Positions 1 through 64,000 of a stretch of 64,000 bases of DNA are shown one piece after another (positions within the stretch are counted from its first letter, which is position 1; every line of letters begins with the position of its first letter). Both the position numbers and the translations under genes were made by a program. The stretch spans positions 2,914,001 through 2,978,000 of the forward strand of contig NZ_CP108143.1 of assembly GCF_036206005.1 (NCBI RefSeq), in the 5' to 3' direction. Source of the stretch: Streptomyces sp. NBC_00178. Its GTDB lineage: Bacteria; Actinomycetota; Actinomycetes; Streptomycetales; Streptomycetaceae. Under the pieces are notes generated by a model. It ran no database searches. It was not told where the DNA came from and worked only from the letters and a program-made list of their open reading frames with translations.

Positions 1-1112
1 TACGCGGGGACGAGCACCGAGACGGGCCGGGTGAACGGTTCGCCCCAGCTGAAGTCCCTGCGGCGCACCTTGCGCGCGTGCAGGAAGGAGAGCAGCAGCA
101 TCAGCCCGAAGCGGACCATCACCAGGACGCCGATGACGGCGAGCCCGACGACGAGGACACCGGTGACGTTCTCGGAGATCTCGACGGCCCCGACGAACGC
201 CTTGCCCTTCCAGAGCGCGAGTCCGGTGACCGGGGTGTGCGCGCTGGGGGCGCCGAGCGCCGTCGTGAGGTTGGTGAAGTCGTAGCCGCGCGCCTGCATC
301 TGTGGCAGGAACTTCCCGAGGGCGGTGACGGTCTGGGACCGGTTGCCGCCCGAGTCGTGCATGAGGATGACGGCGCCCTTGCCGTTCCTGGGCGTGGCGC
401 GCTCGATGATCGCCTCGACGCCGGGGCGCTTCCAGTCCTCGCTGTCCGTGTTGTTCACGACGGTGAGGTAGCCGCGGCTGCCGATGTACTGCGTCACCGG
501 CCAGGACTCGTTGTCCATGGCGTCGGCGAACGAGGAGTACGGCGGCCGGAACAGGGACGTCCGGATTCCGGCGGCCCCCGCCAGCACCAGCTGGTTCTGG
601 GACAGCTCCCAGTCGATGCGGCTGGTGGACTGGAAGGACAGGTCGGGGTGGTTGAAGGTGTGCAGCCCGACCTCGTGGCCCTCGTCGACCATCCGCTTGA
701 CCAGGCCCGGGTAACGCGAGGCCATGGTGCCGGTGACGAAGAAGACCCCGTGCGCGTGCTGCTTCCTGAGCTCGTCCAGGACCCGCGGGGTCCAGACGGG
801 GTCGGGGCCGTCGTCGAAGGTCAGGACGATCTTGTGATCGGGTATGCGCAGCGTCTCGGCGGGCCGGCCCTTCTTCCGGGCGTCGATGACGGGGCCGCCT
901 TCGAGGACGCCGTCGGGCACCTGGGAGGTGGGAGCGGGCGGCTGGATGCGGTGGTCGGCGAGGATCTCGCTGTGCACGTATCCGCGCAACATGAGCATGG
1001 CGAGCAGGGCCACAAGGAGGAGCGACGGAAGCAGATAGCGCATGGGGAGCCTGCGCCGGACGGTCCGCTTCTTCTTCCGGTTGTGCCTGCCCCGCGGGGC
1101 GGGGGTCGTCAT
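1..1112 (-). CDS. Bifunctional polysaccharide deacetylase / family 2 glycosyltransferase (3' end beyond window)
   Basis: The gene starts with ATG at 1112, directly after the TAG stop of the preceding gene, and runs off the left edge; about 370 codons are visible. A basic N-terminus is followed by a membrane segment (residues about 25-43). A NodB-type carbohydrate esterase domain follows, with the metal/catalytic signatures TFDDGPDP, HTFNH and RPPYSS. After it come a second hydrophobic helix and the beginning of a GT2 domain (PVSVLVPAY at the very edge). By family knowledge such fusions de-N-acetylate and polymerise amino-sugar polymers at the membrane. The esterase probably faces outside and the GT domain inside, since a helix separates them. 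The substrate cannot be read from the sequence. The family call is firm; the full length is unknown. Confidence 0.9.
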   Translation of the reverse strand, partial: MTTPAPRGRHNRKKKRTVRRRLPMRYLLPSLLLVALLAMLMLRGYVHSEILADHRIQPPAPTSQVPDGVLEGGPVIDARKKGRPAETLRIPDHKIVLTFDDGPDPVWTPRVLDELRKQHAHGVFFVTGTMASRYPGLVKRMVDEGHEVGLHTFNHPDLSFQSTSRIDWELSQNQLVLAGAAGIRTSLFRPPYSSFADAMDNESWPVTQYIGSRGYLTVVNNTDSEDWKRPGVEAIIERATPRNGKGAVILMHDSGGNRSQTVTALGKFLPQMQARGYDFTNLTTALGAPSAHTPVTGLALWKGKAFVGAVEISENVTGVLVVGLAVIGVLVMVRFGLMLLLSFLHARKVRRRDFSWGEPFTRPVSVLVPA

Positions 1113-1796
1113 CTACTGAGCGCCTTCTTGTGGTTGCACCGTGGACTGGGTCGGGTCCGGGGACGCCGGCGGGCTCTCCTCGACGGGCGGGGCGACCGTG
1201 GCCGGCGCCGACGTCTCGCCGGCCGGCGGCACGGGGGCCGAGTTGCCGGGAGCGGGAGCCGAAGAGGTGTTGCTCCGGGGAGGCTTCACGGACGCGGACG
1301 CGGAGGCGCTCGCGCCGGGAGCGGCCGTCATCACACCGGAGGCGGAGGCGCCCGGCGACGGAGTCGCGCCGGGGACGCCGGCGACCGTGGCGGGCGCACC
1401 GGACGGCGTGGCCCCCGGGGCCACGACCGGGACGGTCTCCTTGCTCGGCGCCGGCCGGACCTCGGCCTTCTCCGCGCGTTTGTCGTCCTGCCCGGAGAGC
1501 GGCAGCCAGGGAGCGCTGGAGTTCCCGCCGAGCACGGCGACGACCAGCGTCACCGCGTACACGGCGCAGATCGCGGCGAGCACCCAGCCCACGCGCCGGT
1601 AGGTCTTGCTCCGGCGCCCGCTCTCGTCGACGAACACCGGGCCGTCGGCAGGAACCGGCGGGCCGGGTTCGACGGGCAGTTCGGAGAGCTGACGTCCTAG
1701 TCCGTCGAGCTGGACGGTGACGTCGTTCGGCTCATGGGTATGCCCGGTTCGGGTACCTTCACGCCAATTTTCCACAGGTGTTGCCACTTCCCCCAC
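1113..1796 (-). CDS. Pro/Ala/Ser-rich single-pass membrane protein
   Basis: A 227-residue protein read from a GTG at 1796. The first ~70 residues are cytoplasmic-like, followed by one hydrophobic helix (about residues 70-90, VGWVLAAICAVYAVTLVV). The rest is a low-complexity tail rich in Pro, Ala, Ser, Thr and Gly that probably spans the wall. No catalytic motif is visible. Its stop codon abuts the ATG of the deacetylase/GT2 gene with no gap, so the two are almost certainly cotranslated. A role as anchor or partner of that enzyme is inference. No clear ribosome binding site was found for the chosen start. Confidence 0.75.
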   Translation of the reverse strand: MGEVATPVENWREGTRTGHTHEPNDVTVQLDGLGRQLSELPVEPGPPVPADGPVFVDESGRRSKTYRRVGWVLAAICAVYAVTLVVAVLGGNSSAPWLPLSGQDDKRAEKAEVRPAPSKETVPVVAPGATPSGAPATVAGVPGATPSPGASASGVMTAAPGASASASASVKPPRSNTSSAPAPGNSAPVPPAGETSAPATVAPPVEESPPASPDPTQSTVQPQEGAQ

Positions 1797-1940
1797 TCAA
1801 TGAAGCAGGCGCGCGGGAATGACTGGAATCTTGCCAACGAACAGGGCCCCCACCCCGTCCGTGCATCACTGGTCACCGCGCACCCGAAGCACCGAATGTA
1901 GCGCACGCCGACCTTGGAGATGCCGGATATCGTCTGTTGT

Positions 1941-2912
1941 TCATGAACGGTGGCGCATGAGGGACGCATCGGTTCCGGGGAGCCACGAATCAGATGGGCG
2001 CACCATCCATCCTTCCGTCGCAGCCAGTTCGGCCACTGCCGCACGCAGCGCGGCCAGTCCCGGGTGGTCGGCGCCCTTGCGCCACACCATCAGGAGAGGG
2101 GACAGCGGCACGGGACGCACGAGGGGGCGCAGAACCGTTTCAGGCAGGGGCGGAAACCCGGCCACGGCCAGCACGGGGTTGCCGGTCTTCGCCATGACCC
2201 GTTGAAATTCGGCCACTCCCACCGCGAGCGGAGCGGGCGGAGCCAGCACGACGTCCCACTCCGCGAAAAGCAGCGCCGCGAGGTCCGTCCACTCCAGCGT
2301 GCGCGTATTGCCCGCCCCCGCGTAGACGGTTTCACCGGCCAGATCGCTCATGGCGACCGACTCGTGCCCGGCGAGCGGGTGATCGCGGGGCAGGAGAACG
2401 GCCATCGGCTCGTACCGCACGGGCTGTACGCCCAGTCCGGCCAGCACCGCGGGGCTCAGCCCGGCGGCCCGCCCGAAGGACACGTCGAGCCGGCCGGCGA
2501 GCACTTCACCGGCCGCGAAGGTGAGCCCGCTCTCGAAGCGCGCCATCAGCTCGCACTCCGGCGCGAGCTCCCGCGCGCGGGCCAGGACCCGGGCGGCGGT
2601 CATCCCGTCGGTGTTCAGATCGACGAGCAGCGGCCGGTCCTCGGGGCCCGAGAAGGCGGCCGTCAGTCCGGCGTGGGCCGCGAGCACCCGACGGGCGAGG
2701 GGAAGCAGCCGCTCCCCGTCCCCGGTGAGCGACACCTGCCGGGTGGTACGCACGAAGAGCTCACGCCCCAGCTCACGCTCCAGCCGGCGGATGTCCCGGC
2801 TCAGCGCCTGCTGCGCCACGAAGAGACGGGCTGCGGCACGGGTGAAGTGCAACTCCTCGGCCACGGCGACGAAGGAGCGCAGGAGGCGGGGGTCGGTGTC
2901 CTGGGCCGGCAC
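1941..2912 (-). CDS. LysR-family transcriptional regulator
   Basis: A 323-residue protein starting at GTG 2912. The N-terminal winged helix-turn-helix (about residues 8-67, with LHFTRAAARL and SRDIRRLERELG) is a classic LysR DNA-binding domain. A periplasmic-binding-like effector domain fills the rest. The length is normal for the family. It is divergent from the MFS transporter at 2996 with only 83 bp between the starts, the usual arrangement for a LysR protein controlling the adjacent gene. The effector is unknown. Confidence 0.93.
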   Translation of the reverse strand: MPAQDTDPRLLRSFVAVAEELHFTRAAARLFVAQQALSRDIRRLERELGRELFVRTTRQVSLTGDGERLLPLARRVLAAHAGLTAAFSGPEDRPLLVDLNTDGMTAARVLARARELAPECELMARFESGLTFAAGEVLAGRLDVSFGRAAGLSPAVLAGLGVQPVRYEPMAVLLPRDHPLAGHESVAMSDLAGETVYAGAGNTRTLEWTDLAALLFAEWDVVLAPPAPLAVGVAEFQRVMAKTGNPVLAVAGFPPLPETVLRPLVRPVPLSPLLMVWRKGADHPGLAALRAAVAELAATEGWMVRPSDSWLPGTDASLMRHRS

Positions 2913-2995
2913 GCGCCCAAATTACAACAGGAATGCGTGAATGGGCCCCGAGCAGGTGTTGGACGTTCCGGGGCACCGGCCCGGAGGCTGGACAC

Positions 2996-4279
2996 GTGCC
3001 CCACGAAACCGCCGACCCGTCCACCACGGCGTCCCCCGCCGGCCTCGCCGACCCGTCCAGCACGGCGTCCCCCGCCGACCCGTCCAGCACGACAGCCACC
3101 GCCCCGTTCTCCGCCGGGGCGGGCAATCCCTACGTCCGCCTGCTCGCCACCCCCGGCGCGCGGGCCTTCACCGCGGGCAACCTCATCGCCCGGCTGCCCA
3201 TGGGGATGTTCAGCGTCAGCGCCGTCATCATGATCGCCGCAGCCCACGGTTCGTACGCCCTGGCCGGGGCCGTGACCGCGACCGGGCTGGCAGCGACAGC
3301 CGTCGTCGCCCCGTGGACGGCCCGGCTCGTCGACCGGTACGGGCAGGCGCGGACAGCCGTACCCGCCACCGCCTTCGCCGCGCTCGGCTCCGTCGCACTG
3401 TTGCTCTGCGTGCACTACGACGCACCGGTCTGGACGCTCTTCGCCTCCTACGCCGCCACCGCGACCACACCCAACACCGGCGGCATGTCCCGGGCCCGCT
3501 GGGCCCATCTGCACCGGGGTGATCCGGCGGCCCTGCACACCGCGAACTCCTTCGAACAGGCCGTCGACGAACTGTGCTTCATGCTCGGCCCGGTTCTCGC
3601 CGCCTCCCTGTGCGCGGCGCTCTTCCCGGAGGCCGGCACGCTCACCGGGGCGGTCCTCCTGATGACCGGCGTCCTGGTCTTCGCGGCACAGCGCGCGACG
3701 GAGCCGCCGGTGGCGCCCCGCGCCCGGGCCGCCTCCCCGCTGCGCACCCCGGGGGTGCCCGCACTGCTGGCCGTCTTCCTCGCGACGGGGGCGGTGTTCG
3801 GTGCCATGGAGGTCGTCTCCATCGCCCACGCGGGAGGTGCGATCCTCGCCCTCCAGGCGGGCGGCTCCTGCGTCGCCGGACTGCTGTACGGCGCGCTGCG
3901 CCCCACCGGGCCCGCTCGCCGCAGACTGCTGCTCTGCCTCGCCGGCATGACGCTCCTGATGTCCCTGCCGCTCGTGGCCGCGTCGGCCACGGACTCCCTG
4001 CTCGTCCTGGCCGGCGCACTGCTGGCGGCCGGGGCGGCCACCGCGCCCACCATGGTCACCGGCATGACCCTGATCCAGCGCCTCACACCGCCCGCGCAGC
4101 TCAACGAGGGCATGACGCTCGCCGTCACCGCACTGCTGGGCGGGATAGCGGCGGGCTCGGCCACGGGAGGCTGGGCGGTGGAGCACGCCGGAACGACGAC
4201 GGGCTACGCGGTACCCCTGTGCGCGGCGGCCCTGGCCCTGGCCCTGGCGGTCGCGGCGGCCGGCACCCGCAGGGCCTGA
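2996..4279 (+). CDS. MFS transporter (probable exporter)
   Basis: A 427-residue protein with about twelve hydrophobic segments and basic cytoplasmic loops (for example ARLVDRYGQ), typical of the major facilitator superfamily. I chose GTG 2996 rather than an upstream ATG in the same frame (2933) because GGAGG at 2983-2987 lies 8 nt before it. The N-terminal tail is Pro/Ser/Thr-rich and built from a short sequence repeated three times (3014-3088), which looks like recent slippage. It is divergent from a LysR gene, suggesting inducible export. The substrate is not readable. A strong hairpin follows the stop. Confidence 0.88.
   Translation: MPHETADPSTTASPAGLADPSSTASPADPSSTTATAPFSAGAGNPYVRLLATPGARAFTAGNLIARLPMGMFSVSAVIMIAAAHGSYALAGAVTATGLAATAVVAPWTARLVDRYGQARTAVPATAFAALGSVALLLCVHYDAPVWTLFASYAATATTPNTGGMSRARWAHLHRGDPAALHTANSFEQAVDELCFMLGPVLAASLCAALFPEAGTLTGAVLLMTGVLVFAAQRATEPPVAPRARAASPLRTPGVPALLAVFLATGAVFGAMEVVSIAHAGGAILALQAGGSCVAGLLYGALRPTGPARRRLLLCLAGMTLLMSLPLVAASATDSLLVLAGALLAAGAATAPTMVTGMTLIQRLTPPAQLNEGMTLAVTALLGGIAAGSATGGWAVEHAGTTTGYAVPLCAAALALALAVAAAGTRRA
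3014..3088 (+). repeat. Short tandem repeats inside the MFS gene 5' end
   Basis: The stretch GACCCGTCCA followed by G/C and CACGGCGTCCCC recurs, giving three near-identical copies that encode DPS-T-ASPA repeats in the N-terminal tail of the transporter. They are in frame. The repeat lies before the first membrane helix, so length changes there should be tolerated. Confidence 0.6.
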
Positions 4280-4295
4280 GCGCAGGGAAACGAAA

Positions 4296-4335
4296 AACGA
4301 GGACCCCGTCACCGAATGGCGACGGGGTCCTCGTT
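4296..4335. terminator. Bidirectional hairpin terminator between MFS gene and tmRNA
   Basis: A perfect 15-bp stem (arms 4296-4310 and 4321-4335, AACGAGGACCCCGTC and its complement) encloses a 10-nt loop. It sits 16 nt past the MFS stop on the plus strand and 13 nt past the tmRNA 3' end on the minus strand, so it can serve both converging transcripts. The arms begin AA and end TT, giving short U runs in either direction. Confidence 0.85.
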
Positions 4336-4348
4336 CACATGGGAATTG

Positions 4349-4733
4349 TGGAGATGGCGGGAATCGAACCCGCGTCCAACGGTGCAGAACCAGGGCTTCT
4401 CCGAGTGCAGTTCGCTGCGCTTTTCTCGGCCCCGGAGGTCACGCGAACAAGCCTCCGACAGGCCCAGTCACTGTTAGATTTCCTTCAGAGCCCCGTGACC
4501 GGGCTCAGAAGTTTAGATCCCTAGTTGATGCCAGGATCCGGGTCGGGACCAACCCCGGGCTGACACTCCGCAGAGTCTTCGCTTAGCTGCTAATTAGGCA
4601 GCGAGGGCGAAGGCGGAGGAATCGCGCTTAGAAGTGGCGATTATTGTTTGCGACATATGGTTTACGAGATCATTGTCGCTTCCTCGACTCGCTTCCCCTG
4701 CCTCGACATCCGCTGTCGAAACCGATCATCCCC
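4349..4733 (-). ncRNA. ssrA: Transfer-messenger RNA (tmRNA)
   Basis: A 385-nt one-piece tmRNA. Its 5' end (minus strand) reads GGGGATGATCGGTTTCGACA and its 3' end carries the T-arm GGTTCGATTCCCGCC and an encoded CCA at 4351-4349, so both tRNA-like halves are present. The tag reading frame is at 4638-4597, with stop TAA at 4596-4594. The predicted tag is ATSKRDSSAFALAA, ending in the ALAA degron used by actinomycete tmRNAs; the resume codon GCC is inferred from the frame and the preceding AATC. tmRNA rescues ribosomes stalled on broken messages, together with SmpB, whose gene lies 109 nt upstream. Confidence 0.97.
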
Positions 4734-4842
4734 ATGTTGATTTTTCAATCCACGCACCTTCGCTGAGGTGCATGGCCCATCGTACGTGACCGACGTCCAC
4801 GGATGCCACCGTATTCCGGTGACCCCTGGGCCGGCACCCCGG

Positions 4843-5331
4843 CTAGCCCTGGCGCTGCCGCCGGCGGGCCGCCGCGATCGCGCGGTTCGTCTCCCGCGTG
4901 TCCTGCTTCTCGCGGAGCGTCTGGCGCTTGTCGTACTCCTTCTTGCCCTTCGCCAGCGCGATCTCGACCTTGACCCTGCCGTCCTTGAAGTACAGGGCGA
5001 GCGGCACGATCGTGTGGCCGGTCTCCTGCGACTTGGACTCCAGCTTGTCGATCTCGGCCCGGTGCAGGAGCAGCTTGCGCTTCCGCTTGGCCGCGTGGTT
5101 GGTCCAGGTGCCCTGCACGTACTCGGGGACGTGGATGTTGTGGAGCCACGCCTCGTGGTCGTCGATCTGGACGAAGCCGTCGACCAGCGACGCCCTGCCC
5201 ATCCGCAGCGACTTGACCTCCGTGCCCATGAGCACGAGACCGCACTCGTAGGTGTCGAGGACGTGGTAGTCGTGCCGCGCCTTCTTGTTCTGCGCGATCA
5301 TCTTGCGCCCGGTGTCTTTTTCCTTGGCCAT
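4843..5331 (-). CDS. smpB: SsrA-binding protein SmpB
   Basis: A 162-residue protein of normal family length beginning [22 protein letters not shown]. The conserved core signatures are visible: the MGTEVKSLR segment, the [14 protein letters not shown] strand and the basic C-terminal tail ([13 protein letters not shown]) that inserts into the ribosome mRNA channel. SmpB binds the tRNA-like domain of tmRNA and is essential for trans-translation. The gene lies just upstream of ssrA and 18 bp after the S41 protease gene on the same strand, so it probably belongs to the ftsE-ftsX-protease transcript. Confidence 0.97.
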
Positions 5332-5349
5332 AGTGCGGTCATTTTCGCA

Positions 5350-6537
5350 CTACGACCCACCCCCGAGGCCACTCAATACCGTCTCGCCCCGCTGCTGGGC
5401 CTCCGGGCCCGCCCCGACGTCCGGCGTGATGCCGCTCCCCTCGACGCTCCGGCCCGCGGGGGTGCGGTAGTGGCCGACGGTGAGCTCGGCCACCGAACCC
5501 CCCGGCAGCTTGCTGGGCATCTGCACGGAACCCTTGCCGAAGGTGCGCGACCCGACGGTCACCGCCCGTCCACGGTCCTGCAGCGCACCGGTCAGCAGCT
5601 CCGCGGCGCTCATCGTCCCGCCGTCCACCAGGACGACGACCGGCCGCTCGGTGTCCCCGCCCGGCTCGGCGTACAGCGCGCGCTGATCCCCGTGCACGTC
5701 GTAGGTGGCGACGAGCCCTCCGTCCAGGAAGGCGGAGGACGCGGTCACCGCCTCGGTGACCAGCCCGCCGGAATTGGCCCGGAGGTCGAGGAGGATGCCG
5801 GCGTCGCCCGGGGCGTCGTCCACCGCGTCGCGGACCGCCGTGCCCGCCCCCTTGGTGAAGGCGGCGACCTTGATCAGTACGGCGGCGGAGGGGCTCGGGC
5901 CCAGCCTGCGGACGCTGACCGGGTGCGTGGTGAGCCTGGCCCGGCGCAGCTCCGCGCTCCAGGTGTGGCCCCGGCGGCTCAGGCCGAGGACCACCGGCGT
6001 CCCCTCGGCCGCCCCCGTGCGGTCCCCGCGCAGCAGCGCCACGACCTCGGCGACGGGGCGCTTGCCGACCGGGCGGCCGTCGACCGTGCGCAGCACGTCG
6101 CCCTTGCGCACGCCCGCCCGGTCCGCTGGACCGCCCGGCTGGACACCCGTGACGGTGACGTCCCCGTGGGACGACCGGCGGGCGGAGACGCCCACCCCGG
6201 TGTACGAGCCGTCCAGGGACCGCTCGAAGTCCTCGTACTCGCGCTCGTCGTAGACGGCGCCCCAGCGGTCACCGCTGCGGCTGACGACCTCCTCGGCCGC
6301 GTCCTTGCCCGACTTGCCGTCGGCCTCGGCGTCGGCGACCGCCGCGGCGATCTCCTCGCGGTCCACCGGCCCGACGGTGGAGGAGACCGCGCGGGTCGCC
6401 ATCTCCGTGCCCGCCTCACCGTCGCGGGGCAGTGACCCCGTCGCCGCCGCCGTGGCCAGCACGCTCGCGAAGACCAACGTCAGGGCCGCCCCGCGGCGGA
6501 GACCGCGGGGTTCCAGGTGGTGCGCAGGGCCCGGCAT
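5350..6537 (-). CDS. S41-family C-terminal processing peptidase with PDZ domain
   Basis: A 395-residue protein from ATG 6537; the open frame continues upstream, but this start directly precedes a signal/membrane segment (residues about 11-35). A PDZ domain follows (about 111-190, GVGVSARRS... PADRAGVRKGD). The S41 catalytic core carries the nucleophile Ser310 in GGTMSAAE and the general-base Lys335 in FGKGSVQ. These are 25 residues apart, as in Prc/CtpA proteases. It is probably exported or membrane-anchored and cleaves envelope proteins after the PDZ domain recognises their C-termini. It sits between ftsX and smpB on the same strand. The substrate is unknown; a link to FtsEX-regulated hydrolases is inference. 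Confidence 0.93.
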   Translation of the reverse strand: MPGPAHHLEPRGLRRGAALTLVFASVLATAAATGSLPRDGEAGTEMATRAVSSTVGPVDREEIAAAVADAEADGKSGKDAAEEVVSRSGDRWGAVYDEREYEDFERSLDGSYTGVGVSARRSSHGDVTVTGVQPGGPADRAGVRKGDVLRTVDGRPVGKRPVAEVVALLRGDRTGAAEGTPVVLGLSRRGHTWSAELRRARLTTHPVSVRRLGPSPSAAVLIKVAAFTKGAGTAVRDAVDDAPGDAGILLDLRANSGGLVTEAVTASSAFLDGGLVATYDVHGDQRALYAEPGGDTERPVVVLVDGGTMSAAELLTGALQDRGRAVTVGSRTFGKGSVQMPSKLPGGSVAELTVGHYRTPAGRSVEGSGITPDVGAGPEAQQRGETVLSGLGGGS

Positions 6538-6605
6538 GTGGCCGAGTGTAGGACAACGCCCCGCGGGCACACGGCTCGTTGGCCGCATGCCGCACGGGGC
6601 GCTCG

Positions 6606-7526
6606 TCACACCTTCAGGTACTTGCGCAGGGCGAAGAGAGCCGCCACTGCGGGCATCAGGAGCCCGATCGCGATCACGAGGGGCAGCTTCGTGAGGACCG
6701 CGTCCCACCCTATGAACTCGATCAGGTTCAGCTTCTCCTGCAGCGCGAGACCGCCGTCGATCAGGAAGTAGCGGGCGGCGAGCAGGATGACGCAGGCGAG
6801 CACACCGCCGATGAGGCCGGCGAAGGCCGCCTCCATGATGAACGGCATCTGGATGTAGAAGCCCGAGGCCCCCACCAGCCGCATGATGCCGGTCTCGCGT
6901 CTCCGGCTGAACGCCGAGACGCGGACGGTGTTCACGATCAGCATCAGCGCGATGATCAGCATCAGCGCCATCAGGAAGACGGCGGCCACGTTCATGCCGT
7001 TCATCAGCCCGAAGAGGTTGTCCAGGATGCTGCGCTGGTCCTGTACGGACTGCACCCCGTCACGGCCGGCGAAGGCCGTCGCGACGACCTTGTACTTCTG
7101 CGGATCCTTGAGCTTGACCCGGAACGACTCCTGCATCTGGTCCGGCGTGATGTTGCCGGCCATCGGAGAGTCGCCGAACTGCTCCTGGTAGTGCTTGTAC
7201 GCCTCGTCGACCGTCTCGAACTGGACCGGCTTCTCGACGACGTCCATCTTCTCGAGATCGGCCTTGATCTGCGTCTTCTGCTCGGCCGTGACGGCACCCT
7301 TGGCGCACTTGGGCACGTCCTTGGCGTCGTTCTTGTTGCAGAGGAAGATCGAGACGTTGACCTTGTCGTACCAGTAGGTCTTCATCGAGCTGACCTGCTC
7401 GCGCATCAGCAGCGCGCCGCCGAACAGGGCGAGCGAAAGGGCGACGGAGACCACGACGGCGAAGGTCATCGTGAGGTTGCGCCGGAGACCGACGCCGATC
7501 TCCGACAGGACGAACTGGGCGCGCAT
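6606..7526 (-). CDS. ftsX: Cell division ABC-type membrane protein FtsX
   Basis: A 306-residue membrane protein starting at ATG 7526 with the site AAAGGACG just upstream. It shows the FtsX pattern: one helix after a short cytoplasmic tail (about residues 20-42), a large extracytoplasmic loop (about 45-190) with two cysteines (CNKNDAKDVPKC), then three further helices. FtsX works with the ATPase FtsE to activate peptidoglycan hydrolases outside the membrane. It follows ftsE by 68 bp. The cysteine pair in the outer loop could form a disulfide (inference). Confidence 0.96.
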   Translation of the reverse strand: MRAQFVLSEIGVGLRRNLTMTFAVVVSVALSLALFGGALLMREQVSSMKTYWYDKVNVSIFLCNKNDAKDVPKCAKGAVTAEQKTQIKADLEKMDVVEKPVQFETVDEAYKHYQEQFGDSPMAGNITPDQMQESFRVKLKDPQKYKVVATAFAGRDGVQSVQDQRSILDNLFGLMNGMNVAAVFLMALMLIIALMLIVNTVRVSAFSRRRETGIMRLVGASGFYIQMPFIMEAAFAGLIGGVLACVILLAARYFLIDGGLALQEKLNLIEFIGWDAVLTKLPLVIAIGLLMPAVAALFALRKYLKV

Positions 7527-7594
7527 GGCGTCCTTTCAGTACTCGATTCTCGTGCAGGTGCCCGGTGGGGGCGGCAGCCGGAGGGCGTTGTCCC

Positions 7595-8284
7595 TCAGTG
7601 CTGGTAGCCGTAGACGCCACGCGCCTGGTCACGTACGAGGCGGCCCTGCTCGAGCTCGATGACGCGCTTGCGCATCTGGTCGACGATGTTCTGGTCGTGG
7701 GTCGCCATGATCACGGTCGTGCCGGTCCGGTTGATCCGGTCCAGCAGCTTCATGATGCCGACGGAGGTCTGCGGGTCGAGGTTGCCGGTCGGCTCGTCCG
7801 CGATCAGCAGCATGGGACGGTTGACGAAGGCCCGGGCGATCGCCACACGTTGCTGCTCACCACCGGAGAGTTCACCGGGCATCCGGTCCTCCTTGCCCCC
7901 GAGACCGACGAGGTCGAGGACCTGGGGCACGGCCTTGCGGATCTCGCCGCGGGGCTTGCCGATGACCTCCTGCGCGAAGGCGACGTTCTCGGCGACGGTC
8001 TTGTTGGGCAGGAGCCGGAAGTCCTGGAAGACCGTGCCCAGCTGGCGGCGCATCTGCGGCACCTTCCAGTTGGACAGCCGCGCGAGGTCCTTGCCGAGCA
8101 CGTGGACCATGCCCTGACTGGCGCGCTCCTCCCGGAGGATGAGACGCATGAAGGTGGACTTGCCGGAGCCGGAGGAGCCCACCAGGAAGACGAACTCGCC
8201 CTTCTCGATGTCGAGTGAGACGTCCCGGAGAGCTGGACGGCTCTGCTTCGGGTAGGTCTTGGAGACGCTGTCGAATCGGATCAC
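7595..8284 (-). CDS. ftsE: Cell division ATP-binding protein FtsE
   Basis: A 229-residue ABC ATPase starting at GTG 8284. Visible motifs are Walker [10 protein letters not shown] (36-44), signature LSGGE (139-143), Walker B LLIADEP and the D-loop Asp170. The length and the opening [12 protein letters not shown] match FtsE. It powers the FtsX transmission of conformational change to wall hydrolases during growth and septation. It is first in a run of minus-strand genes (ftsE, ftsX, S41 protease, smpB). The 257-bp region to the divergent small gene at 8542 should hold its promoter. Confidence 0.96.
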
Positions 8285-8541
8285 GAATGCACCACGGTCG
8301 GCCGGGGGTAGGTGAGCGTGACCATACGCGAACCAGGCTCGGGCGTGCAGTCGGCGTCCGTCAATGGGGGATTTGTGACGGAAAGCGGCCAGGAACGAAA
8401 CGGGTCGTGCCGGACCTTGTCCGGCGGGCCGCGCCGAAACCGTCCCGAGCTGGCACAGTGGTAGGGGAACAGTTGCGTTTCCCGGAGCGTTGTGCGGAGA
8501 GCACGGAAATGCGGCTCCGCCGCGCGGGAGGAGGACTGCGC

Positions 8542-8733
8542 ATGACCTATGACCGATTGGTGTGCGCGAACTGCGCGTCGCCCGTGGCCGAGGGGCGCTG
8601 CCCCGTCTGCCGGGCGAACCGGGAGCGCATGCAGGAGCAGGGGCCGTTCGCGGGCCTCAATCCGGCGATGCTGATCGCCCTGATGGTGATCCTGGTGGCC
8701 GCGCTCGCGCTGCTGGCGCACCAGGCCATCTGA
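8542..8733 (+). CDS. Small zinc-ribbon single-pass membrane protein
   Basis: A 63-residue protein from ATG 8542, preceded by a strong site (GGGAGGAGG, 8526-8534). The N-terminus has two paired cysteines, CANC and CPVC, separated by nine residues, which should form a four-Cys zinc ribbon. The C-terminus is one hydrophobic helix (about 43-62). No enzymatic motif is present. It is divergent from ftsE and followed by a hairpin, so it is a single-gene unit. I do not know a function for this family. Confidence 0.8.
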
Positions 8734-8810
8734 CACCCGCACCGCGGCCCACGCCCGCCCAGGAGGCTCTGAGGGGCGCCCGAGGCCGCTGGAGCGGTTC
8801 ACGGACACGA

Positions 8811-8849
8811 AAGGGCCCGGGAAGGCCGTGTCGGCTCTCCCGGGCCCTT
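8811..8849. terminator. Hairpin between the zinc-ribbon gene and the repeat surface-protein gene
   Basis: Arms AAGGGCCCGGGA (8811-8822) and its exact complement (8838-8849) form a 12-bp stem; GCCG and CGGC within the loop can extend the pairing. It lies between convergent genes and can end transcription from both sides. Confidence 0.75.
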
Positions 8850-8868
8850 CACCGTGCGTGTGCGGACG

Positions 8869-9723
8869 TCAGGCGGTGGTGCGACCGCTGCCGGCCAGAC
8901 GCGGCAGGATGCGGAAGCCGATGCCGCCGGCGATCATCGTCGCCGCGCCGACCAGCAGGAAGGTGGTCTCGGCCGCGCCGGTCTCGGCCAGCTCGTCCTT
9001 GCCCTTGCCCTGCTCGACCGGCTGGTTGCCGGCACTGTCCGTGTCGGTGTTGTCGGCGCAGGCCGCACCGTCGAGGTCGACGGTGCAGGTGCCGGCGCCG
9101 CCGTCGGTGCCGCCGTCCCCTCCACCGGTCACGGAGCCGGTGCTCCCGCCGTCGGTGCCACCGTCGGTGGTCCCGCCGTCGGTCCCGCCGTCCGTGGTGC
9201 CGCCGTCGGTCGTCCCACCGTCCGTGGTCCCACCATCGGTCGTCCCACCGTCCGTGGTCCCACCATCGGTCGTCCCACCGTCCGTGGTCCCACCATCGGT
9301 GGTCCCACCATCGGTCGTCCCACCGTCGGTCGTCCCACCGTCCGTGGTGCCACCGTCGGTCGTCCCACCGTCCGTGGTGCCACCGTCCGTGGTGCCGCCG
9401 TCGGTCGTCCCACCATCGGTGGTGCCACCGTCGGTGGTCCCGCCGTCGGTGGTCCCGCCGTCGTCGACACCGCCGGCCCCGGCACCGCCGTCGGTCGTCC
9501 CACCGTCGGTGGTCCCGCCGTCGGTCGTGCCACCGTCCGTGGTCCCGCCGTCCGTGGTCCCGCCGTCCGTGGTCCCGCCGTCGGTCTCACCGATCACTCC
9601 GGCGTCCACACCGATGGTGATGCCGACGGCCTGGGCGGCGCCCGCCGCGGTGAGCGAGGCGCCTGCCGCGATAACCGCGCCCGCGGCTATGCGCGCGACG
9701 CGTACTCGCGTCTTCTTCGTCAT
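8869..9723 (-). CDS. Sortase-anchored Thr-Asp-Gly repeat surface protein
   Basis: A 284-residue secreted protein. Residues 1-32 form a signal peptide ending AGAAQA. Residues about 48-195 are an almost unbroken run of roughly 25-30 TTDGG pentapeptides with one interruption (GAGAGGVDD), then a Gly/Ser/Thr stretch and a segment with two cysteines ([10 protein letters not shown]). The C-terminus has the sorting signal LAETG (245-249), a hydrophobic helix and a basic tail. LAxTG is the form known for Streptomyces class E sortase substrates, so the protein is probably linked to peptidoglycan. The repeats are acidic and could extend the protein through the wall or bind cations (inference). No sortase gene is in this window. 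Confidence 0.88.
9130..9590. repeat. Tandem 15-bp repeat array coding TTDGG
   Basis: An array of near-identical 15-bp units on the plus strand (variants of GTCCCACCGTCGGTC / GTGCCACCGTCCGTG), interrupted once near 9460-9490. Third-position variants fall in patterned runs (for example repeated pairs at 9210-9300), showing amplification in larger blocks of 30-60 bp. It lies wholly within the surface-protein gene. Confidence 0.9.
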
Positions 9724-10072
9724 CTGTTGCTACCCCCAGTAGCTGATCTCGTCGATGGAGCAGCCGTATGCGGTCCTCGGCCCTGCGGGGTCACGCTCTC
9801 CGCGGGGCCACGCCGTACCGTGGTCATCCCGCCCTCCCCCGGCCGCGCCTGTCCCGGACATACGCGTGCTGTCCTAGCACCCTGTCCAGGGATAAGGACT
9901 ACGTCAAGGCGGTTCCGGTGGTATTCGCGGTGTTATAGGGGCCCTTGACGGCTATTCAGGGGTGCGACTGTGACCCATTCACCACAACTTTCCCGCAGTC
10001 CGTGGTTCCGCCTCCGCATACGCGAAGAGCCCGGGCATCCCCTGCCCGGGCTCAACCACCGTACGGATACGG
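9724..10072. other. Intergenic region upstream of the surface protein and downstream of prfB
   Basis: 349 bp without a gene. It holds the prfB hairpin at 10025-10051 and presumably the promoter and 5' leader of the surface-protein gene, which reads leftwards. I found no -35/-10 pair with good spacing and no RNA structure that I recognise. Confidence 0.6.
10025..10051 (-). terminator. prfB terminator hairpin
   Basis: Arms GAGCCCGGGCA (10025-10035) and TGCCCGGGCTC (10041-10051) form a perfect 11-bp stem around a 5-nt loop, 22 nt beyond the prfB stop. Confidence 0.75.
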
Positions 10073-11179
10073 CTACTTCTCGCTCTGCTTGCGCCAGCGG
10101 ATACCGGCCTCCACGAAGCCGTCGATCTCGCCGTTGAAGACCGCTTCGGGGTTGCCCATCTCGAATTCCGTGCGCAGGTCCTTGACCATCTGGTACGGGT
10201 GCAGGACGTACGACCGCATCTGGTTGCCCCAGGAGTTTCCGCCGTCGCCCTTGAGCGCGTTCATCTTCGCCTGCTCCTCCTGGCGGCGGCGCTCGAGGAG
10301 CTTCGCCTGGAGGACGTTCATCGCGGACGCCTTGTTCTGGATCTGCGAGCGCTCGTTCTGGCAGGAGACGACGATGCCGGTGGGCAGGTGGGTCAGGCGC
10401 ACCGCGGAGTCCGTGGTGTTGACGCCCTGGCCGCCGGGACCCGAGGAACGGTAGACGTCCACGCGGAGTTCGGACTCGTCGATCTCGACGTGGTCCGTCT
10501 GCTCGACCACGGGCAGCACCTCGACACCCGCGAAGGAGGTCTGGCGACGGCCCTGGTTGTCGAAGGGCGAGATGCGGACGAGCCGGTGGGTGCCCTGCTC
10601 GACGGAGAGCGTGCCGTAGGCGTACGGGACCTCGACGGCGAAGGTGGTCGACTTGATGCCGGCCTCCTCGGCGTACGCCGTCTCGTAGACCTCGGTCTTG
10701 TAGTTGTGCCGCTCGGCCCAGCGGAGGTACATGCGCTGGAGTTTCTCCGCGAAGTCCGCCGCGTCGACGCCGCCGGCCTCGGCCCGGATGGTCACCAGGG
10801 CCTCCCGGGCGTCGTACTCGCCGGAGAGGAGCGTGCGGACCTCCATCTCGTCCAGCGCCTTGCGGACCGACTGCAGCTCGGACTCCGCCTCCGCGAGGGC
10901 ATCCGCGTCGCCCTCGTCCTCGGCGAGCTCGAAGAGCACCGCGAGGTCGTCGATGCGGCCGCGCAGCGCCTCGGCCTTGCGGACCTCGGCCTGGAGGTGC
11001 GAAAGCTTGCTGGTGATCTTCTGTGCCGCCTCCGGGTCGTCCCAGAGGGACGGGGCCGCCGCCTGCTCCTCGAGCGCGGCGATGTCAGCCCTCAGCGCAT
11101 CGAGGTCCAGGACGGCCTCGATCGACCCCATGGTCGAGGAGAGGGACTTCAGCTCTTCGGAAATATCGACGACTGCCAC
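10073..11179 (-). CDS. prfB: Peptide chain release factor 2
   Basis: A 368-residue class I release factor. The tripeptide SPF at 204-206 is the RF2 selector for UGA/UAA, and GGQ at 249-251 ([10 protein letters not shown]) is the peptidyl-tRNA hydrolysis motif. The N-terminal helical domain and length are normal. The reading frame is continuous, so the autoregulatory +1 frameshift found near codon 26 of many bacterial prfB genes is absent here. UGA is the most frequent stop in this GC-rich genome, so RF2 should be heavily used. A kinase gene ends 71 bp upstream on the same strand's far side. Confidence 0.97.
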
Positions 11180-11249
11180 GGGTCCAGCCTAACGGCTGGA
11201 CGAGTGAACCTGGCCCTCCCCCGGATCCGGCCCGGCACGGAGCCCGGTC

Positions 11250-12485
11250 TCAGGGGGTCGCGGGCGCCGAATTCCGCGTGTCCTCGGGGGCCGACCCGGT
11301 GTCGTCGCCGCCGATGGCCAGCCAGCCGCCGACACCCAGGGCCGCGCACAGGGCGACCACGGCGACACCGAGGGTGATCCTGCGCTTGCGGACGGCCGCA
11401 GACCTGTTCCGGGCGGACCCGGGGCGGGGCCGGCCCGGGGCACGCGGCGCGCGGGCGGTGCCGAGGGGGCCGCCCGCCAGTTCGTCGGGCCCGGGTACGC
11501 GCATGCTCGTGTGGGTGTCCCGGTTGGAGTCGGGGCTCGACCCGGGCACGAGCGGGACCGCGCCCCGGCGGCGCGGCTCCTCGGCGGCCGGGGCGTAGGG
11601 CTGCTCGTCGTAGGCCTGCGGCTGCTCGGTGTCCGGCTCGTCGACGTCGAGCGGGGGTATCCCCGACAGGAGCGGGAGCAGCGCGCGCAGGCCGGCGGCG
11701 AGCTCGGACGCGCGCAGGCGGGAGGCGGGAGCCTTGGCCAGGCACTGGACGAGGAGCTGCCAGAGCTCCTCGGGGATGCCCGGCAGCGGCACGACCGTCT
11801 CGGTCACGTGGCGGCGCAGGACGGCCCCGGGATGCCCGCCGCCGAAGGGGGTGAAGCCCGCGAGGAGCTCGTAGAGCACGGTCGCGAGCGCGTAGATGTC
11901 CACGGCGGCGCGCGGCGGGAGGCCTTCGACGATCTCGGGAGCCAGGTAGTCCGGCGTGCCGATGATCTTGGTGGCCTTCGTACGGCGGGGGGTGTCGATC
12001 AGCTTGGCGACGCCGAAGTCGGTCAGCAGGGCGGGGTGCGAGCCGCCGGGGCCGGCCGGGCCCTCCATGTCGAGCAGGATGTTCTCCGGCTTGACGTCGC
12101 GGTGCACGACTCCGGCGCGGTGGGCGGCGGCGAGGCCGTCGGCGACGTCGGCGATGATCGCCACCGCGGCCTCGGGTGCGAGGCGGCGCTCCCGGTCCAG
12201 ACGGGTGCGCAGGTCGGTGCCCCGCACGAGGTCCATCACCAGGGCCAGGTCGGTGCCGTCCACCACGAGGTCGCGGACGGCGACGACGTGCGGATGGCCG
12301 AGTCCGAGCAGCGCGGTGCGCTCCTGCACGAAGCGGCCCACGAGCTCCTGGTCGGACGCGAGGTCCTCGCGGAGCAGCTTGATGGCGACCGGACCCTCGG
12401 GCCCCTCACCGAGCCACACCGTGCCGGCGCTGCCACGCCCCAGGATCTGGTGCGCGGTGTACCGGCTGCCGATATTCCGTGCCAA
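11250..12485 (-). CDS. pkaB: Receptor-type Ser/Thr protein kinase (PkaB-like)
   Basis: A 411-residue Hanks-type kinase. I chose TTG 12485 because GGGAG precedes it by 5 nt and the kinase fold starts at residue 9; the frame stays open to 12578. Visible elements are the glycine loop GRGSAGTV (16-23), Lys36 in VAIK, HRDVKPEN (128-135), DFG (156-158) and APE (182-184). A Pro-rich linker (270-360) leads to one membrane helix (about 370-392) and a tiny outer tail, so there is no sensor domain. Size and position next to a 545-residue kinase match the S. coelicolor pkaA/pkaB pair, the basis for the symbol. It is the second gene of the pair and should respond by cytoplasmic or membrane cues. Confidence 0.9.
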   Translation of the reverse strand: MARNIGSRYTAHQILGRGSAGTVWLGEGPEGPVAIKLLREDLASDQELVGRFVQERTALLGLGHPHVVAVRDLVVDGTDLALVMDLVRGTDLRTRLDRERRLAPEAAVAIIADVADGLAAAHRAGVVHRDVKPENILLDMEGPAGPGGSHPALLTDFGVAKLIDTPRRTKATKIIGTPDYLAPEIVEGLPPRAAVDIYALATVLYELLAGFTPFGGGHPGAVLRRHVTETVVPLPGIPEELWQLLVQCLAKAPASRLRASELAAGLRALLPLLSGIPPLDVDEPDTEQPQAYDEQPYAPAAEEPRRRGAVPLVPGSSPDSNRDTHTSMRVPGPDELAGGPLGTARAPRAPGRPRPGSARNRSAAVRKRRITLGVAVVALCAALGVGGWLAIGGDDTGSAPEDTRNSAPATP

Positions 12486-12632
12486 GACTGCTCCCTCAGC
12501 GGCTGGCGTTGACCCCCCGGTCGACAAAGTTACGCGGCGATCGGGGGGTCGCGTGCCCTGGATGGCGCCAACCTTCACTTCTGCGGGCGAATTGACCCCG
12601 CGGAAGTCGACAAAGACACAGGCAGGGGCGGT

Positions 12633-14270
12633 CTACTGGCCGGTGGAACCGCTGGAGCTGCCCGAGCCGCCCCCCAGGTCCTCGAACCACTTGGTGACGT
12701 TGTCGATGCCGTCCCCTATGGCGCTCCAGAAGCTCTGTCCCTGGGCGACCCAGTCCTGAAGCGGCGTCAGCTCCCAGATGAGCCAGGCGGCGACGATCAG
12801 CAGCACCACCGAGAACAGGCATCCCTTGAGGCAGCCGAGCCCCGGGATGCGCATCGGGTTGGCGCTGCGCTGCCTCGGCCGGCGCGGCTCCGGCGGCTGC
12901 GGCGCGGGGCGCTGCTGCGGCGCGTACTGCTGCCGCTGGGGCTGCTGCTGCGGCTGGCTGTAGCGCTGGGGCTGCTGCTGCTGCTGCGGCGGGTACTGCT
13001 GGTGCTGGGGGCGCTGCTGACGCTGGGGCTGCTGCTGCGCCTGCGGCGGCTGCTGCTGGCGCTGGGGGCGGCGGCGCAGCGGGTCCTGGCTGGGGTCGAG
13101 GTACTGGACCTGCGTCTGCTCGTTGCGGTCGCGGGCCGCCCTGAGCTGGGACTGCCAGGGGTGCGGCTCGTCGGGCCGCGGAGGGCCGTCGGGGTGCGGC
13201 GGCACGGGCGGCATCATCGCCGTCGGATCGGCCTGGCCGGCCGGCCCCCCGGTCTGCTGCATGACGCTGGTCGGGGCGGCCGGGTCGTAGGAGCCCGCGT
13301 TGCCGGGCAGCACCTGCGTGAGGTCCGCGGCGCCGGGGATGTCCGGTACGGCGGCGGGGGCCGGGTCGGGGGCGAGCAGGGCGCCCACGCCCTCGGCTGC
13401 GGCGATCTGGGCCGAGTTCGCGTGCACTCCGACGCCGGCGCCGACGGTGCGCAGCGCGCGGGCCAGGCTGACGGCGCTGGGCCGCTGGCCGGGGTCCTTG
13501 CGCAGGCAGCGCTCGATGACCGTCCACAGCGGCTCCGGCACGTTGCCGGGGCGCCGGGGCTCCTCGCTGAGGTGCCGGTGCAGGACTTCGAGTGCGGAGC
13601 CCCCGGCGAACGGCGGGCGGCCGGTGACCAGCTCGTACAGCAGGATGCCCGCGCCGTAGATGTCCACGGCGGAGGTCTGGGGGCGGCCCTCGGCGGACTC
13701 GGGCGCCACGTACGCCGGGGTGCCGACGAACTCGTGGGTCCGGGTCAGCCCCGGGGAGTCCGCGAGACGGGCGATGCCGAAGTCGGTGAGCATCGGGTGC
13801 ATCTCGCCGTTGCGCTCGTCGAGGAGCACGTTGGCCGGCTTGAGGTCGCGGTGGACCACGCCGTCGGCGTGGCTGGCGGCGAGCGCGTCCGCGATCTGGG
13901 CCGTGAGCAGCGAGGCCGCGACCGGGGTGAGCGGGCCGTTCTCGCGCAGGTAGCGGTGCAGGTCGGGGCCGTCGACCAGGTCCATCACCAGGGCGAGGAG
14001 ATCGCCCTCGACGACGAGGTCCCGGGTCCGGACGATGTTCGGGTGGGTGAGCCGCAGCAGCACGGAGCGCTCGCGCAGGAACCGCATCACGACGTCCGCG
14101 TCGTTGGCCAGCTCCTCCTTGAGCACCTTGATCGCAACGGTCTCGCCGGGCTGCCCGGCGACGGCCGCCTCGGCGCCCGCGGTCTCCCGCTGGCGGGCTC
14201 GCCAGACGGTGCCCGTGGCGCCGCGTCCGAGCGGCTCCTCGAGCAGGTACTTGCTGCCTACCGGCCGCAC
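12633..14270 (-). CDS. pkaA: Receptor-type Ser/Thr protein kinase with Gln/Pro-rich linker (PkaA-like)
   Basis: A 545-residue Hanks-type kinase from GTG 14270, which has GGGAG 8 nt upstream; the frame extends to 14462 but without a convincing start. Key residues are the glycine loop GRGATGTV, Lys48 in VAIK, HRDLKPAN (140-147), DFG (163-165) and APE (189-191). After the catalytic domain (about 8-275) comes a low-complexity segment, with residues 400-465 almost entirely Gln, Pro and Arg. One membrane helix (about 484-500) and a 45-residue outer tail rich in Gly/Ser follow. It is divergent from the FHA protein gene at 14679, a likely phosphothreonine-reading partner. The symbol follows the matching S. 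coelicolor gene pair. Confidence 0.9.
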   Translation of the reverse strand: MRPVGSKYLLEEPLGRGATGTVWRARQRETAGAEAAVAGQPGETVAIKVLKEELANDADVVMRFLRERSVLLRLTHPNIVRTRDLVVEGDLLALVMDLVDGPDLHRYLRENGPLTPVAASLLTAQIADALAASHADGVVHRDLKPANVLLDERNGEMHPMLTDFGIARLADSPGLTRTHEFVGTPAYVAPESAEGRPQTSAVDIYGAGILLYELVTGRPPFAGGSALEVLHRHLSEEPRRPGNVPEPLWTVIERCLRKDPGQRPSAVSLARALRTVGAGVGVHANSAQIAAAEGVGALLAPDPAPAAVPDIPGAADLTQVLPGNAGSYDPAAPTSVMQQTGGPAGQADPTAMMPPVPPHPDGPPRPDEPHPWQSQLRAARDRNEQTQVQYLDPSQDPLRRRPQRQQQPPQAQQQPQRQQRPQHQQYPPQQQQQPQRYSQPQQQPQRQQYAPQQRPAPQPPEPRRPRQRSANPMRIPGLGCLKGCLFSVVLLIVAAWLIWELTPLQDWVAQGQSFWSAIGDGIDNVTKWFEDLGGGSGSSSGSTGQ

Positions 14271-14678
14271 GTCATGCGCTCCCTGCTGATCGTTGTGCCG
14301 GCGGTACCCCCGGTCCCGCCCGGATATCCCGGCCCACTCTAGTGCCGCGGTACGGGGCACCGGCCGGTCGTCCTCCGGTCGTGTTCGAGGGAAGACGCCG
14401 ACACGGAAGAGTTGGTTGCCGAACGAGTGTGCAGCACGTCCCGGGCAGGACCAAGCAGGCACTTTTGCACCCGTACTCGGCCAATCAAGATCACTTAGCG
14501 GTCACCCCCGGGCGTGTTGTCAGCGGCAGGTGCGAGGATGCCAGCAGCACGGAACCGTGTGGTCGCGAGACTCACGTTCCGTGACGACCTGTACCGGACG
14601 ACGCGTCCGTGCCGGGTGGGGGGAATCACAGGGCGGCTCCCCCTGCCGGCACCCCGCGCAGAAGGGACCGCTGACGCG

Positions 14679-17600
14679 ATGCAGATCCGGCTGACCGTCC
14701 TCGCGCCGCGCAGCGGCCAGACCCCGCCGCGCGCCTGCGACGTGCTCGTCACCGCCCCCGCGGGGACGGCCCTCGCGGCCGTGGCCTCCGGGCTGGCCAC
14801 CGCGGTGTCCGGCCCGGAGGGATCCCTGGGCGGCGGTGCCACCGTGCTGTACGCGGGGCGCGACCGCCTGGACCCGCAGCGCTGCGCCCTCGGCGAGCCG
14901 CCCCTGGTCGACGGCGCCGTGCTCTCCCTCCAGGTGCCCGGTGAGGACGAGGCGGCCGACGACGCCGTCCCGGCGCGGCTGCACGTGATCGCGGGCCCCG
15001 ACGCCGGAGGGGTCCACCTGCTCCACGGCGGGCAGATCCGCATCGGCCGCTCCGCGGAGGCCGACGTCCCGCTGGACGACCCGGACGTGTCCCGCCTGCA
15101 CTGCGCGGTCACGGTCTCCCGGGACGGCCGGGTCTCGGTGTCCGACCTGGGCTCCACCAACGGCACCTCGCTGGACGGCGCGGAGGTCGGCGGGCGCCCG
15201 GTGCCGCTGCTGCCGGGCGCCCTGCTGCGGCTCGGCGAATCCACGCTGCGGCTGACCTCCGGCACCCGCACGCCCGCGCTCACGACGACACCGGACGGCG
15301 AAGGCCACCTCCGGGTCGCCCGGCCCGACGCCGGCGCCGCCCACGGCCCGGACGGGCCGGGAGCCGGCTCCGACGGGGAGACGCACGGCTACAGCGCCGC
15401 ACCCTCGGGGCGGAGCGCCCACGACCCGTTCGGCGAAGGCCCGTCCGGCCATGACGCCCACCTCGACGGCGCCCACGGGCACGGCGCCGGCCTCACCCCC
15501 GGCGGAGCCACCAGACGGGGCGGCATAGGGGCCTGGGCCCGGCGCCTCGCCGGCGGCAGGGCCGAACCGGGCCCGGAGGCGTCCCACGACGCGGGGCGGG
15601 CCGACGACGCCACCGCCGCGCACACCTTCCCGGCCCCCTCCCCCTCTCCCTCGGCCCCGGCCGGGACCTGGCCCGACCCCGCGACCGTGCTCCTCACGGC
15701 GCTCGGTCCCGGCCCGCGCCTGTGGGAGCGCGGCACCGCGCACCCCGAGGCCATGGTCGTACGGCTGGGCACGACCGAGCGCGCGGACCTGCCCGCCGTT
15801 CCGGTCACCGTGGGACTCCGCGAAGCGGGCTCGCTCGGCCTCGCCGGGCCCCGCGAGAGGCTGTCCGGGCTCGTCCGCTCGACCGTGGCGCAGCTCGCGG
15901 CGCTGCACTCCCCGTTCGACCTGGAGATCGTGCTCATCAGCGCGGACCGCGCCCGGAGCCCGGAGGAGCGGCGGCGCGAGTGGTCCTGGCTCGGCTGGCT
16001 GCCGCACCTGCGCCCCATGCACGGCCAGGACTGCCGGCTGCTCCTCGCGTACGACCGCGAGCAGGCCGCCGCCCGCGCGGCGGAGCTGACCCGGCGCGTG
16101 GAGGAGGGACCCCTGGGCTCCGGCTGGGCCAGCGCGGACCGGTCCGCGGTGGCCGCGGCTGCCCGCCGGCACACCGGGCCGCGCACCGTGGTGATCGTCG
16201 ACGGCGACCCCGGATCAGCGTCGCTGCGCGAGACCACCGCGGCGCTCGCGGGCTCCGGTGCCGCTGCCGGCATCCACCTGATCTGCCTGGCCGAGACACC
16301 GGCCGCCTCCCCCACCTCCCCGGTCACCGCGACCTACGACAGCGCCTGCCGGGCCTCGATCGCCTTCCGCGAGTGCGGTGCGGTGGCCCTGCTGAGCGGT
16401 GATGTGGCGACCGCGCTGCGGCTGCTGCGCACGGCGGGCGGCCAGGCCGCGGGACACGGCACCGTCGCCGCGGTGGACGCGGTCTCGGCCGCCTGGGCCG
16501 AGCGGTTCGGGCGCGCGCTGGCACCGCTGCGGGACGAGGGCTCCGCGTCCCTGACCGGCCGGCCGATGGCCGCGGCCGCTCTGCCCCCCTCCGCCCGGCT
16601 GCTGGACGAGCTGGGGCTCGCCCGGGCCACCCCCGCCTCCCTGATGGCCCGCTGGGCCTCCACCGCGGAGGACCAGCCCGGCGCGACGGTGCGCGTGGCC
16701 ACGACGCCCGGCGCCGACCTGGACCCGGCCGGCTCCGGCCGCACCCTGAGCACGGGCCCGCGGGTCGGTGCCCCCCGCGAGTCCCCCGAGCACACCCCGT
16801 TCCGGGGCGGCGGGGCGACCAGCTCCGGCGCGGGCGGCTCCGCCTACCCGGCGGGCTCCGGCGGCGGTGCTTCCCCCCGGATCGGCGCCCAGCGGCGCGA
16901 CAGCGGCGCCGCCGCGCCCTCCTCGCACTACGCGGGCCGTCCCGTGCTCGTGCTGGGCGCCGGCCCCCGGGGCCCGCTGTCCGTGGACCTGGCCGACGAA
17001 GGACCGCACCTCCTGGTCGAGGGCCCCGTCGGCAGCGGCCGTACGGAGCTGCTGCGCGCCGTCGCCGCCTCCCTGGCGTCGGCCGCCCGTCCCGACCGGC
17101 TCGGCATCCTCCTGATCGACGGGGCGGGCGGCGAGCACGGGGAGCGCGGCGAGGGCCTGCGCCCGTGCACGGAACTGCCCCACGTCTTCACCCACCTCGT
17201 GGCCTCGGACCCCGTCCGGATGCGGGAGTTCGCCCAGGCGCTCGGCGGCGAGCTGAAGCGCCGGGCGGAGCTGCTCGGGGACCTGGACTTCACCGACTGG
17301 CACGCGCGGTACGAGGAGTCGCGGGCACCGCAGCCCGGCCGGCGGCCCGCCGGTGCCGTGGAACAGCGCGGCGACCTCGACACACCCGCGGGCGGCACCC
17401 TGCGGCTTCGGCCCGCCTCGGCCCGCCCCGTGGACCCGGGTCCCTCCCCGCTGCCCCGGCTGGTCGTGCTGGCCGACGACTTCGACGCCCTGGTCGCCCC
17501 GGCACTCGGCAGCCCCGGCCGCCCGTCCGCCGGGTCGGTGGTGCGCGTGCTGGAGGCCGTCGCCCGGGACGGCGGGCGTCTCGGCGTCCACCTGGTCGCG

Positions 17601-17975
17601 ACGTCCGCCCGTCCCGACCGCACCGAGGACACCGAGCTGGCCCGGGGCGCCCGGCTGCGCATCGTGCTCGACCCGCCGGTCGTCCCCCCGTCCCCGGACG
17701 AGGCCGCGCCGGGCCGCGGGCGGCTGGGCCATCCGGACGGCAGGGTCACTCCGTTCCAGGGCGGCCGGGTCACCGGCCGGATCCCGCGCACGGCGACGCA
17801 GCGCCCCACCGTCGTGCCGCTGGAGTGGGAGCGGATGGGCGATCCCCCCACACGTCGGCCCGTGCGTGAGCTGGGCAACGGCCCCACGGACCTGGCTCTT
17901 CTGGCCAGCGCCCTGGAACGGGCCGCCCGTTCCGTGAACGCCGGGCGGCTGCCTCCGCTGCTCCCGCACTCCTGA
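14679..17975 (+). CDS. FHA domain protein with FtsK/EssC-like P-loop module
   Basis: A 1098-residue protein from ATG 14679, with AAGGGA 11 nt upstream; the open frame begins at 14514. The N-terminal ~95 residues look like a ubiquitin-like/YukD-type fold as in EssC. An FHA domain follows (about 100-195; GRS, SRLH and NGT motifs), then a long Gly/Pro/His linker. A first EssC-like module follows (about 335-600) with no P-loop that I can find. A second module has GPVGSGRTE (782-790), where the P-loop lysine is Arg, and the Walker B-like LVVLADDFDAL (928-938). The FHA domain should bind phosphothreonine made by the divergent kinases (inference). Unlike EssC it has no obvious membrane helices. A regulatory or scaffolding role is as likely as a translocase. 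Confidence 0.8.
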   Translation: MQIRLTVLAPRSGQTPPRACDVLVTAPAGTALAAVASGLATAVSGPEGSLGGGATVLYAGRDRLDPQRCALGEPPLVDGAVLSLQVPGEDEAADDAVPARLHVIAGPDAGGVHLLHGGQIRIGRSAEADVPLDDPDVSRLHCAVTVSRDGRVSVSDLGSTNGTSLDGAEVGGRPVPLLPGALLRLGESTLRLTSGTRTPALTTTPDGEGHLRVARPDAGAAHGPDGPGAGSDGETHGYSAAPSGRSAHDPFGEGPSGHDAHLDGAHGHGAGLTPGGATRRGGIGAWARRLAGGRAEPGPEASHDAGRADDATAAHTFPAPSPSPSAPAGTWPDPATVLLTALGPGPRLWERGTAHPEAMVVRLGTTERADLPAVPVTVGLREAGSLGLAGPRERLSGLVRSTVAQLAALHSPFDLEIVLISADRARSPEERRREWSWLGWLPHLRPMHGQDCRLLLAYDREQAAARAAELTRRVEEGPLGSGWASADRSAVAAAARRHTGPRTVVIVDGDPGSASLRETTAALAGSGAAAGIHLICLAETPAASPTSPVTATYDSACRASIAFRECGAVALLSGDVATALRLLRTAGGQAAGHGTVAAVDAVSAAWAERFGRALAPLRDEGSASLTGRPMAAAALPPSARLLDELGLARATPASLMARWASTAEDQPGATVRVATTPGADLDPAGSGRTLSTGPRVGAPRESPEHTPFRGGGATSSGAGGSAYPAGSGGGASPRIGAQRRDSGAAAPSSHYAGRPVLVLGAGPRGPLSVDLADEGPHLLVEGPVGSGRTELLRAVAASLASAARPDRLGILLIDGAGGEHGERGEGLRPCTELPHVFTHLVASDPVRMREFAQALGGELKRRAELLGDLDFTDWHARYEESRAPQPGRRPAGAVEQRGDLDTPAGGTLRLRPASARPVDPGPSPLPRLVVLADDFDALVAPALGSPGRPSAGSVVRVLEAVARDGGRLGVHLVATSARPDRTEDTELARGARLRIVLDPPVVPPSPDEAAPGRGRLGHPDGRVTPFQGGRVTGRIPRTATQRPTVVPLEWERMGDPPTRRPVRELGNGPTDLALLASALERAARSVNAGRLPPLLPHS

Positions 17976-18254
17976 CGGTCCCGGCCGGCCGCCGGGCCCA
18001 CGCCGTCCGGCACCTCGCCACGCCCTCCGCCGATCGCGGACGTTCCTCCACGAGGCTGTTTCGTCATGACGTCACGAGCCCATCACGATCACCGAGTTGA
18101 GGGCGAAGACGGTATTGCGGCACCGGTGCGCCGGGCGTAGGACTGTGCGCACGGACGACGTGAACCGGGCCCCGGCGGGAGACGTGAACGACACTGCGGC
18201 GAGCCGCGGTCGGTGCCGGTTCGCGTACATGCGCACAGAAGAAACGGGGCAGAG

Positions 18255-19622
18255 ATGCGCACAACCCTTCGAATGCGTAGGGCCGCAGTGGTGTTCACCG
18301 CCATCGGAGCGCTGGCCCTCACCGGCTGCGGTGACGACGGCGACGGCGGCAAGGACAAGGCGGACAAGGGCTCCGGCAAGGGCGAGGACAGCTCGTCGAG
18401 CGTCACCCTGCCCAAGCTCGACGGCGAGAAGATCTCCGTCGCGGCGGTGTGGACGGGCCCCGAGCAGGCCAACTTCACCAAGGTGCTGGACGAGTTCGAG
18501 AAGCGCACCGGCGCCACGGTCACCTTCGTGCCGGCGCAGGACCCGATCGTCAACTTCCTCGGCACGAAGATCGCGGGCGGCCAGCCCCCGGACGTGGCGA
18601 TGATCCCGCAGGTGGGCGCCATCCAGCAGGCCGTGGCGAAGAAGTGGGCGAAGCCGGTCGGCAACGAGGCGCGGGCGCAGCTGGGCCAGAACTACGCACA
18701 GGTCTGGCAGGACCTCGGCTCGGTCGACGGCACCCAGTACGGCGTCTACTTCAAGGCCGCCAACAAGTCCCTGGTCTGGTACAACGCCCAGGCGTTCGAG
18801 AACGCGGGCGCGAGCGAGCCGAAGACCTGGAAGGACTTCATCGCCACCGCCGAGACGGTCTCCGCCTCCGGTGTCACCCCGGTATCGGTCGGCGGCGCGG
18901 ACGGCTGGACCCTGACCGACTGGTTCGAGAACATCTACCTCTCGCAGGCCGGGCCGGAGAAGTACGACCAGCTGGCCAAGCACGAGATCAAGTGGACGGA
19001 CGCCTCCGTCAAGGACGCCCTCACCACCCTCGCCGAACTGTTCGGCAAGCCGAGCCTGATCTCCGGGGGCGCCGACGGCGCGCTGCAGACCGAGTTCCCC
19101 GTCTCGGTCACCCAGACGTTCACCGGCGGCGACCAGCCCAAGGGCGCGATGGTGTTCGAGGGCGACTTCGTCTCCATCAACATCGCGCAGACCAAGGCGA
19201 AGATCGGCACGGACGCCAAGGTGTTCCCGTTCCCCGCGGTGGGTGCGGACTCCCCCGTGGTGACGGGCGGCGACGCGGCCGTGGCGCTGAAGGACGGCAA
19301 GGGCGCCCAGGCCCTGCTGACCTGGCTCGCGTCCACCGACGCGGCGAAGATCTGGGCCGAGGCCGGCGGGTTCATCTCGCCCAACAAGGCCCTGGACACG
19401 GCCGCTTACCCGAACGACGTACAGCGCAAGATCGCCGAGGCGCTGATCGCGGCCGGGGACGACGTCAGGTTCGACATGTCCGACCAGGCCCCGCAGTCGT
19501 TCGGCGGGACGCCCGGGAAGGGCGAGTGGAAGACGCTCCAGGACTTCCTGAAGAACCCGAAGGACATCGCGGGGACCCAGGCGAAACTGGAGTCCGACGC
19601 CGCCAAGGCGTACACGAGCTGA
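18255..19622 (+). CDS. CUT1-type sugar ABC transporter substrate-binding lipoprotein
   Basis: A 455-residue protein from ATG 18255. The signal peptide ends in the lipobox LTGC (Cys25), followed by a flexible Asp/Gly/Lys/Ser linker, so it is a membrane-tethered lipoprotein. The rest is a family 1 extracellular solute-binding fold of the type used for oligosaccharides (alpha-glucoside or maltodextrin-like). Two permease genes follow at once (gap 4 nt), but no ATPase gene. In Streptomyces the shared ATPase MsiK commonly energises such importers, so this is not necessarily a defect. The sugar is unknown. Confidence 0.92.
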   Translation: MRTTLRMRRAAVVFTAIGALALTGCGDDGDGGKDKADKGSGKGEDSSSSVTLPKLDGEKISVAAVWTGPEQANFTKVLDEFEKRTGATVTFVPAQDPIVNFLGTKIAGGQPPDVAMIPQVGAIQQAVAKKWAKPVGNEARAQLGQNYAQVWQDLGSVDGTQYGVYFKAANKSLVWYNAQAFENAGASEPKTWKDFIATAETVSASGVTPVSVGGADGWTLTDWFENIYLSQAGPEKYDQLAKHEIKWTDASVKDALTTLAELFGKPSLISGGADGALQTEFPVSVTQTFTGGDQPKGAMVFEGDFVSINIAQTKAKIGTDAKVFPFPAVGADSPVVTGGDAAVALKDGKGAQALLTWLASTDAAKIWAEAGGFISPNKALDTAAYPNDVQRKIAEALIAAGDDVRFDMSDQAPQSFGGTPGKGEWKTLQDFLKNPKDIAGTQAKLESDAAKAYTS

Positions 19623-19626
19623 CGGG

Positions 19627-20997
19627 ATGACCACTGCGACAGCGGGGGGCGCGCAGGCCGCGCCCCCCGCCGACAAGCGTCCCGGTACGACGAGGACACG
19701 GACGCGCCGGAGCGTGACCGGCACCCGCAGGGCCGTCGCCGCGGCCTTCCTGCTGCCGGCCCTGGTGCTGCTCGGCGCCCTCGTCGTCTATCCGATCGTC
19801 TATTCCGTCTACCGCTCGTTCCTGGACCAGGCGGGCACGGGGTTCGCGGGCCTCGACAACTACAGGGCGCTGTTCACGGACGACACCATCCGCACGGCGG
19901 TCAGGAACAACGCGGTCTGGGTCGTCCTCGCCCCGACGGTCTCCACCGCACTGGGGCTGATCTTCGCGGTGCTCACCGAACGGATCAGGTGGGGTACGGC
20001 GTTCAAGCTGATCGTCTTCATGCCGATGGCGATCTCGATGCTGGCCGCCGGGATCATCTTCCGGCTGGTGTACGAGCAGGCGCCGGAGCGCGGGGTGGCC
20101 AACGCCGTCGTGGTGGGCGTGCACGACTCGTTCGCCGAGTCGTCCGGCTTCCCGAAGGCGCATCCGCTGCCCGTGCACCCGCTGAAGGCGGGTGGCGGCG
20201 GCTCCTTCGTCACCAAGGAGCCGGTGCGGGCCGGTGAACCGGCCGGCCTGCCGCTGGTCGGTGTGGTGCCGTCCAGGATGCCCGGCGACGCGGCGCCCGC
20301 GAAGGCGGCCGCCCCCTCCGGGGACGGCATCACCGGGACGGCGTGGCTCGACTTCACCAAGGGCGGGGGCGGCAAGCCCAACGTCGTCGATCCCTCGGAG
20401 CTGGGCCTCAAGGGCATCACCGTGGAGGCGGTCAAGGACGGCAAGGTCGTCGCGAGGACCACGGCGGGCGCGGACGGTGTCTTCACCCTGCCCGCCTCGG
20501 CGGACGGAGCGGTCCTCCGGCTCCCGGCGGACAACTTCCGCGAGCCCTACAACGGAGTCGACTGGCTCGGGCCGTCCCTGGTGACGCCGGGGATCATCGG
20601 CAGCTACGTCTGGATGTGGGCGGGCTTCGCGATGGTGCTGATCGCGGCGGGGCTGGCCGGCCTGCCGCGCGAACTCCTGGAAGCGGCCCGGGTGGACGGC
20701 GCGAACGAGTGGCAGGTGTTCCGCAGGATCACCGTCCCGATGCTCGCGCCCGTCCTCGCGGTGGTACTGGTCACCCTGATGATCAACGTGCTGAAGATCT
20801 TCGACCTGGTCTTCATCATCGCCCCGGGATCCTCCCAGGACGACGCGAACGTCCTTGCCCTGCAGCTGTACCGCTCGTCGTTCGGCACGGACGCGGACCT
20901 GGGCGTCGGCAGCGCCATCGCGGTACTCCTGCTGCTGCTGGTGATCCCCGTGATGCTGTTCAACGTGCGCCGGATACGGAAGGAGGGGCGCCGATGA
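19627..20997 (+). CDS. Sugar ABC transporter permease with large extracytoplasmic insertion
   Basis: A 456-residue MalF-like permease. Helices are visible at about 37-60, 95-117, 127-148, 325-345, 375-395 and 430-448, and the ATPase-docking EAA motif is at LEAARVDGA (351-359). Between the third helix and the region before the EAA loop lies an extra stretch of about 150 residues (165-315). Its second half (GITGTAWLDF... GLKGITVEAVKDGKVV... GVFTLPA) looks like a small beta-sandwich of the carboxypeptidase-regulatory / SdrD-B type. Ordinary CUT1 permeases are about 300 residues and lack this. It may shape docking of the binding protein (inference). The last 11 codons and stop are duplicated downstream. 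Confidence 0.88.
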   Translation: MTTATAGGAQAAPPADKRPGTTRTRTRRSVTGTRRAVAAAFLLPALVLLGALVVYPIVYSVYRSFLDQAGTGFAGLDNYRALFTDDTIRTAVRNNAVWVVLAPTVSTALGLIFAVLTERIRWGTAFKLIVFMPMAISMLAAGIIFRLVYEQAPERGVANAVVVGVHDSFAESSGFPKAHPLPVHPLKAGGGGSFVTKEPVRAGEPAGLPLVGVVPSRMPGDAAPAKAAAPSGDGITGTAWLDFTKGGGGKPNVVDPSELGLKGITVEAVKDGKVVARTTAGADGVFTLPASADGAVLRLPADNFREPYNGVDWLGPSLVTPGIIGSYVWMWAGFAMVLIAAGLAGLPRELLEAARVDGANEWQVFRRITVPMLAPVLAVVLVTLMINVLKIFDLVFIIAPGSSQDDANVLALQLYRSSFGTDADLGVGSAIAVLLLLLVIPVMLFNVRRIRKEGRR

Positions 20998-21102
20998 CCG
21001 CCCGGACCCGCACCGCACCATCCCGCTGCCGGGGGTACGGGGGTCGCCCCCCGGAAGAGCGCAGCAACGTGCGCCGGATACGGAAGGAGGGGCGCCGATG
21101 AC
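20961..21102 (+). repeat. 38-bp direct duplication spanning the permease gene junction
   Basis: The 38 bases at 20961-20998 recur exactly at 21065-21102 (offset 104 bp). Each copy contains the coding sequence for NVRRIRKEGRR, the stop codon, the ribosome binding site GGAGGGG and an ATG. The 66-bp spacer contains a G/C hairpin (arms 21029-21035 and 21048-21054). The first ATG (20994) opens a 35-codon ORF that ends within the second copy at 21101. The duplication thus leaves both permease genes intact. Confidence 0.93.
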
Positions 21103-22012
21103 GACGACCGAGGTCGCGAAGGCCGCACCCGGACCCCGGACCGAGGCCGCGCCCCGTGCCGGGCGGTCCCTCGGGGCGCGGATCGCCGCCCGGGCGGGCG
21201 GCGGGGGCATGCGGGTCTTCCTCGTCCTGGTGGGGCTGTTCTGGCTGATGCCGACGATCGGGCTGCTGCTGTCGTCCCTGCGCGGCGCGGAGGACATCGC
21301 CGCGACCGGCTGGTGGAAGGTCTTCACCGCCCCGTCCCAGCTCACCTTCGACAACTACGAGCGCCTGCTGGACAACTCGACCATCACCGGCTCCCTCGTC
21401 AGCACGGTCCTGATCACCGTCCCGGCCACCTTCCTCGTGGTCGTGATCGGTTCGTTCGCCGGATACGCCTTCGCCTGGATGGAGTTCCCCGGCCGGGACT
21501 GGTGGTTCCTTCTCGTCGTGGGCCTGTTGGTGGTCCCCGTCCAGGTCGCCCTGATCCCGGTGTCCGAACTCTTCGGCACGATCGGGATCTTCGAGACGAC
21601 GTTCGGCGTGATCATGTTCCACACGGCCTTCGGCCTGCCGTTCGCCATCTTCCTGCTGCGGAACTTCTTCGCGGAGATCCCTCGCGAGCTCCTGGAAGCG
21701 GCGCGGCTGGACGGGGCGGGCGAGATCCGGCTGTTCACCCGGGTCGTGATGCCGCTCGGCGGGCCCGCGATCGCCTCGCTCGGGATCTTCCAGTTCCTCT
21801 GGGTGTGGAACGACATGCTGGTCGCCCTGATCTTCGCGGACTCGGAGTCCCCGCCGATCACGGTCGCGCTGCAGCAGCAGGTCCGCCAGTTCGGCAACAA
21901 CATCGACGTACTGGCGCCCGGCGCCTTCGTGTCGATGGTGATCCCGCTGGCGGTCTTCTTCGCCTTCCAGCGGCAGTTCGTCTCCGGCGTGATGGCAGGC
22001 GCGGTGAAGTGA
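21098..22012 (+). CDS. Sugar ABC transporter permease (MalG-like)
   Basis: A 304-residue inner-membrane protein starting at ATG 21098 with GGAGGGG upstream. Six hydrophobic helices and the EAA-loop motif LEAARLDGAGE are present, as in CUT1 permeases of the MalG/AglG type. The usual final segment ending in GVMAGAVK is present, so it is complete. It pairs with the upstream permease and lipoprotein to form an importer. Its start lies in the second copy of the duplicated junction, where a short ORF from 20994 overlaps it by 4 nt and could couple translation. No glycosidase or ATPase gene follows. Confidence 0.92.
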   Translation: MTTTEVAKAAPGPRTEAAPRAGRSLGARIAARAGGGGMRVFLVLVGLFWLMPTIGLLLSSLRGAEDIAATGWWKVFTAPSQLTFDNYERLLDNSTITGSLVSTVLITVPATFLVVVIGSFAGYAFAWMEFPGRDWWFLLVVGLLVVPVQVALIPVSELFGTIGIFETTFGVIMFHTAFGLPFAIFLLRNFFAEIPRELLEAARLDGAGEIRLFTRVVMPLGGPAIASLGIFQFLWVWNDMLVALIFADSESPPITVALQQQVRQFGNNIDVLAPGAFVSMVIPLAVFFAFQRQFVSGVMAGAVK

Positions 22013-22240
22013 GGAGCCAGGTACCGAGCGGTGCGGTCAGAAGGCCCGCCGTGAAGTGGAGGAGGCCGGCGAAATAGCCGGTACAGCACAGACGTTCGTC
22101 AACCTCGGGGCGGTCCGTTCACTCTCGTGCGGGCCGCCCTACCTCGCACTTCCCCCGAATGCCACGTCCGGCGTAACCAAGTCACTCCATCGGCCGTTTG
22201 CGGGCCACCTGCCCGCCCGCGAGCGCCCCCTGGATGTGTT

Positions 22241-24475
22241 GTGCCCCGGTTCAGTGTCATCGTGCCCGCGTACCGGGTCCAGGCGTACCTGCACGCGTGT
22301 CTCGACTCCGTGCTGGACCAGTCCTTCAAGGACTACGAGATCATCGTGGTCGACGACTGCTCACCGGACGCCTGCGGCCCGATCGCCGACGAGTACGCCG
22401 TCCGCGACCCCCGCGTCACCGTCGTGCACCTGCCGCACAACGCCGGACTCGGGCCGGCCCGCAACGCCGGGGTCGCCCGGGCCACCGGGGACTACCTCCT
22501 CTTCCTCGACGGCGACGACACCTTCGCCCCCGAGGCGCTCCAGGCCATCGCCGACCGGCTGGGGGCCACCGGCGGCCCCGACGTCCTGGTCTACGACTAC
22601 GCCCGCACCCACTGGTCCGGCGAGAGCGTGCGGAACACCTTCGCCGAACACCTCGCCGAGACCGGCCCGCCGTCCTTCCGCCTCGCGGACCGCCCGGAGC
22701 TGCTCAAGGTCCTGATGGTCGTCTGGAACAAGGCGTACCGGCGCGAGTTCGTCGAGGCCGAGGGCTTCACCTTCCCGCCGGGCTACTACGAGGACACCCC
22801 GTGGACCTACCCGGTGCTCATGGCGGCCGGGTCGATCGCCGTCCTGGACACCGTCTGCGTCGGCTACCGGCAGAGGCGCCGGGGCAACATCCTCTCCACC
22901 ACCACCCCCCGGCACTTCGACGTGTTCGACCAGTACGACCGCGTCTTCGCCTTCATCGACTCCCGGCCCGCGCTCGCGAGCTGGCGCCCGGTGATATTCC
23001 GCAGGATGCTCGACCACTTCTCGACGCTCTTCACCTCCCGGGGGCGTCTCCCGCGCGGCACCCGGGGGGAGTTCTTCCGCCGGGCCCGTGCCCACTGCCG
23101 CCGCTACCGCACCCCCGGCGCCCCGGTGCCGCGCCGCGCCCGCCTGCGGCACGCCCTGTTCCGGCTCGGCGCCCACCGCACCTACCGGGCGCTCTGGACC
23201 GCGCAGCGGCTGCGCATCCGGCTCGGGCGCGCCGGGTCGACGGTGCGCAGGGCCGCCCGCGGGGCCGCCCTGCAGCTCCACTACCGCGTGCAGCTGCGCC
23301 TCCCCGTCAGGGCGGGGGACGCGGTGTTCGCGGCGTACTGGCACCGGGGCTACACGTGCAGCCCCGCGGCCCTGGAGGCCACGGCCCGGGCACTCGTGCC
23401 GGGGATCCGGACCTCCTGGATCTGCCGGCCCGAGGACGCCGGCACGGTTCCCGAGGCGACCCGGGTGCTGCACCCGGGCACGGCCGCCTACTGGACCGCC
23501 CTGGCCCGGTCGAAGTACCTCGTCAACAACGTCAACTTCGACCGCAGGCTGGTGAAGAGGCGCGGGCAGGTGCTGCTGCAGACCCATCACGGCACGCCCC
23601 TGAAGACCATGGGCACCGACCTCGTGCACCGTCCCGCGGCCGCCGGGTCCATGGACTTCGAGCAGTTGCTGCGCAACGTCGACAAGTGGGACTTCTCCCT
23701 GTCGGCCAACCAGCACTCCACGCTCGTGTGGGAGCGCACCTATCCGTCCGGCTACACCACGCTGGAGTACGGCAGCCCCCGCAACGACGTCTTCCACCGC
23801 GCGGCCCCCGACCAGGCCGCCCGGCTGCGCGAGCGGCTCGGCGTCCCCCCGGGCAGCACGGCCCTGCTGTACGCGCCGACCCACCGCGACTACCGGCGCG
23901 AGCAGCGGCACACCCTGGACCTGGAACAGCTCGTCCGGGTCCTGGGCCCGCACTTCGTGATCCTGGCCCGCTCCCACTACCTGGACGCGACGGCCAGGGC
24001 GACCGCCGGGCACACCCGGCACCCGCGGATCATCGACGTCAGCGCCCACCCCTCCGTGGAGGAGCTCTGCCTCGCCTCCGACGGGCTGATCACGGACTAC
24101 TCGTCGCTGATGTTCGACTACGTCAACCTGGACCGCCCGGTGGTCCTGCACCTGGAGGACGCGCAGGCCTACGAGGCGGCGCGGGGGACGTACTTCGATC
24201 CGGCGGCCTTCCCGCCCGGGGCGGTGGCCCGGGACCAGGAGGAGCTGCACGAGATCTTCGCCACGGACCACTGGCGCGGCCCGCGCTCCGCCCAGCGCCG
24301 GGCGGCCTTCCGGGCCCGGTTCTGTCCGTACGACGACGGGCACGCCGCCGAGCGCGTGGTGCGCCGGGTCTTCCTCGGGGACACCTCCGGGCTGCCGGTC
24401 CCCGTGCCCCTGACGGGCCGGGGGCCGACGGGGGTGCCCCGCCAGGTGCCCGTGCGGGAGTACACCAACGGCTGA
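22241..24475 (+). CDS. GT2 glycosyltransferase / CDP-glycerol-type glycerophosphotransferase fusion (744 aa)
   Basis: I take GTG 22241 as the start, since the GT2 fold begins at residue 3 (FSVIVPAY); no good ribosome binding site is visible. The GT2 domain (about 3-230) is intact, with VVDDCSPD and LFLDGDD. A helical linker follows, then a TagF-type polymerase domain (about 375-735) carrying QTHHGTPLKTMG, GSPRNDVF, YAPTHRDY, the RSHYL histidine and TDYSSLMFDY. Enzymes of this type join glycerol-phosphate or ribitol-phosphate units (or analogues) into wall teichoic-acid-like chains at the inner face of the membrane. It is the first gene of the polymer locus and convergent with the GT4 gene. 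Confidence 0.87.
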   Translation: MPRFSVIVPAYRVQAYLHACLDSVLDQSFKDYEIIVVDDCSPDACGPIADEYAVRDPRVTVVHLPHNAGLGPARNAGVARATGDYLLFLDGDDTFAPEALQAIADRLGATGGPDVLVYDYARTHWSGESVRNTFAEHLAETGPPSFRLADRPELLKVLMVVWNKAYRREFVEAEGFTFPPGYYEDTPWTYPVLMAAGSIAVLDTVCVGYRQRRRGNILSTTTPRHFDVFDQYDRVFAFIDSRPALASWRPVIFRRMLDHFSTLFTSRGRLPRGTRGEFFRRARAHCRRYRTPGAPVPRRARLRHALFRLGAHRTYRALWTAQRLRIRLGRAGSTVRRAARGAALQLHYRVQLRLPVRAGDAVFAAYWHRGYTCSPAALEATARALVPGIRTSWICRPEDAGTVPEATRVLHPGTAAYWTALARSKYLVNNVNFDRRLVKRRGQVLLQTHHGTPLKTMGTDLVHRPAAAGSMDFEQLLRNVDKWDFSLSANQHSTLVWERTYPSGYTTLEYGSPRNDVFHRAAPDQAARLRERLGVPPGSTALLYAPTHRDYRREQRHTLDLEQLVRVLGPHFVILARSHYLDATARATAGHTRHPRIIDVSAHPSVEELCLASDGLITDYSSLMFDYVNLDRPVVLHLEDAQAYEAARGTYFDPAAFPPGAVARDQEELHEIFATDHWRGPRSAQRRAAFRARFCPYDDGHAAERVVRRVFLGDTSGLPVPVPLTGRGPTGVPRQVPVREYTNG

Positions 24476-24553
24476 GGCGGCGGGGGCGCGGCGGCTCACC
24501 GCGCCCGGTGGCCTACGGGACGTACGCCCCGCCCGGCCGGACGGTTCCGGTGG

Positions 24554-24571
24554 CCCCCGCCCCGGCGGGGG
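24554..24571. terminator. Short GC hairpin between convergent glycopolymer genes
   Basis: CCCCCGC (24554-24560) pairs with GCGGGGG (24565-24571) around a 4-nt loop, lying just outside the stop codon of the GT4 gene and 78 nt after the stop at 24475. The stem is short and no U run follows, so confidence is limited. Confidence 0.45.
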
Positions 24572-25726
24572 TCAGCGCTCCAGGAACGCGAACAGTTCCT
24601 CCCAGCGGCACATGATCTCCGCCTCGGAGAACCGCTGGACGTTGATCCGCGCACGGTCCCCCATGGCGTCCCGCATGCGGGGGTTGCCGGTGAGCCGCAG
24701 CAGCTGGTCGGCGAGCGCCCCGATGTCCCCGGCCGGCGCGAGCAGACCGTCCTCGCCGTCCCGGACGATCTCGCGGACGCCCGGGGCGCAGTCGAAGGCC
24801 GCGCACGGCAGCCCGCTCGCCATCGCCTCCATCAGGGCCAGGGGGAAGCCCTCGCCGCGCGAGGACTGGACGAAGACGGAGGAGTCCGCGAGGGACGCCG
24901 GGACGTCGTCGGTGCGTCCGCGCCAGCCGACCGAGCCGTCCAGTCCCAGGGCGGTGCACTGCTCCTTGAGCGCCTCCTCGTCCTCGCCCGTCCCGTGGAT
25001 GTCCAGCCGCCACTGAGGGCGCTGCGGGGCCACCAGCGCCCAGGTGTCCAGGAGCATGTCGATGCCCTTCTGGTCCGTGAGCCTGCCGATGCTCGCCACC
25101 GACTTCTCCCGGCGCGGCGAGGGCACCTCGGGCAGGGCCGCCAGGGCGTTGGGCATGAAGCCCACGTTGTTCATCCCGTCGCCCGCCCAGCTGTCGGCGT
25201 CCTGCGCCGTGAGGACGAGCCAGCGGTCGAGCGCCGTGTAGTGGTTCCTGATCCAGCGGTAGCGGTGGCTCGCCCGTGAGTAGTCGTACGACTCGTGGCT
25301 CATCCCGATGACGCGCAGGCCCGACGTGTCCGCCTCGCCGACCCACTCCATCGCCCACACCTGGCTGACGATCACCACCCCGCCGGGCCGGGCCCCCCGG
25401 AAGATCTCGGAGAGCCGGCCGACGGCACGCCGCTTCTCCGCCACGCGGGCGGCCTCGGCGCGCCGGGCGGCGATCCGGAAGCGGTCCCGCACCCCCTGGG
25501 GGGCCCAGGGGGTCGGCGGGTGCGCCGGGTACAGGGCGGTGACGGGGTGACCGTGCGCCTCGGGCAGGGCCATCTTCCGCTCCGAGGCGTGCACGCCGAC
25601 GACGTGCACCCGGTGGCCCGCCTCCTGGAAGAGCTGGGCCATGCGGTGCGTCCAGCCGGTCACACCGCCGAGTTCGTCGGTGCTGTTGGCGACGACGAAG
25701 ACGTCGCGTTCACGGCTGCCGCTCAT
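24572..25726 (-). CDS. GT4-family glycosyltransferase
   Basis: A 384-residue GT-B protein starting at ATG 25726, overlapping the preceding gene's stop by one base (TGATG), so translation is coupled. The N-terminal half has NSTDELGGVTGWTHRM and the C-terminal half the GT4 hallmark E-x7-E region (GEGFPLALMEAMASGLP), together with the donor-site GRLTDQKG. Such retaining enzymes add hexoses from nucleotide sugars. In this operon it could glycosylate the polymer or its linkage unit. It is the last gene of a three-gene operon (32018 to 24572). Confidence 0.9.
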   Translation of the reverse strand: MSGSRERDVFVVANSTDELGGVTGWTHRMAQLFQEAGHRVHVVGVHASERKMALPEAHGHPVTALYPAHPPTPWAPQGVRDRFRIAARRAEAARVAEKRRAVGRLSEIFRGARPGGVVIVSQVWAMEWVGEADTSGLRVIGMSHESYDYSRASHRYRWIRNHYTALDRWLVLTAQDADSWAGDGMNNVGFMPNALAALPEVPSPRREKSVASIGRLTDQKGIDMLLDTWALVAPQRPQWRLDIHGTGEDEEALKEQCTALGLDGSVGWRGRTDDVPASLADSSVFVQSSRGEGFPLALMEAMASGLPCAAFDCAPGVREIVRDGEDGLLAPAGDIGALADQLLRLTGNPRMRDAMGDRARINVQRFSEAEIMCRWEELFAFLER

Positions 25727-28569
25727 CAGCGGTCCTCCCCGGTACGGATGGTGCGGGACGGGGCGAGGTGCCGGGCGAAGACGGTGTCGACGACCGTCCG
25801 GGCCGCGTCCCCCCGGTCGTAGGCACCGAACTCCGTGGCGAAGGCGGCACGCCGGTCCTGGAAACCGGTGTCCGCGCTCTTCAGGCGGGCCAGCACGGTG
25901 AACAGCTCCTCCTCGGTCGCCGCCACCGGCCCCGGCGCCTTCTCCCGCAGGTCGAAGTAGCTGCCCCGCTCGGCGGCGTACGCGTCGAGGTCGGGGGCGA
26001 ACAGGACGATCGGGCGGTCCAGGAGCGCGAAGTCGAACATGATCGACGAGTAGTCCGTGACCAGTACGTCGGTGAGCGCGAGGAGTTCGCTGACGTCGTG
26101 GTGGTCCGAGACGTCCACGACCGACCCGGGCGGGCAGGGCGGCAGGCTCGCCGCCTCCAGGTAGTGGGCCCGCACCAGCAGCGTGTACGTGTCGCCGAAG
26201 CGCTCGGCGAAGCGCGCCGCGTCCAGCAGGAGCCGCTGCCGCCTGCGCCTTCCGGGGCCGCCCCGGAAGGTCGGGGCGTACAGCACGACCTTGCGGTGGT
26301 CGGGGAGGCCCAGCCGGGCCGCGAGCTCCGGGCGCGGCAGCCGCCCCTCGGCCTCGGTCCGGGCCCGCGCCGCGAGGAGGACGTCGTTGCGCGGGTATCC
26401 CGTGCGCAGCAGGGTCTCCTCGGGCAGCCGGTAGGCGCGCGCCAGGGTGCGCTCGTCGTGCGGGGAGCGGACAAGGAAGTGGTCGAACCGGCCCACCGCC
26501 TGCTGGAGGCGCTCGCGCTGCGGGGCGTTCTGCATCCGCACCCGCGTCTCGTCGAAACCCATCCGCTTGTACGCCGACCCGTGCCAGGTCTGCAGGTAGG
26601 TGGTGCCCCGGGGCTTGTCGAGGTTCTGCGGGAACCCCTGGTTGTCGACCCAGTACTCCGCCCTGGCCAGGGCCCACAGATAGCGCCAGGACCAGCGGCG
26701 CACCAGCCGGGCGTCCGCCGGAAAGCCCTCGGGGGTGTCGGCGTACGCCCACACGCAGCGCAGCCGCAGTCCGCGGGCCCGCACCTCCTCGTGGACGGCG
26801 CGGGGGCTGTCGCCGTAGCAACTGCCCATGTGGCTCTCGAACACCACGCTGCCCCTGCGCACGGGAAGCCGCAGGAACCAGGAGCGGTACACGGAGACCT
26901 TGAGGCCCCGGGCGTGCAGCCGGTCCCTGCGCCTGCCGAGCGCCCTCACCAGGAGCTTGACCCGGCGCGCGGGGCGGAAGTGCGTGGCGTAGTGGACCAG
27001 CCGTCGCGCCGTGCGGGCGGGCCGGCCGCGGGACTCCAGGCGGAGCGCCAGATGGTCCCGGGTGGTGACGTAGGGCTGCCAGGTGTCGCCGGTCAGCCCG
27101 CCGAGCCGGGGCCGGGCCGGTGACCGGTCGTCCGGGCCGACGAGGTCGTGGGCGGCGAAGAGGTCGCTGACCGAGCGGGTCCGGCCGTCCTCCACGACCA
27201 TCCGGGCGTCCCAGACCGTGTCGCGCGGACCCAGCGGGCGGACGGCGCCGGTGAGGTCGAAGCGGGCCGACCAGTCGATGCCGGTGGCGTCGGCCCTGAG
27301 GTCGTCCACCGGGACACGGAAGGCGCGGGAGCCGTCCCGTACCCGGAACTCCAGGTGGGCGCCCAGGGTTCCGTCCGGGTCGGGGCCGGTGTGGCCGGGC
27401 AGGACGATCCGCCCCCGCAGCTGGACCGCCCGCCCGTCCGCCTGGTAGCGGGTGAGCCGGTTCATGAGCTTGAGCTCGCCGAACACGCGGTACTGGTGGC
27501 CGAGTCCGGTGACGTCGAGCGCGGGGTCGGTCCCGTCGTCCCAGTGCACGCGCCCGTCCTCGCCCGTCCGGAGGGGCGAGACCACGGTGCCCCGCCGGCG
27601 CAGGGCGTACGCCGCGCCCAGCACCCCGTCCGCGTCACCGTGCTGGAGCAGTCGTACGCCGACGCGTTCGACGGGCGGCAGGGTCAGGAGGGCCGCGTCC
27701 GGGACGCAGTCCGGCAGCACGCGGGAGGCCGTGGCGGCGATCCCGGCCCGCTCGGCGGCTGGCCGCTGGGGGAAGGTCCGCACGAGGGGGACCAACCGGT
27801 CCCGCAGGAAGGCGCGGTCCCGCTCCTCGCGCAGCTCCGACAGCCCCTGCGCCACCAGGACATGGCACACCCGCCGGTGTGCCTCCACGAGCCCGGCGAG
27901 GTCCCGTCCGTCGTCGGGCAGGGCCCTGCCCGACACGATCCGGCGGCGTACGAGTGCGATGCGGCCCACCACGGACGCGGCCAGCGGCCCGAAGAGGACG
28001 CCGCTGCGGGTGAGGTCCTCGGAGTAGCGCAGGGCGTGCCGCTCCAGTGCGGCGCGGCGCACGCAGAACCCGGACACCAGGGCGTCGTGCACGGCCAGTT
28101 CGGGTGCGTCGGTGAACCGGCGGACGGTCCTGGAGTCCGCGAACAGCTGCTGCTGCCAGGAGGGTTCGCGCTCCTTGGTCCCGTCCTCCGTGAGCCGGCT
28201 CCACCGCCCGGCGACCAGGTCGGCTCCGGTGCCCGTCCCGGCCTCCAGGAGGTTGCGGCAGGCGTGCTGCTGGAGGCACTCGCCGGCGTCGAGGACGAGG
28301 ACGTACGTGCCCCGCGCCCCGTCCAGGCCGGCGTTGCGCAGGACCGCGACGGAGTCCGACGCGGCCTCCACGACGCGGACGCGGTCGGGGGACCGCCCGG
28401 CAAGTGACCCGGCCGCCGTCCGCACCTCGTCGGACGCGGCGGGGGCGAGGACCACGACGACCTCGACGGCACGCAGGCTCTGGCCCAGCACGGACTCCAC
28501 GGATCCGCGCAGCGCCTCCTGTCCGCACGCGGCGGCGGTGACGACGCAGCTGAAGTCGGGAGCGCTCAT
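25726..28569 (-). CDS. CDP-glycerol-type glycerophosphotransferase with degenerate GT2-like N-terminus (947 aa)
   Basis: It starts at ATG 28569, overlapping the preceding stop by 4 nt (ATGA). The first ~220 residues follow the GT2 fold but have lost its signatures: VVVLAPAASD stands where VVDDGS is expected and VLDAGE where the D-x-D appears, so donor binding is doubtful. A beta-rich middle region follows. The C-terminal TagF-type domain (about 590-935) is intact, with QTWHGSAYKRMG, GYPRNDVL, YAPTFRGG, RAHYL and TDYSSIMFDF. It should transfer an alditol- or glycerol-phosphate unit to a growing wall polymer. It is the middle gene of the operon with the 1150-residue fusion and the GT4 enzyme. 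Confidence 0.85.
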   Translation of the reverse strand: MSAPDFSCVVTAAACGQEALRGSVESVLGQSLRAVEVVVVLAPAASDEVRTAAGSLAGRSPDRVRVVEAASDSVAVLRNAGLDGARGTYVLVLDAGECLQQHACRNLLEAGTGTGADLVAGRWSRLTEDGTKEREPSWQQQLFADSRTVRRFTDAPELAVHDALVSGFCVRRAALERHALRYSEDLTRSGVLFGPLAASVVGRIALVRRRIVSGRALPDDGRDLAGLVEAHRRVCHVLVAQGLSELREERDRAFLRDRLVPLVRTFPQRPAAERAGIAATASRVLPDCVPDAALLTLPPVERVGVRLLQHGDADGVLGAAYALRRRGTVVSPLRTGEDGRVHWDDGTDPALDVTGLGHQYRVFGELKLMNRLTRYQADGRAVQLRGRIVLPGHTGPDPDGTLGAHLEFRVRDGSRAFRVPVDDLRADATGIDWSARFDLTGAVRPLGPRDTVWDARMVVEDGRTRSVSDLFAAHDLVGPDDRSPARPRLGGLTGDTWQPYVTTRDHLALRLESRGRPARTARRLVHYATHFRPARRVKLLVRALGRRRDRLHARGLKVSVYRSWFLRLPVRRGSVVFESHMGSCYGDSPRAVHEEVRARGLRLRCVWAYADTPEGFPADARLVRRWSWRYLWALARAEYWVDNQGFPQNLDKPRGTTYLQTWHGSAYKRMGFDETRVRMQNAPQRERLQQAVGRFDHFLVRSPHDERTLARAYRLPEETLLRTGYPRNDVLLAARARTEAEGRLPRPELAARLGLPDHRKVVLYAPTFRGGPGRRRRQRLLLDAARFAERFGDTYTLLVRAHYLEAASLPPCPPGSVVDVSDHHDVSELLALTDVLVTDYSSIMFDFALLDRPIVLFAPDLDAYAAERGSYFDLREKAPGPVAATEEELFTVLARLKSADTGFQDRRAAFATEFGAYDRGDAARTVVDTVFARHLAPSRTIRTGEDR

Positions 28570-31500
28570 GCCCGGTCCCCCTTCAGCATGCGGTCCACGA
28601 CCCGTGCCGACGCCGTCCCGTCGTCGAGGTCGCAGAACGACGCACGGAAGTTCGCGTACGCCTCGCGGTGGCCGGCCCCCGCCGCGTCCGGGTCGCGCAG
28701 CGCCTCGACGACATCGGCCGACGCGGTGAGCAGGGGACCGGGCGCCAGCTTCTCGAAGTCGAGGCAGAAGCCGCGCAGGGTGTCGCGGTAGTGCTCCAGG
28801 TCGTAGGTGTGGAAGAACATCGGGCGCCCCGTCTGCGCGAAGTCGAACATCAGGGACGAGTAGTCCGTGACCAGCACGTCGCTGACCAGCATCAGTTCCG
28901 CCACGTCGGGGTGGCGCGAGACGTCCCGCACGAAGTCGTCCTCGGGGATGCTGCCGCCGACCAGGTAGTGGCGGCGCACCAGCAGGACGTGATCGTCACC
29001 GAGGGCCTTCCGGGCGTGCGCCAGGTCCAGCTGGAGATCCAGTCCGTACAGCCCGCTCCGCCTGGGCCGGTCCTCGCGCCAGGTCGGGGCGTACAGGACG
29101 ACCCGCTTGCCGTGCGGCACACCGAGCGACTGACGGACGGCGGCGGCCGTCTTCGCCCGGTCGGCGGCGTACAGCAGGTCGTTGCGGGGGTAGCCGCACT
29201 CCATCACCTCGCCGGTGTGCCCGAACGCGCGGCGCAGTACCGGGGTGGAGAAGCGGTTGGGCGAGACGAGGACGCTCCACTGCGCGGCCCTCCGGGGCAT
29301 GGACTCCATGTACGCGGTGTCCGCGAACGCCGTGCCCGCGAGGTCGCGGCCGATGCGCTTGAGCGGGGTGCCGTGCCAGGTCTGGACGACGAACTGGCCC
29401 TCCGCCCGCTCGAACCACTCCGGCAGGTGGGTGTTGGTCACGATCCACCTGCTGCGGGCCAGCGCCTCGTGCCACTCGGCGCTGTGCAGGGCGACCGCGC
29501 GGACCCCGGCCGGCACGGCGGCCTGCTGGTCCCGCACCACCCAGAGGTGCTCGACGCCGGTGTCACGGCGGGCCAGTTCCTCCTGGACGGCGCGCGGCGA
29601 ATCCGAGAACTGGCGCCCGTCGAAACTGGAGTACAGGACGGTGTCCAGCAGTCCCGCACCGCGCGCTGCCGCGTACCGGGCGCGCAGCCGCCGCTGCCCG
29701 AACGCGCCCCGGTCGCGCACCGGCAGGGCACTGCCCGACGACAGGCAGAGCCGGTCGTGGAAGCGCCGCTCCAGGGTGAAGCGGCGGCCGCGCAGGTCGC
29801 GGTGGAGCGGCAGGCCGGCGTGCAGCTGGGGCACCGCCCGCAGCGGCAGGTACCGCTCGGGATCGGTTTCGCCGGGCGCCCGCAGGAAGGGGTACCACCG
29901 GCCCTCGGCCAGCGGCAGCGTGCCGCCGGGGCCCTCGACGGCCGAGGGCGCGACCGCCGTGCGGAAGTCCGCCCCCTCGCGCTCCACGGCGAAGGTGTTC
30001 TCCTCGTGGTGGCCGCTGTGGCGCAGGACCAGCTCCACCGCGCGCTCCGGCACGGCCGGGAAGGTCCCTTCCAGGAGCAGACCGCCGTCCTCGGTCCAGG
30101 ACACGCCCGCGACGACGGGCGGGACGGCCCGGTCGGTGAGGACCAGGTCGCCGGAGGGGTTGGCCGCGGCGTACACCTCGCGGCCGCCGGCCAGGGGGTA
30201 GCGACCCGCCTCCGTCTCCGGGCGGGCGGCGACCGTCAGCCGGCGCGCCCCGCCGACCAGCTGGACGCCCCAGTCCCCGTCGGTGCCGGGAAAGGCGTCC
30301 AGCGGCACGTCCGCGAAGAACCCGCGGCCGTCCTCGCCCACGCCCGGCGCCAGGGGGAACTCCCGGGTCTGCTTCGTGCGCCACTCCTGGATGCGCAGGG
30401 CCGTCGCCGTGTCCCGGCCCAGCACGCGCACCGCGATGCGGACCGCGTCGCCGGCCTCCGTCGCCCGGTGCCCTGCGAGCACGGCGTCGATCCGCTCGGC
30501 GCGCAGCTCCAGCTTGTTGCCGGACAGCAGGGGGACGACCCGCGTGCGTTCGTCGACGTACCGCACGGCGGGCGCCGCCGGATTGCCGAGCAGGCGCATG
30601 GGGCCCCGGCGCGGCCGGCCGGCGCCGACGACGACGGACTCCAGCTTCCACAGGGTGCGGGCCCCGCGGGCCGTGCGCCTGCCCGCCAGGCGCCGCGGGT
30701 CGACGACGGTCTCGAAGCCGGAGCGCTCGTAGCCGTGCAGCGAGCGGCCGGAGCCGGCCGCCGCCTCCTCCGTCGTGCTCCGGCGCAGCCGCAGCGGGAT
30801 CACCCTGCGTCCCGACCTCAGCCAGCCGGTCCCCGCCGACCTGCCGGGGGCGTTGCGCACGTACGCGTACCCCTTGAGGTGCAGCAGGCCCTCCCGCCAC
30901 ACGGCCTCGGTGAGGTGCGCGTGCACGGGGAGGTCCGCCCCGGACAGGGCGGTGACGCGGCGCGGGAGCGGGGCGTCGATGCCCGGATGGACGGCCCTCG
31001 GCCGCAGGGCGCCCCGGACGTGGAAGGTGTCGCGGTCGGTGCTCTCGTGGGCCAGCAGGGCGAGCAGTTCCGCCGTCCTGCGCTGCCGGATGAGGAGCCA
31101 CTTGACGCGCAGGTGCAGCGGGAGCGCGTCGAGGACCGCCGGGTCGACCGTGTCGGCGAAGGCGTTCGCGTGGGTGAGGAAGGCTTCGTGGTAGCTCTCG
31201 TCGCCGTCCGGCAGGGCCTCGATGAACAGCCACAGGTCGCCGGAGAGCGCGTGCTCGTCGTAGCGCCGCTTCGCCTCGGCCATGCCCCGTCCGGCGAGGA
31301 ACCGGCTGACGGTGGAGACCGCGGTGACCCGGTCGCGGATGCCCCGGGCGACGGCGCGGCGGGTGGTGATCGAGCCGTCCCGGTCCCGCCAGTGGTAGAC
31401 CGGCGCGGCGACGACGTCGACGCTCCGGGCCAGGAAGTACGCCGGGAGGACGACGGCGATGTCCTCGTAGAGGACGCCCGTGGGGAAGGCGAAGGCGTGC

Positions 31501-32018
31501 TGGTCCCAGAACGACCTGCGGAACACCTTGTTGCACGCGATGCGGTCGCCGAGCAGGACCCAGTCCCGGGTGATGTGCGTGGCCCGGCGGGACGTCTCCA
31601 TGGGCTTGCGGAACATCGGGGACTGTTCGAGCGCGCCGCCGGCGCGCAGCCTGAGCACGTTGCCGGTGGCGAAGTCCGAACCGGAGGCGTCGAGTTCGCC
31701 CAGCAGCCGGGCGAACGCGTCCGGCGGGACGACGTCGTCGCTGTCGACGAAGGCCAGGAACCCGGCGTCCGGGTGCGCGTGGCCGGCCCCGGCGTTGCGG
31801 GCGGCCCCGAGCCCGGCGTTCTCCTGGCGGACGAGACGGAAGCGCGGATCCTTCGCCGCGTACTCCCGGGCCACACCGGCGCTGCCGTCCGTCGAACCGT
31901 CGTCCACCATGACGACTTCCAGGTCGGCCATGGTCTGCCCGGCGAGTGAGCCGAGGCAGGCGCCGAGGTAGTCCTCGACGTTGTAGAGCGGGACGACGAC
32001 GGTGAGACGGGGTGCCAT
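28566..32018 (-). CDS. GT2 / CDP-glycerol-type glycerophosphotransferase fusion (1150 aa)
   Basis: I take ATG 32018 (MAPRLTVVVPLYN) as the start; an in-frame GTG four codons upstream is possible. Three parts are visible: an intact GT2 domain (about 1-230; MVDDGSTDGS, FVDSDD), a helical and beta-rich middle (about 230-760), and an intact TagF-type transferase domain (about 790-1140) with QTWHGTPLKRIG, GYPRNDLL, YAPTWRED, RRHYL and TDYSSLMFDF. Both active sites appear usable, so one protein could add a sugar and a polyol-phosphate in turn to give a glycosylated repeat. It heads a three-gene operon that starts after a strong hairpin. It is a close paralogue of the gene at 35917. Confidence 0.87.
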   Translation of the reverse strand: MAPRLTVVVPLYNVEDYLGACLGSLAGQTMADLEVVMVDDGSTDGSAGVAREYAAKDPRFRLVRQENAGLGAARNAGAGHAHPDAGFLAFVDSDDVVPPDAFARLLGELDASGSDFATGNVLRLRAGGALEQSPMFRKPMETSRRATHITRDWVLLGDRIACNKVFRRSFWDQHAFAFPTGVLYEDIAVVLPAYFLARSVDVVAAPVYHWRDRDGSITTRRAVARGIRDRVTAVSTVSRFLAGRGMAEAKRRYDEHALSGDLWLFIEALPDGDESYHEAFLTHANAFADTVDPAVLDALPLHLRVKWLLIRQRRTAELLALLAHESTDRDTFHVRGALRPRAVHPGIDAPLPRRVTALSGADLPVHAHLTEAVWREGLLHLKGYAYVRNAPGRSAGTGWLRSGRRVIPLRLRRSTTEEAAAGSGRSLHGYERSGFETVVDPRRLAGRRTARGARTLWKLESVVVGAGRPRRGPMRLLGNPAAPAVRYVDERTRVVPLLSGNKLELRAERIDAVLAGHRATEAGDAVRIAVRVLGRDTATALRIQEWRTKQTREFPLAPGVGEDGRGFFADVPLDAFPGTDGDWGVQLVGGARRLTVAARPETEAGRYPLAGGREVYAAANPSGDLVLTDRAVPPVVAGVSWTEDGGLLLEGTFPAVPERAVELVLRHSGHHEENTFAVEREGADFRTAVAPSAVEGPGGTLPLAEGRWYPFLRAPGETDPERYLPLRAVPQLHAGLPLHRDLRGRRFTLERRFHDRLCLSSGSALPVRDRGAFGQRRLRARYAAARGAGLLDTVLYSSFDGRQFSDSPRAVQEELARRDTGVEHLWVVRDQQAAVPAGVRAVALHSAEWHEALARSRWIVTNTHLPEWFERAEGQFVVQTWHGTPLKRIGRDLAGTAFADTAYMESMPRRAAQWSVLVSPNRFSTPVLRRAFGHTGEVMECGYPRNDLLYAADRAKTAAAVRQSLGVPHGKRVVLYAPTWREDRPRRSGLYGLDLQLDLAHARKALGDDHVLLVRRHYLVGGSIPEDDFVRDVSRHPDVAELMLVSDVLVTDYSSLMFDFAQTGRPMFFHTYDLEHYRDTLRGFCLDFEKLAPGPLLTASADVVEALRDPDAAGAGHREAYANFRASFCDLDDGTASARVVDRMLKGDRA

Positions 32019-32050
32019 GGCGCTGCGCACGATCCTTCCGGGAGGACGGG

Positions 32051-32079
32051 CGGACGTCCTCTGCGACGGACGTCCTCTG
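32051..32079. repeat. 13-bp direct repeat in the operon leader
   Basis: CGGACGTCCTCTG occurs at 32051-32063 and again at 32067-32079, separated by 3 bp, in the region upstream of the 1150-residue transferase gene and downstream of the hairpin at 32087. Each copy contains the palindrome GGACGTCC, which might be a regulator site; this is only a suggestion. Confidence 0.5.
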
Positions 32080-32086
32080 TATGGAA

Positions 32087-32117
32087 CGAGCCCCGTGCCG
32101 GTGAGGCACGGGGCTCG
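32087..32117 (-). terminator. Hairpin after the TylF-like methyltransferase gene
   Basis: Arms CGAGCCCCGTGCC (32087-32099) and its exact complement (32105-32117) form a 13-bp stem with a 5-nt loop. It lies 18 nt past the methyltransferase stop and separates the upstream methyltransferase operon from the downstream transferase operon. Confidence 0.8.
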
Positions 32118-32134
32118 CAACGGGGCCTGCGCGT

Positions 32135-33016
32135 TCAGGGTTTGACGGCGATCCGGCCCTCGTCCATGCGCAGCAGGAGCAGCTGCTCGCCGGTCTCCTC
32201 CAGGAACTCGTCCACGGCCTGGCGCGATCCCTGCCAGTAGCCGTAGTCGTCGATCAGCAGGACTCCGCCGCTCACCAGCCGGCCGTACAGGTGCTTCAGC
32301 TCGTGCTTGGTGGAGGCGTACCAGTCGGTGTCGAGCCGCAGGACGGAGATCCGCTCGGGCGCCTGCTCGGGGACGGTGTCCTCGACCTTGCCCTGCACGT
32401 AGTGGATGCGGTCCTTCGGGTAGGGCACCTGTTCGAAGCCGGCCTGTACGTCCTCCAGTGAGGCCACCGCCCAGATGGGCCGGTCCTTGCCCTGGGCGTC
32501 CAGCAGCTCCTGGGCGGGCCTGCCGTCCCGCCGCAGGTCCTCCGCGGTGGGCGGGGTCATGCCCTCGTAGGTGTCGAAGAGGTAGAGGTCGCGGCCGGTG
32601 TCGCCCAGCGACAGCAGCGTCTTCGCGCAGGCCTGCATGGAACCGCCGCGCCACACTCCGCACTCGACGATGTCGCCGGGGATGCCGTGCTTGACGACGT
32701 GCCGCGTCGCGAGGACGAAGGCGTTCAGCCGCTCCGGCGAGGTCATCGTGTACGGCTTGACCGCGCGGATGATGTCCTTCGCCTCGTCGTCGTAGTCCGC
32801 CGGGAACTGCGGCTTCTTCACGGCGGCCTTGACGGGGGCCTTCGCCGGGGCCGGCTTCGCCGCGGCGGGGGCCGCGGGGGCGGACCGGGGAGCGGGCACG
32901 GTCGCACGCCTGAGCTGGTATCCGGTGAGTTGCTGAAGGACGCCGTTGACGGCGTTGCGCCAAGCCATGGGGCGGGACAGTACGCGCGTTTTGCGGCTCA
33001 TGTCATCTTTCGTCAA
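32135..33016 (-). CDS. TylF/MycF-type O-methyltransferase
   Basis: A 293-residue protein. ATG 33016 overlaps the preceding stop by 4 nt; an in-frame ATG at 33001 is an alternative. After a basic helix and an Ala/Pro/Lys-rich linker (about 42-68), the TylF-family core shows VECGVWRGGS (SAM site), FDTYEGM, LRLDTDWYAST and IDDYGYWQG, the last two containing the acidic residues that bind magnesium in this family. TylF and MycF methylate sugar hydroxyls on macrolides. Here, within a wall-polymer locus, the natural guess is O-methylation of a polymer sugar (inference). It is coupled to another methyltransferase gene upstream. Confidence 0.88.
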   Translation of the reverse strand: MTKDDMSRKTRVLSRPMAWRNAVNGVLQQLTGYQLRRATVPAPRSAPAAPAAAKPAPAKAPVKAAVKKPQFPADYDDEAKDIIRAVKPYTMTSPERLNAFVLATRHVVKHGIPGDIVECGVWRGGSMQACAKTLLSLGDTGRDLYLFDTYEGMTPPTAEDLRRDGRPAQELLDAQGKDRPIWAVASLEDVQAGFEQVPYPKDRIHYVQGKVEDTVPEQAPERISVLRLDTDWYASTKHELKHLYGRLVSGGVLLIDDYGYWQGSRQAVDEFLEETGEQLLLLRMDEGRIAVKP

Positions 33017-33723
33017 CCTGTGGTTGATGGGACCGCACGCGTGTCCGGCCGCCCGCAGCGCTCACGGCCGTCGAGCGGGCGGGGCAGCGGGACCCGGTCC
33101 ACCCCGCCGACCCGGTTCGCCCACCACACCGCCGCCTCCCGCACGGCGAACATGGTGAGTGCGCGGTAGCGCTGCGGCCTGCGGAAGACGCCGACGGAGT
33201 CGCCCCAGTAGGCCGCCTTCGCGTCGATGGACCCGTAGTCGTGCCAGATCCCCCTGGTGGGCGGGAAGTCCGTGTAGGCCTCGCGGAGTTCGAGGCCGGA
33301 GTACGCCGCCATCGCCCGGAAGCCGTCCGGGTAGTAGCGCCAGCAGTCCTGGGCGTCGTGGGCGTGGCCGCGGGACGGCGCGGTGATGAAGGCGTGGCCC
33401 CCGGGCTTGAGGACCCGGGCGATCTCCATCATGGACACCCAGAAGAACGGGATGTGCTCGAACGCCTGCCCGGAGAGGACGACGTCGGCGCTGCGGGAGC
33501 GGGCGGGGATGCGGTAGGGGCGCTTCATGACCGCGTCCACGTTGGGCCCGTCGAGGACGTCGACCCCGAAGTAGTCGATGTCGTGGTCCGCGAGCAGCCC
33601 CCGGTGGGTGCGGGACTGCTTCCCCGAGATCCGCGAGCCGAGGTCCACGACACGGTGCCTGCGGTCCCTGGGCAGGTACTCCTCGACGCAGATCCGCATC
33701 TGCTCGTAGGCGGACCGGTGCAT
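33013..33723 (-). CDS. Class I SAM-dependent methyltransferase
   Basis: A 236-residue protein from ATG 33723, with GGGAGAGG close before it. The SAM-binding motif I is VVDLGSRISG, an acidic strand-2 end is FGVDV, and the post-motif LKPGGHAFITAPS is typical of the Methyltransf_11/25 group. A histidine-rich segment (RGHAHDAQDCWRYYPDG) follows. Its stop overlaps the start of the TylF-like gene by 4 nt, so the two methyltransferases are cotranslated. The acceptor is unknown; polymer sugar, polyol or terminal phosphate methylation are all possible. Confidence 0.85.
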   Translation of the reverse strand: MHRSAYEQMRICVEEYLPRDRRHRVVDLGSRISGKQSRTHRGLLADHDIDYFGVDVLDGPNVDAVMKRPYRIPARSRSADVVLSGQAFEHIPFFWVSMMEIARVLKPGGHAFITAPSRGHAHDAQDCWRYYPDGFRAMAAYSGLELREAYTDFPPTRGIWHDYGSIDAKAAYWGDSVGVFRRPQRYRALTMFAVREAAVWWANRVGGVDRVPLPRPLDGRERCGRPDTRAVPSTTG

Positions 33724-33800
33724 GTGCCTCTCCCAACGTTGCCGTGTGCGCGCGCTGTTGAACACAACGACGGCGCGGTGCGCAGGACACCCCCGGAGAT

Positions 33801-35816
33801 TCAGGCCGGGCCCACCGGGAAGATCCGCCGCACCACCCGCTCCGCCGCCCTCCCGTCGTCGTACGGGCAGAAGCGGCTGCGGAAGGCGGCGCGCAGGGCC
33901 GTCGCCTCCGGGGAACGCCAGGCACCGGTGCGCAGGAGCTCGAACAGCTCGTCCTGGGTGGTGGCCACCGCTCCGGGTGTGTCCCCGGGCCGCCCGGACA
34001 GCAGGTCGACGTAGGTTCCGCGCGATGCCCGGTACGCCTCCCAGTCGGGCGCGTAGGTGATGACCGGCCGGTCCAGGCACGCGTAGTCGAACACGAGGGA
34101 CGAGTAGTCGCTGATCAGCCCGTCGGAGGCGACGCAGAGTTCCTCGACGCTCGGATGCCCGGTGACGTCGACGACCCGCTCCGTCGCCTCCGTCCCGGCC
34201 GAGCGCCCGTAGAAGTAGTGGGCGCGTACCAGCAGCACTCCGCCGGGGCCGAGTGCGCGGGCCAGGCGCGCCACGTCCACCAGCGGGACGAACCCCCTGC
34301 GGTAGTCCCGGTGGGTCGGCGCGTACAGCAGGACGGTCGCCCCGGGCGCGATGCCGAGCTCCGCCCGGGCCTTCGCCGTCCGTTCCGCCGTGGCGGTGCA
34401 CAGGACGTCGTTGCGCGGATAGCCGTAGGGCAGCTGCTCGTACGTCGAGGGGTACACCCGGTCCCAGATCTCGGAGCTGTGCGGGTTGGCGGAGAGGCTG
34501 AAGTCCCACTGGTCGGTGTGCGCCACGATCCGCCCGAAGTCGACTCCCCCGGTCAGCGCCGGATACGGGTACTGGTCCAGGCCCATCGTCTTCAGCGGCG
34601 TCCCGTGGTGGGTCTGGAGGTAGACCTGGCCCCGGCGTTTGGTGAAGCCCCCCGGAAAACTCGAGTTGTTGACGAGGTACGTCGCGGTGGCCATGGTCCG
34701 CCAGTAGGCGCGCGAGCCCTCGATGACGTACGGCACGCCCGGCGGCATCCGGTCCCGGTGCCGGGAGGAGACGACCCAGACGCCCCTGATGTGCGGGACA
34801 AGTTCCCGGGCCTTGGCGTAGACGGCGGCGGGATTGCACGCCACACCCCGGTTCCAGTAGGCCGCGTAGACGGCGAGGCGGGGATCCAGCGGGCGGTGCA
34901 GGTCGGCCCGGTAGAGGACCCGCATCAGCCGGGCGCGTACCGACTTGTGGACGGCGCGCAGGACGGCGCGCGCCCGGCTGCGCGCGGCACCGACGGCCGC
35001 CCGGACGCGGTACGCGGTGTACGTGCCGGGCAGACCGGCCGCGCGGAAGAAGGCGGCGCGGTCGGCCGGGGCGATGCGGTCCCGGTCGCCGAGCACCTCC
35101 GTCAGGTGCGCGGTGCGCGCCGCGGCCGCCCGCGGGTCGCCGCCGGTCGCGCCGGCCAGCCGGTCGTGGGCGTCGATCACCGCGAAGTGCGCGCGGCCCG
35201 GCGTCGTGGCGGGTGTGCCCCTGCGGCGCGGCCGGTGGCGGACGCAGACCCGGTCGAGCCGGGCCAGGGTCCCCGCGTCCGCGGCGAGGAACAGGGCACG
35301 GTGGACGGGCACGACATCGCCGTACAGGCCCTCGGTGAAGCGGAGTCCGGCGTCGTCCCGGAAGGCCCGGCGGATCACCTGGCCGCGGGCGGCCGGAATC
35401 GCGGGGCCCGGTCGCGGCGTGCCCCGCCAGTCGACGCACTCGTGCCCCACGCCCAGCACGTCCGGCCGGTCCGCCGTCAGCCGTGCGGCGATCTCCGCGC
35501 CCGCACCAGGGAGCAGCAGGTCGTCGCCGTCCAGGAAGAGCAGGTACGTCCCCCGGGCCGCCGCCGCACCGGCGTTGCGGGCGGTGCCGGCGTCCCAGGG
35601 GCCGTCGAGCGTGAGCACGCTCAGGCGGGGGTCGCGCGCCGCGCACTCGCGGGCGACGGCGAGTTCCGGCGCACCGGCCGCGTCGCCGGAGCCCACGGCG
35701 ATCAGCTCCAGCTCCACCGGTCCGCCCCCGGGAGCCTCCTGTGCGGTCACGGAGTCCAGAGCGGCCCTCAGATACCCGTGGGCATGGTGGGCGGACACGA
35801 CGACACTGAGGAGCAT
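33801..35816 (-). CDS. GT2 / CDP-glycerol-type glycerophosphotransferase fusion (671 aa)
   Basis: It starts at ATG 35816. The GT2-like domain (about 1-220) keeps the LFLDGDDLL motif, but the first signature is altered (LIAVGSGDAAG in place of VVDDGS). The TagF-type domain (about 310-665) is intact, with QTHHGTPLKTMG, GYPRNDVL, YAPTHRDY, RAHYF and TDYSSLVFDY. The sequence and the QTHHGT variant resemble the 744-residue enzyme at 22241 more than the long paralogues. It is first in a minus-strand operon with the two methyltransferases (gap 77 nt) and divergent from the 1139-residue gene. Confidence 0.86.
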   Translation of the reverse strand: MLLSVVVSAHHAHGYLRAALDSVTAQEAPGGGPVELELIAVGSGDAAGAPELAVARECAARDPRLSVLTLDGPWDAGTARNAGAAAARGTYLLFLDGDDLLLPGAGAEIAARLTADRPDVLGVGHECVDWRGTPRPGPAIPAARGQVIRRAFRDDAGLRFTEGLYGDVVPVHRALFLAADAGTLARLDRVCVRHRPRRRGTPATTPGRAHFAVIDAHDRLAGATGGDPRAAAARTAHLTEVLGDRDRIAPADRAAFFRAAGLPGTYTAYRVRAAVGAARSRARAVLRAVHKSVRARLMRVLYRADLHRPLDPRLAVYAAYWNRGVACNPAAVYAKARELVPHIRGVWVVSSRHRDRMPPGVPYVIEGSRAYWRTMATATYLVNNSSFPGGFTKRRGQVYLQTHHGTPLKTMGLDQYPYPALTGGVDFGRIVAHTDQWDFSLSANPHSSEIWDRVYPSTYEQLPYGYPRNDVLCTATAERTAKARAELGIAPGATVLLYAPTHRDYRRGFVPLVDVARLARALGPGGVLLVRAHYFYGRSAGTEATERVVDVTGHPSVEELCVASDGLISDYSSLVFDYACLDRPVITYAPDWEAYRASRGTYVDLLSGRPGDTPGAVATTQDELFELLRTGAWRSPEATALRAAFRSRFCPYDDGRAAERVVRRIFPVGPA

Positions 35817-35916
35817 GGCAGCCGAGCGTAGTGCGGCCCGCGCCGCCCGCCCTACGGATCTTCACCCGTTCGGGTCAACGGCGTGACCCCCGGCGCTCCC
35901 CCGGGTTGAGCCGTAC

Positions 35917-38900
35917 ATGAAGCCACTCCTCAGCGTCGTCGTCCCCGTGCACAACGTCGAGGACTACCTGCGGGAGTGCCTCGCCTCGCTGGCCGGCCAG
36001 TCCCTGAAGGACATCGAGGTGGTGCTGGTCGACGACGGCTCGACGGACGGGAGCCGCCGCATCGCGGAGGACTTCGCGTCACGGGACGCTCGCTTCCGCT
36101 GCGTCCACCAGCCCAACGCCGGGCTGAGCGCCGCCCGCAACACGGGGGTCTCCCACACCGACCCGGGGGTGCCGTACCTGGCGTTCGCCGACAGCGACGA
36201 CGTACTCGTCCACGACGCGTACGAACGGATGCTGGCGTCCCTGGAGTCGACGGGATCGGACCTGGTCACCGGCAACGTGTGGCGGCTGGACGAGCAGGGC
36301 AGGCAGCAGGCCTGGCAGTACCGCTGGCTGACCGGCGACCGCCCGCGCACCCACATCACCCGCGACCCGCGGCTGCTGGCCGACCGGGTCGCGTGGAACA
36401 AGGTGTTCCGGCGCACGTTCTGGGACCGGCACGCCTTCTCCTTCCCGGTCGGCCGGCTCTACGAGGACACGCCGGTGATGATCCCCGCGCACTACCTCGC
36501 CGACGCGGTGGACGTCCTGCACGAACACGTCTACCTCTGGCGGGTGCGGGAGGGCTCGATCACCCGGCGGCGCACCGACGTCCGGGGCGTCCGGGACCGC
36601 ATCGCGGCCTGCGAGCGGGTCAGCGCGTTCCTCGCGGACCGCGGTCCCGGGCAGCGGCTGCGCTACGACGCCTCGTGCCTGCGCGACGACTTCGTGTACT
36701 TCCTGGAAGGGCTGCCGATGGGCGGCCCCGAATACCGCGCGGCCTTCATGGAGGACGCGGGCGCCTTCCTCGACCGCGCGGGCGACGCGGCCCTGACCGG
36801 TCTGCCCGCCGAGGCCCGGATCAGGTGGCGGCTGGTCCGGGAGCGCCGGCTCGGCGAGCTGCTGGCCGTCCTGGCCTTCGAACGCGCCGACGGCAGCGGC
36901 ACGTTCACCGTCACGGGACCGCCGGGGAGGCGGCGCGCCGCCCATCCCGGGGTGGCGGGTGCCGGCAACGTGTCGGCGCGGCTCGGCAGCGGCGATCTGC
37001 CCGTGGTGGCCCGGCTGACGGAGTCCTCCTGGGGCGCCGACGGCCGGCTGCGGCTGCGCGGCTACGCCTACGTCCGCAACCTCCCGGCGGACACGGCCCT
37101 GCGGTCGCTGAAGGCGGGGCTGGTGAAGGAGGCGGGCGGCAGACGGCTGCGGGCCGTGCCCGTCCGCACGGTGCGGACCGACCTGGCCACGGCGGACTCC
37201 GGCCAGTCGCTGCACCGCTACGACCACGCGGGCTTCGAGATGGTCCTGGATCCGGGGCGGCTGGGGACCGGCACCTGGCAGGTGGGCGTGGTCCTCGCCG
37301 GGCACGGCACCGTGCGCCGGGCCGCCCTGCGCGCCACGGAGGCGGCGGCCGCGCAGCCGCTGGTCCACGACCTGGGCGACGGGCTGCGCGCCGTGCTCGG
37401 CTACCGGGACGGCCGACTGGAACTGGCCGTCGAGCGGCTGCCGGCACTGGCCCTCGCCCATGACGGCGGAGCGGAGACCGCGGAACTGACCGGCCGGCTG
37501 TACGGCGGCGCGCGCCCGGACACCCTCGTGCTCAGCCGTGACGGTTCGGCGGGGCACGCCTGCCCGGTACGGATCACGGACGGCGGCCCCGGCGGCCCGG
37601 AGGAGGCGCACTTCCGCGTCCGCGTGCCGCTCGCGGCACTCGCGGCCGAGGCCGGACCGCCCCCCGTCGCCTCCCCCGGGGAGACCCCGCCGCCCGGTGC
37701 GCGGTGGCGGGCCGTGCTCCTGACCGACGGGGGCGGCCAGGTGCCCCTCGCCGCCGCGCCGGACATGGCGCCGCCCCTCTTCGCCGACGCGGCGGGCCAC
37801 CTGGTGGCGGAGGTGACCGGCGAACCCCTCGTGACCGGCGCCTCGGCCGCGCCGGACGGCGGACTGCGGATCGAAGGGCTCGGGACCGGAGCCCTGGTGC
37901 TGCGTCACACCACCCTCGGCGAGACGGTGACCGTCCCCGCCGAGGAGCGGGACGGACGCTTCCGCGCCGTACTCGCCGAGCCGCCCCGCGAAGGGGACTG
38001 GGAGCTGTCCCTCGACGGCCGGCCCGTCCGCGTGACCGGCCTGCTCGCCGCCCGGCTGCCGGTCGCCGCCGGCGGTGACCGCTTCCGGCTCGGCCGGCGG
38101 CACGGCGACCGGCTGACCGTGCGCTGCGCGCCGCCGCTCGGGGACGCGGAGCGCAGCGCCCACCGCCGCGCCCGGCTGCGCTCGGCGCACTACCCGGCGC
38201 AGCGCGGACTGCCCCTGAGGGACGCGGTGCTCTACGCGGGAAACGGCGCGCCGCGCGCCGTCCACGCCGAGATCGTGCGCCGGGGCGCGGACGCGGAACA
38301 CCTCTGGGTCACCGACGGATCGGCGGGCGACGCCGCCCGTGTACCGGCCACCGCAGTCCCGGTCGTGGCGCACGGCGCCGCGTGGCACGAGGCGCTGGCC
38401 CGCGCGCGCCACGTCGTCGCGGCGGGCCCCCTGCCCGCGTGGTTCGAGCGCCGCCCGGGCCAGACGGTCGTGCAGACCTGGCACGGCGCCCCGCTCGGCC
38501 GGTTCGGCCTGGACCTCGCGGGCACCCTGTACGCCGACCACCAGCACCTGGACACGCTGGCCGCCGGCGCGGCCCAGTGGTCGGTCCTGGTCTCCCCGAG
38601 CAGCTTCGCGACCCCCCACCTGCGCCGGGCACTGGCCTACGGGGGCGAGGTCCTGGAGGCGGGCTCCCCGGCCGGTGACCTGCTGTGCGCACCGGACCGG
38701 GACGGAACGGCCGAGCGGGTGCGCGGGGCGCTGGGCATCCCGGAGGGGCACCGCGTGGTGCTCCACGCCCCGACGTACCGGGACCACCTCGCGCACGCCC
38801 CGCGCAGCCTCCCCGCCGGCTCGCCGCCGCTGTACCGCTGGGACCCCGCACTCGATCACGCGGAACTGGCGCGGTCGCTCGACGGGCGCACCACGGTGCT

Positions 38901-39336
38901 GGTCCGCAGGCATCCCCGGGTCACGGGGAGCGTGCCGGCACACCCCGCGCTGCGGGACGTGTCCGGGCATCCGGACGTCGCCGAGCTGCTGCTGATCGCC
39001 GACGTGCTGGTCACCGACTACGCGGGGCTGGCCTTCGACTTCGCGCACACCGGCCGCCCGATGCTCTTCCACACCTACGACCTGGAGCACTACCGGGACA
39101 CCGTGCGCGGCTTCTGCCTCGACTTCGAGACGCGCGCGCCCGGGCCCCTCCTCGTCAGCACCCAGGAGGTGGCCCAGGCGCTGCGGGCCACCCCGGCGTC
39201 GGCGGCCCTGCACGCGGACGCCTACGAGAGCTTCCGGCGGGACTTCTGCGGTCCGGCCGACGGCGGTGCCGCCCGCCGCGTCGTGGACCGGCTCCTCGAC
39301 GGGGCGCCGGAGGACTCGCGGCCGCTCAGCCCTTGA
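35917..39336 (+). CDS. GT2 / degenerate CDP-glycerol-type transferase fusion (1139 aa)
   Basis: It starts at ATG 35917. The architecture is the same as the 1150-residue protein: an intact GT2 domain (VLVDDGSTDGS, FADSDD; about 1-230), a helical/beta middle, and a TagF-type domain (about 800-1120) that aligns along its whole length. Several family signatures of the last domain have changed: HGAPLGR for HGTPLKR, GSPAGD for GYPRND, RRHPR for RRHYL and TDYAGLAFDF for TDYSSLMFDF. The framework is well kept (HTYDLEHYRDT is shared). The GT2 half is probably active, while the polymerase half may be inactive or have a new role. It converges on and overlaps the TetR gene by 11 bp. Confidence 0.85.
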   Translation: MKPLLSVVVPVHNVEDYLRECLASLAGQSLKDIEVVLVDDGSTDGSRRIAEDFASRDARFRCVHQPNAGLSAARNTGVSHTDPGVPYLAFADSDDVLVHDAYERMLASLESTGSDLVTGNVWRLDEQGRQQAWQYRWLTGDRPRTHITRDPRLLADRVAWNKVFRRTFWDRHAFSFPVGRLYEDTPVMIPAHYLADAVDVLHEHVYLWRVREGSITRRRTDVRGVRDRIAACERVSAFLADRGPGQRLRYDASCLRDDFVYFLEGLPMGGPEYRAAFMEDAGAFLDRAGDAALTGLPAEARIRWRLVRERRLGELLAVLAFERADGSGTFTVTGPPGRRRAAHPGVAGAGNVSARLGSGDLPVVARLTESSWGADGRLRLRGYAYVRNLPADTALRSLKAGLVKEAGGRRLRAVPVRTVRTDLATADSGQSLHRYDHAGFEMVLDPGRLGTGTWQVGVVLAGHGTVRRAALRATEAAAAQPLVHDLGDGLRAVLGYRDGRLELAVERLPALALAHDGGAETAELTGRLYGGARPDTLVLSRDGSAGHACPVRITDGGPGGPEEAHFRVRVPLAALAAEAGPPPVASPGETPPPGARWRAVLLTDGGGQVPLAAAPDMAPPLFADAAGHLVAEVTGEPLVTGASAAPDGGLRIEGLGTGALVLRHTTLGETVTVPAEERDGRFRAVLAEPPREGDWELSLDGRPVRVTGLLAARLPVAAGGDRFRLGRRHGDRLTVRCAPPLGDAERSAHRRARLRSAHYPAQRGLPLRDAVLYAGNGAPRAVHAEIVRRGADAEHLWVTDGSAGDAARVPATAVPVVAHGAAWHEALARARHVVAAGPLPAWFERRPGQTVVQTWHGAPLGRFGLDLAGTLYADHQHLDTLAAGAAQWSVLVSPSSFATPHLRRALAYGGEVLEAGSPAGDLLCAPDRDGTAERVRGALGIPEGHRVVLHAPTYRDHLAHAPRSLPAGSPPLYRWDPALDHAELARSLDGRTTVLVRRHPRVTGSVPAHPALRDVSGHPDVAELLLIADVLVTDYAGLAFDFAHTGRPMLFHTYDLEHYRDTVRGFCLDFETRAPGPLLVSTQEVAQALRATPASAALHADAYESFRRDFCGPADGGAARRVVDRLLDGAPEDSRPLSP

Positions 39337-39931
39337 GCGCGCGGACCGCCGAGGCGGCCAGATCGTCCAGGTAGCCCTTCGGGAGGCTGCCGCGGACGAC
39401 GGCCAGACGCCAGTAGAGCGGCCCGACGATGAGGTCGAGCGCCCGGTCCGGATCGCTGCCCTCGGGAAGCTCGCCGCGTGCGACCGCCTCGCGCACGACC
39501 ACGGCGGCCACGCCCTGCTGCGGGTCGAGCAGGGCGGCCTTGATGGCGTCGGAGATCTCCGGGCTGCGGGCCGCCTCGACCAGCAGATCCGGGATCACCT
39601 GCGAGGCGAGGGGGTGCCTCAGCGCGTACGAGGCCAGTTCGAGCACGGCCCGGACGTCCCCGTACAGCGACCCGGTGGCGGGCGCCGGCATGCCCTGTGC
39701 CGCGACGGCCGCCACCAGGTCCAGGACGAGGTGCAGCTTGGACTTCCAGCGCCGGTAGACGGCGGTCTTGCCCACCCCCGCGCGGCGGGCGATGCCCTCG
39801 ATCGACATCCGGGCGAATCCCACGGCGGCCAGCTCCTCGAAGACGGCGACACGGATCGCGTCGGTCACGTCCTCCCGCAGCACCGCGGCGCCCGCCGGGG
39901 TGCGGCGCCCGGTTCGCCGTTCGGTGTTCAT
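39326..39931 (-). CDS. TetR-family transcriptional regulator
   Basis: A 201-residue protein from ATG 39931. The N-terminal helix-turn-helix (about 18-65) reads FARMSIEGIARRAGVGKTAVYRRWKSK in segments typical of TetR, and the C-terminal two thirds is the all-helical ligand-binding domain. It is divergent from the TagG-like permease gene with 139 bp between the starts and overlaps the 1139-residue transferase gene at its 3' end, so it is likely to control export and perhaps its own gene. The ligand is unknown. Confidence 0.92.
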   Translation of the reverse strand: MNTERRTGRRTPAGAAVLREDVTDAIRVAVFEELAAVGFARMSIEGIARRAGVGKTAVYRRWKSKLHLVLDLVAAVAAQGMPAPATGSLYGDVRAVLELASYALRHPLASQVIPDLLVEAARSPEISDAIKAALLDPQQGVAAVVVREAVARGELPEGSDPDRALDLIVGPLYWRLAVVRGSLPKGYLDDLAASAVRALKG

Positions 39932-39947
39932 CTGCCGAATGATAGAC

Positions 39948-39993
39948 CGTAACGACGAAACGGTTGCGTTGCGACGCACAAACGTCCTACTGT
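39948..39993 (+). promoter_or_regulatory. Putative tagG-like promoter with overlapping inverted repeat
   Basis: A -35-like TTGCGT (39964-39969) and a -10-like TACTGT (39988-39993) are separated by 18 bp, upstream of the permease start at 40071. An imperfect inverted repeat, CGTAAC (39948-39953) and GTTGCG (39963-39968), five of six bases symmetric, overlaps the -35 and is a candidate TetR operator. This is read by eye only. Confidence 0.35.
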
Positions 39994-40070
39994 CAGCGTC
40001 ACGACGATACGGTCCCGTCCCCACCGCCCGGATCGTCCGCCCCTCCCCAAGCCCCCCGTCGAAAGCGAAC

Positions 40071-41012
40071 GTGGTGAGCCAGACAGCAGCACCGCCGGCC
40101 CCGGTGGACACCGCATCTCCCACCCTCCTCCCCGTGTACGAGCCCGGCGAGCTGGCCGCGCTCGCCGCCCGGCACGGGCTCACCGTCAGCGGGGCCCGGC
40201 CGACCCTCGGGGAGTACATCCGGCAGCTCTGGGGGCGCAGGCACTTCATCACCGCCTTCGCCACCGCCAAGCTGACCGCCCAGTACAGCCAGGCGAAGCT
40301 CGGCCAGATCTGGCAGATCATGACGCCGCTGCTCAACGCGACGGTCTACTACTTCATCTTCGGCGTCCTGATGAACACCAAGCACGGAGTCCCCGACTTC
40401 GTGCCCTTCCTCGTCACCGGCGTCTTCATCTGGACCTTCACCTCCAGCTCGATCACGGCCGGCACCCGGGCCATCAGCGGCAACACCGGCCTCGTGCGGG
40501 CGCTGCACTTCCCCCGGGCGTCGCTGCCGATCGCGCTGGCCATCCAGCAACTGCAGCAACTGCTCTTCTCTCTGGGCGCGCTGTTCCTGATCCTGCTCGT
40601 GTTCGGCCAGTACCCGCAGCCCTCCTGGCTGCTGGCGGTCCCCGCACTCGCCCTCCAGGCGGTGTTCAACACCGGCGTCTCCATGGTCATGGCGCGGCTC
40701 GCCGCCAGGACACCAGACATCGCGCAGCTCACCCCCTTCATCCTGCGCACCTGGATGTACGCCTCCGGCGTCATGTGGAGCCTCGACACGCTGCTTTCCG
40801 GGGACCGCGTGCCCCGGCTCGTCCTGCTCGCGCTCGAATGCAACCCGGCCGCCGTCTACATCGACCTGATGCGCTACGCCCTGATCGACAGCTTCACCGG
40901 CGCGCAGCTGCCCCCGCACGTGTGGGCCGTCGCCGCGGGCTGGGCGCTCGTCGCCGGCGTCGGCGGCTTCGTCTACTTCTGGAAGGCCGAGGAGAGGTAC
41001 GGACGTGGCTGA
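40071..41012 (+). CDS. TagG-type polysaccharide/teichoic acid ABC exporter, membrane subunit
   Basis: A 313-residue ABC-2 type permease from GTG 40071 (the next codon is also GTG). A 50-residue cytoplasmic tail precedes six hydrophobic helices (first about 85-105, last about 290-305). The amphipathic stretch LGEYIRQLWGRRHFI and the AKLTAQYSQAKLGQIWQI coupling helix are typical of TagG/Wzm proteins, which move lipid-linked polymers from the inner to the outer face of the membrane. The ATPase gene overlaps its 3' end by 8 bp. It lies at the end of the polymer locus and probably exports its product. Confidence 0.92.
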   Translation: MVSQTAAPPAPVDTASPTLLPVYEPGELAALAARHGLTVSGARPTLGEYIRQLWGRRHFITAFATAKLTAQYSQAKLGQIWQIMTPLLNATVYYFIFGVLMNTKHGVPDFVPFLVTGVFIWTFTSSSITAGTRAISGNTGLVRALHFPRASLPIALAIQQLQQLLFSLGALFLILLVFGQYPQPSWLLAVPALALQAVFNTGVSMVMARLAARTPDIAQLTPFILRTWMYASGVMWSLDTLLSGDRVPRLVLLALECNPAAVYIDLMRYALIDSFTGAQLPPHVWAVAAGWALVAGVGGFVYFWKAEERYGRG

Positions 41013-41805
41013 CACCGCCGACACCCGTGTGCCCACCGTCGTCGTCGACGACGTCCACATCACCTACACCGTGAACGGCGCCCGCACAGGCCGCGGCAGC
41101 GCCACCTCCGCGCTGAACCGGATCGTGTCGCGCAAGCAGCCCCGGGGAGCACGCGAGGTGCACGCCGTGAAGGGCGTCAGCTTCGCCGCGTACAAGGGCG
41201 AGGCGATCGGGCTGATCGGTTCCAACGGTTCCGGGAAGTCGACATTGCTCAAGGCCATCGCGGGTCTCCTGCCGCCGTCGAAGGGCCGGGTCCACACCCA
41301 GGGCCAGCCCTCGCTGCTCGGTGTGAACGCCGCCCTGATGAGCGACCTGACCGGGGAGCGCAACGTCGTGCTCGGCGGACTGGCCATGGGGATGACGCGC
41401 GAACAGATCCGCGAGCGCTACCAGTCCATCGTCGACTTCTCCGGCATCAACGAGAAGGGCGACTTCATCACCCTGCCGATGCGCACCTACTCCTCCGGCA
41501 TGGGCGCCCGGCTGCGCTTCTCCATCGCCGCCGCCAAGAGCCACGACGTCCTGCTGATCGACGAGGCCCTGTCCACCGGCGACGCGAAGTTCCAGCGGCG
41601 CAGCAGGGACCGCATCATGGAGCTCCGCGAGGAGGCCGGCACGGTGTTCCTGGTCAGCCACAGCAACAGGTCGATCACCGACACCTGCGACCGCGCGATC
41701 TGGCTGGAGGCGGGCACCCTCCGGATGGACGGCCCGGCCGAGGACGTGGTCGCCGCCTACGAGGAGTTCACCGGCCCGGCGAAGCCGAAGAGGCCGAAGA
41801 AGTAA
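41005..41805 (+). CDS. TagH-type polysaccharide/teichoic acid ABC exporter, ATPase subunit
   Basis: A 266-residue ABC ATPase starting at GTG 41005 with GGAGAGG upstream. Motifs are Walker A GSNGSGKST (about 72-80), signature YSSGMGARL, Walker B VLLIDEALSTGD and the switch histidine VSHSNRSI. The N-terminal insertion (about 18-50, basic) before the HAVKGVSF strand is a feature of the TagH/Wzt group. There is no C-terminal substrate-recognition domain of the kind seen in some Wzt proteins. Together with the permease it should export the polymer made by the cluster. A perfect 21-bp hairpin follows. Confidence 0.92.
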   Translation: MADTADTRVPTVVVDDVHITYTVNGARTGRGSATSALNRIVSRKQPRGAREVHAVKGVSFAAYKGEAIGLIGSNGSGKSTLLKAIAGLLPPSKGRVHTQGQPSLLGVNAALMSDLTGERNVVLGGLAMGMTREQIRERYQSIVDFSGINEKGDFITLPMRTYSSGMGARLRFSIAAAKSHDVLLIDEALSTGDAKFQRRSRDRIMELREEAGTVFLVSHSNRSITDTCDRAIWLEAGTLRMDGPAEDVVAAYEEFTGPAKPKRPKK

Positions 41806-41807
41806 TG

Positions 41808-41854
41808 ACGCGTCCCCCGGGACGGGCCGTGAAGGCCCGTCCCGGGGGACGCGT
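41808..41854. terminator. Bidirectional terminator between tagH-like gene and NAD-glutamate dehydrogenase gene
   Basis: A perfect 21-bp inverted repeat (arms 41808-41828 and 41834-41854) with a 5-nt GTGAA loop lies between two convergent genes, 3 bp after one stop and 29 bp after the other. Confidence 0.88.
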
Positions 41855-41882
41855 GTGTCGCGGCCCCGAGGGCCGCCCGGGG

Positions 41883-44800
41883 TCAGGCGTGCGTACGGAG
41901 CAGGGTCCGCATCGTCCGCATGGCCACCGACAGGTTCGCCAGGTCGAAGGCCTCCGAGCTCCGGATCTCCTCCAGCGTGGCGCGCGAACGCGCCAGGATC
42001 GCCGCGTTCTTCTCCTCCCACGCCTTGAACCGCTGCTCGGGCGACGACGCGCCGTTGCCGACGGACAGCACGTCCGAGGTCAGCGCGGCGTGCGCGGCGT
42101 AAAGGTCCTCACGGATGGAGGCCCGGGCCATCGACTGCCAGCGGTCGGCCCGCGGCAGTTCGATGATCCGGTCCATCAGCTGCGTGATGCCCAGCCGGTC
42201 GGCCAGGTCGTAGTACACCTCGGCGACGGCCAGCGGGTCCTTGCCCGTGCGGTCCGCGATCGCCACGATGTCCAGCGCCGGGAAGGCCGACGAGAAGCCG
42301 GCCACCCGCACCGCCAGCTCGTCCGGCACGCCCACCGAGGTGAGCTCGTCGAGGATCGACTGGTACCACTCGACGTCCGCGCCCCTGAGCAGCTTGGGCA
42401 GCTCGTTCCAGACCTGCTCCACACCCTCGCGGAAGAACTCGATGGTCTCCGCGATCTCGACCGGCTGCGGCCGGTTGCCGAGGAGCCAGCGCGAACCGCG
42501 CTCGACGAGCCGGCGCGAGTGGAGCCGGATCCGGGTCAGTACGTCGGCGGCGACGGTGTTGTCGAGCGCCTCCACCGCGTCCCACACCCCGGAGAGACCG
42601 AAGATCTCCCGGGCCGCGAACTGGGCCCGCACGATCTCCTCCAGTGACGCCCCGGTCTCCTCCCGCAGCCGGTGCAGGAAGGTCGAGCCACCGGTGTTGA
42701 CCGTGTCGTTGACCAGCACCGTCGTGATGATCTCGCGACGCAGCGCGTGCCCGTCGACCGCCTCCGGGAAGCGCTCGCTGAGCTGCTTCGGGAAGTAGGC
42801 GTGCACCAGCTTCTGCAGGTGAGGGTCGTCCGGCAGGCTGGTGGCGACCAGCTCGTCGGCCGCCGTGATCTTCGTGTACGCGATCAGCACGGCGAGCTCG
42901 GGCTGGCTGAGCCCCTTGCCGTGGTTGAGCAGTTCGCGGATCTGGCGGTCGTTCGGCAGGAACTCCAGCGCCCGGTCGAGGTGCCCGTCGCGCCCCAGCT
43001 TGCGCATGAAGCGCTGGTGCGCGTGCATGAGCGACGGTGCCTGGGCGCAGGCGTTGGCCAGCGCCGTGTTCTGTGCGTAGTTGTTGCGCAGCACCAGCGC
43101 GCCGACCTCGTCGGTCATCTCCGCGAGCAGCTTGTTGCGCTGCTTGACGGTCATGTCGCCGTCCCGGACGAGACCGTTGAGCAGGATCTTGATGTTCACC
43201 TCGTGGTCCGAGGTGTCCACGCCTGCGCTGTTGTCGATCGCGTCGGTGTTGATGCGGCCACCGGACCGGGCGAACTCGATGCGGCCGAGCTGGGTCGCGC
43301 CCAGGTTGCCGCCCTCACCGACGACACGGGCGCGCAGCTCGGCGCCGTCGACGCGGATCGAGTCGTTGGCCTTGTCGCCGACGTCGGCGTCCGTCTCGGC
43401 CGACGACTTGATGTACGTGCCGATGCCGCCGTTCCACAGGAGGTCGACCGACGCCTTGAGGATGTTCTGCATCAGCTCGGCGGGGGTCATCTTGACGACC
43501 TTCTCGTCGATGCCCAGCGCCGCACGCATGTGCGCGTTGACCGGGATCGACTTCGCGGAGCGCGGGTGGATGCCGCCGCCCGCGGACAGCAGGCCCGTGT
43601 CGTAGTCCGCCCAGGAGCTGCGAGGCAGGTCGAACAGCCTGCGCCGCTCGGCGTACGAGGTCGCCGCGTCCGGGGTCGGGTCGATGAAGATGTGCCGGTG
43701 GTCGAAGGCGGCGACCAGCCTGATGTGCTCCGAGAGGAGCATCCCGTTGCCGAACACGTCACCCGACATGTCACCGACACCGACGACGGTGAAGTCCTCG
43801 GTCTGCGTGTCGTGACCCAGCTCGCGGAAGTGCCGCTTGACGGACTCCCACGCGCCGCGGGCCGTGATGCCCATGCCCTTGTGGTCGTATCCCGCCGAAC
43901 CGCCGGAGGCGAACGCGTCGCCGAGCCAGAAGCCGTAGGAGACGGCCACGTCGTTGGCGATGTCCGAGAAGCTCGCGGTCCCCTTGTCGGCGGCCACGAC
44001 GAGGTAGGTGTCGTCCTCGTCGTGACGGACGACCTCGGACGGCGGGACGACCTCGCCGGTCACCATGTTGTCGGTGATGTCCAGCAGCGCCGAGATGAAG
44101 ATCTTGTAGCAGGCGATGCCCTCGGCGAGCCAGGCGTCACGGTCGACGGCCGGGTCCGGGAGCTGCTTGGCGACGAACCCGCCCTTGGCACCCACCGGCA
44201 CGATCACCGTGTTCTTGACCATCTGCGCCTTGACCAGGCCGAGGATCTCCGTACGGAAGTCCTCACGCCGGTCCGACCAGCGCAGACCACCGCGGGCGAC
44301 CTTGCCGAAGCGCAGGTGGACGCCCTCGACGCGCGGTGAGTAGACCCAGATCTCGTACGCCGGGCGCGGCGCCGGAAGGTCCGGGATGGCCTGCGGGTCG
44401 AACTTCATGGAGACGTAGCCGTGCGGCTCGTGGTCGTCGGCCAGCTGGAAGTAGTTGGTCCGCAGCGTCGCCTTGATGACGGTGAGGAAGGACCTCAGGA
44501 TGCGGTCCTCGTCCAGCGAGGCGACCTGGTCGAGCGCCCCGTCCAGCTCCTCCAGCAGCCCGTCGGTCAGCTCGGTGCCCGCCTTCTGGCGGACCGGTGA
44601 CATCCGGGCCTCGAAGAGCGAGACCAGCAGCCGGGTCGTGTGGACGTTGTTGCGGAGGGTGTCCTCCATGTAGTCCTGGCTGAACGTCGAGCCCGCCTGG
44701 CGCAGGTACTTCGCGTAGGCGCGCAGCACCATCGCCTGACGCCAGTCCAGTCCGGCACCCAGGACCAGCGAGTTGAAGCCGTCGTTCTCCGCCTCACCGG

Positions 44801-46916
44801 TCCAGATGGCGGCGAACGCCTCCTGGAAGCGGTCGCGTGCGTCGTCGGCGAGGTGGTCGCCCTTGCCGGTGGACTTCGGCATCCGCAGCCCGAAGTCGTA
44901 GATCCAGGCGTGCGTGCGGTCGGAGCAGCGCAGCTCGTACGGCCGCTCGTCGACCACCTCGACGCCGAGGCGCTGGAGGGCGGGCAGCACGGCGGAGAGC
45001 GAGACCTGCTCACCGGTCCGGTAGATCTTGAACCGCCGCTCGCCGGGGCCGGCGCCGACGGGCTCGTACAGGCTGAGCGCGAAGTCCTCGCGCTCGCTCT
45101 TGAGCTCCTCCAGGTGCACCAGGTCGGCGACCGCGGCGCGGGGCGAGTGGTCGGCCTTGTAACCCTCGGGGAACGACTGGCCGTAGCGCCGCATGAGTTC
45201 GGCGGCGCGCTCCTCGCCGCACTCGGCGTTCAGCGCCTCCTGGAAACCGTCCGCCCAGGAGCGGGCGGCCTCGACGAGGCGCGCCTCGATGCGGTCCGCG
45301 TCGGCGTCCGTGAGGTGCGGCAGCTCGGTGCCGGGCGGGACGCGGACGACGAAGTGGAGCCGCGAGAGGATCGACTCGGTGTTCCAGGCGGTGAAGTCGA
45401 CGCTGGTGCCGCCGAGTTCCTCCTTGAGGATGTCGATCAGCCGGAGCCGTACGCCCGTGGTGTAGCGGTCGCGCGGGAGGTAGACGAGGGCGGAGTAGTA
45501 GCGGCCGTACTCGTCCTGGCGCAGGTACAGCCGCAGCCGGCGGCGCTCCTGGAGGTAGAGCACGGAGGTGACGATGGAGCGCAGCTGGTCGACTGGCGTC
45601 TGGAAGAGCTCGTCGCGAGGGTACGTCTCCAGGATCTGCACCAGGTCACGGCCGTCGTGGCTGTCGGGCGTGAAGCCCGCGCCCTCCAGCACCTCGGCGA
45701 CCTTGCGGCGCACCACGGGAACCCGGCGCACCGACTCGGTGTACGCCGCCGAGGAGAACAGCCCGAGGAATCGCCGCTCCCCGATGACGTTGCCGTCGGC
45801 GTCGAACTTCTTCACGCCGACGTAGTCCAGGTAGCTGGGGCGGTGCACCGTCGCCCTGCTGTTGGCCTTCGTCAGGACGAGGAGCTTGTGCTCCCGGGCC
45901 TTCGCCCGGGCATCGGCGGGCAGCCGGTCGAAGGACGGGCTCACCGGGTGGGCCTCGTCCTCGCTGTGCTTGGGGTCGGACCGCAGAATGCCGAGACCGG
46001 TGCCGGGCACGGCCGTCAGCGCGTCGGAGTCGCGGAGCTCGTACTCCCGGTAGCCGAGGAAGGTGAAGTGGTCCGCGGCGAGCCAGCGCAGCAGCTCGCG
46101 GGCCTCCTCGACCTCCTCGTCGGCCAGCTCGTCGAGCGGCTCGGAGGGCAGGTCGTCGGCCATCCGCAGCGCGGCGTCGCGCATCTTGTCCCAGTCCTCG
46201 ACGGTCTCCCGTACGTCGGACAGGACACGCAGCAGGTCGGCGGTGATCTGCTTCAGGTCGGCGCGGTCGGTCTCGCGGTCGATCTCGACGTGGATCCAGG
46301 ACTCCACGACCGCGTCGTGCGGCAGCTCAGGACCGGCCTGCCGGCCCTTCGCCCGCTTCCCGCCGTTGCCCCGGGGCCGGTCGTCGGCGAGCACTTCGAT
46401 CAGCTTGCCCGCGACGTCACGGCGGACGGTCACCTGCGGGTGGATCACGAGGTGGATGCCGCGGCCCTGCCGGGACAGCTCGTTGGTCACCGAGTCGACC
46501 AGGAAGGGCATGTCGTCCGTGACGACCTCGACGACCGAGTGACTGCTCGTCCAGCCGTTCTCGTCGACCGTCGGGGTGTGCACCCGGACGTTCGCGGTGC
46601 CCTGGGGTCGGTTCTCGGCCAGGCGGTAGTGCGAGGAAGCTGCGCCGAAGACGTCGACCGGGTCGCGGCCGCTCATGTCCTCGGGAGCGGTGTGCAGGTA
46701 GTAGCGCTGGAGATAGGCGAGCAGCGTGTCCCGGCCCGGCCGGTCACCACGGCCGGCCTCGGTGCCCCCGTCCGCTCCGGTGCCGGTCGCCGCGTCGGCA
46801 AGGTGCACCCGGAGGCCGCCACCCGGGCCACCGACACCACCGCCCGGACTGTTGTCAGCTACCCGGGCCGCCCGTGCGAGCAGCTCGGCCTTGGCTTCGT
46901 CCAGCTTGGTCTGCAT
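41883..46916 (-). CDS. NAD-specific glutamate dehydrogenase, 180-kDa class
   Basis: A 1677-residue protein from ATG 46916 (MQTKLDEAKAELL), preceded by AGAGGAC; the frame is open to 46973. The size fits the large GDH-180 class first described in Streptomyces. The N-terminal third has ACT-like regulatory segments. The catalytic core in the middle includes the GGLRWSDR and KNTVIVPVGAKGGFV segments and the nucleotide-binding VGVGDMSGDVFGN. A long helical C-terminus follows. It deaminates glutamate to 2-oxoglutarate with NAD, a catabolic route allosterically regulated by amino acids in this class. It is a single-gene unit ending at the shared hairpin. Confidence 0.95.
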   Translation of the reverse strand: MQTKLDEAKAELLARAARVADNSPGGGVGGPGGGLRVHLADAATGTGADGGTEAGRGDRPGRDTLLAYLQRYYLHTAPEDMSGRDPVDVFGAASSHYRLAENRPQGTANVRVHTPTVDENGWTSSHSVVEVVTDDMPFLVDSVTNELSRQGRGIHLVIHPQVTVRRDVAGKLIEVLADDRPRGNGGKRAKGRQAGPELPHDAVVESWIHVEIDRETDRADLKQITADLLRVLSDVRETVEDWDKMRDAALRMADDLPSEPLDELADEEVEEARELLRWLAADHFTFLGYREYELRDSDALTAVPGTGLGILRSDPKHSEDEAHPVSPSFDRLPADARAKAREHKLLVLTKANSRATVHRPSYLDYVGVKKFDADGNVIGERRFLGLFSSAAYTESVRRVPVVRRKVAEVLEGAGFTPDSHDGRDLVQILETYPRDELFQTPVDQLRSIVTSVLYLQERRRLRLYLRQDEYGRYYSALVYLPRDRYTTGVRLRLIDILKEELGGTSVDFTAWNTESILSRLHFVVRVPPGTELPHLTDADADRIEARLVEAARSWADGFQEALNAECGEERAAELMRRYGQSFPEGYKADHSPRAAVADLVHLEELKSEREDFALSLYEPVGAGPGERRFKIYRTGEQVSLSAVLPALQRLGVEVVDERPYELRCSDRTHAWIYDFGLRMPKSTGKGDHLADDARDRFQEAFAAIWTGEAENDGFNSLVLGAGLDWRQAMVLRAYAKYLRQAGSTFSQDYMEDTLRNNVHTTRLLVSLFEARMSPVRQKAGTELTDGLLEELDGALDQVASLDEDRILRSFLTVIKATLRTNYFQLADDHEPHGYVSMKFDPQAIPDLPAPRPAYEIWVYSPRVEGVHLRFGKVARGGLRWSDRREDFRTEILGLVKAQMVKNTVIVPVGAKGGFVAKQLPDPAVDRDAWLAEGIACYKIFISALLDITDNMVTGEVVPPSEVVRHDEDDTYLVVAADKGTASFSDIANDVAVSYGFWLGDAFASGGSAGYDHKGMGITARGAWESVKRHFRELGHDTQTEDFTVVGVGDMSGDVFGNGMLLSEHIRLVAAFDHRHIFIDPTPDAATSYAERRRLFDLPRSSWADYDTGLLSAGGGIHPRSAKSIPVNAHMRAALGIDEKVVKMTPAELMQNILKASVDLLWNGGIGTYIKSSAETDADVGDKANDSIRVDGAELRARVVGEGGNLGATQLGRIEFARSGGRINTDAIDNSAGVDTSDHEVNIKILLNGLVRDGDMTVKQRNKLLAEMTDEVGALVLRNNYAQNTALANACAQAPSLMHAHQRFMRKLGRDGHLDRALEFLPNDRQIRELLNHGKGLSQPELAVLIAYTKITAADELVATSLPDDPHLQKLVHAYFPKQLSERFPEAVDGHALRREIITTVLVNDTVNTGGSTFLHRLREETGASLEEIVRAQFAAREIFGLSGVWDAVEALDNTVAADVLTRIRLHSRRLVERGSRWLLGNRPQPVEIAETIEFFREGVEQVWNELPKLLRGADVEWYQSILDELTSVGVPDELAVRVAGFSSAFPALDIVAIADRTGKDPLAVAEVYYDLADRLGITQLMDRIIELPRADRWQSMARASIREDLYAAHAALTSDVLSVGNGASSPEQRFKAWEEKNAAILARSRATLEEIRSSEAFDLANLSVAMRTMRTLLRTHA

Positions 46917-47289
46917 GTCCTCTGGCTCCTGTCGCGCGCCGTTGCGTGACGTAGGTGAAGAAGGCGGGGTCACGCCACGACGCGGGGTTTCCGGTCTGGG
47001 TCGACGCTATGCCGCCGAGGGAGATACCCGGGACCATATCGGCCGTTTCCGGCCGGGGGTCGGGGGCGCGGAGATCACGGATCGCCCGGGTGCTGTGGCA
47101 CTCCGGGCCCATGCCGGGGGCTTCGCTGCCCCCGAGACGTATCGCGCTGATCACGGCACCAGGCTATCCCTCTCGCACCCACAACCGTCATGAGCCGCAT
47201 ATGTACAAAAGATGCCCCTGAACTTTGACACTCTGGACATCGCGCGCGGCCGTTCCAGCCCGTATCCGCACACACGCGGGCAGATGCGA
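46917..47289. other. Intergenic region between the glutamate dehydrogenase and HAD hydrolase genes
   Basis: 373 bp without a gene that I trust. It contains the leader and promoter of the dehydrogenase gene (minus strand) and the 3' side of the HAD gene. CGGCCG and its complement around 47039-47054 can form a small hairpin. A short A/T-rich patch (47198-47212) stands out. A 99-codon minus-strand ORF (47154 to 46855) overlaps the dehydrogenase start and has no family resemblance. Confidence 0.55.
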
Positions 47290-47961
47290 TCAGTCCGCCA
47301 TCAGTTCGGCCAGCGCGACCGCTTCGGCCAGGGTGTCCACCACGGGCACGCCCGCCGCCTCCAGGCTGCCGCGGCTGTGCGAACCGCCGGTGTAGAGGAC
47401 GGCGCGCGCGCCCACATGGGCGGCGGCCACGGCGTCGTCCACCGCGTCGCCGATGACCACGGCACGGCTGGGAGAGACGTCCCCGAGCACCTCGAAGTGC
47501 CGCTCCATGTGCTGCGCCTTGCTGCCGCCGGAGGGACCCGTACGCCCGTCGACCCGCACGAAGTGGCGTTCGATGCCGTACCCCCGCACCACGGGCACCA
47601 GGTGCTCATGACCGTACATGCTCAGCAGGGACTGACTCCGCCCGCCGCGGCTCCACCTGGCCAGCAGCTCCTCGACCCCGGCGGTCAGACCGCAGGCGAC
47701 CCGCTGCTCGGCGTAGTGGCGGTGGAAGAGGGCGTCCATCCGCTCCCACTCCGCGGGGGTGGGCAGCCGCCCCATGAGCCGCTCGTAGAACCTGGGTATC
47801 GGGACGCAGTACGTCTCGCGGTACTGCTCGAGGGTGAGCGGCGCAAGGTCGACCTCCGCGAACGCGGCGTTCGTCGCCCCGAGGACGGCGTCGATGTCGT
47901 CGAGCAGTGTCCCGTTCCAGTCCCAGACCAGATGGGTGCGGTGCTTCCCCGTTGTCTCCAT
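47290..47961 (-). CDS. HAD-superfamily hydrolase (phosphoglycolate-phosphatase-like)
   Basis: A 223-residue protein from ATG 47961; a GTG seven codons upstream (47982) is possible. The HAD motif I reads DWNGT (Asp14, Asn16), so the usual second aspartate (D-x-D) is asparagine. Motif II and III equivalents (LSMYGHE and a lysine in GGSKAQHMERHF) and motif IV VIGDAVDDA are present. A helical cap lies between motifs I and II. It is probably a small-molecule phosphatase; the Asn change may reduce or alter activity, although DxN forms do occur in related annotated proteins. It is not clearly in an operon. Confidence 0.85.
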   Translation of the reverse strand: METTGKHRTHLVWDWNGTLLDDIDAVLGATNAAFAEVDLAPLTLEQYRETYCVPIPRFYERLMGRLPTPAEWERMDALFHRHYAEQRVACGLTAGVEELLARWSRGGRSQSLLSMYGHEHLVPVVRGYGIERHFVRVDGRTGPSGGSKAQHMERHFEVLGDVSPSRAVVIGDAVDDAVAAAHVGARAVLYTGGSHSRGSLEAAGVPVVDTLAEAVALAELMAD

Positions 47962-48090
47962 GAGGAAAAAAATACCCGCCACCTGCGACAGCGACCCCGG
48001 CGAGAGTGCTCCGGGGGCGGACCGCCGGTACGTGACCGACCGGCGGGCGGGGCGGGCGGCGCCCCGGCGAGCGGGCGAGCGGCTGCCGGG

Positions 48091-48597
48091 TCAGGCGATC
48101 AGGCCGGGGATCTCCTGGATGCCGAACCACAGGAGTTCGTGGTCCTCGGCACCGTCCACCGTGAACCGGGCGTCGTCGTCCCCGAGATCCGCGGCTCCGA
48201 GGGCGGCCGCCGCGGCGGTGACGTCCTTCTCGGCGTCGTCGGCGTCCACGTGGACCGCGGCGGCCTTCGCCAGCGGCACCGCGTCCGCGAGACGCACCTC
48301 ACCGACCGAGGACGCGTCCAGGACGTGGCCGGGCTCGGCGGTCACCGCGCCGTCCGGCACGTCCAGGGCCACGACGACACGCCGCCGGGACTCGTCCGGC
48401 CTCCCGGCGATCAGCCGAAGCGAGGCGGAGGCCGCGCGGTTGAGCGCGGCGTACTCCAACTCCTCGATGTCGTCGGAGACGTACCACTCACGCAGACCGG
48501 GCGTCACCGCGTACGCGGTCAGCGGCCCCGGACCGATCTCGCCGGTCGCGTGCACCGAGGCGAGACCGGAGAGGGTCAGGGGGACGTACACGCGCAT
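48091..48597 (-). CDS. DUF6912-like conserved protein
   Basis: A 168-residue acidic cytoplasmic protein from ATG 48597, beginning MRVYVPLTLSGLA. I recognise it as a conserved actinomycete protein of the DUF6912 type, whose function is unknown to me. It has no signal peptide, membrane helix or catalytic motif. The segment REWYVSDDIEELEYAAL is the most distinctive. It lies 129 bp upstream of the HAD gene on the same strand and is divergent from the Rv3235-family gene. Confidence 0.78.
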   Translation of the reverse strand: MRVYVPLTLSGLASVHATGEIGPGPLTAYAVTPGLREWYVSDDIEELEYAALNRAASASLRLIAGRPDESRRRVVVALDVPDGAVTAEPGHVLDASSVGEVRLADAVPLAKAAAVHVDADDAEKDVTAAAAALGAADLGDDDARFTVDGAEDHELLWFGIQEIPGLIA

Positions 48598-48872
48598 GGC
48601 TGACCGCTTTCGTAAGTCGACGACGCCCTCAGGATACGTGCGAGGTCCCCCTTCGGGGTTGCCCGTCTGCCCTCCGGCGTCCACCCCGCGACGGCCGTCA
48701 CTCTCCTCGATCCCTTGCGGCGCACGGCACATCACCCTGATAGGTGATCCCGCAGGCTGCTCGATCGGCCCCAAAGGCCGCTTGCGGGCCCGCGGACCGG
48801 CCCCGTAGAAGAGCCCCAGCAGAAGTTACCGCCCGGTACTCGCCCGGGCCACGGACAGCAGCCACGGGGGCT

Positions 48873-49307
48873 ATGAGCATGAGCACGGACAGGACGAGGC
48901 CGGCCGGCCGACGCGACCGCACCAGGCCGGGCACCGTACCGGCACAACGGACACCGCTGCGGCCACGGCGGCCGCTGCGCCCGCACCAGTGGTTCGCGGA
49001 ACGCCTTCTCGCGGTCCTCAGCGGCCAGCGACCGGTGCACTGGATGCTCGGCCACACGATCGGCGAGGCCTACGACCAGCTCGCCGAGCTGGCCCCGGAC
49101 GCCCCGCTCGGCGCGGGGTGCAGGCGCCCCGTCGTACGCGCCTGCCACGGCAGCCAGCCCGCCACCGGGGTGGTCGAGGCCTTCGCCAGCATCGCCACGG
49201 GCGAGCAGGTCCGCGCGATGGCGTTCCGCCTGGAACAGGGTCCGGACCAGCGCTGGCGCTGCGCCGCCGTCGACTTGGGCGGCGAGCGCCTCCCGGCGGT
49301 CCGCTGA
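48873..49307 (+). CDS. Rv3235-family protein
   Basis: A 144-residue protein from ATG 48873, with GGGGG just upstream; a second in-frame ATG follows two codons later. A very basic, Arg/Pro-rich tail (1-40) precedes a compact domain (about 40-144) with QWFAERLLAVLSGQRPVHWML, RPVVRACHG and the C-terminal RWRCAAVDLG. These match my knowledge of the Rv3235 family, which is commonly found upstream of secA in actinomycetes. The molecular function is unknown; the same neighbourhood as secA hints at a secretion link (inference). Confidence 0.8.
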   Translation: MSMSTDRTRPAGRRDRTRPGTVPAQRTPLRPRRPLRPHQWFAERLLAVLSGQRPVHWMLGHTIGEAYDQLAELAPDAPLGAGCRRPVVRACHGSQPATGVVEAFASIATGEQVRAMAFRLEQGPDQRWRCAAVDLGGERLPAVR

Positions 49308-49432
49308 GCGCCGGGGCACGCATCGGACGGACAGGTGACTGCCGCGTGGGCGTACCGCGGGGCGCGGTCGGCGACCCTGAGGACCGTGGTGGCCCTCGGG
49401 GCGCGGTGAGGCAGTGCGGCCCCTGAGGAACC

Positions 49433-49465
49433 GTGGCTGCACCTCCGGGGCGCAGGTGCAGCCAC
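49433..49465. repeat. Inverted repeat within the 49.4-kb repeat block
   Basis: GTGGCTGCACC (49433-49443) and GGTGCAGCCAC (49455-49465) are exact complements around the loop TCCGGGGCGCA. The loop sequence resembles those of the neighbouring imperfect repeats while the stems differ. Confidence 0.75.
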
Positions 49466-49834
49466 CCTCAGCCCTCGGAGCGCAGTGAGGACACCCCGGA
49501 AAGGACCGTGGTGTCCCCTCCGGGCGCTGTGAAGCCGCCCAGAGGACCGTGGTGGCCCCTCTCCGGCTCCGTCGTGGGTCGTGGCTCTCTGTGGCCGGCC
49601 TGAGCGGCTCACGGTGCCCCAGGAGCCGCCTGGGGGCTGCTGAGGCACCAAGCGGCCCGGTGCCGCGTGACGGCGGGCTCCCGGCCCGGACGGGCGGGGA
49701 GCCCGCGGCAGCCCGTGGCGCCCTCGCCCGTCCGGGAGCGCGCCACCTGGATCACGGCACCAGGGTCCCAGCACCGGGGTCGCGGCAGCGGGGTCACGGC
49801 AGCGCACCCTGCGGCGCCGGACCGGAGGATCTCT

Positions 49835-49859
49835 CCGGACCGGACCGGACCGGACCGGA
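49835..49859. repeat. Five tandem CCGGA units
   Basis: Five exact 5-bp units immediately before the secA terminator hairpin. They are outside any credible gene. Confidence 0.85.
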
Positions 49860-49866
49860 GTGAGAG

Positions 49867-49912
49867 AAACGGCCTGGGCCGGACACCGCGTGGTGTCCGG
49901 CCCAGGCCGTTT
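49867..49912 (-). terminator. secA terminator
   Basis: A perfect 21-bp stem (arms 49867-49887 and 49892-49912) with a 4-nt GCGT loop, ending AAA/TTT, lies 18 nt past the secA stop on the minus strand. Confidence 0.88.
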
Positions 49913-49929
49913 CGAAAGGCGCCTCGGCG

Positions 49930-52755
<2,826 letters not shown>

Positions 52756-52994
52756 TGAGGCTGGTCTCCTTGCCGGTCGGGCCTGGCACTGGGTCGTGTA
52801 ATGGACTCGGCGCGGGCACGGCAGGTGGGCCCCACCGCAACGGCCATCGTAAGCGAGGACCCCGCCGCGCCGGGAGGGCTGCTGCCGCGTTGGCCCCGCC
52901 GCACCCTTCCAGGACAACGGACGGAGGGGACGGAAGGTGCCGGGCAGCCCGAAAAGTACTCGCATCCCGGTGGCCGGATCCTCAGTATTCCTTC

Positions 52995-53582
52995 ATGGAA
53001 CCCACCGCCTTCACCACGGACCGACTGCTGCTGCGGCCCTTCGAGCCCGGGGACGCGGATGCGGTGTACGCCGCCTGCCAGGACCCGGACATCCGGCGCT
53101 GGACGGTCGTCCCCTCCCCGTACACCCGCGCCGACGCCGAACTCTTCACGCGGGACCTGTCGCCCGCCGGCTGGCAGGACGACACGATGTACAACTTCGC
53201 GGTCCTGCGGCGGGACGGCGGGGAGCTCACCGGGGCCCTCGGCCTCGGGCGCCGCAACCCGGGCACCCTCGAGGTGGGCTACTGGACCGCGGCCGCGCAC
53301 CGGGGAGCCGGCTACACCACCGAAGCGGTGCTCGGGGCGGCCCGCTGGGCGTTCACCGCGCTGTCCGCGGACCGGGTGGAATGGCGGGCGGAGATCGGCA
53401 ACGCCCCCTCCCGGGCCGTCGCCCTGCGCGCCGGCTTCCGGATGGAGGGCGACCAGCGGTCGGCCCTGGTCAACAAGGGTGTGCGGCGCGACACCTGGAC
53501 GGGAGCCCTGCTCCCGGCCGATCTCGGGCTCCCCGGCACCGTCCCGCACCGGCCGGCCGCGGGTGTCAGTGGCGCGCTCTAG
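52995..53582 (+). CDS. GNAT-family N-acetyltransferase (RimJ/RimL-like)
   Basis: A 195-residue protein from ATG 52995; no strong ribosome binding site is visible. The opening TDRLLLRPFEPGDAD, the acetyl-CoA loop RGAGYTTEAV and the C-terminal NAPSRAVALRAGFRMEG are characteristic of the GNAT group that includes the ribosomal-protein acetyltransferases, though many relatives act on small molecules. It is followed after 10 bp by the winged-helix gene, so the two may be cotranscribed. It is divergent from secA. Confidence 0.88.
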   Translation: MEPTAFTTDRLLLRPFEPGDADAVYAACQDPDIRRWTVVPSPYTRADAELFTRDLSPAGWQDDTMYNFAVLRRDGGELTGALGLGRRNPGTLEVGYWTAAAHRGAGYTTEAVLGAARWAFTALSADRVEWRAEIGNAPSRAVALRAGFRMEGDQRSALVNKGVRRDTWTGALLPADLGLPGTVPHRPAAGVSGAL

Positions 53583-53592
53583 GGTCGTACGC

Positions 53593-54768
53593 ATGACGTC
53601 TGTGCCGCAGCCCGTTCTGGAACTCTCCGCCGACCAGGCCCGCCGGATCGCCCTGCGCTCCCAGGGCCTCCTGGGCGCCCCGGACCGCCGGGGCGGGGTC
53701 CGGGGAGTGCTGCGCGCCCTCGGGGCCGTCCAGCTCGACACGATCTCGGTCCTGGCCCGGTCGCACGAGCTCGTCCCCTACGCGCGCCTGGGGGCCGTCG
53801 GACGGCGCACCGTCGACGACGCCTACTGGACGAACGGTCACTCGTTCGAGTACTGGTCGCACGCCGCCTGCATCCTCCCGGTCGAGGAGTGGCCGCACTT
53901 CGCCTTCCGCCGCCGCGCCTACCGGGCCCGTCCGCAGTGGGGCCACGACCTGCCCGACGGTGTGTACGAGACGGTGATCAAGCAGTTGCGCACCGAGGGC
54001 CCGCTGACGGCCACCGAGCTCGGCGGCGCGAAGAACGGCGGCGAGTGGTGGGACTGGTCGGCCTCCAAGGTCGCCGTCGAGCGGGCCCTGATGTACGGCG
54101 AGGTGGTGTGCACCGAGCGGCGCGGATGGAAGCGGGTCTACGACCTGGCCGAGCGGGCGATCCCCGACGCGCTGCTCCACGACGACATGGATGACGCGGA
54201 GTGCCTGCGCCGGCTCGTGGCGCTGGCCGGACGGTCGCTGGGCGTCGGCACCCGGGCGGACATCGCCGACTACCACCGGCTCAAGGGCGAACAGTTCGAC
54301 GCGGTCGTGGCGGACTCCGGGCTGGTCCCGGTGTCGGTGCGGGGCTGGGCGAAGCCGGCGTGGGCCGACCCGGAGGCCCTGGCCTCGGAGCCGCGCGGCC
54401 GTCACCGCACGACGCTCCTGTCACCGTTCGACTCCCTGATCTGGGAGCGTGCGCGCACGGAGCGGATCTTCGGGTTCACCCACCGCCTGGAGGCGTACGT
54501 ACCCCGGCCCAAGCGGATCCACGGCTACTTCGCGATGCCGCTGCTGGCGGGTGGCAGGCTGCAGGGCCGGGTCGACCCCGCGAGGGAGGGAACCACGCTG
54601 GTCGCGCGCCAGGTGTCGCTGGACGGCGCGAAGTCCGTCGCGCCGATGGCCCAAGCCCTCGCCGAGGCGGCGTCCTGGGTCGGCTGCACGGATGTCCGGG
54701 TCGAGCGGGTGGAGGCACCCGGACTGCGCGCGCCCCTCACGGTGGCGGTCGCCCAGGCACTGGCCTGA
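53593..54768 (+). CDS. Winged-helix DNA-binding protein of the YcaQ (AlkZ/AlkX) family
   Basis: A 391-residue protein from ATG 53593. The family (HTH_42) comprises three tandem winged helices that remove cross-linked or alkylated bases from DNA. The signature in the N-terminal part reads AVQLDTIS (Gln-x-Asp), which fits the YcaQ/AlkX branch rather than the Gln-x-Gln AlkZ branch. Further conserved stretches are EYWSHAACILP and LLSPFDSLIWERAR. A role in DNA interstrand crosslink repair is inferred from the family. It lies 10 bp after the acetyltransferase gene and converges on the response-regulator gene. Confidence 0.87.
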   Translation: MTSVPQPVLELSADQARRIALRSQGLLGAPDRRGGVRGVLRALGAVQLDTISVLARSHELVPYARLGAVGRRTVDDAYWTNGHSFEYWSHAACILPVEEWPHFAFRRRAYRARPQWGHDLPDGVYETVIKQLRTEGPLTATELGGAKNGGEWWDWSASKVAVERALMYGEVVCTERRGWKRVYDLAERAIPDALLHDDMDDAECLRRLVALAGRSLGVGTRADIADYHRLKGEQFDAVVADSGLVPVSVRGWAKPAWADPEALASEPRGRHRTTLLSPFDSLIWERARTERIFGFTHRLEAYVPRPKRIHGYFAMPLLAGGRLQGRVDPAREGTTLVARQVSLDGAKSVAPMAQALAEAASWVGCTDVRVERVEAPGLRAPLTVAVAQALA

Positions 54769-54795
54769 GGGCCCGAGGGCCGTCCTGCCGGAACA

Positions 54796-55539
54796 TCACC
54801 GGATCTCGAGGATCTTCTCCCGCATGGCGTAGACCACCGCTTCCATCCGGGAATGCAGCTGCAGCTTCTCCAGGATATTGCGGACGTGGTTCTTGACCGT
54901 GTTCTCCGAGATGAACAGTTCCTTGGCGATATCGCGGTTGTTCATGCCCGTGGCGACGAGTTTGAGGACCTCCAGCTCGCGCTCGGTGAGACGTGGCGCC
55001 GGCACGAGTCGGCGCTCGTCGGTGCGCTGGATCATCGATTTGAACTCGGTGAGCAGTTTGGAGGCCATCGAAGGACTGATCTGGGACTGGCCGTCCGCCA
55101 CCGCGCGAATCGCCGTGGCCACCTCGTCGGTGGAGATCTCCTTGAGGAGATAGCCGGTCGCGCCGGCCTTGATCGCCTCGTAGAGGTCGGCCTCCTCGTC
55201 GCTGATCGTCAGCATGATGATCTTGGCGCTGGGGGCGACCTCCTTGATGGAGGTGCACGCTTCGATGCCCCCGCGCCTGGGCATCCGTACGTCCATCAGC
55301 ACGATGTCGGGCAGCAGGTCCGCCGCCTTGTCCACGGCCTCGGCACCGTCCCCCGCCTCTCCGACGACCTGGATGTCCTCCTCCTGGGCGAGGACGATCT
55401 CCAGCCCCCTGCGGAAGAGCGCGTGGTCGTCGACCACGAGCACCCTGATCGGCTCCTTGCGGGAACTGCCGTCGTCCGCACCGGAGTCCGCGCCGCCGGC
55501 GCCGGTCGTCCCGCGCACGGGACCGAAGGTGTCCGCCAT
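54796..55539 (-). CDS. Orphan NarL/FixJ-type response regulator
   Basis: A 247-residue protein from ATG 55539, with GGGAGGAACG just before it. A 30-residue disordered tail is followed by a receiver domain (31-150) with phosphoacceptor Asp83 (LMDVRMP) and the acidic pair VVDDH. A LuxR-type helix-turn-helix follows (about 180-240; [22 protein letters not shown]). No histidine kinase is adjacent, so it is an orphan. Between this gene and hpf there is a terminator, so the two are separate units. Confidence 0.94.
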
Positions 55540-55672
55540 CGTTCCTCCCCCTGAAGGCCACTGCCTGAGGTCACAGGCTGCCCGCCAACGGCAGTGCACA
55601 CAGCACTGATTGGCCTGGGGCGCCATGCTTTCATGCCCGGCGGCCCGAAGCAGTGCCCCCGCGTGCGCACGC

Positions 55673-55710
55673 GGTGCCCCCGGCCGCGCGCGAACGCTTC
55701 CGGGGGCACC
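55673..55710 (-). terminator. hpf terminator hairpin
   Basis: GGTGCCCCCGG (55673-55683) pairs exactly with CCGGGGGCACC (55700-55710) in an 11-bp stem with a 16-nt loop, 24 nt past the hpf stop. The flanking GCAC/GTGC can extend the stem. Confidence 0.75.
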
Positions 55711-55734
55711 GTGCATGAGCTGTGGACGGTGACG

Positions 55735-56424
55735 TCAGCCGCCGAGCGCACCGCCCGCGCCGCCCGCCCCGTCGGAGGCCAGCGGGTCGGTCCTCAGGTG
55801 GATGACGCCGTAGTCGTAGGCGTGCCGCCGGTAGACGACACTGGGCTCCTTGGTCTCGGAATCGACGAAGAGGTAGAAGTCGTGTCCGACCAACTCCATC
55901 TCGTAGAGAGCCTGGTCGAGCGTCATGGGCGCCGCGACGTGCATCTTCTCGCGCACGACGAGCGGCCCTTCGCCCTGCACCTCGAGCGAACCGACCCTCC
56001 TGGTGGGCACGGACTCGGCCGACTCCTCGGCAATCAACTCGCCGTCGCCGTTGAAGGAGGCGGCTTCGGGCACGACATCAGCGACCTCGGCCGCGGACAA
56101 CCGCCCGCTGCCGCGCCTGCTGTAGCGCTTGTCGTGCTCCTTGCGCAGCTGTGTGTCCAGCTTGTCGGTGGCCAGGTCCAGCGCTGCGTACGGGTCGCCT
56201 GCCGCTGCTTCCGCCCGGATGACCGGCCCACGTGAGCGAAGCGTGATCTCCACCCGTGCGGCTCGGTCGGCCTGACGGGGATTCGGCTCCTTGGACACCT
56301 CGACGTCGAGGCTGATCACCTTGCCGTCGAACTTCTGGATCTTGTCCAGCTTCAGTTTCTCGGCCACGTGCTTGCGGAACCGCTCGGGCACCTCGGTCTT
56401 GCGGCCCTTGACGACGATGTCCAC
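55735..56424 (-). CDS. hpf: Long-form ribosome hibernation promoting factor
   Basis: A 229-residue protein from GTG 56424 (the frame is open to 56481). The N-terminal domain (about 1-105) binds the decoding centre of the small subunit. A charged linker leads to the C-terminal dimerisation domain (about 165-225; FYLFVDSETKEPSVVYRRHAYDYG, read in parts), which defines the long form that makes 100S dimers in stationary phase. The Gly-rich tail is normal for the genus. It is a single-gene unit with a 329-bp leader region. Confidence 0.93.
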   Translation of the reverse strand: MDIVVKGRKTEVPERFRKHVAEKLKLDKIQKFDGKVISLDVEVSKEPNPRQADRAARVEITLRSRGPVIRAEAAAGDPYAALDLATDKLDTQLRKEHDKRYSRRGSGRLSAAEVADVVPEAASFNGDGELIAEESAESVPTRRVGSLEVQGEGPLVVREKMHVAAPMTLDQALYEMELVGHDFYLFVDSETKEPSVVYRRHAYDYGVIHLRTDPLASDGAGGAGGALGG

Positions 56425-56753
56425 GCAGAACTCCGTTCCCGGATCACTCCGCTTCGGCGGCGGAGCATCTCCCTTTTGCACCAGGCTCCAGTGATCACCG
56501 GAGCCGCGGACTCGGTGACTTCCACCTCCTCCTCCCCCACCGATGAGGTGTCCACCCCACCGACTTCCATGCTTCTGGCCTGCTGGTGAGTTACCTGCCC
56601 GAAACCTGGTGGTGCATTCGTCGAGGCGCGGGATTCACCGTTCCTCACAACCGAACATAGCCTGCCCACCACCGTGTCGGCACCCGCTACTCACGCGTAC
56701 CTCCGATCAGGGCCCTTTACCCACGTACTACCTGCAACGATGCAAGTTAACTG
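56425..56753. other. Intergenic region between hpf and the ComF-like gene
   Basis: 329 bp without a gene. It should contain the hpf promoter on the minus strand and the 3' flank of the ComF-like gene. It is less GC-rich than its surroundings near 56725-56775. I see no terminator hairpin of note and no promoter that I can place with confidence. Confidence 0.55.
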
Positions 56754-57473
56754 TCAGTTCCGGTTTAATTCGAAAGCAGTCGGAGAAGCTGCGACAACCG
56801 CGGCCATGAGCCCGTCCGCGCCGGCACCCCCGGCAGGCGCCGCGGCCCGGACGGCGCGTGCGGCATCGGCCAGCGAGGCACCCGTCGTCAACACGTCGTC
56901 GACGAGCACCACCCGGCCCCGCACGAGAAGTTCCGCACCCCCGTCCGCGACCGCCAGGGCGCCCGACAGATTCGCCTGCCGCTCGCGCGCCCCCAGTCCC
57001 GCTTGGTCGGCAACGGTCCGCCGCTGCCGCAGCACCGCGAGCACCCCGGCCCGCACGCCCCCGCTCCGCAGTTCGGTCGCGGCCGCGACCGCGATCCTGC
57101 GCACCGGATCGTGCCCCCGCGCGGCCGTGGCACGCCGGGCGGACGGGACAGGGACGAGGAGCACGGGCCGCGCCCCGGCCGCTTGCCCCGCCCCGGCGCG
57201 CACAGCGGCCGCCAGCGCCCCGCCGAGCGCGCCCGTGAGGCCCAGCGCCCCCCGCTCCTTGTGGGCCAGCAGCACGGCGCGTACGGCGTTCTCGTACGGC
57301 GCCGCGGCGTGGACCACGGGGAGACCGGACGGCTCGGGCGCGGGTCTCACACGGCGCGGCACAGCGCCCAGCGCCCGCGCGCACGCTTCACACAGACCGG
57401 AACGCGGCCTGCCGCAGCCCGCACAGGGCAGGGGCAGGACCAGCCCCGCGATCTCGCGCCACCATCCCCTCAC
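56754..57473 (-). CDS. ComF-family phosphoribosyltransferase-like protein
   Basis: About 239 residues from GTG 57473 (MRGWWREIAG); the frame is open to 57521 and the start is uncertain. A four-Cys zinc-binding N-terminus (CAGCGRPRSGLCEAC) precedes a type I phosphoribosyltransferase fold with the PRPP loop VVLVDDVLTTGAS and the conserved RTVADQAGLGARERQAN. ComF proteins are linked to DNA uptake in naturally competent bacteria. In Streptomyces the function is not established; the Cys finger and PRPP loop appear intact. It follows lpqB by about 84 nt on the same strand. Confidence 0.87.
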   Translation of the reverse strand: MRGWWREIAGLVLPLPCAGCGRPRSGLCEACARALGAVPRRVRPAPEPSGLPVVHAAAPYENAVRAVLLAHKERGALGLTGALGGALAAAVRAGAGQAAGARPVLLVPVPSARRATAARGHDPVRRIAVAAATELRSGGVRAGVLAVLRQRRTVADQAGLGARERQANLSGALAVADGGAELLVRGRVVLVDDVLTTGASLADAARAVRAAAPAGGAGADGLMAAVVAASPTAFELNRN

Positions 57474-57556
57474 CCCTCCACTGTGCGCGGCGGACCGGCA
57501 GCGGGCCACCCCTGTGGACAACCGCCGGTCAATCGCCTGTGGACGGCCGGGCCGGC

Positions 57557-59425
57557 TCAGCCCGGGTAGACGAGCGAGGAACCGTCCTTGAGGACCGTCT
57601 GCCAGTTGTCACCCGGTGACAGTTTCACTATGCCGTCACCCTCGGTGTCGGCCATCAGCGGCAACTGCTCGTCATCCGCCGCCGCCACCGCGGTCACCTG
57701 GTTCACACCCGGCAGCACACCGGACGACGAGGTGGACCCGTCGGCCTGCACGTAACGCACCTGCTGCACACCGCCCTCCTCCTTGCCGACCACGACGAGC
57801 CGGCTGCGGCCCGACCAGGACACCGCCGTCACATCCGCCAGCTGGGGCGCGGCCTGCCGCAGGTCCTCCACGGACACCGTCTCGGACTTCCCGGAGCCAT
57901 GGCGCTCGACCCTGCCGATGCGCAGCGTCGTGTGCCCGTCCTGCGACACCCGAAGGGCGATGCGCACCCCGTCGGACGACATCCGCAGCGCCTCGATCCG
58001 GCCCCCGTCCAGCCCCGGGATCTCGACCTCCTGCGGCTTTCCGGCCCCGTCCACGAGGCGCAGCAGCCTGGGACCGGCAGGATCACGGTCGGCGACCCAC
58101 ACGTCCCCGTTGCCGTCCCAGCTCGGTGCCGACAGCCGGTCCGCGGGCCTCGCCGCGCCGCTGCTCACCACGGGCGCGGACGGCTCGCTGTCCGAGACCA
58201 GGGAGGACACGTAGAGGTGCTGCCCGTTCGCCGACACCGCGGCCGCCTGCTGTTCGTCCCTGGCCACACCGACGGCGCCCATGGCCACCGCACCACTGCC
58301 GAACGGGCCGGTCACCGGCTCCGGATCACCGCTCCCCTTGCTGCTGCCGGGGATGCGCTGCACGTGCCCCTTGGCGTCGACGAAGTACTGGCTGTCGGGG
58401 GTGTCGGGGGCCCTGTCCGCGGCGAACTCCTCCGCCTCGTCGGCCCCCAGCGAGCACAGCGGCCCCCGCCCGCCCTGCAGCTCCACCTGTCCCACGCGGG
58501 CCGACGTCAGGTCGCGCAGGGTGAAGAGCACCTGGGCGGCCATCATCCGGCAGGCGCCCTGGCCCGCCTTCTCCGCCTTCTTGTTCAGCGGCACCTTCAG
58601 GACGTTCTGGTCGTCCGGAGCCAGCGACGTGACCCCCTTCCTCAACGAGGTGCCGGCGGGGAAGCGCGAATCGACCACCGGCCGCAGCCAGTTCGAGGGC
58701 CCTGCCAGCAGCGCCCGCACCGTCTGCGTCGTCGTGTCCATGCGGGTGACGGGATCCGTACGGTTGCGGACGTAGACGGGGTCGGCGACCAGCGCGGGCA
58801 GCTCCTCCCCCGTCCGGCCCGCGGCGAAGTAGTACTTGTTCACGGAGCGGTAGAGACGCTTGAAGTCGGACTGTCCGAGCACCAGGCCGTCCGGCACGAT
58901 GTCGATGCGCCACTCGTGCCTGCCGTCCGCCCCCTTCTCCCGGACCAGGTGCAGCATCTGGGAGTACTCGGTCGGGGCCAGCGGCCGGTAGGAGCTCTGC
59001 GCGTCGACCGCCGCCACCTGCTCGCCGGTCAGCGTGTAGGTGGTCTCGGTGCCCCTGCGCTCCTTGTCGTGGATCGTGGGCCCGTTGCGGTTGGGAGCCT
59101 TCGCGAGCACCGTGGTGCCCTCGCTCGGCTGCCAGGTGCGGGCCGCCTGCGCCGTCAGGTACGTACGGGTCGTCCGGAAGTCCGGATCGTCGCTCGTCAT
59201 CGACTCGAGGAACCCGTCGACGACCTCCAGGGGCGCCGCGCCCTCCCTCGGCGGAACGGCGTACACCTGCACCTGGGAATCGCCCGGCTGCGAGGCGTCG
59301 ACCGGTTTCACGTCACCGGTGTCCGGCATCGCCCCGCACCCCGCGAGCACCACCACACCGCAGCCGAGCAGCACGGACAGCCGCACCGCCCGCCCGGGAG
59401 CACCCCGTCGACGCTCACTCTCCAC
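57557..59425 (-). CDS. lpqB: Lipoprotein LpqB, MtrAB accessory
   Basis: A 622-residue lipoprotein from GTG 59425, which has GAGGAC 7 nt before it and overlaps the mtrB stop by 11 nt; an open frame continues upstream but lies within mtrB. The lipobox is LAGC (Cys30). A GerMN-type domain (about 180-330) and a C-terminal beta-propeller-like region with repeated WDGNGDVWVADRD-type blades follow. In mycobacteria LpqB interacts with the sensor MtrB and modulates MtrA phosphorylation. The gene order here (mtrA, mtrB, lpqB) is the conserved actinobacterial one. Confidence 0.95.
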   Translation of the reverse strand: MESERRRGAPGRAVRLSVLLGCGVVVLAGCGAMPDTGDVKPVDASQPGDSQVQVYAVPPREGAAPLEVVDGFLESMTSDDPDFRTTRTYLTAQAARTWQPSEGTTVLAKAPNRNGPTIHDKERRGTETTYTLTGEQVAAVDAQSSYRPLAPTEYSQMLHLVREKGADGRHEWRIDIVPDGLVLGQSDFKRLYRSVNKYYFAAGRTGEELPALVADPVYVRNRTDPVTRMDTTTQTVRALLAGPSNWLRPVVDSRFPAGTSLRKGVTSLAPDDQNVLKVPLNKKAEKAGQGACRMMAAQVLFTLRDLTSARVGQVELQGGRGPLCSLGADEAEEFAADRAPDTPDSQYFVDAKGHVQRIPGSSKGSGDPEPVTGPFGSGAVAMGAVGVARDEQQAAAVSANGQHLYVSSLVSDSEPSAPVVSSGAARPADRLSAPSWDGNGDVWVADRDPAGPRLLRLVDGAGKPQEVEIPGLDGGRIEALRMSSDGVRIALRVSQDGHTTLRIGRVERHGSGKSETVSVEDLRQAAPQLADVTAVSWSGRSRLVVVGKEEGGVQQVRYVQADGSTSSSGVLPGVNQVTAVAAADDEQLPLMADTEGDGIVKLSPGDNWQTVLKDGSSLVYPG

Positions 59426-61442
59426 GAGCCGTGTCCTCCCGCTCAGGGTCCTGCGCCTCCGGATCGGCGGCGCCACCGGGCCGGTCGCCGGCCGGACGCG
59501 ACACCACGCGCGCTCCGTTGCCCGGCAGCGCCGCCGGGTGGACCGATGCCGGGGTACGCGAGCCCGCCGTGCCGTGCGCGGCCGCGGTGAGCGGAGACCG
59601 CGCGGAGCCGGACTGGCTCGGTACCGACATGAGCCGGTGCTCTGACGCGGCGGGTACCGCCTCCGCCCGCTCACGCTCCTCCCGATTGCGCCGGGAGTCC
59701 TCGGGCTCCAGCGGTATCGGCGACCCGCGCAGCGGCTCGTCCGCCGTGCGCGGCAGGGTCAGCCGGAACTGTGAACCACCACCCGGCTCACCCCACGCCT
59801 GAAGCCATCCGCCGTGCAGCCGGGCGTCCTCGACGGCGATCGACAGTCCCAGACCCGTCCCGCCGGTCGTGCGGGCCCGCGCCGGGTCCGCACGCCAGAA
59901 ACGGTTGAACACGCGGGTCGCCTCGCCGGGCTTGAGCCCCACGCCGTAGTCCCGCACCGCCACGGCCACCGCACCCTGGGCGGCGCCCATGCGCACGACG
60001 ACGTCGCGGCCCTCACCGTGCTCGACCGCGTTGACGACGAGGTTGCGCAGGACCCGCTCGACACGGCGGGCGTCCGCCTCCGCGATCACGGGCTGCTCGT
60101 CGCCGATCACCCGGATCCGGCTGCCCTTGCGTTCCGCGAGCGGCGCGGCGCCGCCGATCACGCGCCGGACGACCGTACGCAGGTCTATCGGTTCCGCCTC
60201 CAGCGCCGCCGCCCCCGCGTCGAACCTGCTGATCTCCAGCAGGTCGGAGAGGAGCGACTCGAAACGGTCGAGCTGGTCCCCCAGCAGTTCGGCGGACCGG
60301 GCCGTGACGGGATCGAAGTCGACGCGCGCCTCGTGGATCACATCGGCCGCCATGCGCACCGTCGTCAGCGGGGTGCGCAGCTCATGGCTGACGTCGGAGA
60401 CGAAACGCCGCTGCATGCGGGAGAGCTCCTCCAGCTGCTGGATCTTCAGCTGGAGGCTCTGCGCCATCTTGTTGAAGGCTTCACCGAGGCGTGCGATGTC
60501 GTCCTCGCCGGTGACCTTCATGCGCTCCTGGAGCCGGCCCGCGGAGAGCCGCTCGGCGATGCCGGCCGCCATACGCACGGGCGTGACGACCTGGCGCACG
60601 ACGAACCACGCGATGGCCCCCAGCAGCACGACGACGAAGAGACCGGCCGTGGCCAGCGTCGTCGTCACGAGGGTCAGCGACTTCTCCTCCTGCGTGAGCG
60701 GGAAGAGGTAGTACAGCTCGTACGGGTTGTGGTCGATGTCGTAGAGCCGCTTGCCCACGACGAGCCCGGGCTCCGGGCTCTTGCCGTGGGAATAGCGGAT
60801 CAGCGAGTACGTCTGGAAGGCGCCCGCCCCCTGACCCACGTCGTCGCGGAGCCTCTGCGGGATGCTGGACGCCTCCACGCTGCCCGAACCCCGCGGGGCC
60901 CGGCTGGTGCCCTGTCCCGCCGAGTCGGGGCTGAGCGCCACGACGTTGAACGCGTTGGTCCCGCCGCTGGCGAGCTGATCGACCAGCTCCGTGCGCCACG
61001 AGGTGTTGGCCGTCGTGCCGTCGGCGCCCTCCTCGCCCTGGTCACCCGGAAGCAGAGGGGCGTTCGCGTTCGCCTGGGCGGCCGCGAAGCCGCCGGCCGC
61101 CTGGGTCTGCGCGGCCTTGCCCTTCGCCTCGAGCAGACCGTTACGGACCTGCCCGATCACGACGAATCCCAGGAGCAGCACCACACCGATCGACATCAGC
61201 AGGGTGCCCGCGACCACCCGCAGCTGCAGGTTGCGCCGCCACAGCCGGACGGCCGGAAGCAGCGGCCCGCTGATCCAGCGCAGGAGAAGCCGGGGCACCG
61301 GACCGCCGGGCGTCCGGTCGCGGAGCAACCGGACGCCCCGCAGGACCTTGCCGAAGCGGGAGGACGTCCCCGGGGGACCGGCAGCCCGCTCCGTGCGTGC
61401 CCCGGTGCCCCCGGGTGGCGGAGCAGCGCTGCCCAGGGTCAT
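59415..61442 (-). CDS. mtrB: Sensor histidine kinase MtrB
   Basis: A 675-residue kinase from ATG 61442, one base after the mtrA stop; a GTG at 61472 inside mtrA is an alternative. Two membrane helices (about 77-100 and 262-285) flank an extracytoplasmic sensor loop. A HAMP domain, the H-box FVSDVSHELRTPL, the N-box RNLVVNAVEHGEG and the G-boxes DYGVGL and TGGTGLGLSI are intact. A Pro/Ser-rich cytoplasmic tail of about 100 residues follows. It phosphorylates MtrA and governs wall metabolism, development and antibiotic production in streptomycetes. Confidence 0.96.
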   Translation of the reverse strand: MTLGSAAPPPGGTGARTERAAGPPGTSSRFGKVLRGVRLLRDRTPGGPVPRLLLRWISGPLLPAVRLWRRNLQLRVVAGTLLMSIGVVLLLGFVVIGQVRNGLLEAKGKAAQTQAAGGFAAAQANANAPLLPGDQGEEGADGTTANTSWRTELVDQLASGGTNAFNVVALSPDSAGQGTSRAPRGSGSVEASSIPQRLRDDVGQGAGAFQTYSLIRYSHGKSPEPGLVVGKRLYDIDHNPYELYYLFPLTQEEKSLTLVTTTLATAGLFVVVLLGAIAWFVVRQVVTPVRMAAGIAERLSAGRLQERMKVTGEDDIARLGEAFNKMAQSLQLKIQQLEELSRMQRRFVSDVSHELRTPLTTVRMAADVIHEARVDFDPVTARSAELLGDQLDRFESLLSDLLEISRFDAGAAALEAEPIDLRTVVRRVIGGAAPLAERKGSRIRVIGDEQPVIAEADARRVERVLRNLVVNAVEHGEGRDVVVRMGAAQGAVAVAVRDYGVGLKPGEATRVFNRFWRADPARARTTGGTGLGLSIAVEDARLHGGWLQAWGEPGGGSQFRLTLPRTADEPLRGSPIPLEPEDSRRNREERERAEAVPAASEHRLMSVPSQSGSARSPLTAAAHGTAGSRTPASVHPAALPGNGARVVSRPAGDRPGGAADPEAQDPEREDTARGE

Positions 61443-61443
61443 G

Positions 61444-62133
61444 TCAGCTCGGTCCGGCCTTGTAGCCGACACCGCGGACGGTCACGACGATCTCCGGTCG
61501 CTCCGGGTCCTTCTCGACCTTCGAGCGGAGCCGCTGCACGTGCACGTTCACCAGACGGGTGTCCGCGGCATGGCGATAGCCCCACACCTGCTCCAGCAGC
61601 ACCTCACGGGTGAAGACCTGCCAGGGCTTGCGGGCGAGCGCGACCAGCAGGTCGAACTCCAGCGGGGTCAGCGCGATGGACTGCCCCTCCCTCTTCACCG
61701 AGTGGCCCGCCACGTCGATGACCAGGTCCCCGATCGTCAGCTGCTCGGGCGCGGGCTCCTCGGACCTCCGCAGACGTGCCCTGATCCGGGCAACCAACTC
61801 CTTCGGTTTGAACGGCTTGACGATGTAGTCGTCGGCCCCGGACTCCAGGCCCACCACCACGTCCACCGTGTCGCTCTTGGCCGTGAGCATGACGATCGGC
61901 ACACCCGACTCCGCCCTGATCAGCCGGCAGACCTCGATGCCGTCCCGTCCGGGAAGCATGAGGTCGAGCAGCACCAGGTCGGGCTTGGCCTCGCGAAATG
62001 CGGCCAGTGCCTTGTCGCCGTCCGCTACGAACGACGGTTCGAAACCTTCTCCCCGCAGCACGATGCCGAGCATCTCGGCCAGTGCGGTGTCGTCGTCGAC
62101 GACAAGGACGCGTCCCTTCATAAACGACATCAT
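61444..62133 (-). CDS. mtrA: Response regulator MtrA
   Basis: A 229-residue OmpR-type regulator. It starts at ATG 62133 (MMSFMKGR), with an in-frame ATG at 62121 as an alternative. The receiver domain has the acidic triad DDD (13-15), phosphoacceptor Asp57 (LLDLMLP) and the conserved Lys in VKPF. The C-terminal winged helix has the FTREVLLEQVWGYRH segment. The sequence is very close to what I recall of S. coelicolor MtrA. Only 4 bp separate it from the mtnA stop, so it is at least partly cotranscribed with mtnA. Confidence 0.97.
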   Translation of the reverse strand: MMSFMKGRVLVVDDDTALAEMLGIVLRGEGFEPSFVADGDKALAAFREAKPDLVLLDLMLPGRDGIEVCRLIRAESGVPIVMLTAKSDTVDVVVGLESGADDYIVKPFKPKELVARIRARLRRSEEPAPEQLTIGDLVIDVAGHSVKREGQSIALTPLEFDLLVALARKPWQVFTREVLLEQVWGYRHAADTRLVNVHVQRLRSKVEKDPERPEIVVTVRGVGYKAGPS

Positions 62134-62137
62134 CCCA

Positions 62138-63286
62138 TTAGCTAATCGTTACCTGCGATGACCTGGCACACAGCTCTGCCAGTCCGACTCCCGTTACCGG
62201 GGAAACTACGCCCTCCTCCGTGACGATCGCCGTGACCAGTTCGGGCGGCGTGACGTCGAATGCGGGGTTGTACGCCTTGGCCCCCGAGGGCGCGAGAGCC
62301 CGTACAGCCCTTCCGCCCGCGGCCGGGAACCCCGGCACGGATGTGATCTCCGTCACCTCCGCGGCCGGCCGCTGCTCGACGATGATCGATGCGCCGTCAG
62401 CGGTCCCCAGATCCACCGTGGTGGTCGGTGCCACGACGACGAACGGCACGTGGTGGTACTTCGCCAGCACCGCCAGCGGATAACTCCCCACCTTATTGGC
62501 CACCGAGCCGTCCGCGGCGATGCGGTCCGCCCCGATGAGCACGGCGTCCACCTCCCCCGCCGCGAACAGCGAACCCGCCGCACTGTCCGCGAGCACGTCG
62601 TACGGCATCCCGTTCCTGCCCGCCTCGTACGCCGTGAGGCGCGCACCCTGGAGAAGCGGCCTCGTCTCGTCCACCCAGAGCCTGCGCAGCCTGCCCTCGT
62701 GGTGGGCCCGCAGCGCCACGGCGAAGGCCGTCCCCGCACCGCCCGACACCAGCGCCCCCGTATTGCAGTGGGTCAGCAACCGGTGCTGCCCGTCTCCCGG
62801 CAGGAGCTCCGCGAGCAGCTCCAGACCGTACCGCGCCATGCGCCCACTGGCCTCGGCATCCTCCCGGTGCAGCGCCCGCGCCTCGGCAAGGGCCGCCGCG
62901 GCGGCGTCCGGCAGGCCGGCCCCGCCCTCGATCGCCGACCGGTGCACCGCCGCCACCCGACGCGCCCCGTACCCCAGATTCACCGCGGTGGGCCGCGCCC
63001 GCCCCAGCAGATCCGACGCCGACTCCACGTCCTCGCCCCGGGCTGCGGCGAGCGCGACGCCGTACCCCCCTGCGATGCCCAGCAGCGGCGCACCGCGCAC
63101 CGCCAGCGTCCGTATCGCCTCGACGAGTGCCGGCACGTCGGCGCACACCAGCTCCACCTCCTCGGAGGGCAGCCGTGTCTGGTCGAGGAGCACCACTGCG
63201 GGCCCCTGAGGAGGCTCCTCCCAGCGGAGCACCGAGAGGGGCGGCGGCTCGATACCCACCGGCGTTTGCGCGTCCTGATCAGCCAT
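62138..63286 (-). CDS. mtnA: S-methyl-5-thioribose-1-phosphate isomerase
   Basis: A 382-residue enzyme of the eIF2B-like fold from ATG 63286; the frame extends to 63652 but the N-terminus matches the family here. The catalytic Cys174 (LTHCNTG) and Asp253 (IGADRIA) are present, together with the VRGAPLLGIAGGYG substrate loop. It converts methylthioribose-1-phosphate to methylthioribulose-1-phosphate in methionine salvage. No other mnt-pathway gene is in this window. Its 3' end nearly touches mtrA, placing a metabolic gene first in the MtrAB-LpqB operon. Confidence 0.95.
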   Translation of the reverse strand: MADQDAQTPVGIEPPPLSVLRWEEPPQGPAVVLLDQTRLPSEEVELVCADVPALVEAIRTLAVRGAPLLGIAGGYGVALAAARGEDVESASDLLGRARPTAVNLGYGARRVAAVHRSAIEGGAGLPDAAAAALAEARALHREDAEASGRMARYGLELLAELLPGDGQHRLLTHCNTGALVSGGAGTAFAVALRAHHEGRLRRLWVDETRPLLQGARLTAYEAGRNGMPYDVLADSAAGSLFAAGEVDAVLIGADRIAADGSVANKVGSYPLAVLAKYHHVPFVVVAPTTTVDLGTADGASIIVEQRPAAEVTEITSVPGFPAAGGRAVRALAPSGAKAYNPAFDVTPPELVTAIVTEEGVVSPVTGVGLAELCARSSQVTIS

Positions 63287-63426
63287 CCGCCCAGTCTGCC
63301 CGCTGAACCGCCCGCACACGAAGGCAAGAAGGAGACGGAGGGCCCGGCCCGCACCGCGGCCACGCGTGGCACGATGGCTGCCGACCCGCCGCCCCGATGA
63401 GCGGACGGGACCGTGAAGGAGCGACG

Positions 63427-64000
63427 ATGAACGACTCTCCGGGCTGGGCTTCGCCCGGATCCGCCCCCTCCGACGATCAGGAAGCGGGCATCCCCAAGCC
63501 GTCCTCGCCCGTCGACGAAGGCGGTCCCGCCGGGCAGTGGTCCCCCGCGCAGCCACCCCCGGGACGGTGGACCCCGCCTGCGGCCCACGGCACAACCCCG
63601 CCCGCTCCGGGACGGGGCGGCACACCTCCGGGCCCGGGCTGGGGCGGCGCACCGATGGCCGCGAAGCCAGGGGTCATCCCGCTGCGACCGCTGAGCGTCG
63701 GGGAGATCCTCGACGGCGCCGTCTCCACGATGCGCGCCCACTGGCGCACCGTGCTCGGCGTCAGCCTCACCGTCTCCGTGTTCGCCGAGATCGTGGTCAT
63801 CCTCGTGCAGCGCTACCTCCTGCCCGAGCCCACATCGGTCGACCCGAACGCCGAGGGGGCGGAAGCGCTGCGCCAGGCCACCGACTCCGCGGCCTCGCAA
63901 CTCCTCACCAGTGCCCCGGGCACTCTGATCGCCATGATCGCCACGCTCGTCACGACCTCCGTCCTCACCGTGGTGATCAGCCGGTCCGTCCTCGGCCGCG
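63427..64000 (+). CDS. Proline-rich membrane protein (3' end beyond window)
   Basis: It starts at ATG 63427 with GAAGGAG 7 nt upstream and runs off the right edge; about 191 codons are visible. Residues 1-80 are Pro/Gly/Ala-rich and probably cytoplasmic and disordered. After a conserved-looking IPLRPLSVGEILDGAVSTMR segment, two hydrophobic helices begin (about 115-135 and 165-185), separated by an acidic loop. The pattern resembles the membrane domain seen in actinomycete glycerophosphodiester-phosphodiesterase-like membrane proteins, but I cannot confirm it. It is divergent from mtnA. Confidence 0.75.
   Translation, partial: MNDSPGWASPGSAPSDDQEAGIPKPSSPVDEGGPAGQWSPAQPPPGRWTPPAAHGTTPPAPGRGGTPPGPGWGGAPMAAKPGVIPLRPLSVGEILDGAVSTMRAHWRTVLGVSLTVSVFAEIVVILVQRYLLPEPTSVDPNAEGAEALRQATDSAASQLLTSAPGTLIAMIATLVTTSVLTVVISRSVLGR

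Follow-up and report, generated by a model that had tools for sequence, protein, structure and literature searches.

Paralog-specific loss of one of two active-site motif sets among the GT2-TagF proteins of a Streptomyces WTA locus

Motif analysis of 259 TagF-type proteins indicates that several paralogs of the GT2-TagF family at a Streptomyces wall teichoic acid (WTA) locus seem to have lost one of their two active sites, in a paralog-specific manner. This is a new point, in that the literature searched, consisting mostly of papers available without subscription, contained no report of such one-site loss in Streptomyces TagF proteins, and the split-active-site pattern was unexpected in a locus that is otherwise ordinary. 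The locus lies within a window of 64,000 nucleotides (the whole stretch of DNA that was analysed) from Streptomyces sp. NBC_00178, and is a real Streptomyces WTA locus of a mostly ordinary and known kind. We give a probability of roughly 55% to the model that it is the main Streptomyces WTA locus and that decorator-polymerase paralogs divide labour within it. Since few enzymes of Streptomyces WTA assembly have been assigned one by one, it is of value that the motif states predict, gene by gene, which protein polymerises and which glycosylates, making the division of labour testable.

The initial annotation had placed five TagF-type transferases at positions 22241-41805. All five match PF04464 at 241-396 bits, against a Pfam cut-off of 22.1 bits (A 386, B 327, C 350, D 396 and E 241 bits), and the accompanying GT4 enzyme, TylF-like and class I methyltransferases, TetR regulator and TagG/TagH were each confirmed at the positions given in Table 1. 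An N-terminal PF00535 domain is also present in all five proteins (A 129, B 37, C 116, D 56 and E 123 bits). A search of the whole genome returned five PF04464 matches at E ≤ 0.001, and all five fall inside the locus. Copy number ranged from 0 to 7 in 25 Streptomyces genomes (24 same-genus relatives and NBC_00178), and since eight of the 25 have at least five copies, this number is unexceptional for the genus. The GT4 gene and B adjoin each other in relatives too.

Table 1. Features of the WTA locus of Streptomyces sp. NBC_00178. Positions are those of the window.
Feature	Coordinates	Strand	Description
A (group P1)	22241..24475	+	Compact GT2-TagF, 744 aa; in NBC_00178 the two active-site sets are intact
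GT4 glycosyltransferase	24572..25726	-	Overlaps the stop of B
B	25726..28569	-	TarS/TarP-like front fused to TagF, which retains its histidines; metal/donor motifs of GT2 lost
C	28566..32018	-	TarS/RmlT-like GT-A, helical part, beta-rich region and TagF; both active-site sets kept
TylF-like O-methyltransferase	32135..33001	-	PF05711, 150.9 bits
Class I SAM methyltransferase	33013..33723	-	PF08241, 33 bits; start taken from the sequence
D	33801..35816	-	Compact GT2-TagF, 671 aa; short degenerate GT2 part, TagF motifs kept
E	35917..39336	+	GT2 with TarS-linker-like stretch and TagF domain; PRND and TDYSS altered
TetR regulator, TagR-like	39326..39931	-	PF00440/PF16859; position and size similar to S. 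roseosporus TagR
tagG-like ABC permease	40071..41012	+	PF01061; NF050109 79.5 bits, below its cut-off
tagH-like ABC ATPase	41005..41805	+	Top family matches are teichoic acid export ATPases

The tagH-like ATPase scores 183-186 bits against two teichoic acid export ATPase families with cut-offs of 320 and 538. The TetR gene is divergent from the tagG-tagH pair, an arrangement described in PMC10269677, and a search for a TagR operator between tagR and tagG yielded only a 10-base imperfect inverted repeat. The teichulosonic acid (Kdn) locus SCO4873-4882 carries nonulosonic acid synthesis genes, whereas no Pfam domain of that kind was detected in the proteins scanned, which were those of the NBC_00178 locus. 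Of the two comparisons that had been proposed, the one with teichoic acid loci showed the TagR-TagGH features of Streptomyces WTA loci, and the one with teichulosonic acid loci showed no nonulosonic acid synthesis domain in the locus proteins scanned. The window also encodes a tmRNA gene, prfB, two protein kinases, an ABC importer, gdhB (NAD-glutamate dehydrogenase) and SecA, and an LpqB-like protein adjoins a sensor kinase and response regulator.

The TagF site was scored by reference to His444 and His584 of S. epidermidis TagF, which are the residues changed in PDB variants 3l7j and 3l7m, are named as catalytic in PMC5974469, and align with HGTPLK and RxHY of the window proteins. The GT2 site was scored by its DD, DxD and ED motifs. 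Two of 261 TagF proteins, having fewer than 300 aligned residues, were dropped beforehand; in four of the 259 that were scored the GT2 front was not assessable. The two input sets overlap, sharing contigs of 502,797 and 32,310 nucleotides, so that two or more genomes contribute twice to the 259-protein counts. Groups were named from a FastTree tree read without support values, and P1, P2 and P3 are presumably SCO2981-2983, and P4 SCO2997, judging from gene order.

Both TagF histidines are present in all five window proteins. The GT-A DD/DxD/ED motifs are present in A, C and E and absent from B and D, and the remaining TagF motifs are kept in A-D and altered in E, where PRND reads PAGD and TDYSS reads TDYAG. 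The earlier description of four clear GT2 fusions beside a degenerate B was right about B; the GT2 part of D is degenerate as well, and B is consequently rejected as the sole degenerate fusion. Judged by these motifs, only A and C look bifunctional in the window. The idea of five bifunctional enzymes is thus supported only in part: it fits this pair, which keeps both sites, and is not supported for B and D, which have lost the GT2 motifs and are not classed as bifunctional here, or for E, with its altered TagF motifs.

Loss of a site follows the groups closely. GT2 is lost and TagF kept in every member of P2 (44/44 for both) and of P4 (10/10 for both). The B group (n = 16) keeps TagF in 16/16 and has lost GT2 in 15/15 assessable proteins, and the D group (n = 12) keeps TagF in 12/12 and has lost GT2 in 9 of the 10 that could be assessed. 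The reverse is seen in P3 (n = 44), where His444 is lost from every protein (36 Gln, 7 Arg, 1 Asp) and GT2 is kept in 38; four of the 44 have N for the first D, as does S. epidermidis TagF. Group C (n = 18) keeps TagF in all members and GT2 in 17, and both sites are kept in the sister groups Bw (6), C2 (3) and B15 (2) and in one ungrouped protein. GT2 is kept in 97 of the 98 P1 proteins, 20 of which have lost a TagF histidine (to Q, R, A, E, D or N). This P1 loss showed no association with the presence of P2 (11/44 versus 9/52, Fisher p = 0.45). Under a simple compensation model TagF should be lost from P1 alongside P2; that prediction was not supported, a point against our preferred model. 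The E group (n = 5) retains both histidines in 5/5 and GT2 in 4/4 assessable proteins, with PRND and TDYSS altered in 5/5; additional copies of E likewise lack PRND, and one reads TWRG for TWHG. The retention of both histidines in the five E copies counts against our preferred model. Both sites were flagged as lost by the motif criteria in 6/259 proteins, all of them P3. In the tree, intact relatives adjoin B (Bw) and lie close to both D (G004) and P4 (G010), and at least four separate GT2 losses are therefore likely from its topology, as read without support values.

We next consider the predicted folds of B and C, for which the models are of low to moderate confidence (mean pLDDT 51.7 and 62.7), a weakness that counts against our preferred model. 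In the B model a GT-A region of good confidence covers the first 120 residues; helical and beta parts come next, and the TagF part is unreliable. Foldseek matched the B front to TarS, RmlT and TarP (E from 2.7e-15 to about 1e-9), and VIA-align gave Z 18 for TarP over 265-277 residues at 3.8-4.4 Å and Z of about 17 for TarS, with K4 chondroitin polymerase also among the matches (Z 16.7). The GT-A fold is thus retained in the modelled B front despite the missing GT2 motifs. Fold matches of C were TagF, TarL, RmlT and TarS, and its model has a long beta-rich region separating the two enzyme domains. The models therefore place a TarS/RmlT/TarP-type fold (GT-A, helical and beta domains) in the fronts of both proteins, which look like decorator-polymerase fusions; this fold link is a second new point. 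TarP and RmlT glycosylate ribitol-phosphate chains. TarS does likewise (PMC13274773). All three differ from B and C in being stand-alone proteins without a TagF fusion. Because the B and C fronts resemble side-chain decorators, the sugar may lie outside the main chain, and we prefer a side-chain over a main-chain sugar with modest confidence. Ribitol-phosphate ligands appear in the PDB titles among the Foldseek matches of B.

It had also been proposed that no gene for CDP-polyol synthesis or for a linkage-unit enzyme lies inside this wall-glycopolymer locus and that precursors come from elsewhere. The first point is correct, and the second is supported by a TarI-TarJ-like fusion encoded 0.48 Mb from the WTA locus. 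The IspD family has two strong members in the genome. The second, located at 2.46 Mb, is joined to a short-chain dehydrogenase in the manner of TarI-TarJ, and its score with NF001183, the model for D-ribitol-5-phosphate cytidylyltransferase, is 166.0 bits, exactly at the cut-off of 166. Its neighbours are an Obg-type GTPase, a pyruvyltransferase-like protein, a UDP-sugar dehydrogenase and glycosyltransferases with a TarS linker, and they recall the S. griseus TarIJ and utr region as set out in PMC13274773. A 729-aa protein beside the fusion was considered as a TagF and found to be unsupported (no Pfam or NCBIfam match, no PDB sequence, hhalign probability 3%). The suggested genome search for tagD, tarI and tagO gave a mixed outcome: the TarI-TarJ-like fusion and two PF00953 enzymes were found, and the TagD/HldE-like gene at 5.745 Mb fell short of both cut-offs, with scores of 65 for TagD (165.4 required) and 72 for HldE domain II (181.5 required), which is a point against our preferred model. 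A CTP_transf_like gene at 5.29 Mb was rejected as TagD, being coaD (193 bits, cut-off 103.3). The WecG/TagA family had no match genome-wide, with a profile that matches 7/14 control genomes. Of the canonical tag/tar pathway, the genome thus has a CDP-polyol synthetase, in the form of the TarI-TarJ-like fusion, and no match to TagA. There are ten LCP matches in the genome.

These data bear on what the paralogs might do. One doubtful reading, which is compatible with our preferred model, is that each sets a polyol-phosphate linkage of its own, whether in the first unit, the 1,5-ribitol chain, a branch or the terminal glycerol, with the GT2 fronts of B and D kept as scaffolds only. Linkages of this variety are described for S. 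griseus WTA, which has 1,5- and 1,3,5-linked ribitol phosphate and terminal glycerol phosphate (PMC13274773), and the retention of the checked TagF motifs in B and D, and of the GT-A fold in a B front that has no GT-A motifs, also speaks for the reading. However, the sequences give no readable linkage specificity, and with the 5.745 Mb gene below both cut-offs a CDP-glycerol synthetase is not established.

It is rather unlikely that the GT2 parts instead place the sugar in the backbone, which would give a type II WTA, poly(glycosyl-polyol phosphate), in line with the heteropolymer suggested by the initial annotation. The capsule polymerases Cps1B, Cps12B, Ccs2 and CslB have an N-terminal GT-A and a C-terminal TagF-like domain with catalytic residues that match A and C, in which both sites are kept. 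GT-A/TagF polymerases of this kind alternate sugar and hexose-phosphate transfer, and the authors of PMC5974469, who regard it as unsettled which enzymes make type II WTA, ask whether homologues do so. The capsule polymerases are single bifunctional proteins of Gram-negative capsules; the NBC_00178 locus has several paralogs, part of which have lost one site, and a beta-rich region lies between the domains in the models of B and C. Against a backbone sugar, ribitol-phosphate side-chain decorators are the nearest fold matches to the fronts of B and C, even though K4 chondroitin polymerase was matched too, and the Streptomyces WTA described in PMC13274773 is ribitol phosphate with side sugars. 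A GT2-like front is also found in S. epidermidis TagF (3l7i), which shares the TagF domain and catalytic histidines with the window proteins and is shorter (729 residues). In that species TagF is the one gene for poly(glycerol phosphate). The same fusion of GT2 and TagF undermines the argument of the initial annotation that the number of fused enzymes means that each protein adds both sugar and polyol-phosphate.

The relative divergence of the two domains was measured as GT2 distance divided by TagF distance over identical species pairs, with each group having its own comparison set. The ratio is 1.36 for P2, 2.06 for P4, 1.57 for B and 1.49 for D, the groups with lost GT2 motifs, and 0.85 for P1, 0.74 for Bw, 1.04 for C and 0.75 for E (the last from four species only). 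The raised values show that GT2 domains with lost motifs are less constrained. For P3, which is outside the window, the ratio is 1.00, indicating that TagF evolution is not relaxed, and this counts against our preferred model. In the absence of a mirror-image ratio the conserved P3 histidine change is not to be called decay, and may represent altered chemistry rather than a dead domain. That redundant copies are simply drifting to loss of function with no division of labour is improbable, for although P1 histidine losses are scattered and unlinked to P2, and divergence is raised in the GT2 fronts of the P2, P4, B and D groups, the other domain is retained in all but the six P3 proteins, P3 TagF is not relaxed and the motif state is constant within groups across many species.

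Under our preferred model, the TarI-TarJ fusion would supply CDP-ribitol from elsewhere in the genome, and the GT2-TagF proteins would build a polyol-phosphate chain on a lipid carrier. The TarS/RmlT/TarP-like front modules would decorate the polyol with beta-linked sugars, which would be O-methylated by the two methyltransferases, and the chain would be exported by TagGH and then joined to peptidoglycan by LCP enzymes. A and C would probably perform both steps, B and D polyol-phosphate transfer only, and E would act mainly as a glycosyltransferase. The paralog set may have arisen by duplication of a bifunctional ancestor, with one active site lost afterwards in paralogs. The data themselves show the gene content, the fixed site, the motif states, the relative rates of the domains and the similarity of folds; all substrates, the side-chain position of the sugar, the target of methylation, cooperation in trans and attachment are inferred from them. 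The WTA of S. antibioticus is reported to be ribitol phosphate with beta-Glc, a small fraction of which is 3-O-methylated (PMC13274773), making the TylF-like enzyme a candidate sugar O-methyltransferase.

More tentatively, it is possible that neighbouring paralogs have lost opposite sites such that growth and decoration need two proteins acting in trans, and that reshuffling of modules at one site changes the surface polymer between species. According to PMC5974469, single-domain mutants of Cps1B and Cps7D are inactive and complementary mixtures give a wild-type level of polymer, which by analogy looks like a laboratory version of the paralog sets.

Comparable gene sets occur in the S. coelicolor WTA region (SCO2981-2983, SCO2997) and around S. 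roseosporus TagR-TagGH, both of which likewise combine WTA glycosyltransferase/TagF genes with tagR-tagGH; SCO2981, 2982, 2983 and 2997 are listed as WTA glycosyltransferases in PMC3937824. The exporter test proposed in the initial annotation has in part been carried out on a homologous tagG, that of S. roseosporus. In this species TagR represses tagGH, and a tagG knockout grows slowly, sporulates poorly and shows plasmolysis, being rescued by B. subtilis tagG; the available part of PMC10269677 reports no wall chemistry for this knockout. The coelicolor-like interior has P1-P2-P3 and then other genes, whereas that of NBC_00178 reads GT4-B-C-TylF-MT-D-E. The initial annotation knew of no characterised product for this exact gene set, and none is described in the literature searched, again mostly papers available without subscription.

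Analysis of 80 named loci, for which the sole selection criterion was the presence of a gene for A, shows that the interior of the locus is exchanged between species at one fixed site. The site is bordered by an ABC importer on one side and tagR-tagG-tagH-gdhB on the other. The importer permease gene permB lies directly upstream of A in 78/80 loci (the exceptions are L108 and L120), and of the 24 region sets fetched for relatives, 11 contain permB, A, tagR, tagG, tagH and gdhB in one region, several of the remaining sets being interrupted by contig ends or found elsewhere in the chromosome. Besides the window type (A-GT4-B-C-TylF-MT-D, with E beyond), the interior may be P1-P2-P3, P1 accompanied by C and a D-like gene, or P1 alone before tagR-tagG-tagH-gdhB. 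If the tentative trans model is true, reshuffling of half-active modules at this one chromosomal site would make the surface polymer differ between species. WTA with attached glycans is a receptor for umbrella toxins (PMC13274773), and a variable polymerase locus at a fixed site could thus bear on which species are targeted.

S. silvae, S. halstedii and S. cyaneofuscatus have the window variant of the locus too. Protein A shares 92-93% identity with its counterparts in S. silvae and Streptomyces sp. SM10; for S. halstedii the figure is 85%. TylF homologues (>50% identity, near full length) are present in 8/80 named loci, all of the window type, at 78-90% identity, and E-like matches of >50% identity were found in 10/61 Streptomyces genomes.

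In two same-genus relatives (G021 and G002), a second pair made up of B, the TarS/TarP-like front fused to TagF, and the adjoining GT4 gene lies between the export ATPase gene tagH and gdhB. Because of this position, the B-GT4 pair seems to move as one unit. The GT2 motifs of these second pairs are intact. A third relative, G019, has a distant match to the TagF family within an open frame of 1825 residues, located far from its WTA locus.

The TarI-TarJ fusion of the Streptomyces sp. NBC_00178 genome has as its immediate neighbour the gene for a 729-aa protein, and TagF has been reported for S. griseus at the corresponding position. This protein matched nothing in Pfam, NCBIfam or PDB searches; judged by eye, some of its motifs look TagF-like. 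Elsewhere in this genome, at 5.745 Mb, a nucleotidyltransferase gene lies next to two others, one encoding a phosphatidylinositol-phosphate-synthase-like protein, the other a WcaI-like GT4.

Within the window, a raiA-hairpin RNA overlaps the upstream end of the ORF for an S30AE ribosome hibernation factor, and two Ser/Thr kinase genes adjoin that of a 1153-aa protein.

Coordinates of the features (L029, region of G021; L020 and L062, same-genome regions; bare numbers, window)
Feature	Position	Strand	Detail
Second B-GT4 pair	L029:15609-19666		
PF04464 match	G019:C1:7099577-7100680		110 bits
729-aa protein	L062:16851-19040	(-)	
TagD- or HldE-like nucleotidyltransferase	L020:1453-1956	(-)	
raiA-hairpin RNA	56470-56517		RF03059, 67.8 bits
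1153-aa protein	14514-17975		FHA domain, FtsK/SpoIIIE domain

Follow-up and report, generated by a model that had tools for sequence, protein, structure and literature searches.

We found that one of the TagF-type (PF04464) proteins of this Streptomyces genome, here called PA, joins an intact glycosyltransferase to a polymerase-like domain whose donor pocket has been degraded across a whole clade of orthologues. Judging from the residues of that pocket, canonical CDP-polyol transfer has very likely been lost in the core of the PA clade. Our overall reading, which we hold to be probable, is that PA glycosylates wall teichoic acid and that its TagF-type domain has given up polyol-phosphate transfer and holds the chain or a partner. 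The chances are evenly balanced for the more specific picture of a lineage-wide pseudo-polymerase, in which the TagF-type domain turned non-catalytic under selection and directs the fused glycosyltransferase as a chain reader or partner-binding regulator. In the open-licence literature we found no described pseudoenzyme of the CDP-glycerol phosphotransferase family.

PA lies on the forward strand at 35917..39336 of the window, by which we mean the whole 64-kb stretch of DNA that was analysed, and its 1139 amino acids comprise a GT2 domain, a beta-rich middle and a PF04464 domain; this reading frame, its length and its domains had been described in an earlier, sequence-only reading and were borne out by ORF and profile searches. 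PF00535 matches residues 6-167 (E 1.9e-35) and PF04464 matches residues 778-1127, the latter with about 240.8-244 bits against a curated cut-off of 22.1, which places PA inside the family. Exactly five PF04464 genes were detected by profile search in the whole genome, all of them inside the window, and PA has the lowest score of the five (about 244 bits, the others 330-398). Its canonical sister PB (28566..32018, reverse strand, 1150 aa) has the same domain order with all motifs intact, and the end-to-end alignment of the two that had been claimed holds, with 48% identity across residues 1-1136 and the stretches HTYDLEHYRDT and GFCLDFE in both proteins. The other paralogues are PC (25726..28569, reverse strand) and PD (22127..24475, forward strand), both canonical GT2 plus PF04464 proteins, and PE (33801..35816, reverse strand), a canonical TagF-type protein and the divergent neighbour of PA.

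The GT2 domain (35917..36882, forward strand, residues 1-322) resembles those of TarP, TarS and RmlT. An AlphaFold2 model of PA based on 56 sequences (mean pLDDT 88.7, pTM 0.85) matches TarP over residues 1-322 (Z 28), and residues 1-633 match the multi-domain RmlT and TarS (Z 28 for TarS), where the overall rmsd is high, the modules probably being arranged differently; Z is 26-28 across RmlT, TarS and TarP. The architecture of RmlT and TarS extends to residue 633, within the beta-rich middle region (36883..38196, forward strand, residues 323-760). The metal-binding DSDD (D92-D95; 36190..36201, forward strand) is conserved in PA orthologues, and E183-D184 (36463..36468, forward strand), the likely catalytic base, is invariant in the orthologue alignment and falls in the RmlT D198 region by alignment offset. 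With VDDGSTD, DSDD and ED kept in PA and in nearly all of its orthologues, the GT2 half is intact, as previously claimed, and PA has the GT2 fold, the metal-binding acidic motif and the catalytic Asp of a TarS/TarP/RmlT-type enzyme. The TagF-type GT-B fold is also clear, residues 742-1134 aligning with TagF 3l7k over 366 residues (Z 39.8, rmsd 3.1).

Within the PF04464 domain (38218..39300, residues 768-1128), which keeps the TagF fold, alignment of the paralogues with TagF recovered all four motif changes reported earlier. Numbering residues by S. epidermidis TagF, where the motifs are H444-K449, G508-D513, R582-L586 and T621-Y630, TagF HGTPLK (444-449) reads HGAPLG in PA (38482..38499; T446A and K449G, with H444 kept), GYPRND (508-513) reads GSPAGD (38662..38679; R511A and N512G, with D513 kept), RMHYL (582-586) reads RRHPR (38905..38919; R582 and H584 kept), and TDYSSVMFDY (621-630) reads TDYAGLAFDF (39013..39042; S624A and S625G, with D622, Y623 and D629 kept), all on the forward strand. 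Two further features had escaped the sequence-only reading: both catalytic histidines, H444 and H584, are retained in this copy as H856 and H999, and a pocket loop has been deleted, with AGNGA (38236..38250, forward strand) at the site where TagF has SFGGKNYSDS and PB has SFDGRQFSDS.

We compared these changes with a canonical reference of 201 domains of the PB, PC, PD and PE classes, for which relatives were gathered by genome scan, sorted by best-matching paralogue and aligned. The altered positions had been called the most constant ones, which holds for K449, R511, N512, S624 and S625 (98-100% constant in the reference) and fails for T446, Y509, Y585 and L586. PC (the 25726 paralogue) has S in place of T446, PD (the 22127 paralogue) already has S in place of Y509, and Y585 and L586 are variable among canonical enzymes; changes at these four positions are weaker signs, since canonical classes vary there too. 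Among the 52 columns that are at least 95% identical in the 201 canonical domains, N424, K449, R511 and S625 are wholly lost from the PA core, N512, S624, D629, G574 and F698 are mixed, and the other 43 stay. Elsewhere, a few relatives in the PD and PE classes likewise have E or R in place of H444, suggesting that pseudo-domains may occur in other branches.

Published structures place several of these changes in the donor pocket. The key residues of the Cps3D CDP-glycerol site that are shared with TagF are F391, H479, G480, T481, P482, R542, A573, R607, S647, S648 and D652 (PMC11666461). By alignment, with chain numbering three higher, Cps3D T481, R542, S647 and S648 correspond to TagF T446, R511, S624 and S625, and all four of these CDP-glycerol contacts are changed in PA, which sets its pocket apart from that of an active enzyme. 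The two catalytic histidines, Cps3D H479 and H609 by alignment, are both present. Pocket residues are over-represented among the lost columns, though modestly so (4/9 vs 5/43; Fisher p 0.037).

The PA orthologues (n = 58) group as a single clade (support 1.0) when the tree is computed without the key motif columns, and a PA-type domain was found in 25 of 150 evenly drawn Streptomyces genomes, counting the window's own. The earlier suggestion to look for the motif changes in orthologues was answered clearly, as 47 of the 58, the core sequences, are fixed for K449G, R511A and S625G, with G449, A511 and G625 in every one. The SF...SDS pocket-loop motif is absent from all 58, mostly by deletion. 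Basal members keep K449, R511 and S624-S625 with the loop motif already gone, and intermediates have lost R511 (L141, L142) or both K449 and R511 (L105). Pockets within the PA clade form a natural gradation, some near-canonical and others degraded. We also considered whether near-canonical basal PA occurs only where PB is missing; this was not supported, PB or PB-like genes being present in several such genomes.

H444, the proposed catalytic base of the TagF-type domain, is replaced in 7/58 PA orthologues compared with 0/80 PB (Fisher p 0.0019). The replacements, to N, D, P or R (L138, L139, L079, L143, L092, L105 and L076), represent five separate events: P twice, D, N and R. H444N, found in two species, is the substitution present in the TagF CDP-glycerol soak structures, according to the structure titles. 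Sequencing error is an unlikely source of these losses, since two species share H444N and two share H444D, the H444P of L092 is accompanied by neighbouring changes, and several of the copies are on long contigs. By comparison, H584 is kept in 58/58 PA and R582 in 57/58, and parsimony finds codon changes that are synonymous only at H584 (11 times) and G625 (7 times), indicating that part of the pocket is still under selection.

The strongest counter-evidence to a domain without catalysis comes from these same residues, because with H584 and R582 fixed the domain may still bind some ligand or use a different donor. PA might be a re-tooled transferase, still catalytic with another donor or polyol phosphate, whose pocket was reshaped by the loss of K449, R511 and S625. 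The practically invariant H584 and R582, the uniform G449, A511 and G625 of the core with synonymous changes at G625, and a dN/dS that is not relaxed all fit such an enzyme. However, the clade has lost the base H444 on five occasions, T446, N512, S624 and M627 change freely in the core, with D629 also varying, and the pocket-loop motif is gone, so we regard re-tooling as unlikely.

The comparison of dN/dS between the two domains that had been proposed earlier was run by pairwise Nei-Gojobori estimates in 36 genomes with both genes (PB dS 0.05-0.35; 177 non-independent pairs). In PA, the PF04464 domain (0.279) is close to the GT2 domain (0.265); the PB values are 0.250 and 0.208, respectively. 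The similarity of 0.279 and 0.250 suggests that the altered PA domain is about as constrained as the canonical PB domain. The middle regions give 0.51 in PA and 0.36 in PB, making the middle the fastest-evolving part of PA. Also counting against our preferred explanation are the presence of H444 in 51 of 58 PA, this copy included, and purifying selection that almost matches that on PB.

Simple decay, in which a functionless polymerase half is eroding toward loss, has some evidence in its favour. In the window's own subclade, the PF04464 domain has 0.186 amino-acid differences per site in PA and 0.133 in PB, and GT2 is nearly equal (0.126 vs 0.119), which suggests mild extra relaxation of the PA PF04464 domain there; in other core genomes there is no excess (PA 0.165 vs PB 0.183). 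In addition, the PA frame is broken with PB intact in three genomes (L157, S. fulvorobeus; L158; L040), through loss or through sequencing or assembly error. Against this, dN/dS is 0.28, the fold is kept, and 47 sequences from across a diverse clade share the same fixed derived letters, leaving decay very improbable. A single decaying copy is rejected by those fixed letters and by a dN/dS that is not relaxed overall. The outcomes that were to have undone the sequence-only reading did not materialize: the key positions are invariant in canonical enzymes, and the orthologues are not one decaying copy.

The neighbourhood of PA points to wall teichoic acid. PA is convergent with a TetR regulator gene (39326..39934, start approximate, reverse strand) in the place of S. 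roseosporus tagR, which is divergent from an ORF holding a tagG-like ABC permease (39768..41012, forward strand, with a true start probably beyond tagR); a tagH-like teichoic acid export ATPase follows (41005..41805, forward strand). In S. roseosporus, TagR, tagG and tagH have the same arrangement and have been studied as a wall-teichoic-acid export system, in which the gene downstream of tagR was termed hypothetical (PMC10269677); from its position, we infer that this gene should be PA. Two Ser/Thr kinases and an FHA-FtsK/SpoIIIE protein are encoded beside the teichoic-acid cluster (11250-14462, reverse strand; 14514-17975, forward strand). Between PB and PE are two methyltransferase genes, one of them TylF-like (32135-33016 and about 33013-33925, both reverse strand). 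TylF-like methyltransferases usually carry out sugar O-methylation. Methylated glucose has been reported on Streptomyces wall teichoic acid, and S. griseus wall polymers contain ribitol phosphate (PMC13274773); S. griseus carries core-type PA. About 450 kb from the window, a second IspD-type gene (525-residue frame; G000:C1:2459953-2460642, L161) may represent a TarI-TarJ fusion, which would fit CDP-ribitol, and the profile search of the genome gave a TagD match only below the cut-off.

Gene order also bears on whether a dead PA domain might form a complex with PB (or PE) and set polymer chain length or its start and stop. In core-clade genomes PA and PB occur together in one gene cluster, the two have a common architecture, and dimers are possible for TagF-like capsule enzymes (PMC11666461, PMC10299916). 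PE adjoins PA in the opposite direction in most loci, including basal ones, but some of those basal loci adjoin PE without PB in the stretch examined, and such a regulatory partner seems to us improbable.

We instead favour a glycosyltransferase with a retired polymerase domain. The GT2 half and beta-rich modules (residues 1-633) of PA would glycosylate wall teichoic acid, a sugar addition inferred from fold likeness to RmlT, TarS and TarP and from the tagR-tagG-tagH neighbours. The TagF-type domain would have lost its ability to transfer polyol phosphate from CDP donors, and may then position the polymer chain, or another protein (PB or the exporter, for example), close to the GT2 site. The pairing of a GT2 enzyme with a pseudo-polymerase is the part of the earlier proposal that is well supported, by clade-fixed pocket losses, repeated H444 loss, and retention of both fold and purifying selection; scaffold, primer selector and chain terminator, the jobs it suggested for that domain, are candidate roles.

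Annotation tends to treat any PF04464 domain as that of a polymerase or a primase. With one of five copies probably not a polymerase, sequence-based counts of teichoic-acid polymerases would be wrong for PA-bearing species. S. coelicolor SCO2997, which has been described as a homologue of TagF that takes part in sporulation (PMC3937824), is apparently in the corresponding chromosomal region and may be the counterpart either of PA or of one of the canonical paralogues. Streptomyces wall teichoic acid also carries the umbrella toxin receptor (PMC13274773), and its decorating proteins may therefore have a bearing on interspecies competition.

Three sets of known systems resemble PA in part. With S. 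epidermidis TagF, a CDP-glycerol polymerase (3L7I-3L7M), this copy shares the PF04464 fold, H444 and H584; unlike TagF, it has T446, R511, S624, S625 and the neighbouring K449 changed, the pocket loop deleted and an RmlT-like glycosyltransferase fused. RmlT, TarS and TarP share the GT2 domain, and RmlT and TarS also have beta-rich modules after it, but none of the three has a PF04464 domain. An architectural parallel comes from the TagF-like capsule polymerases Cps3D, Cps1B and Bcs3, which like PA carry another transferase and a TagF-type domain in one chain. In polymerases of this type each of the two domains is active, and mutating a single site is enough to stop polymer synthesis (PMC5974469). 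PA lacks the two intact active sites of such a bifunctional enzyme, as its TagF-type pocket is degraded.
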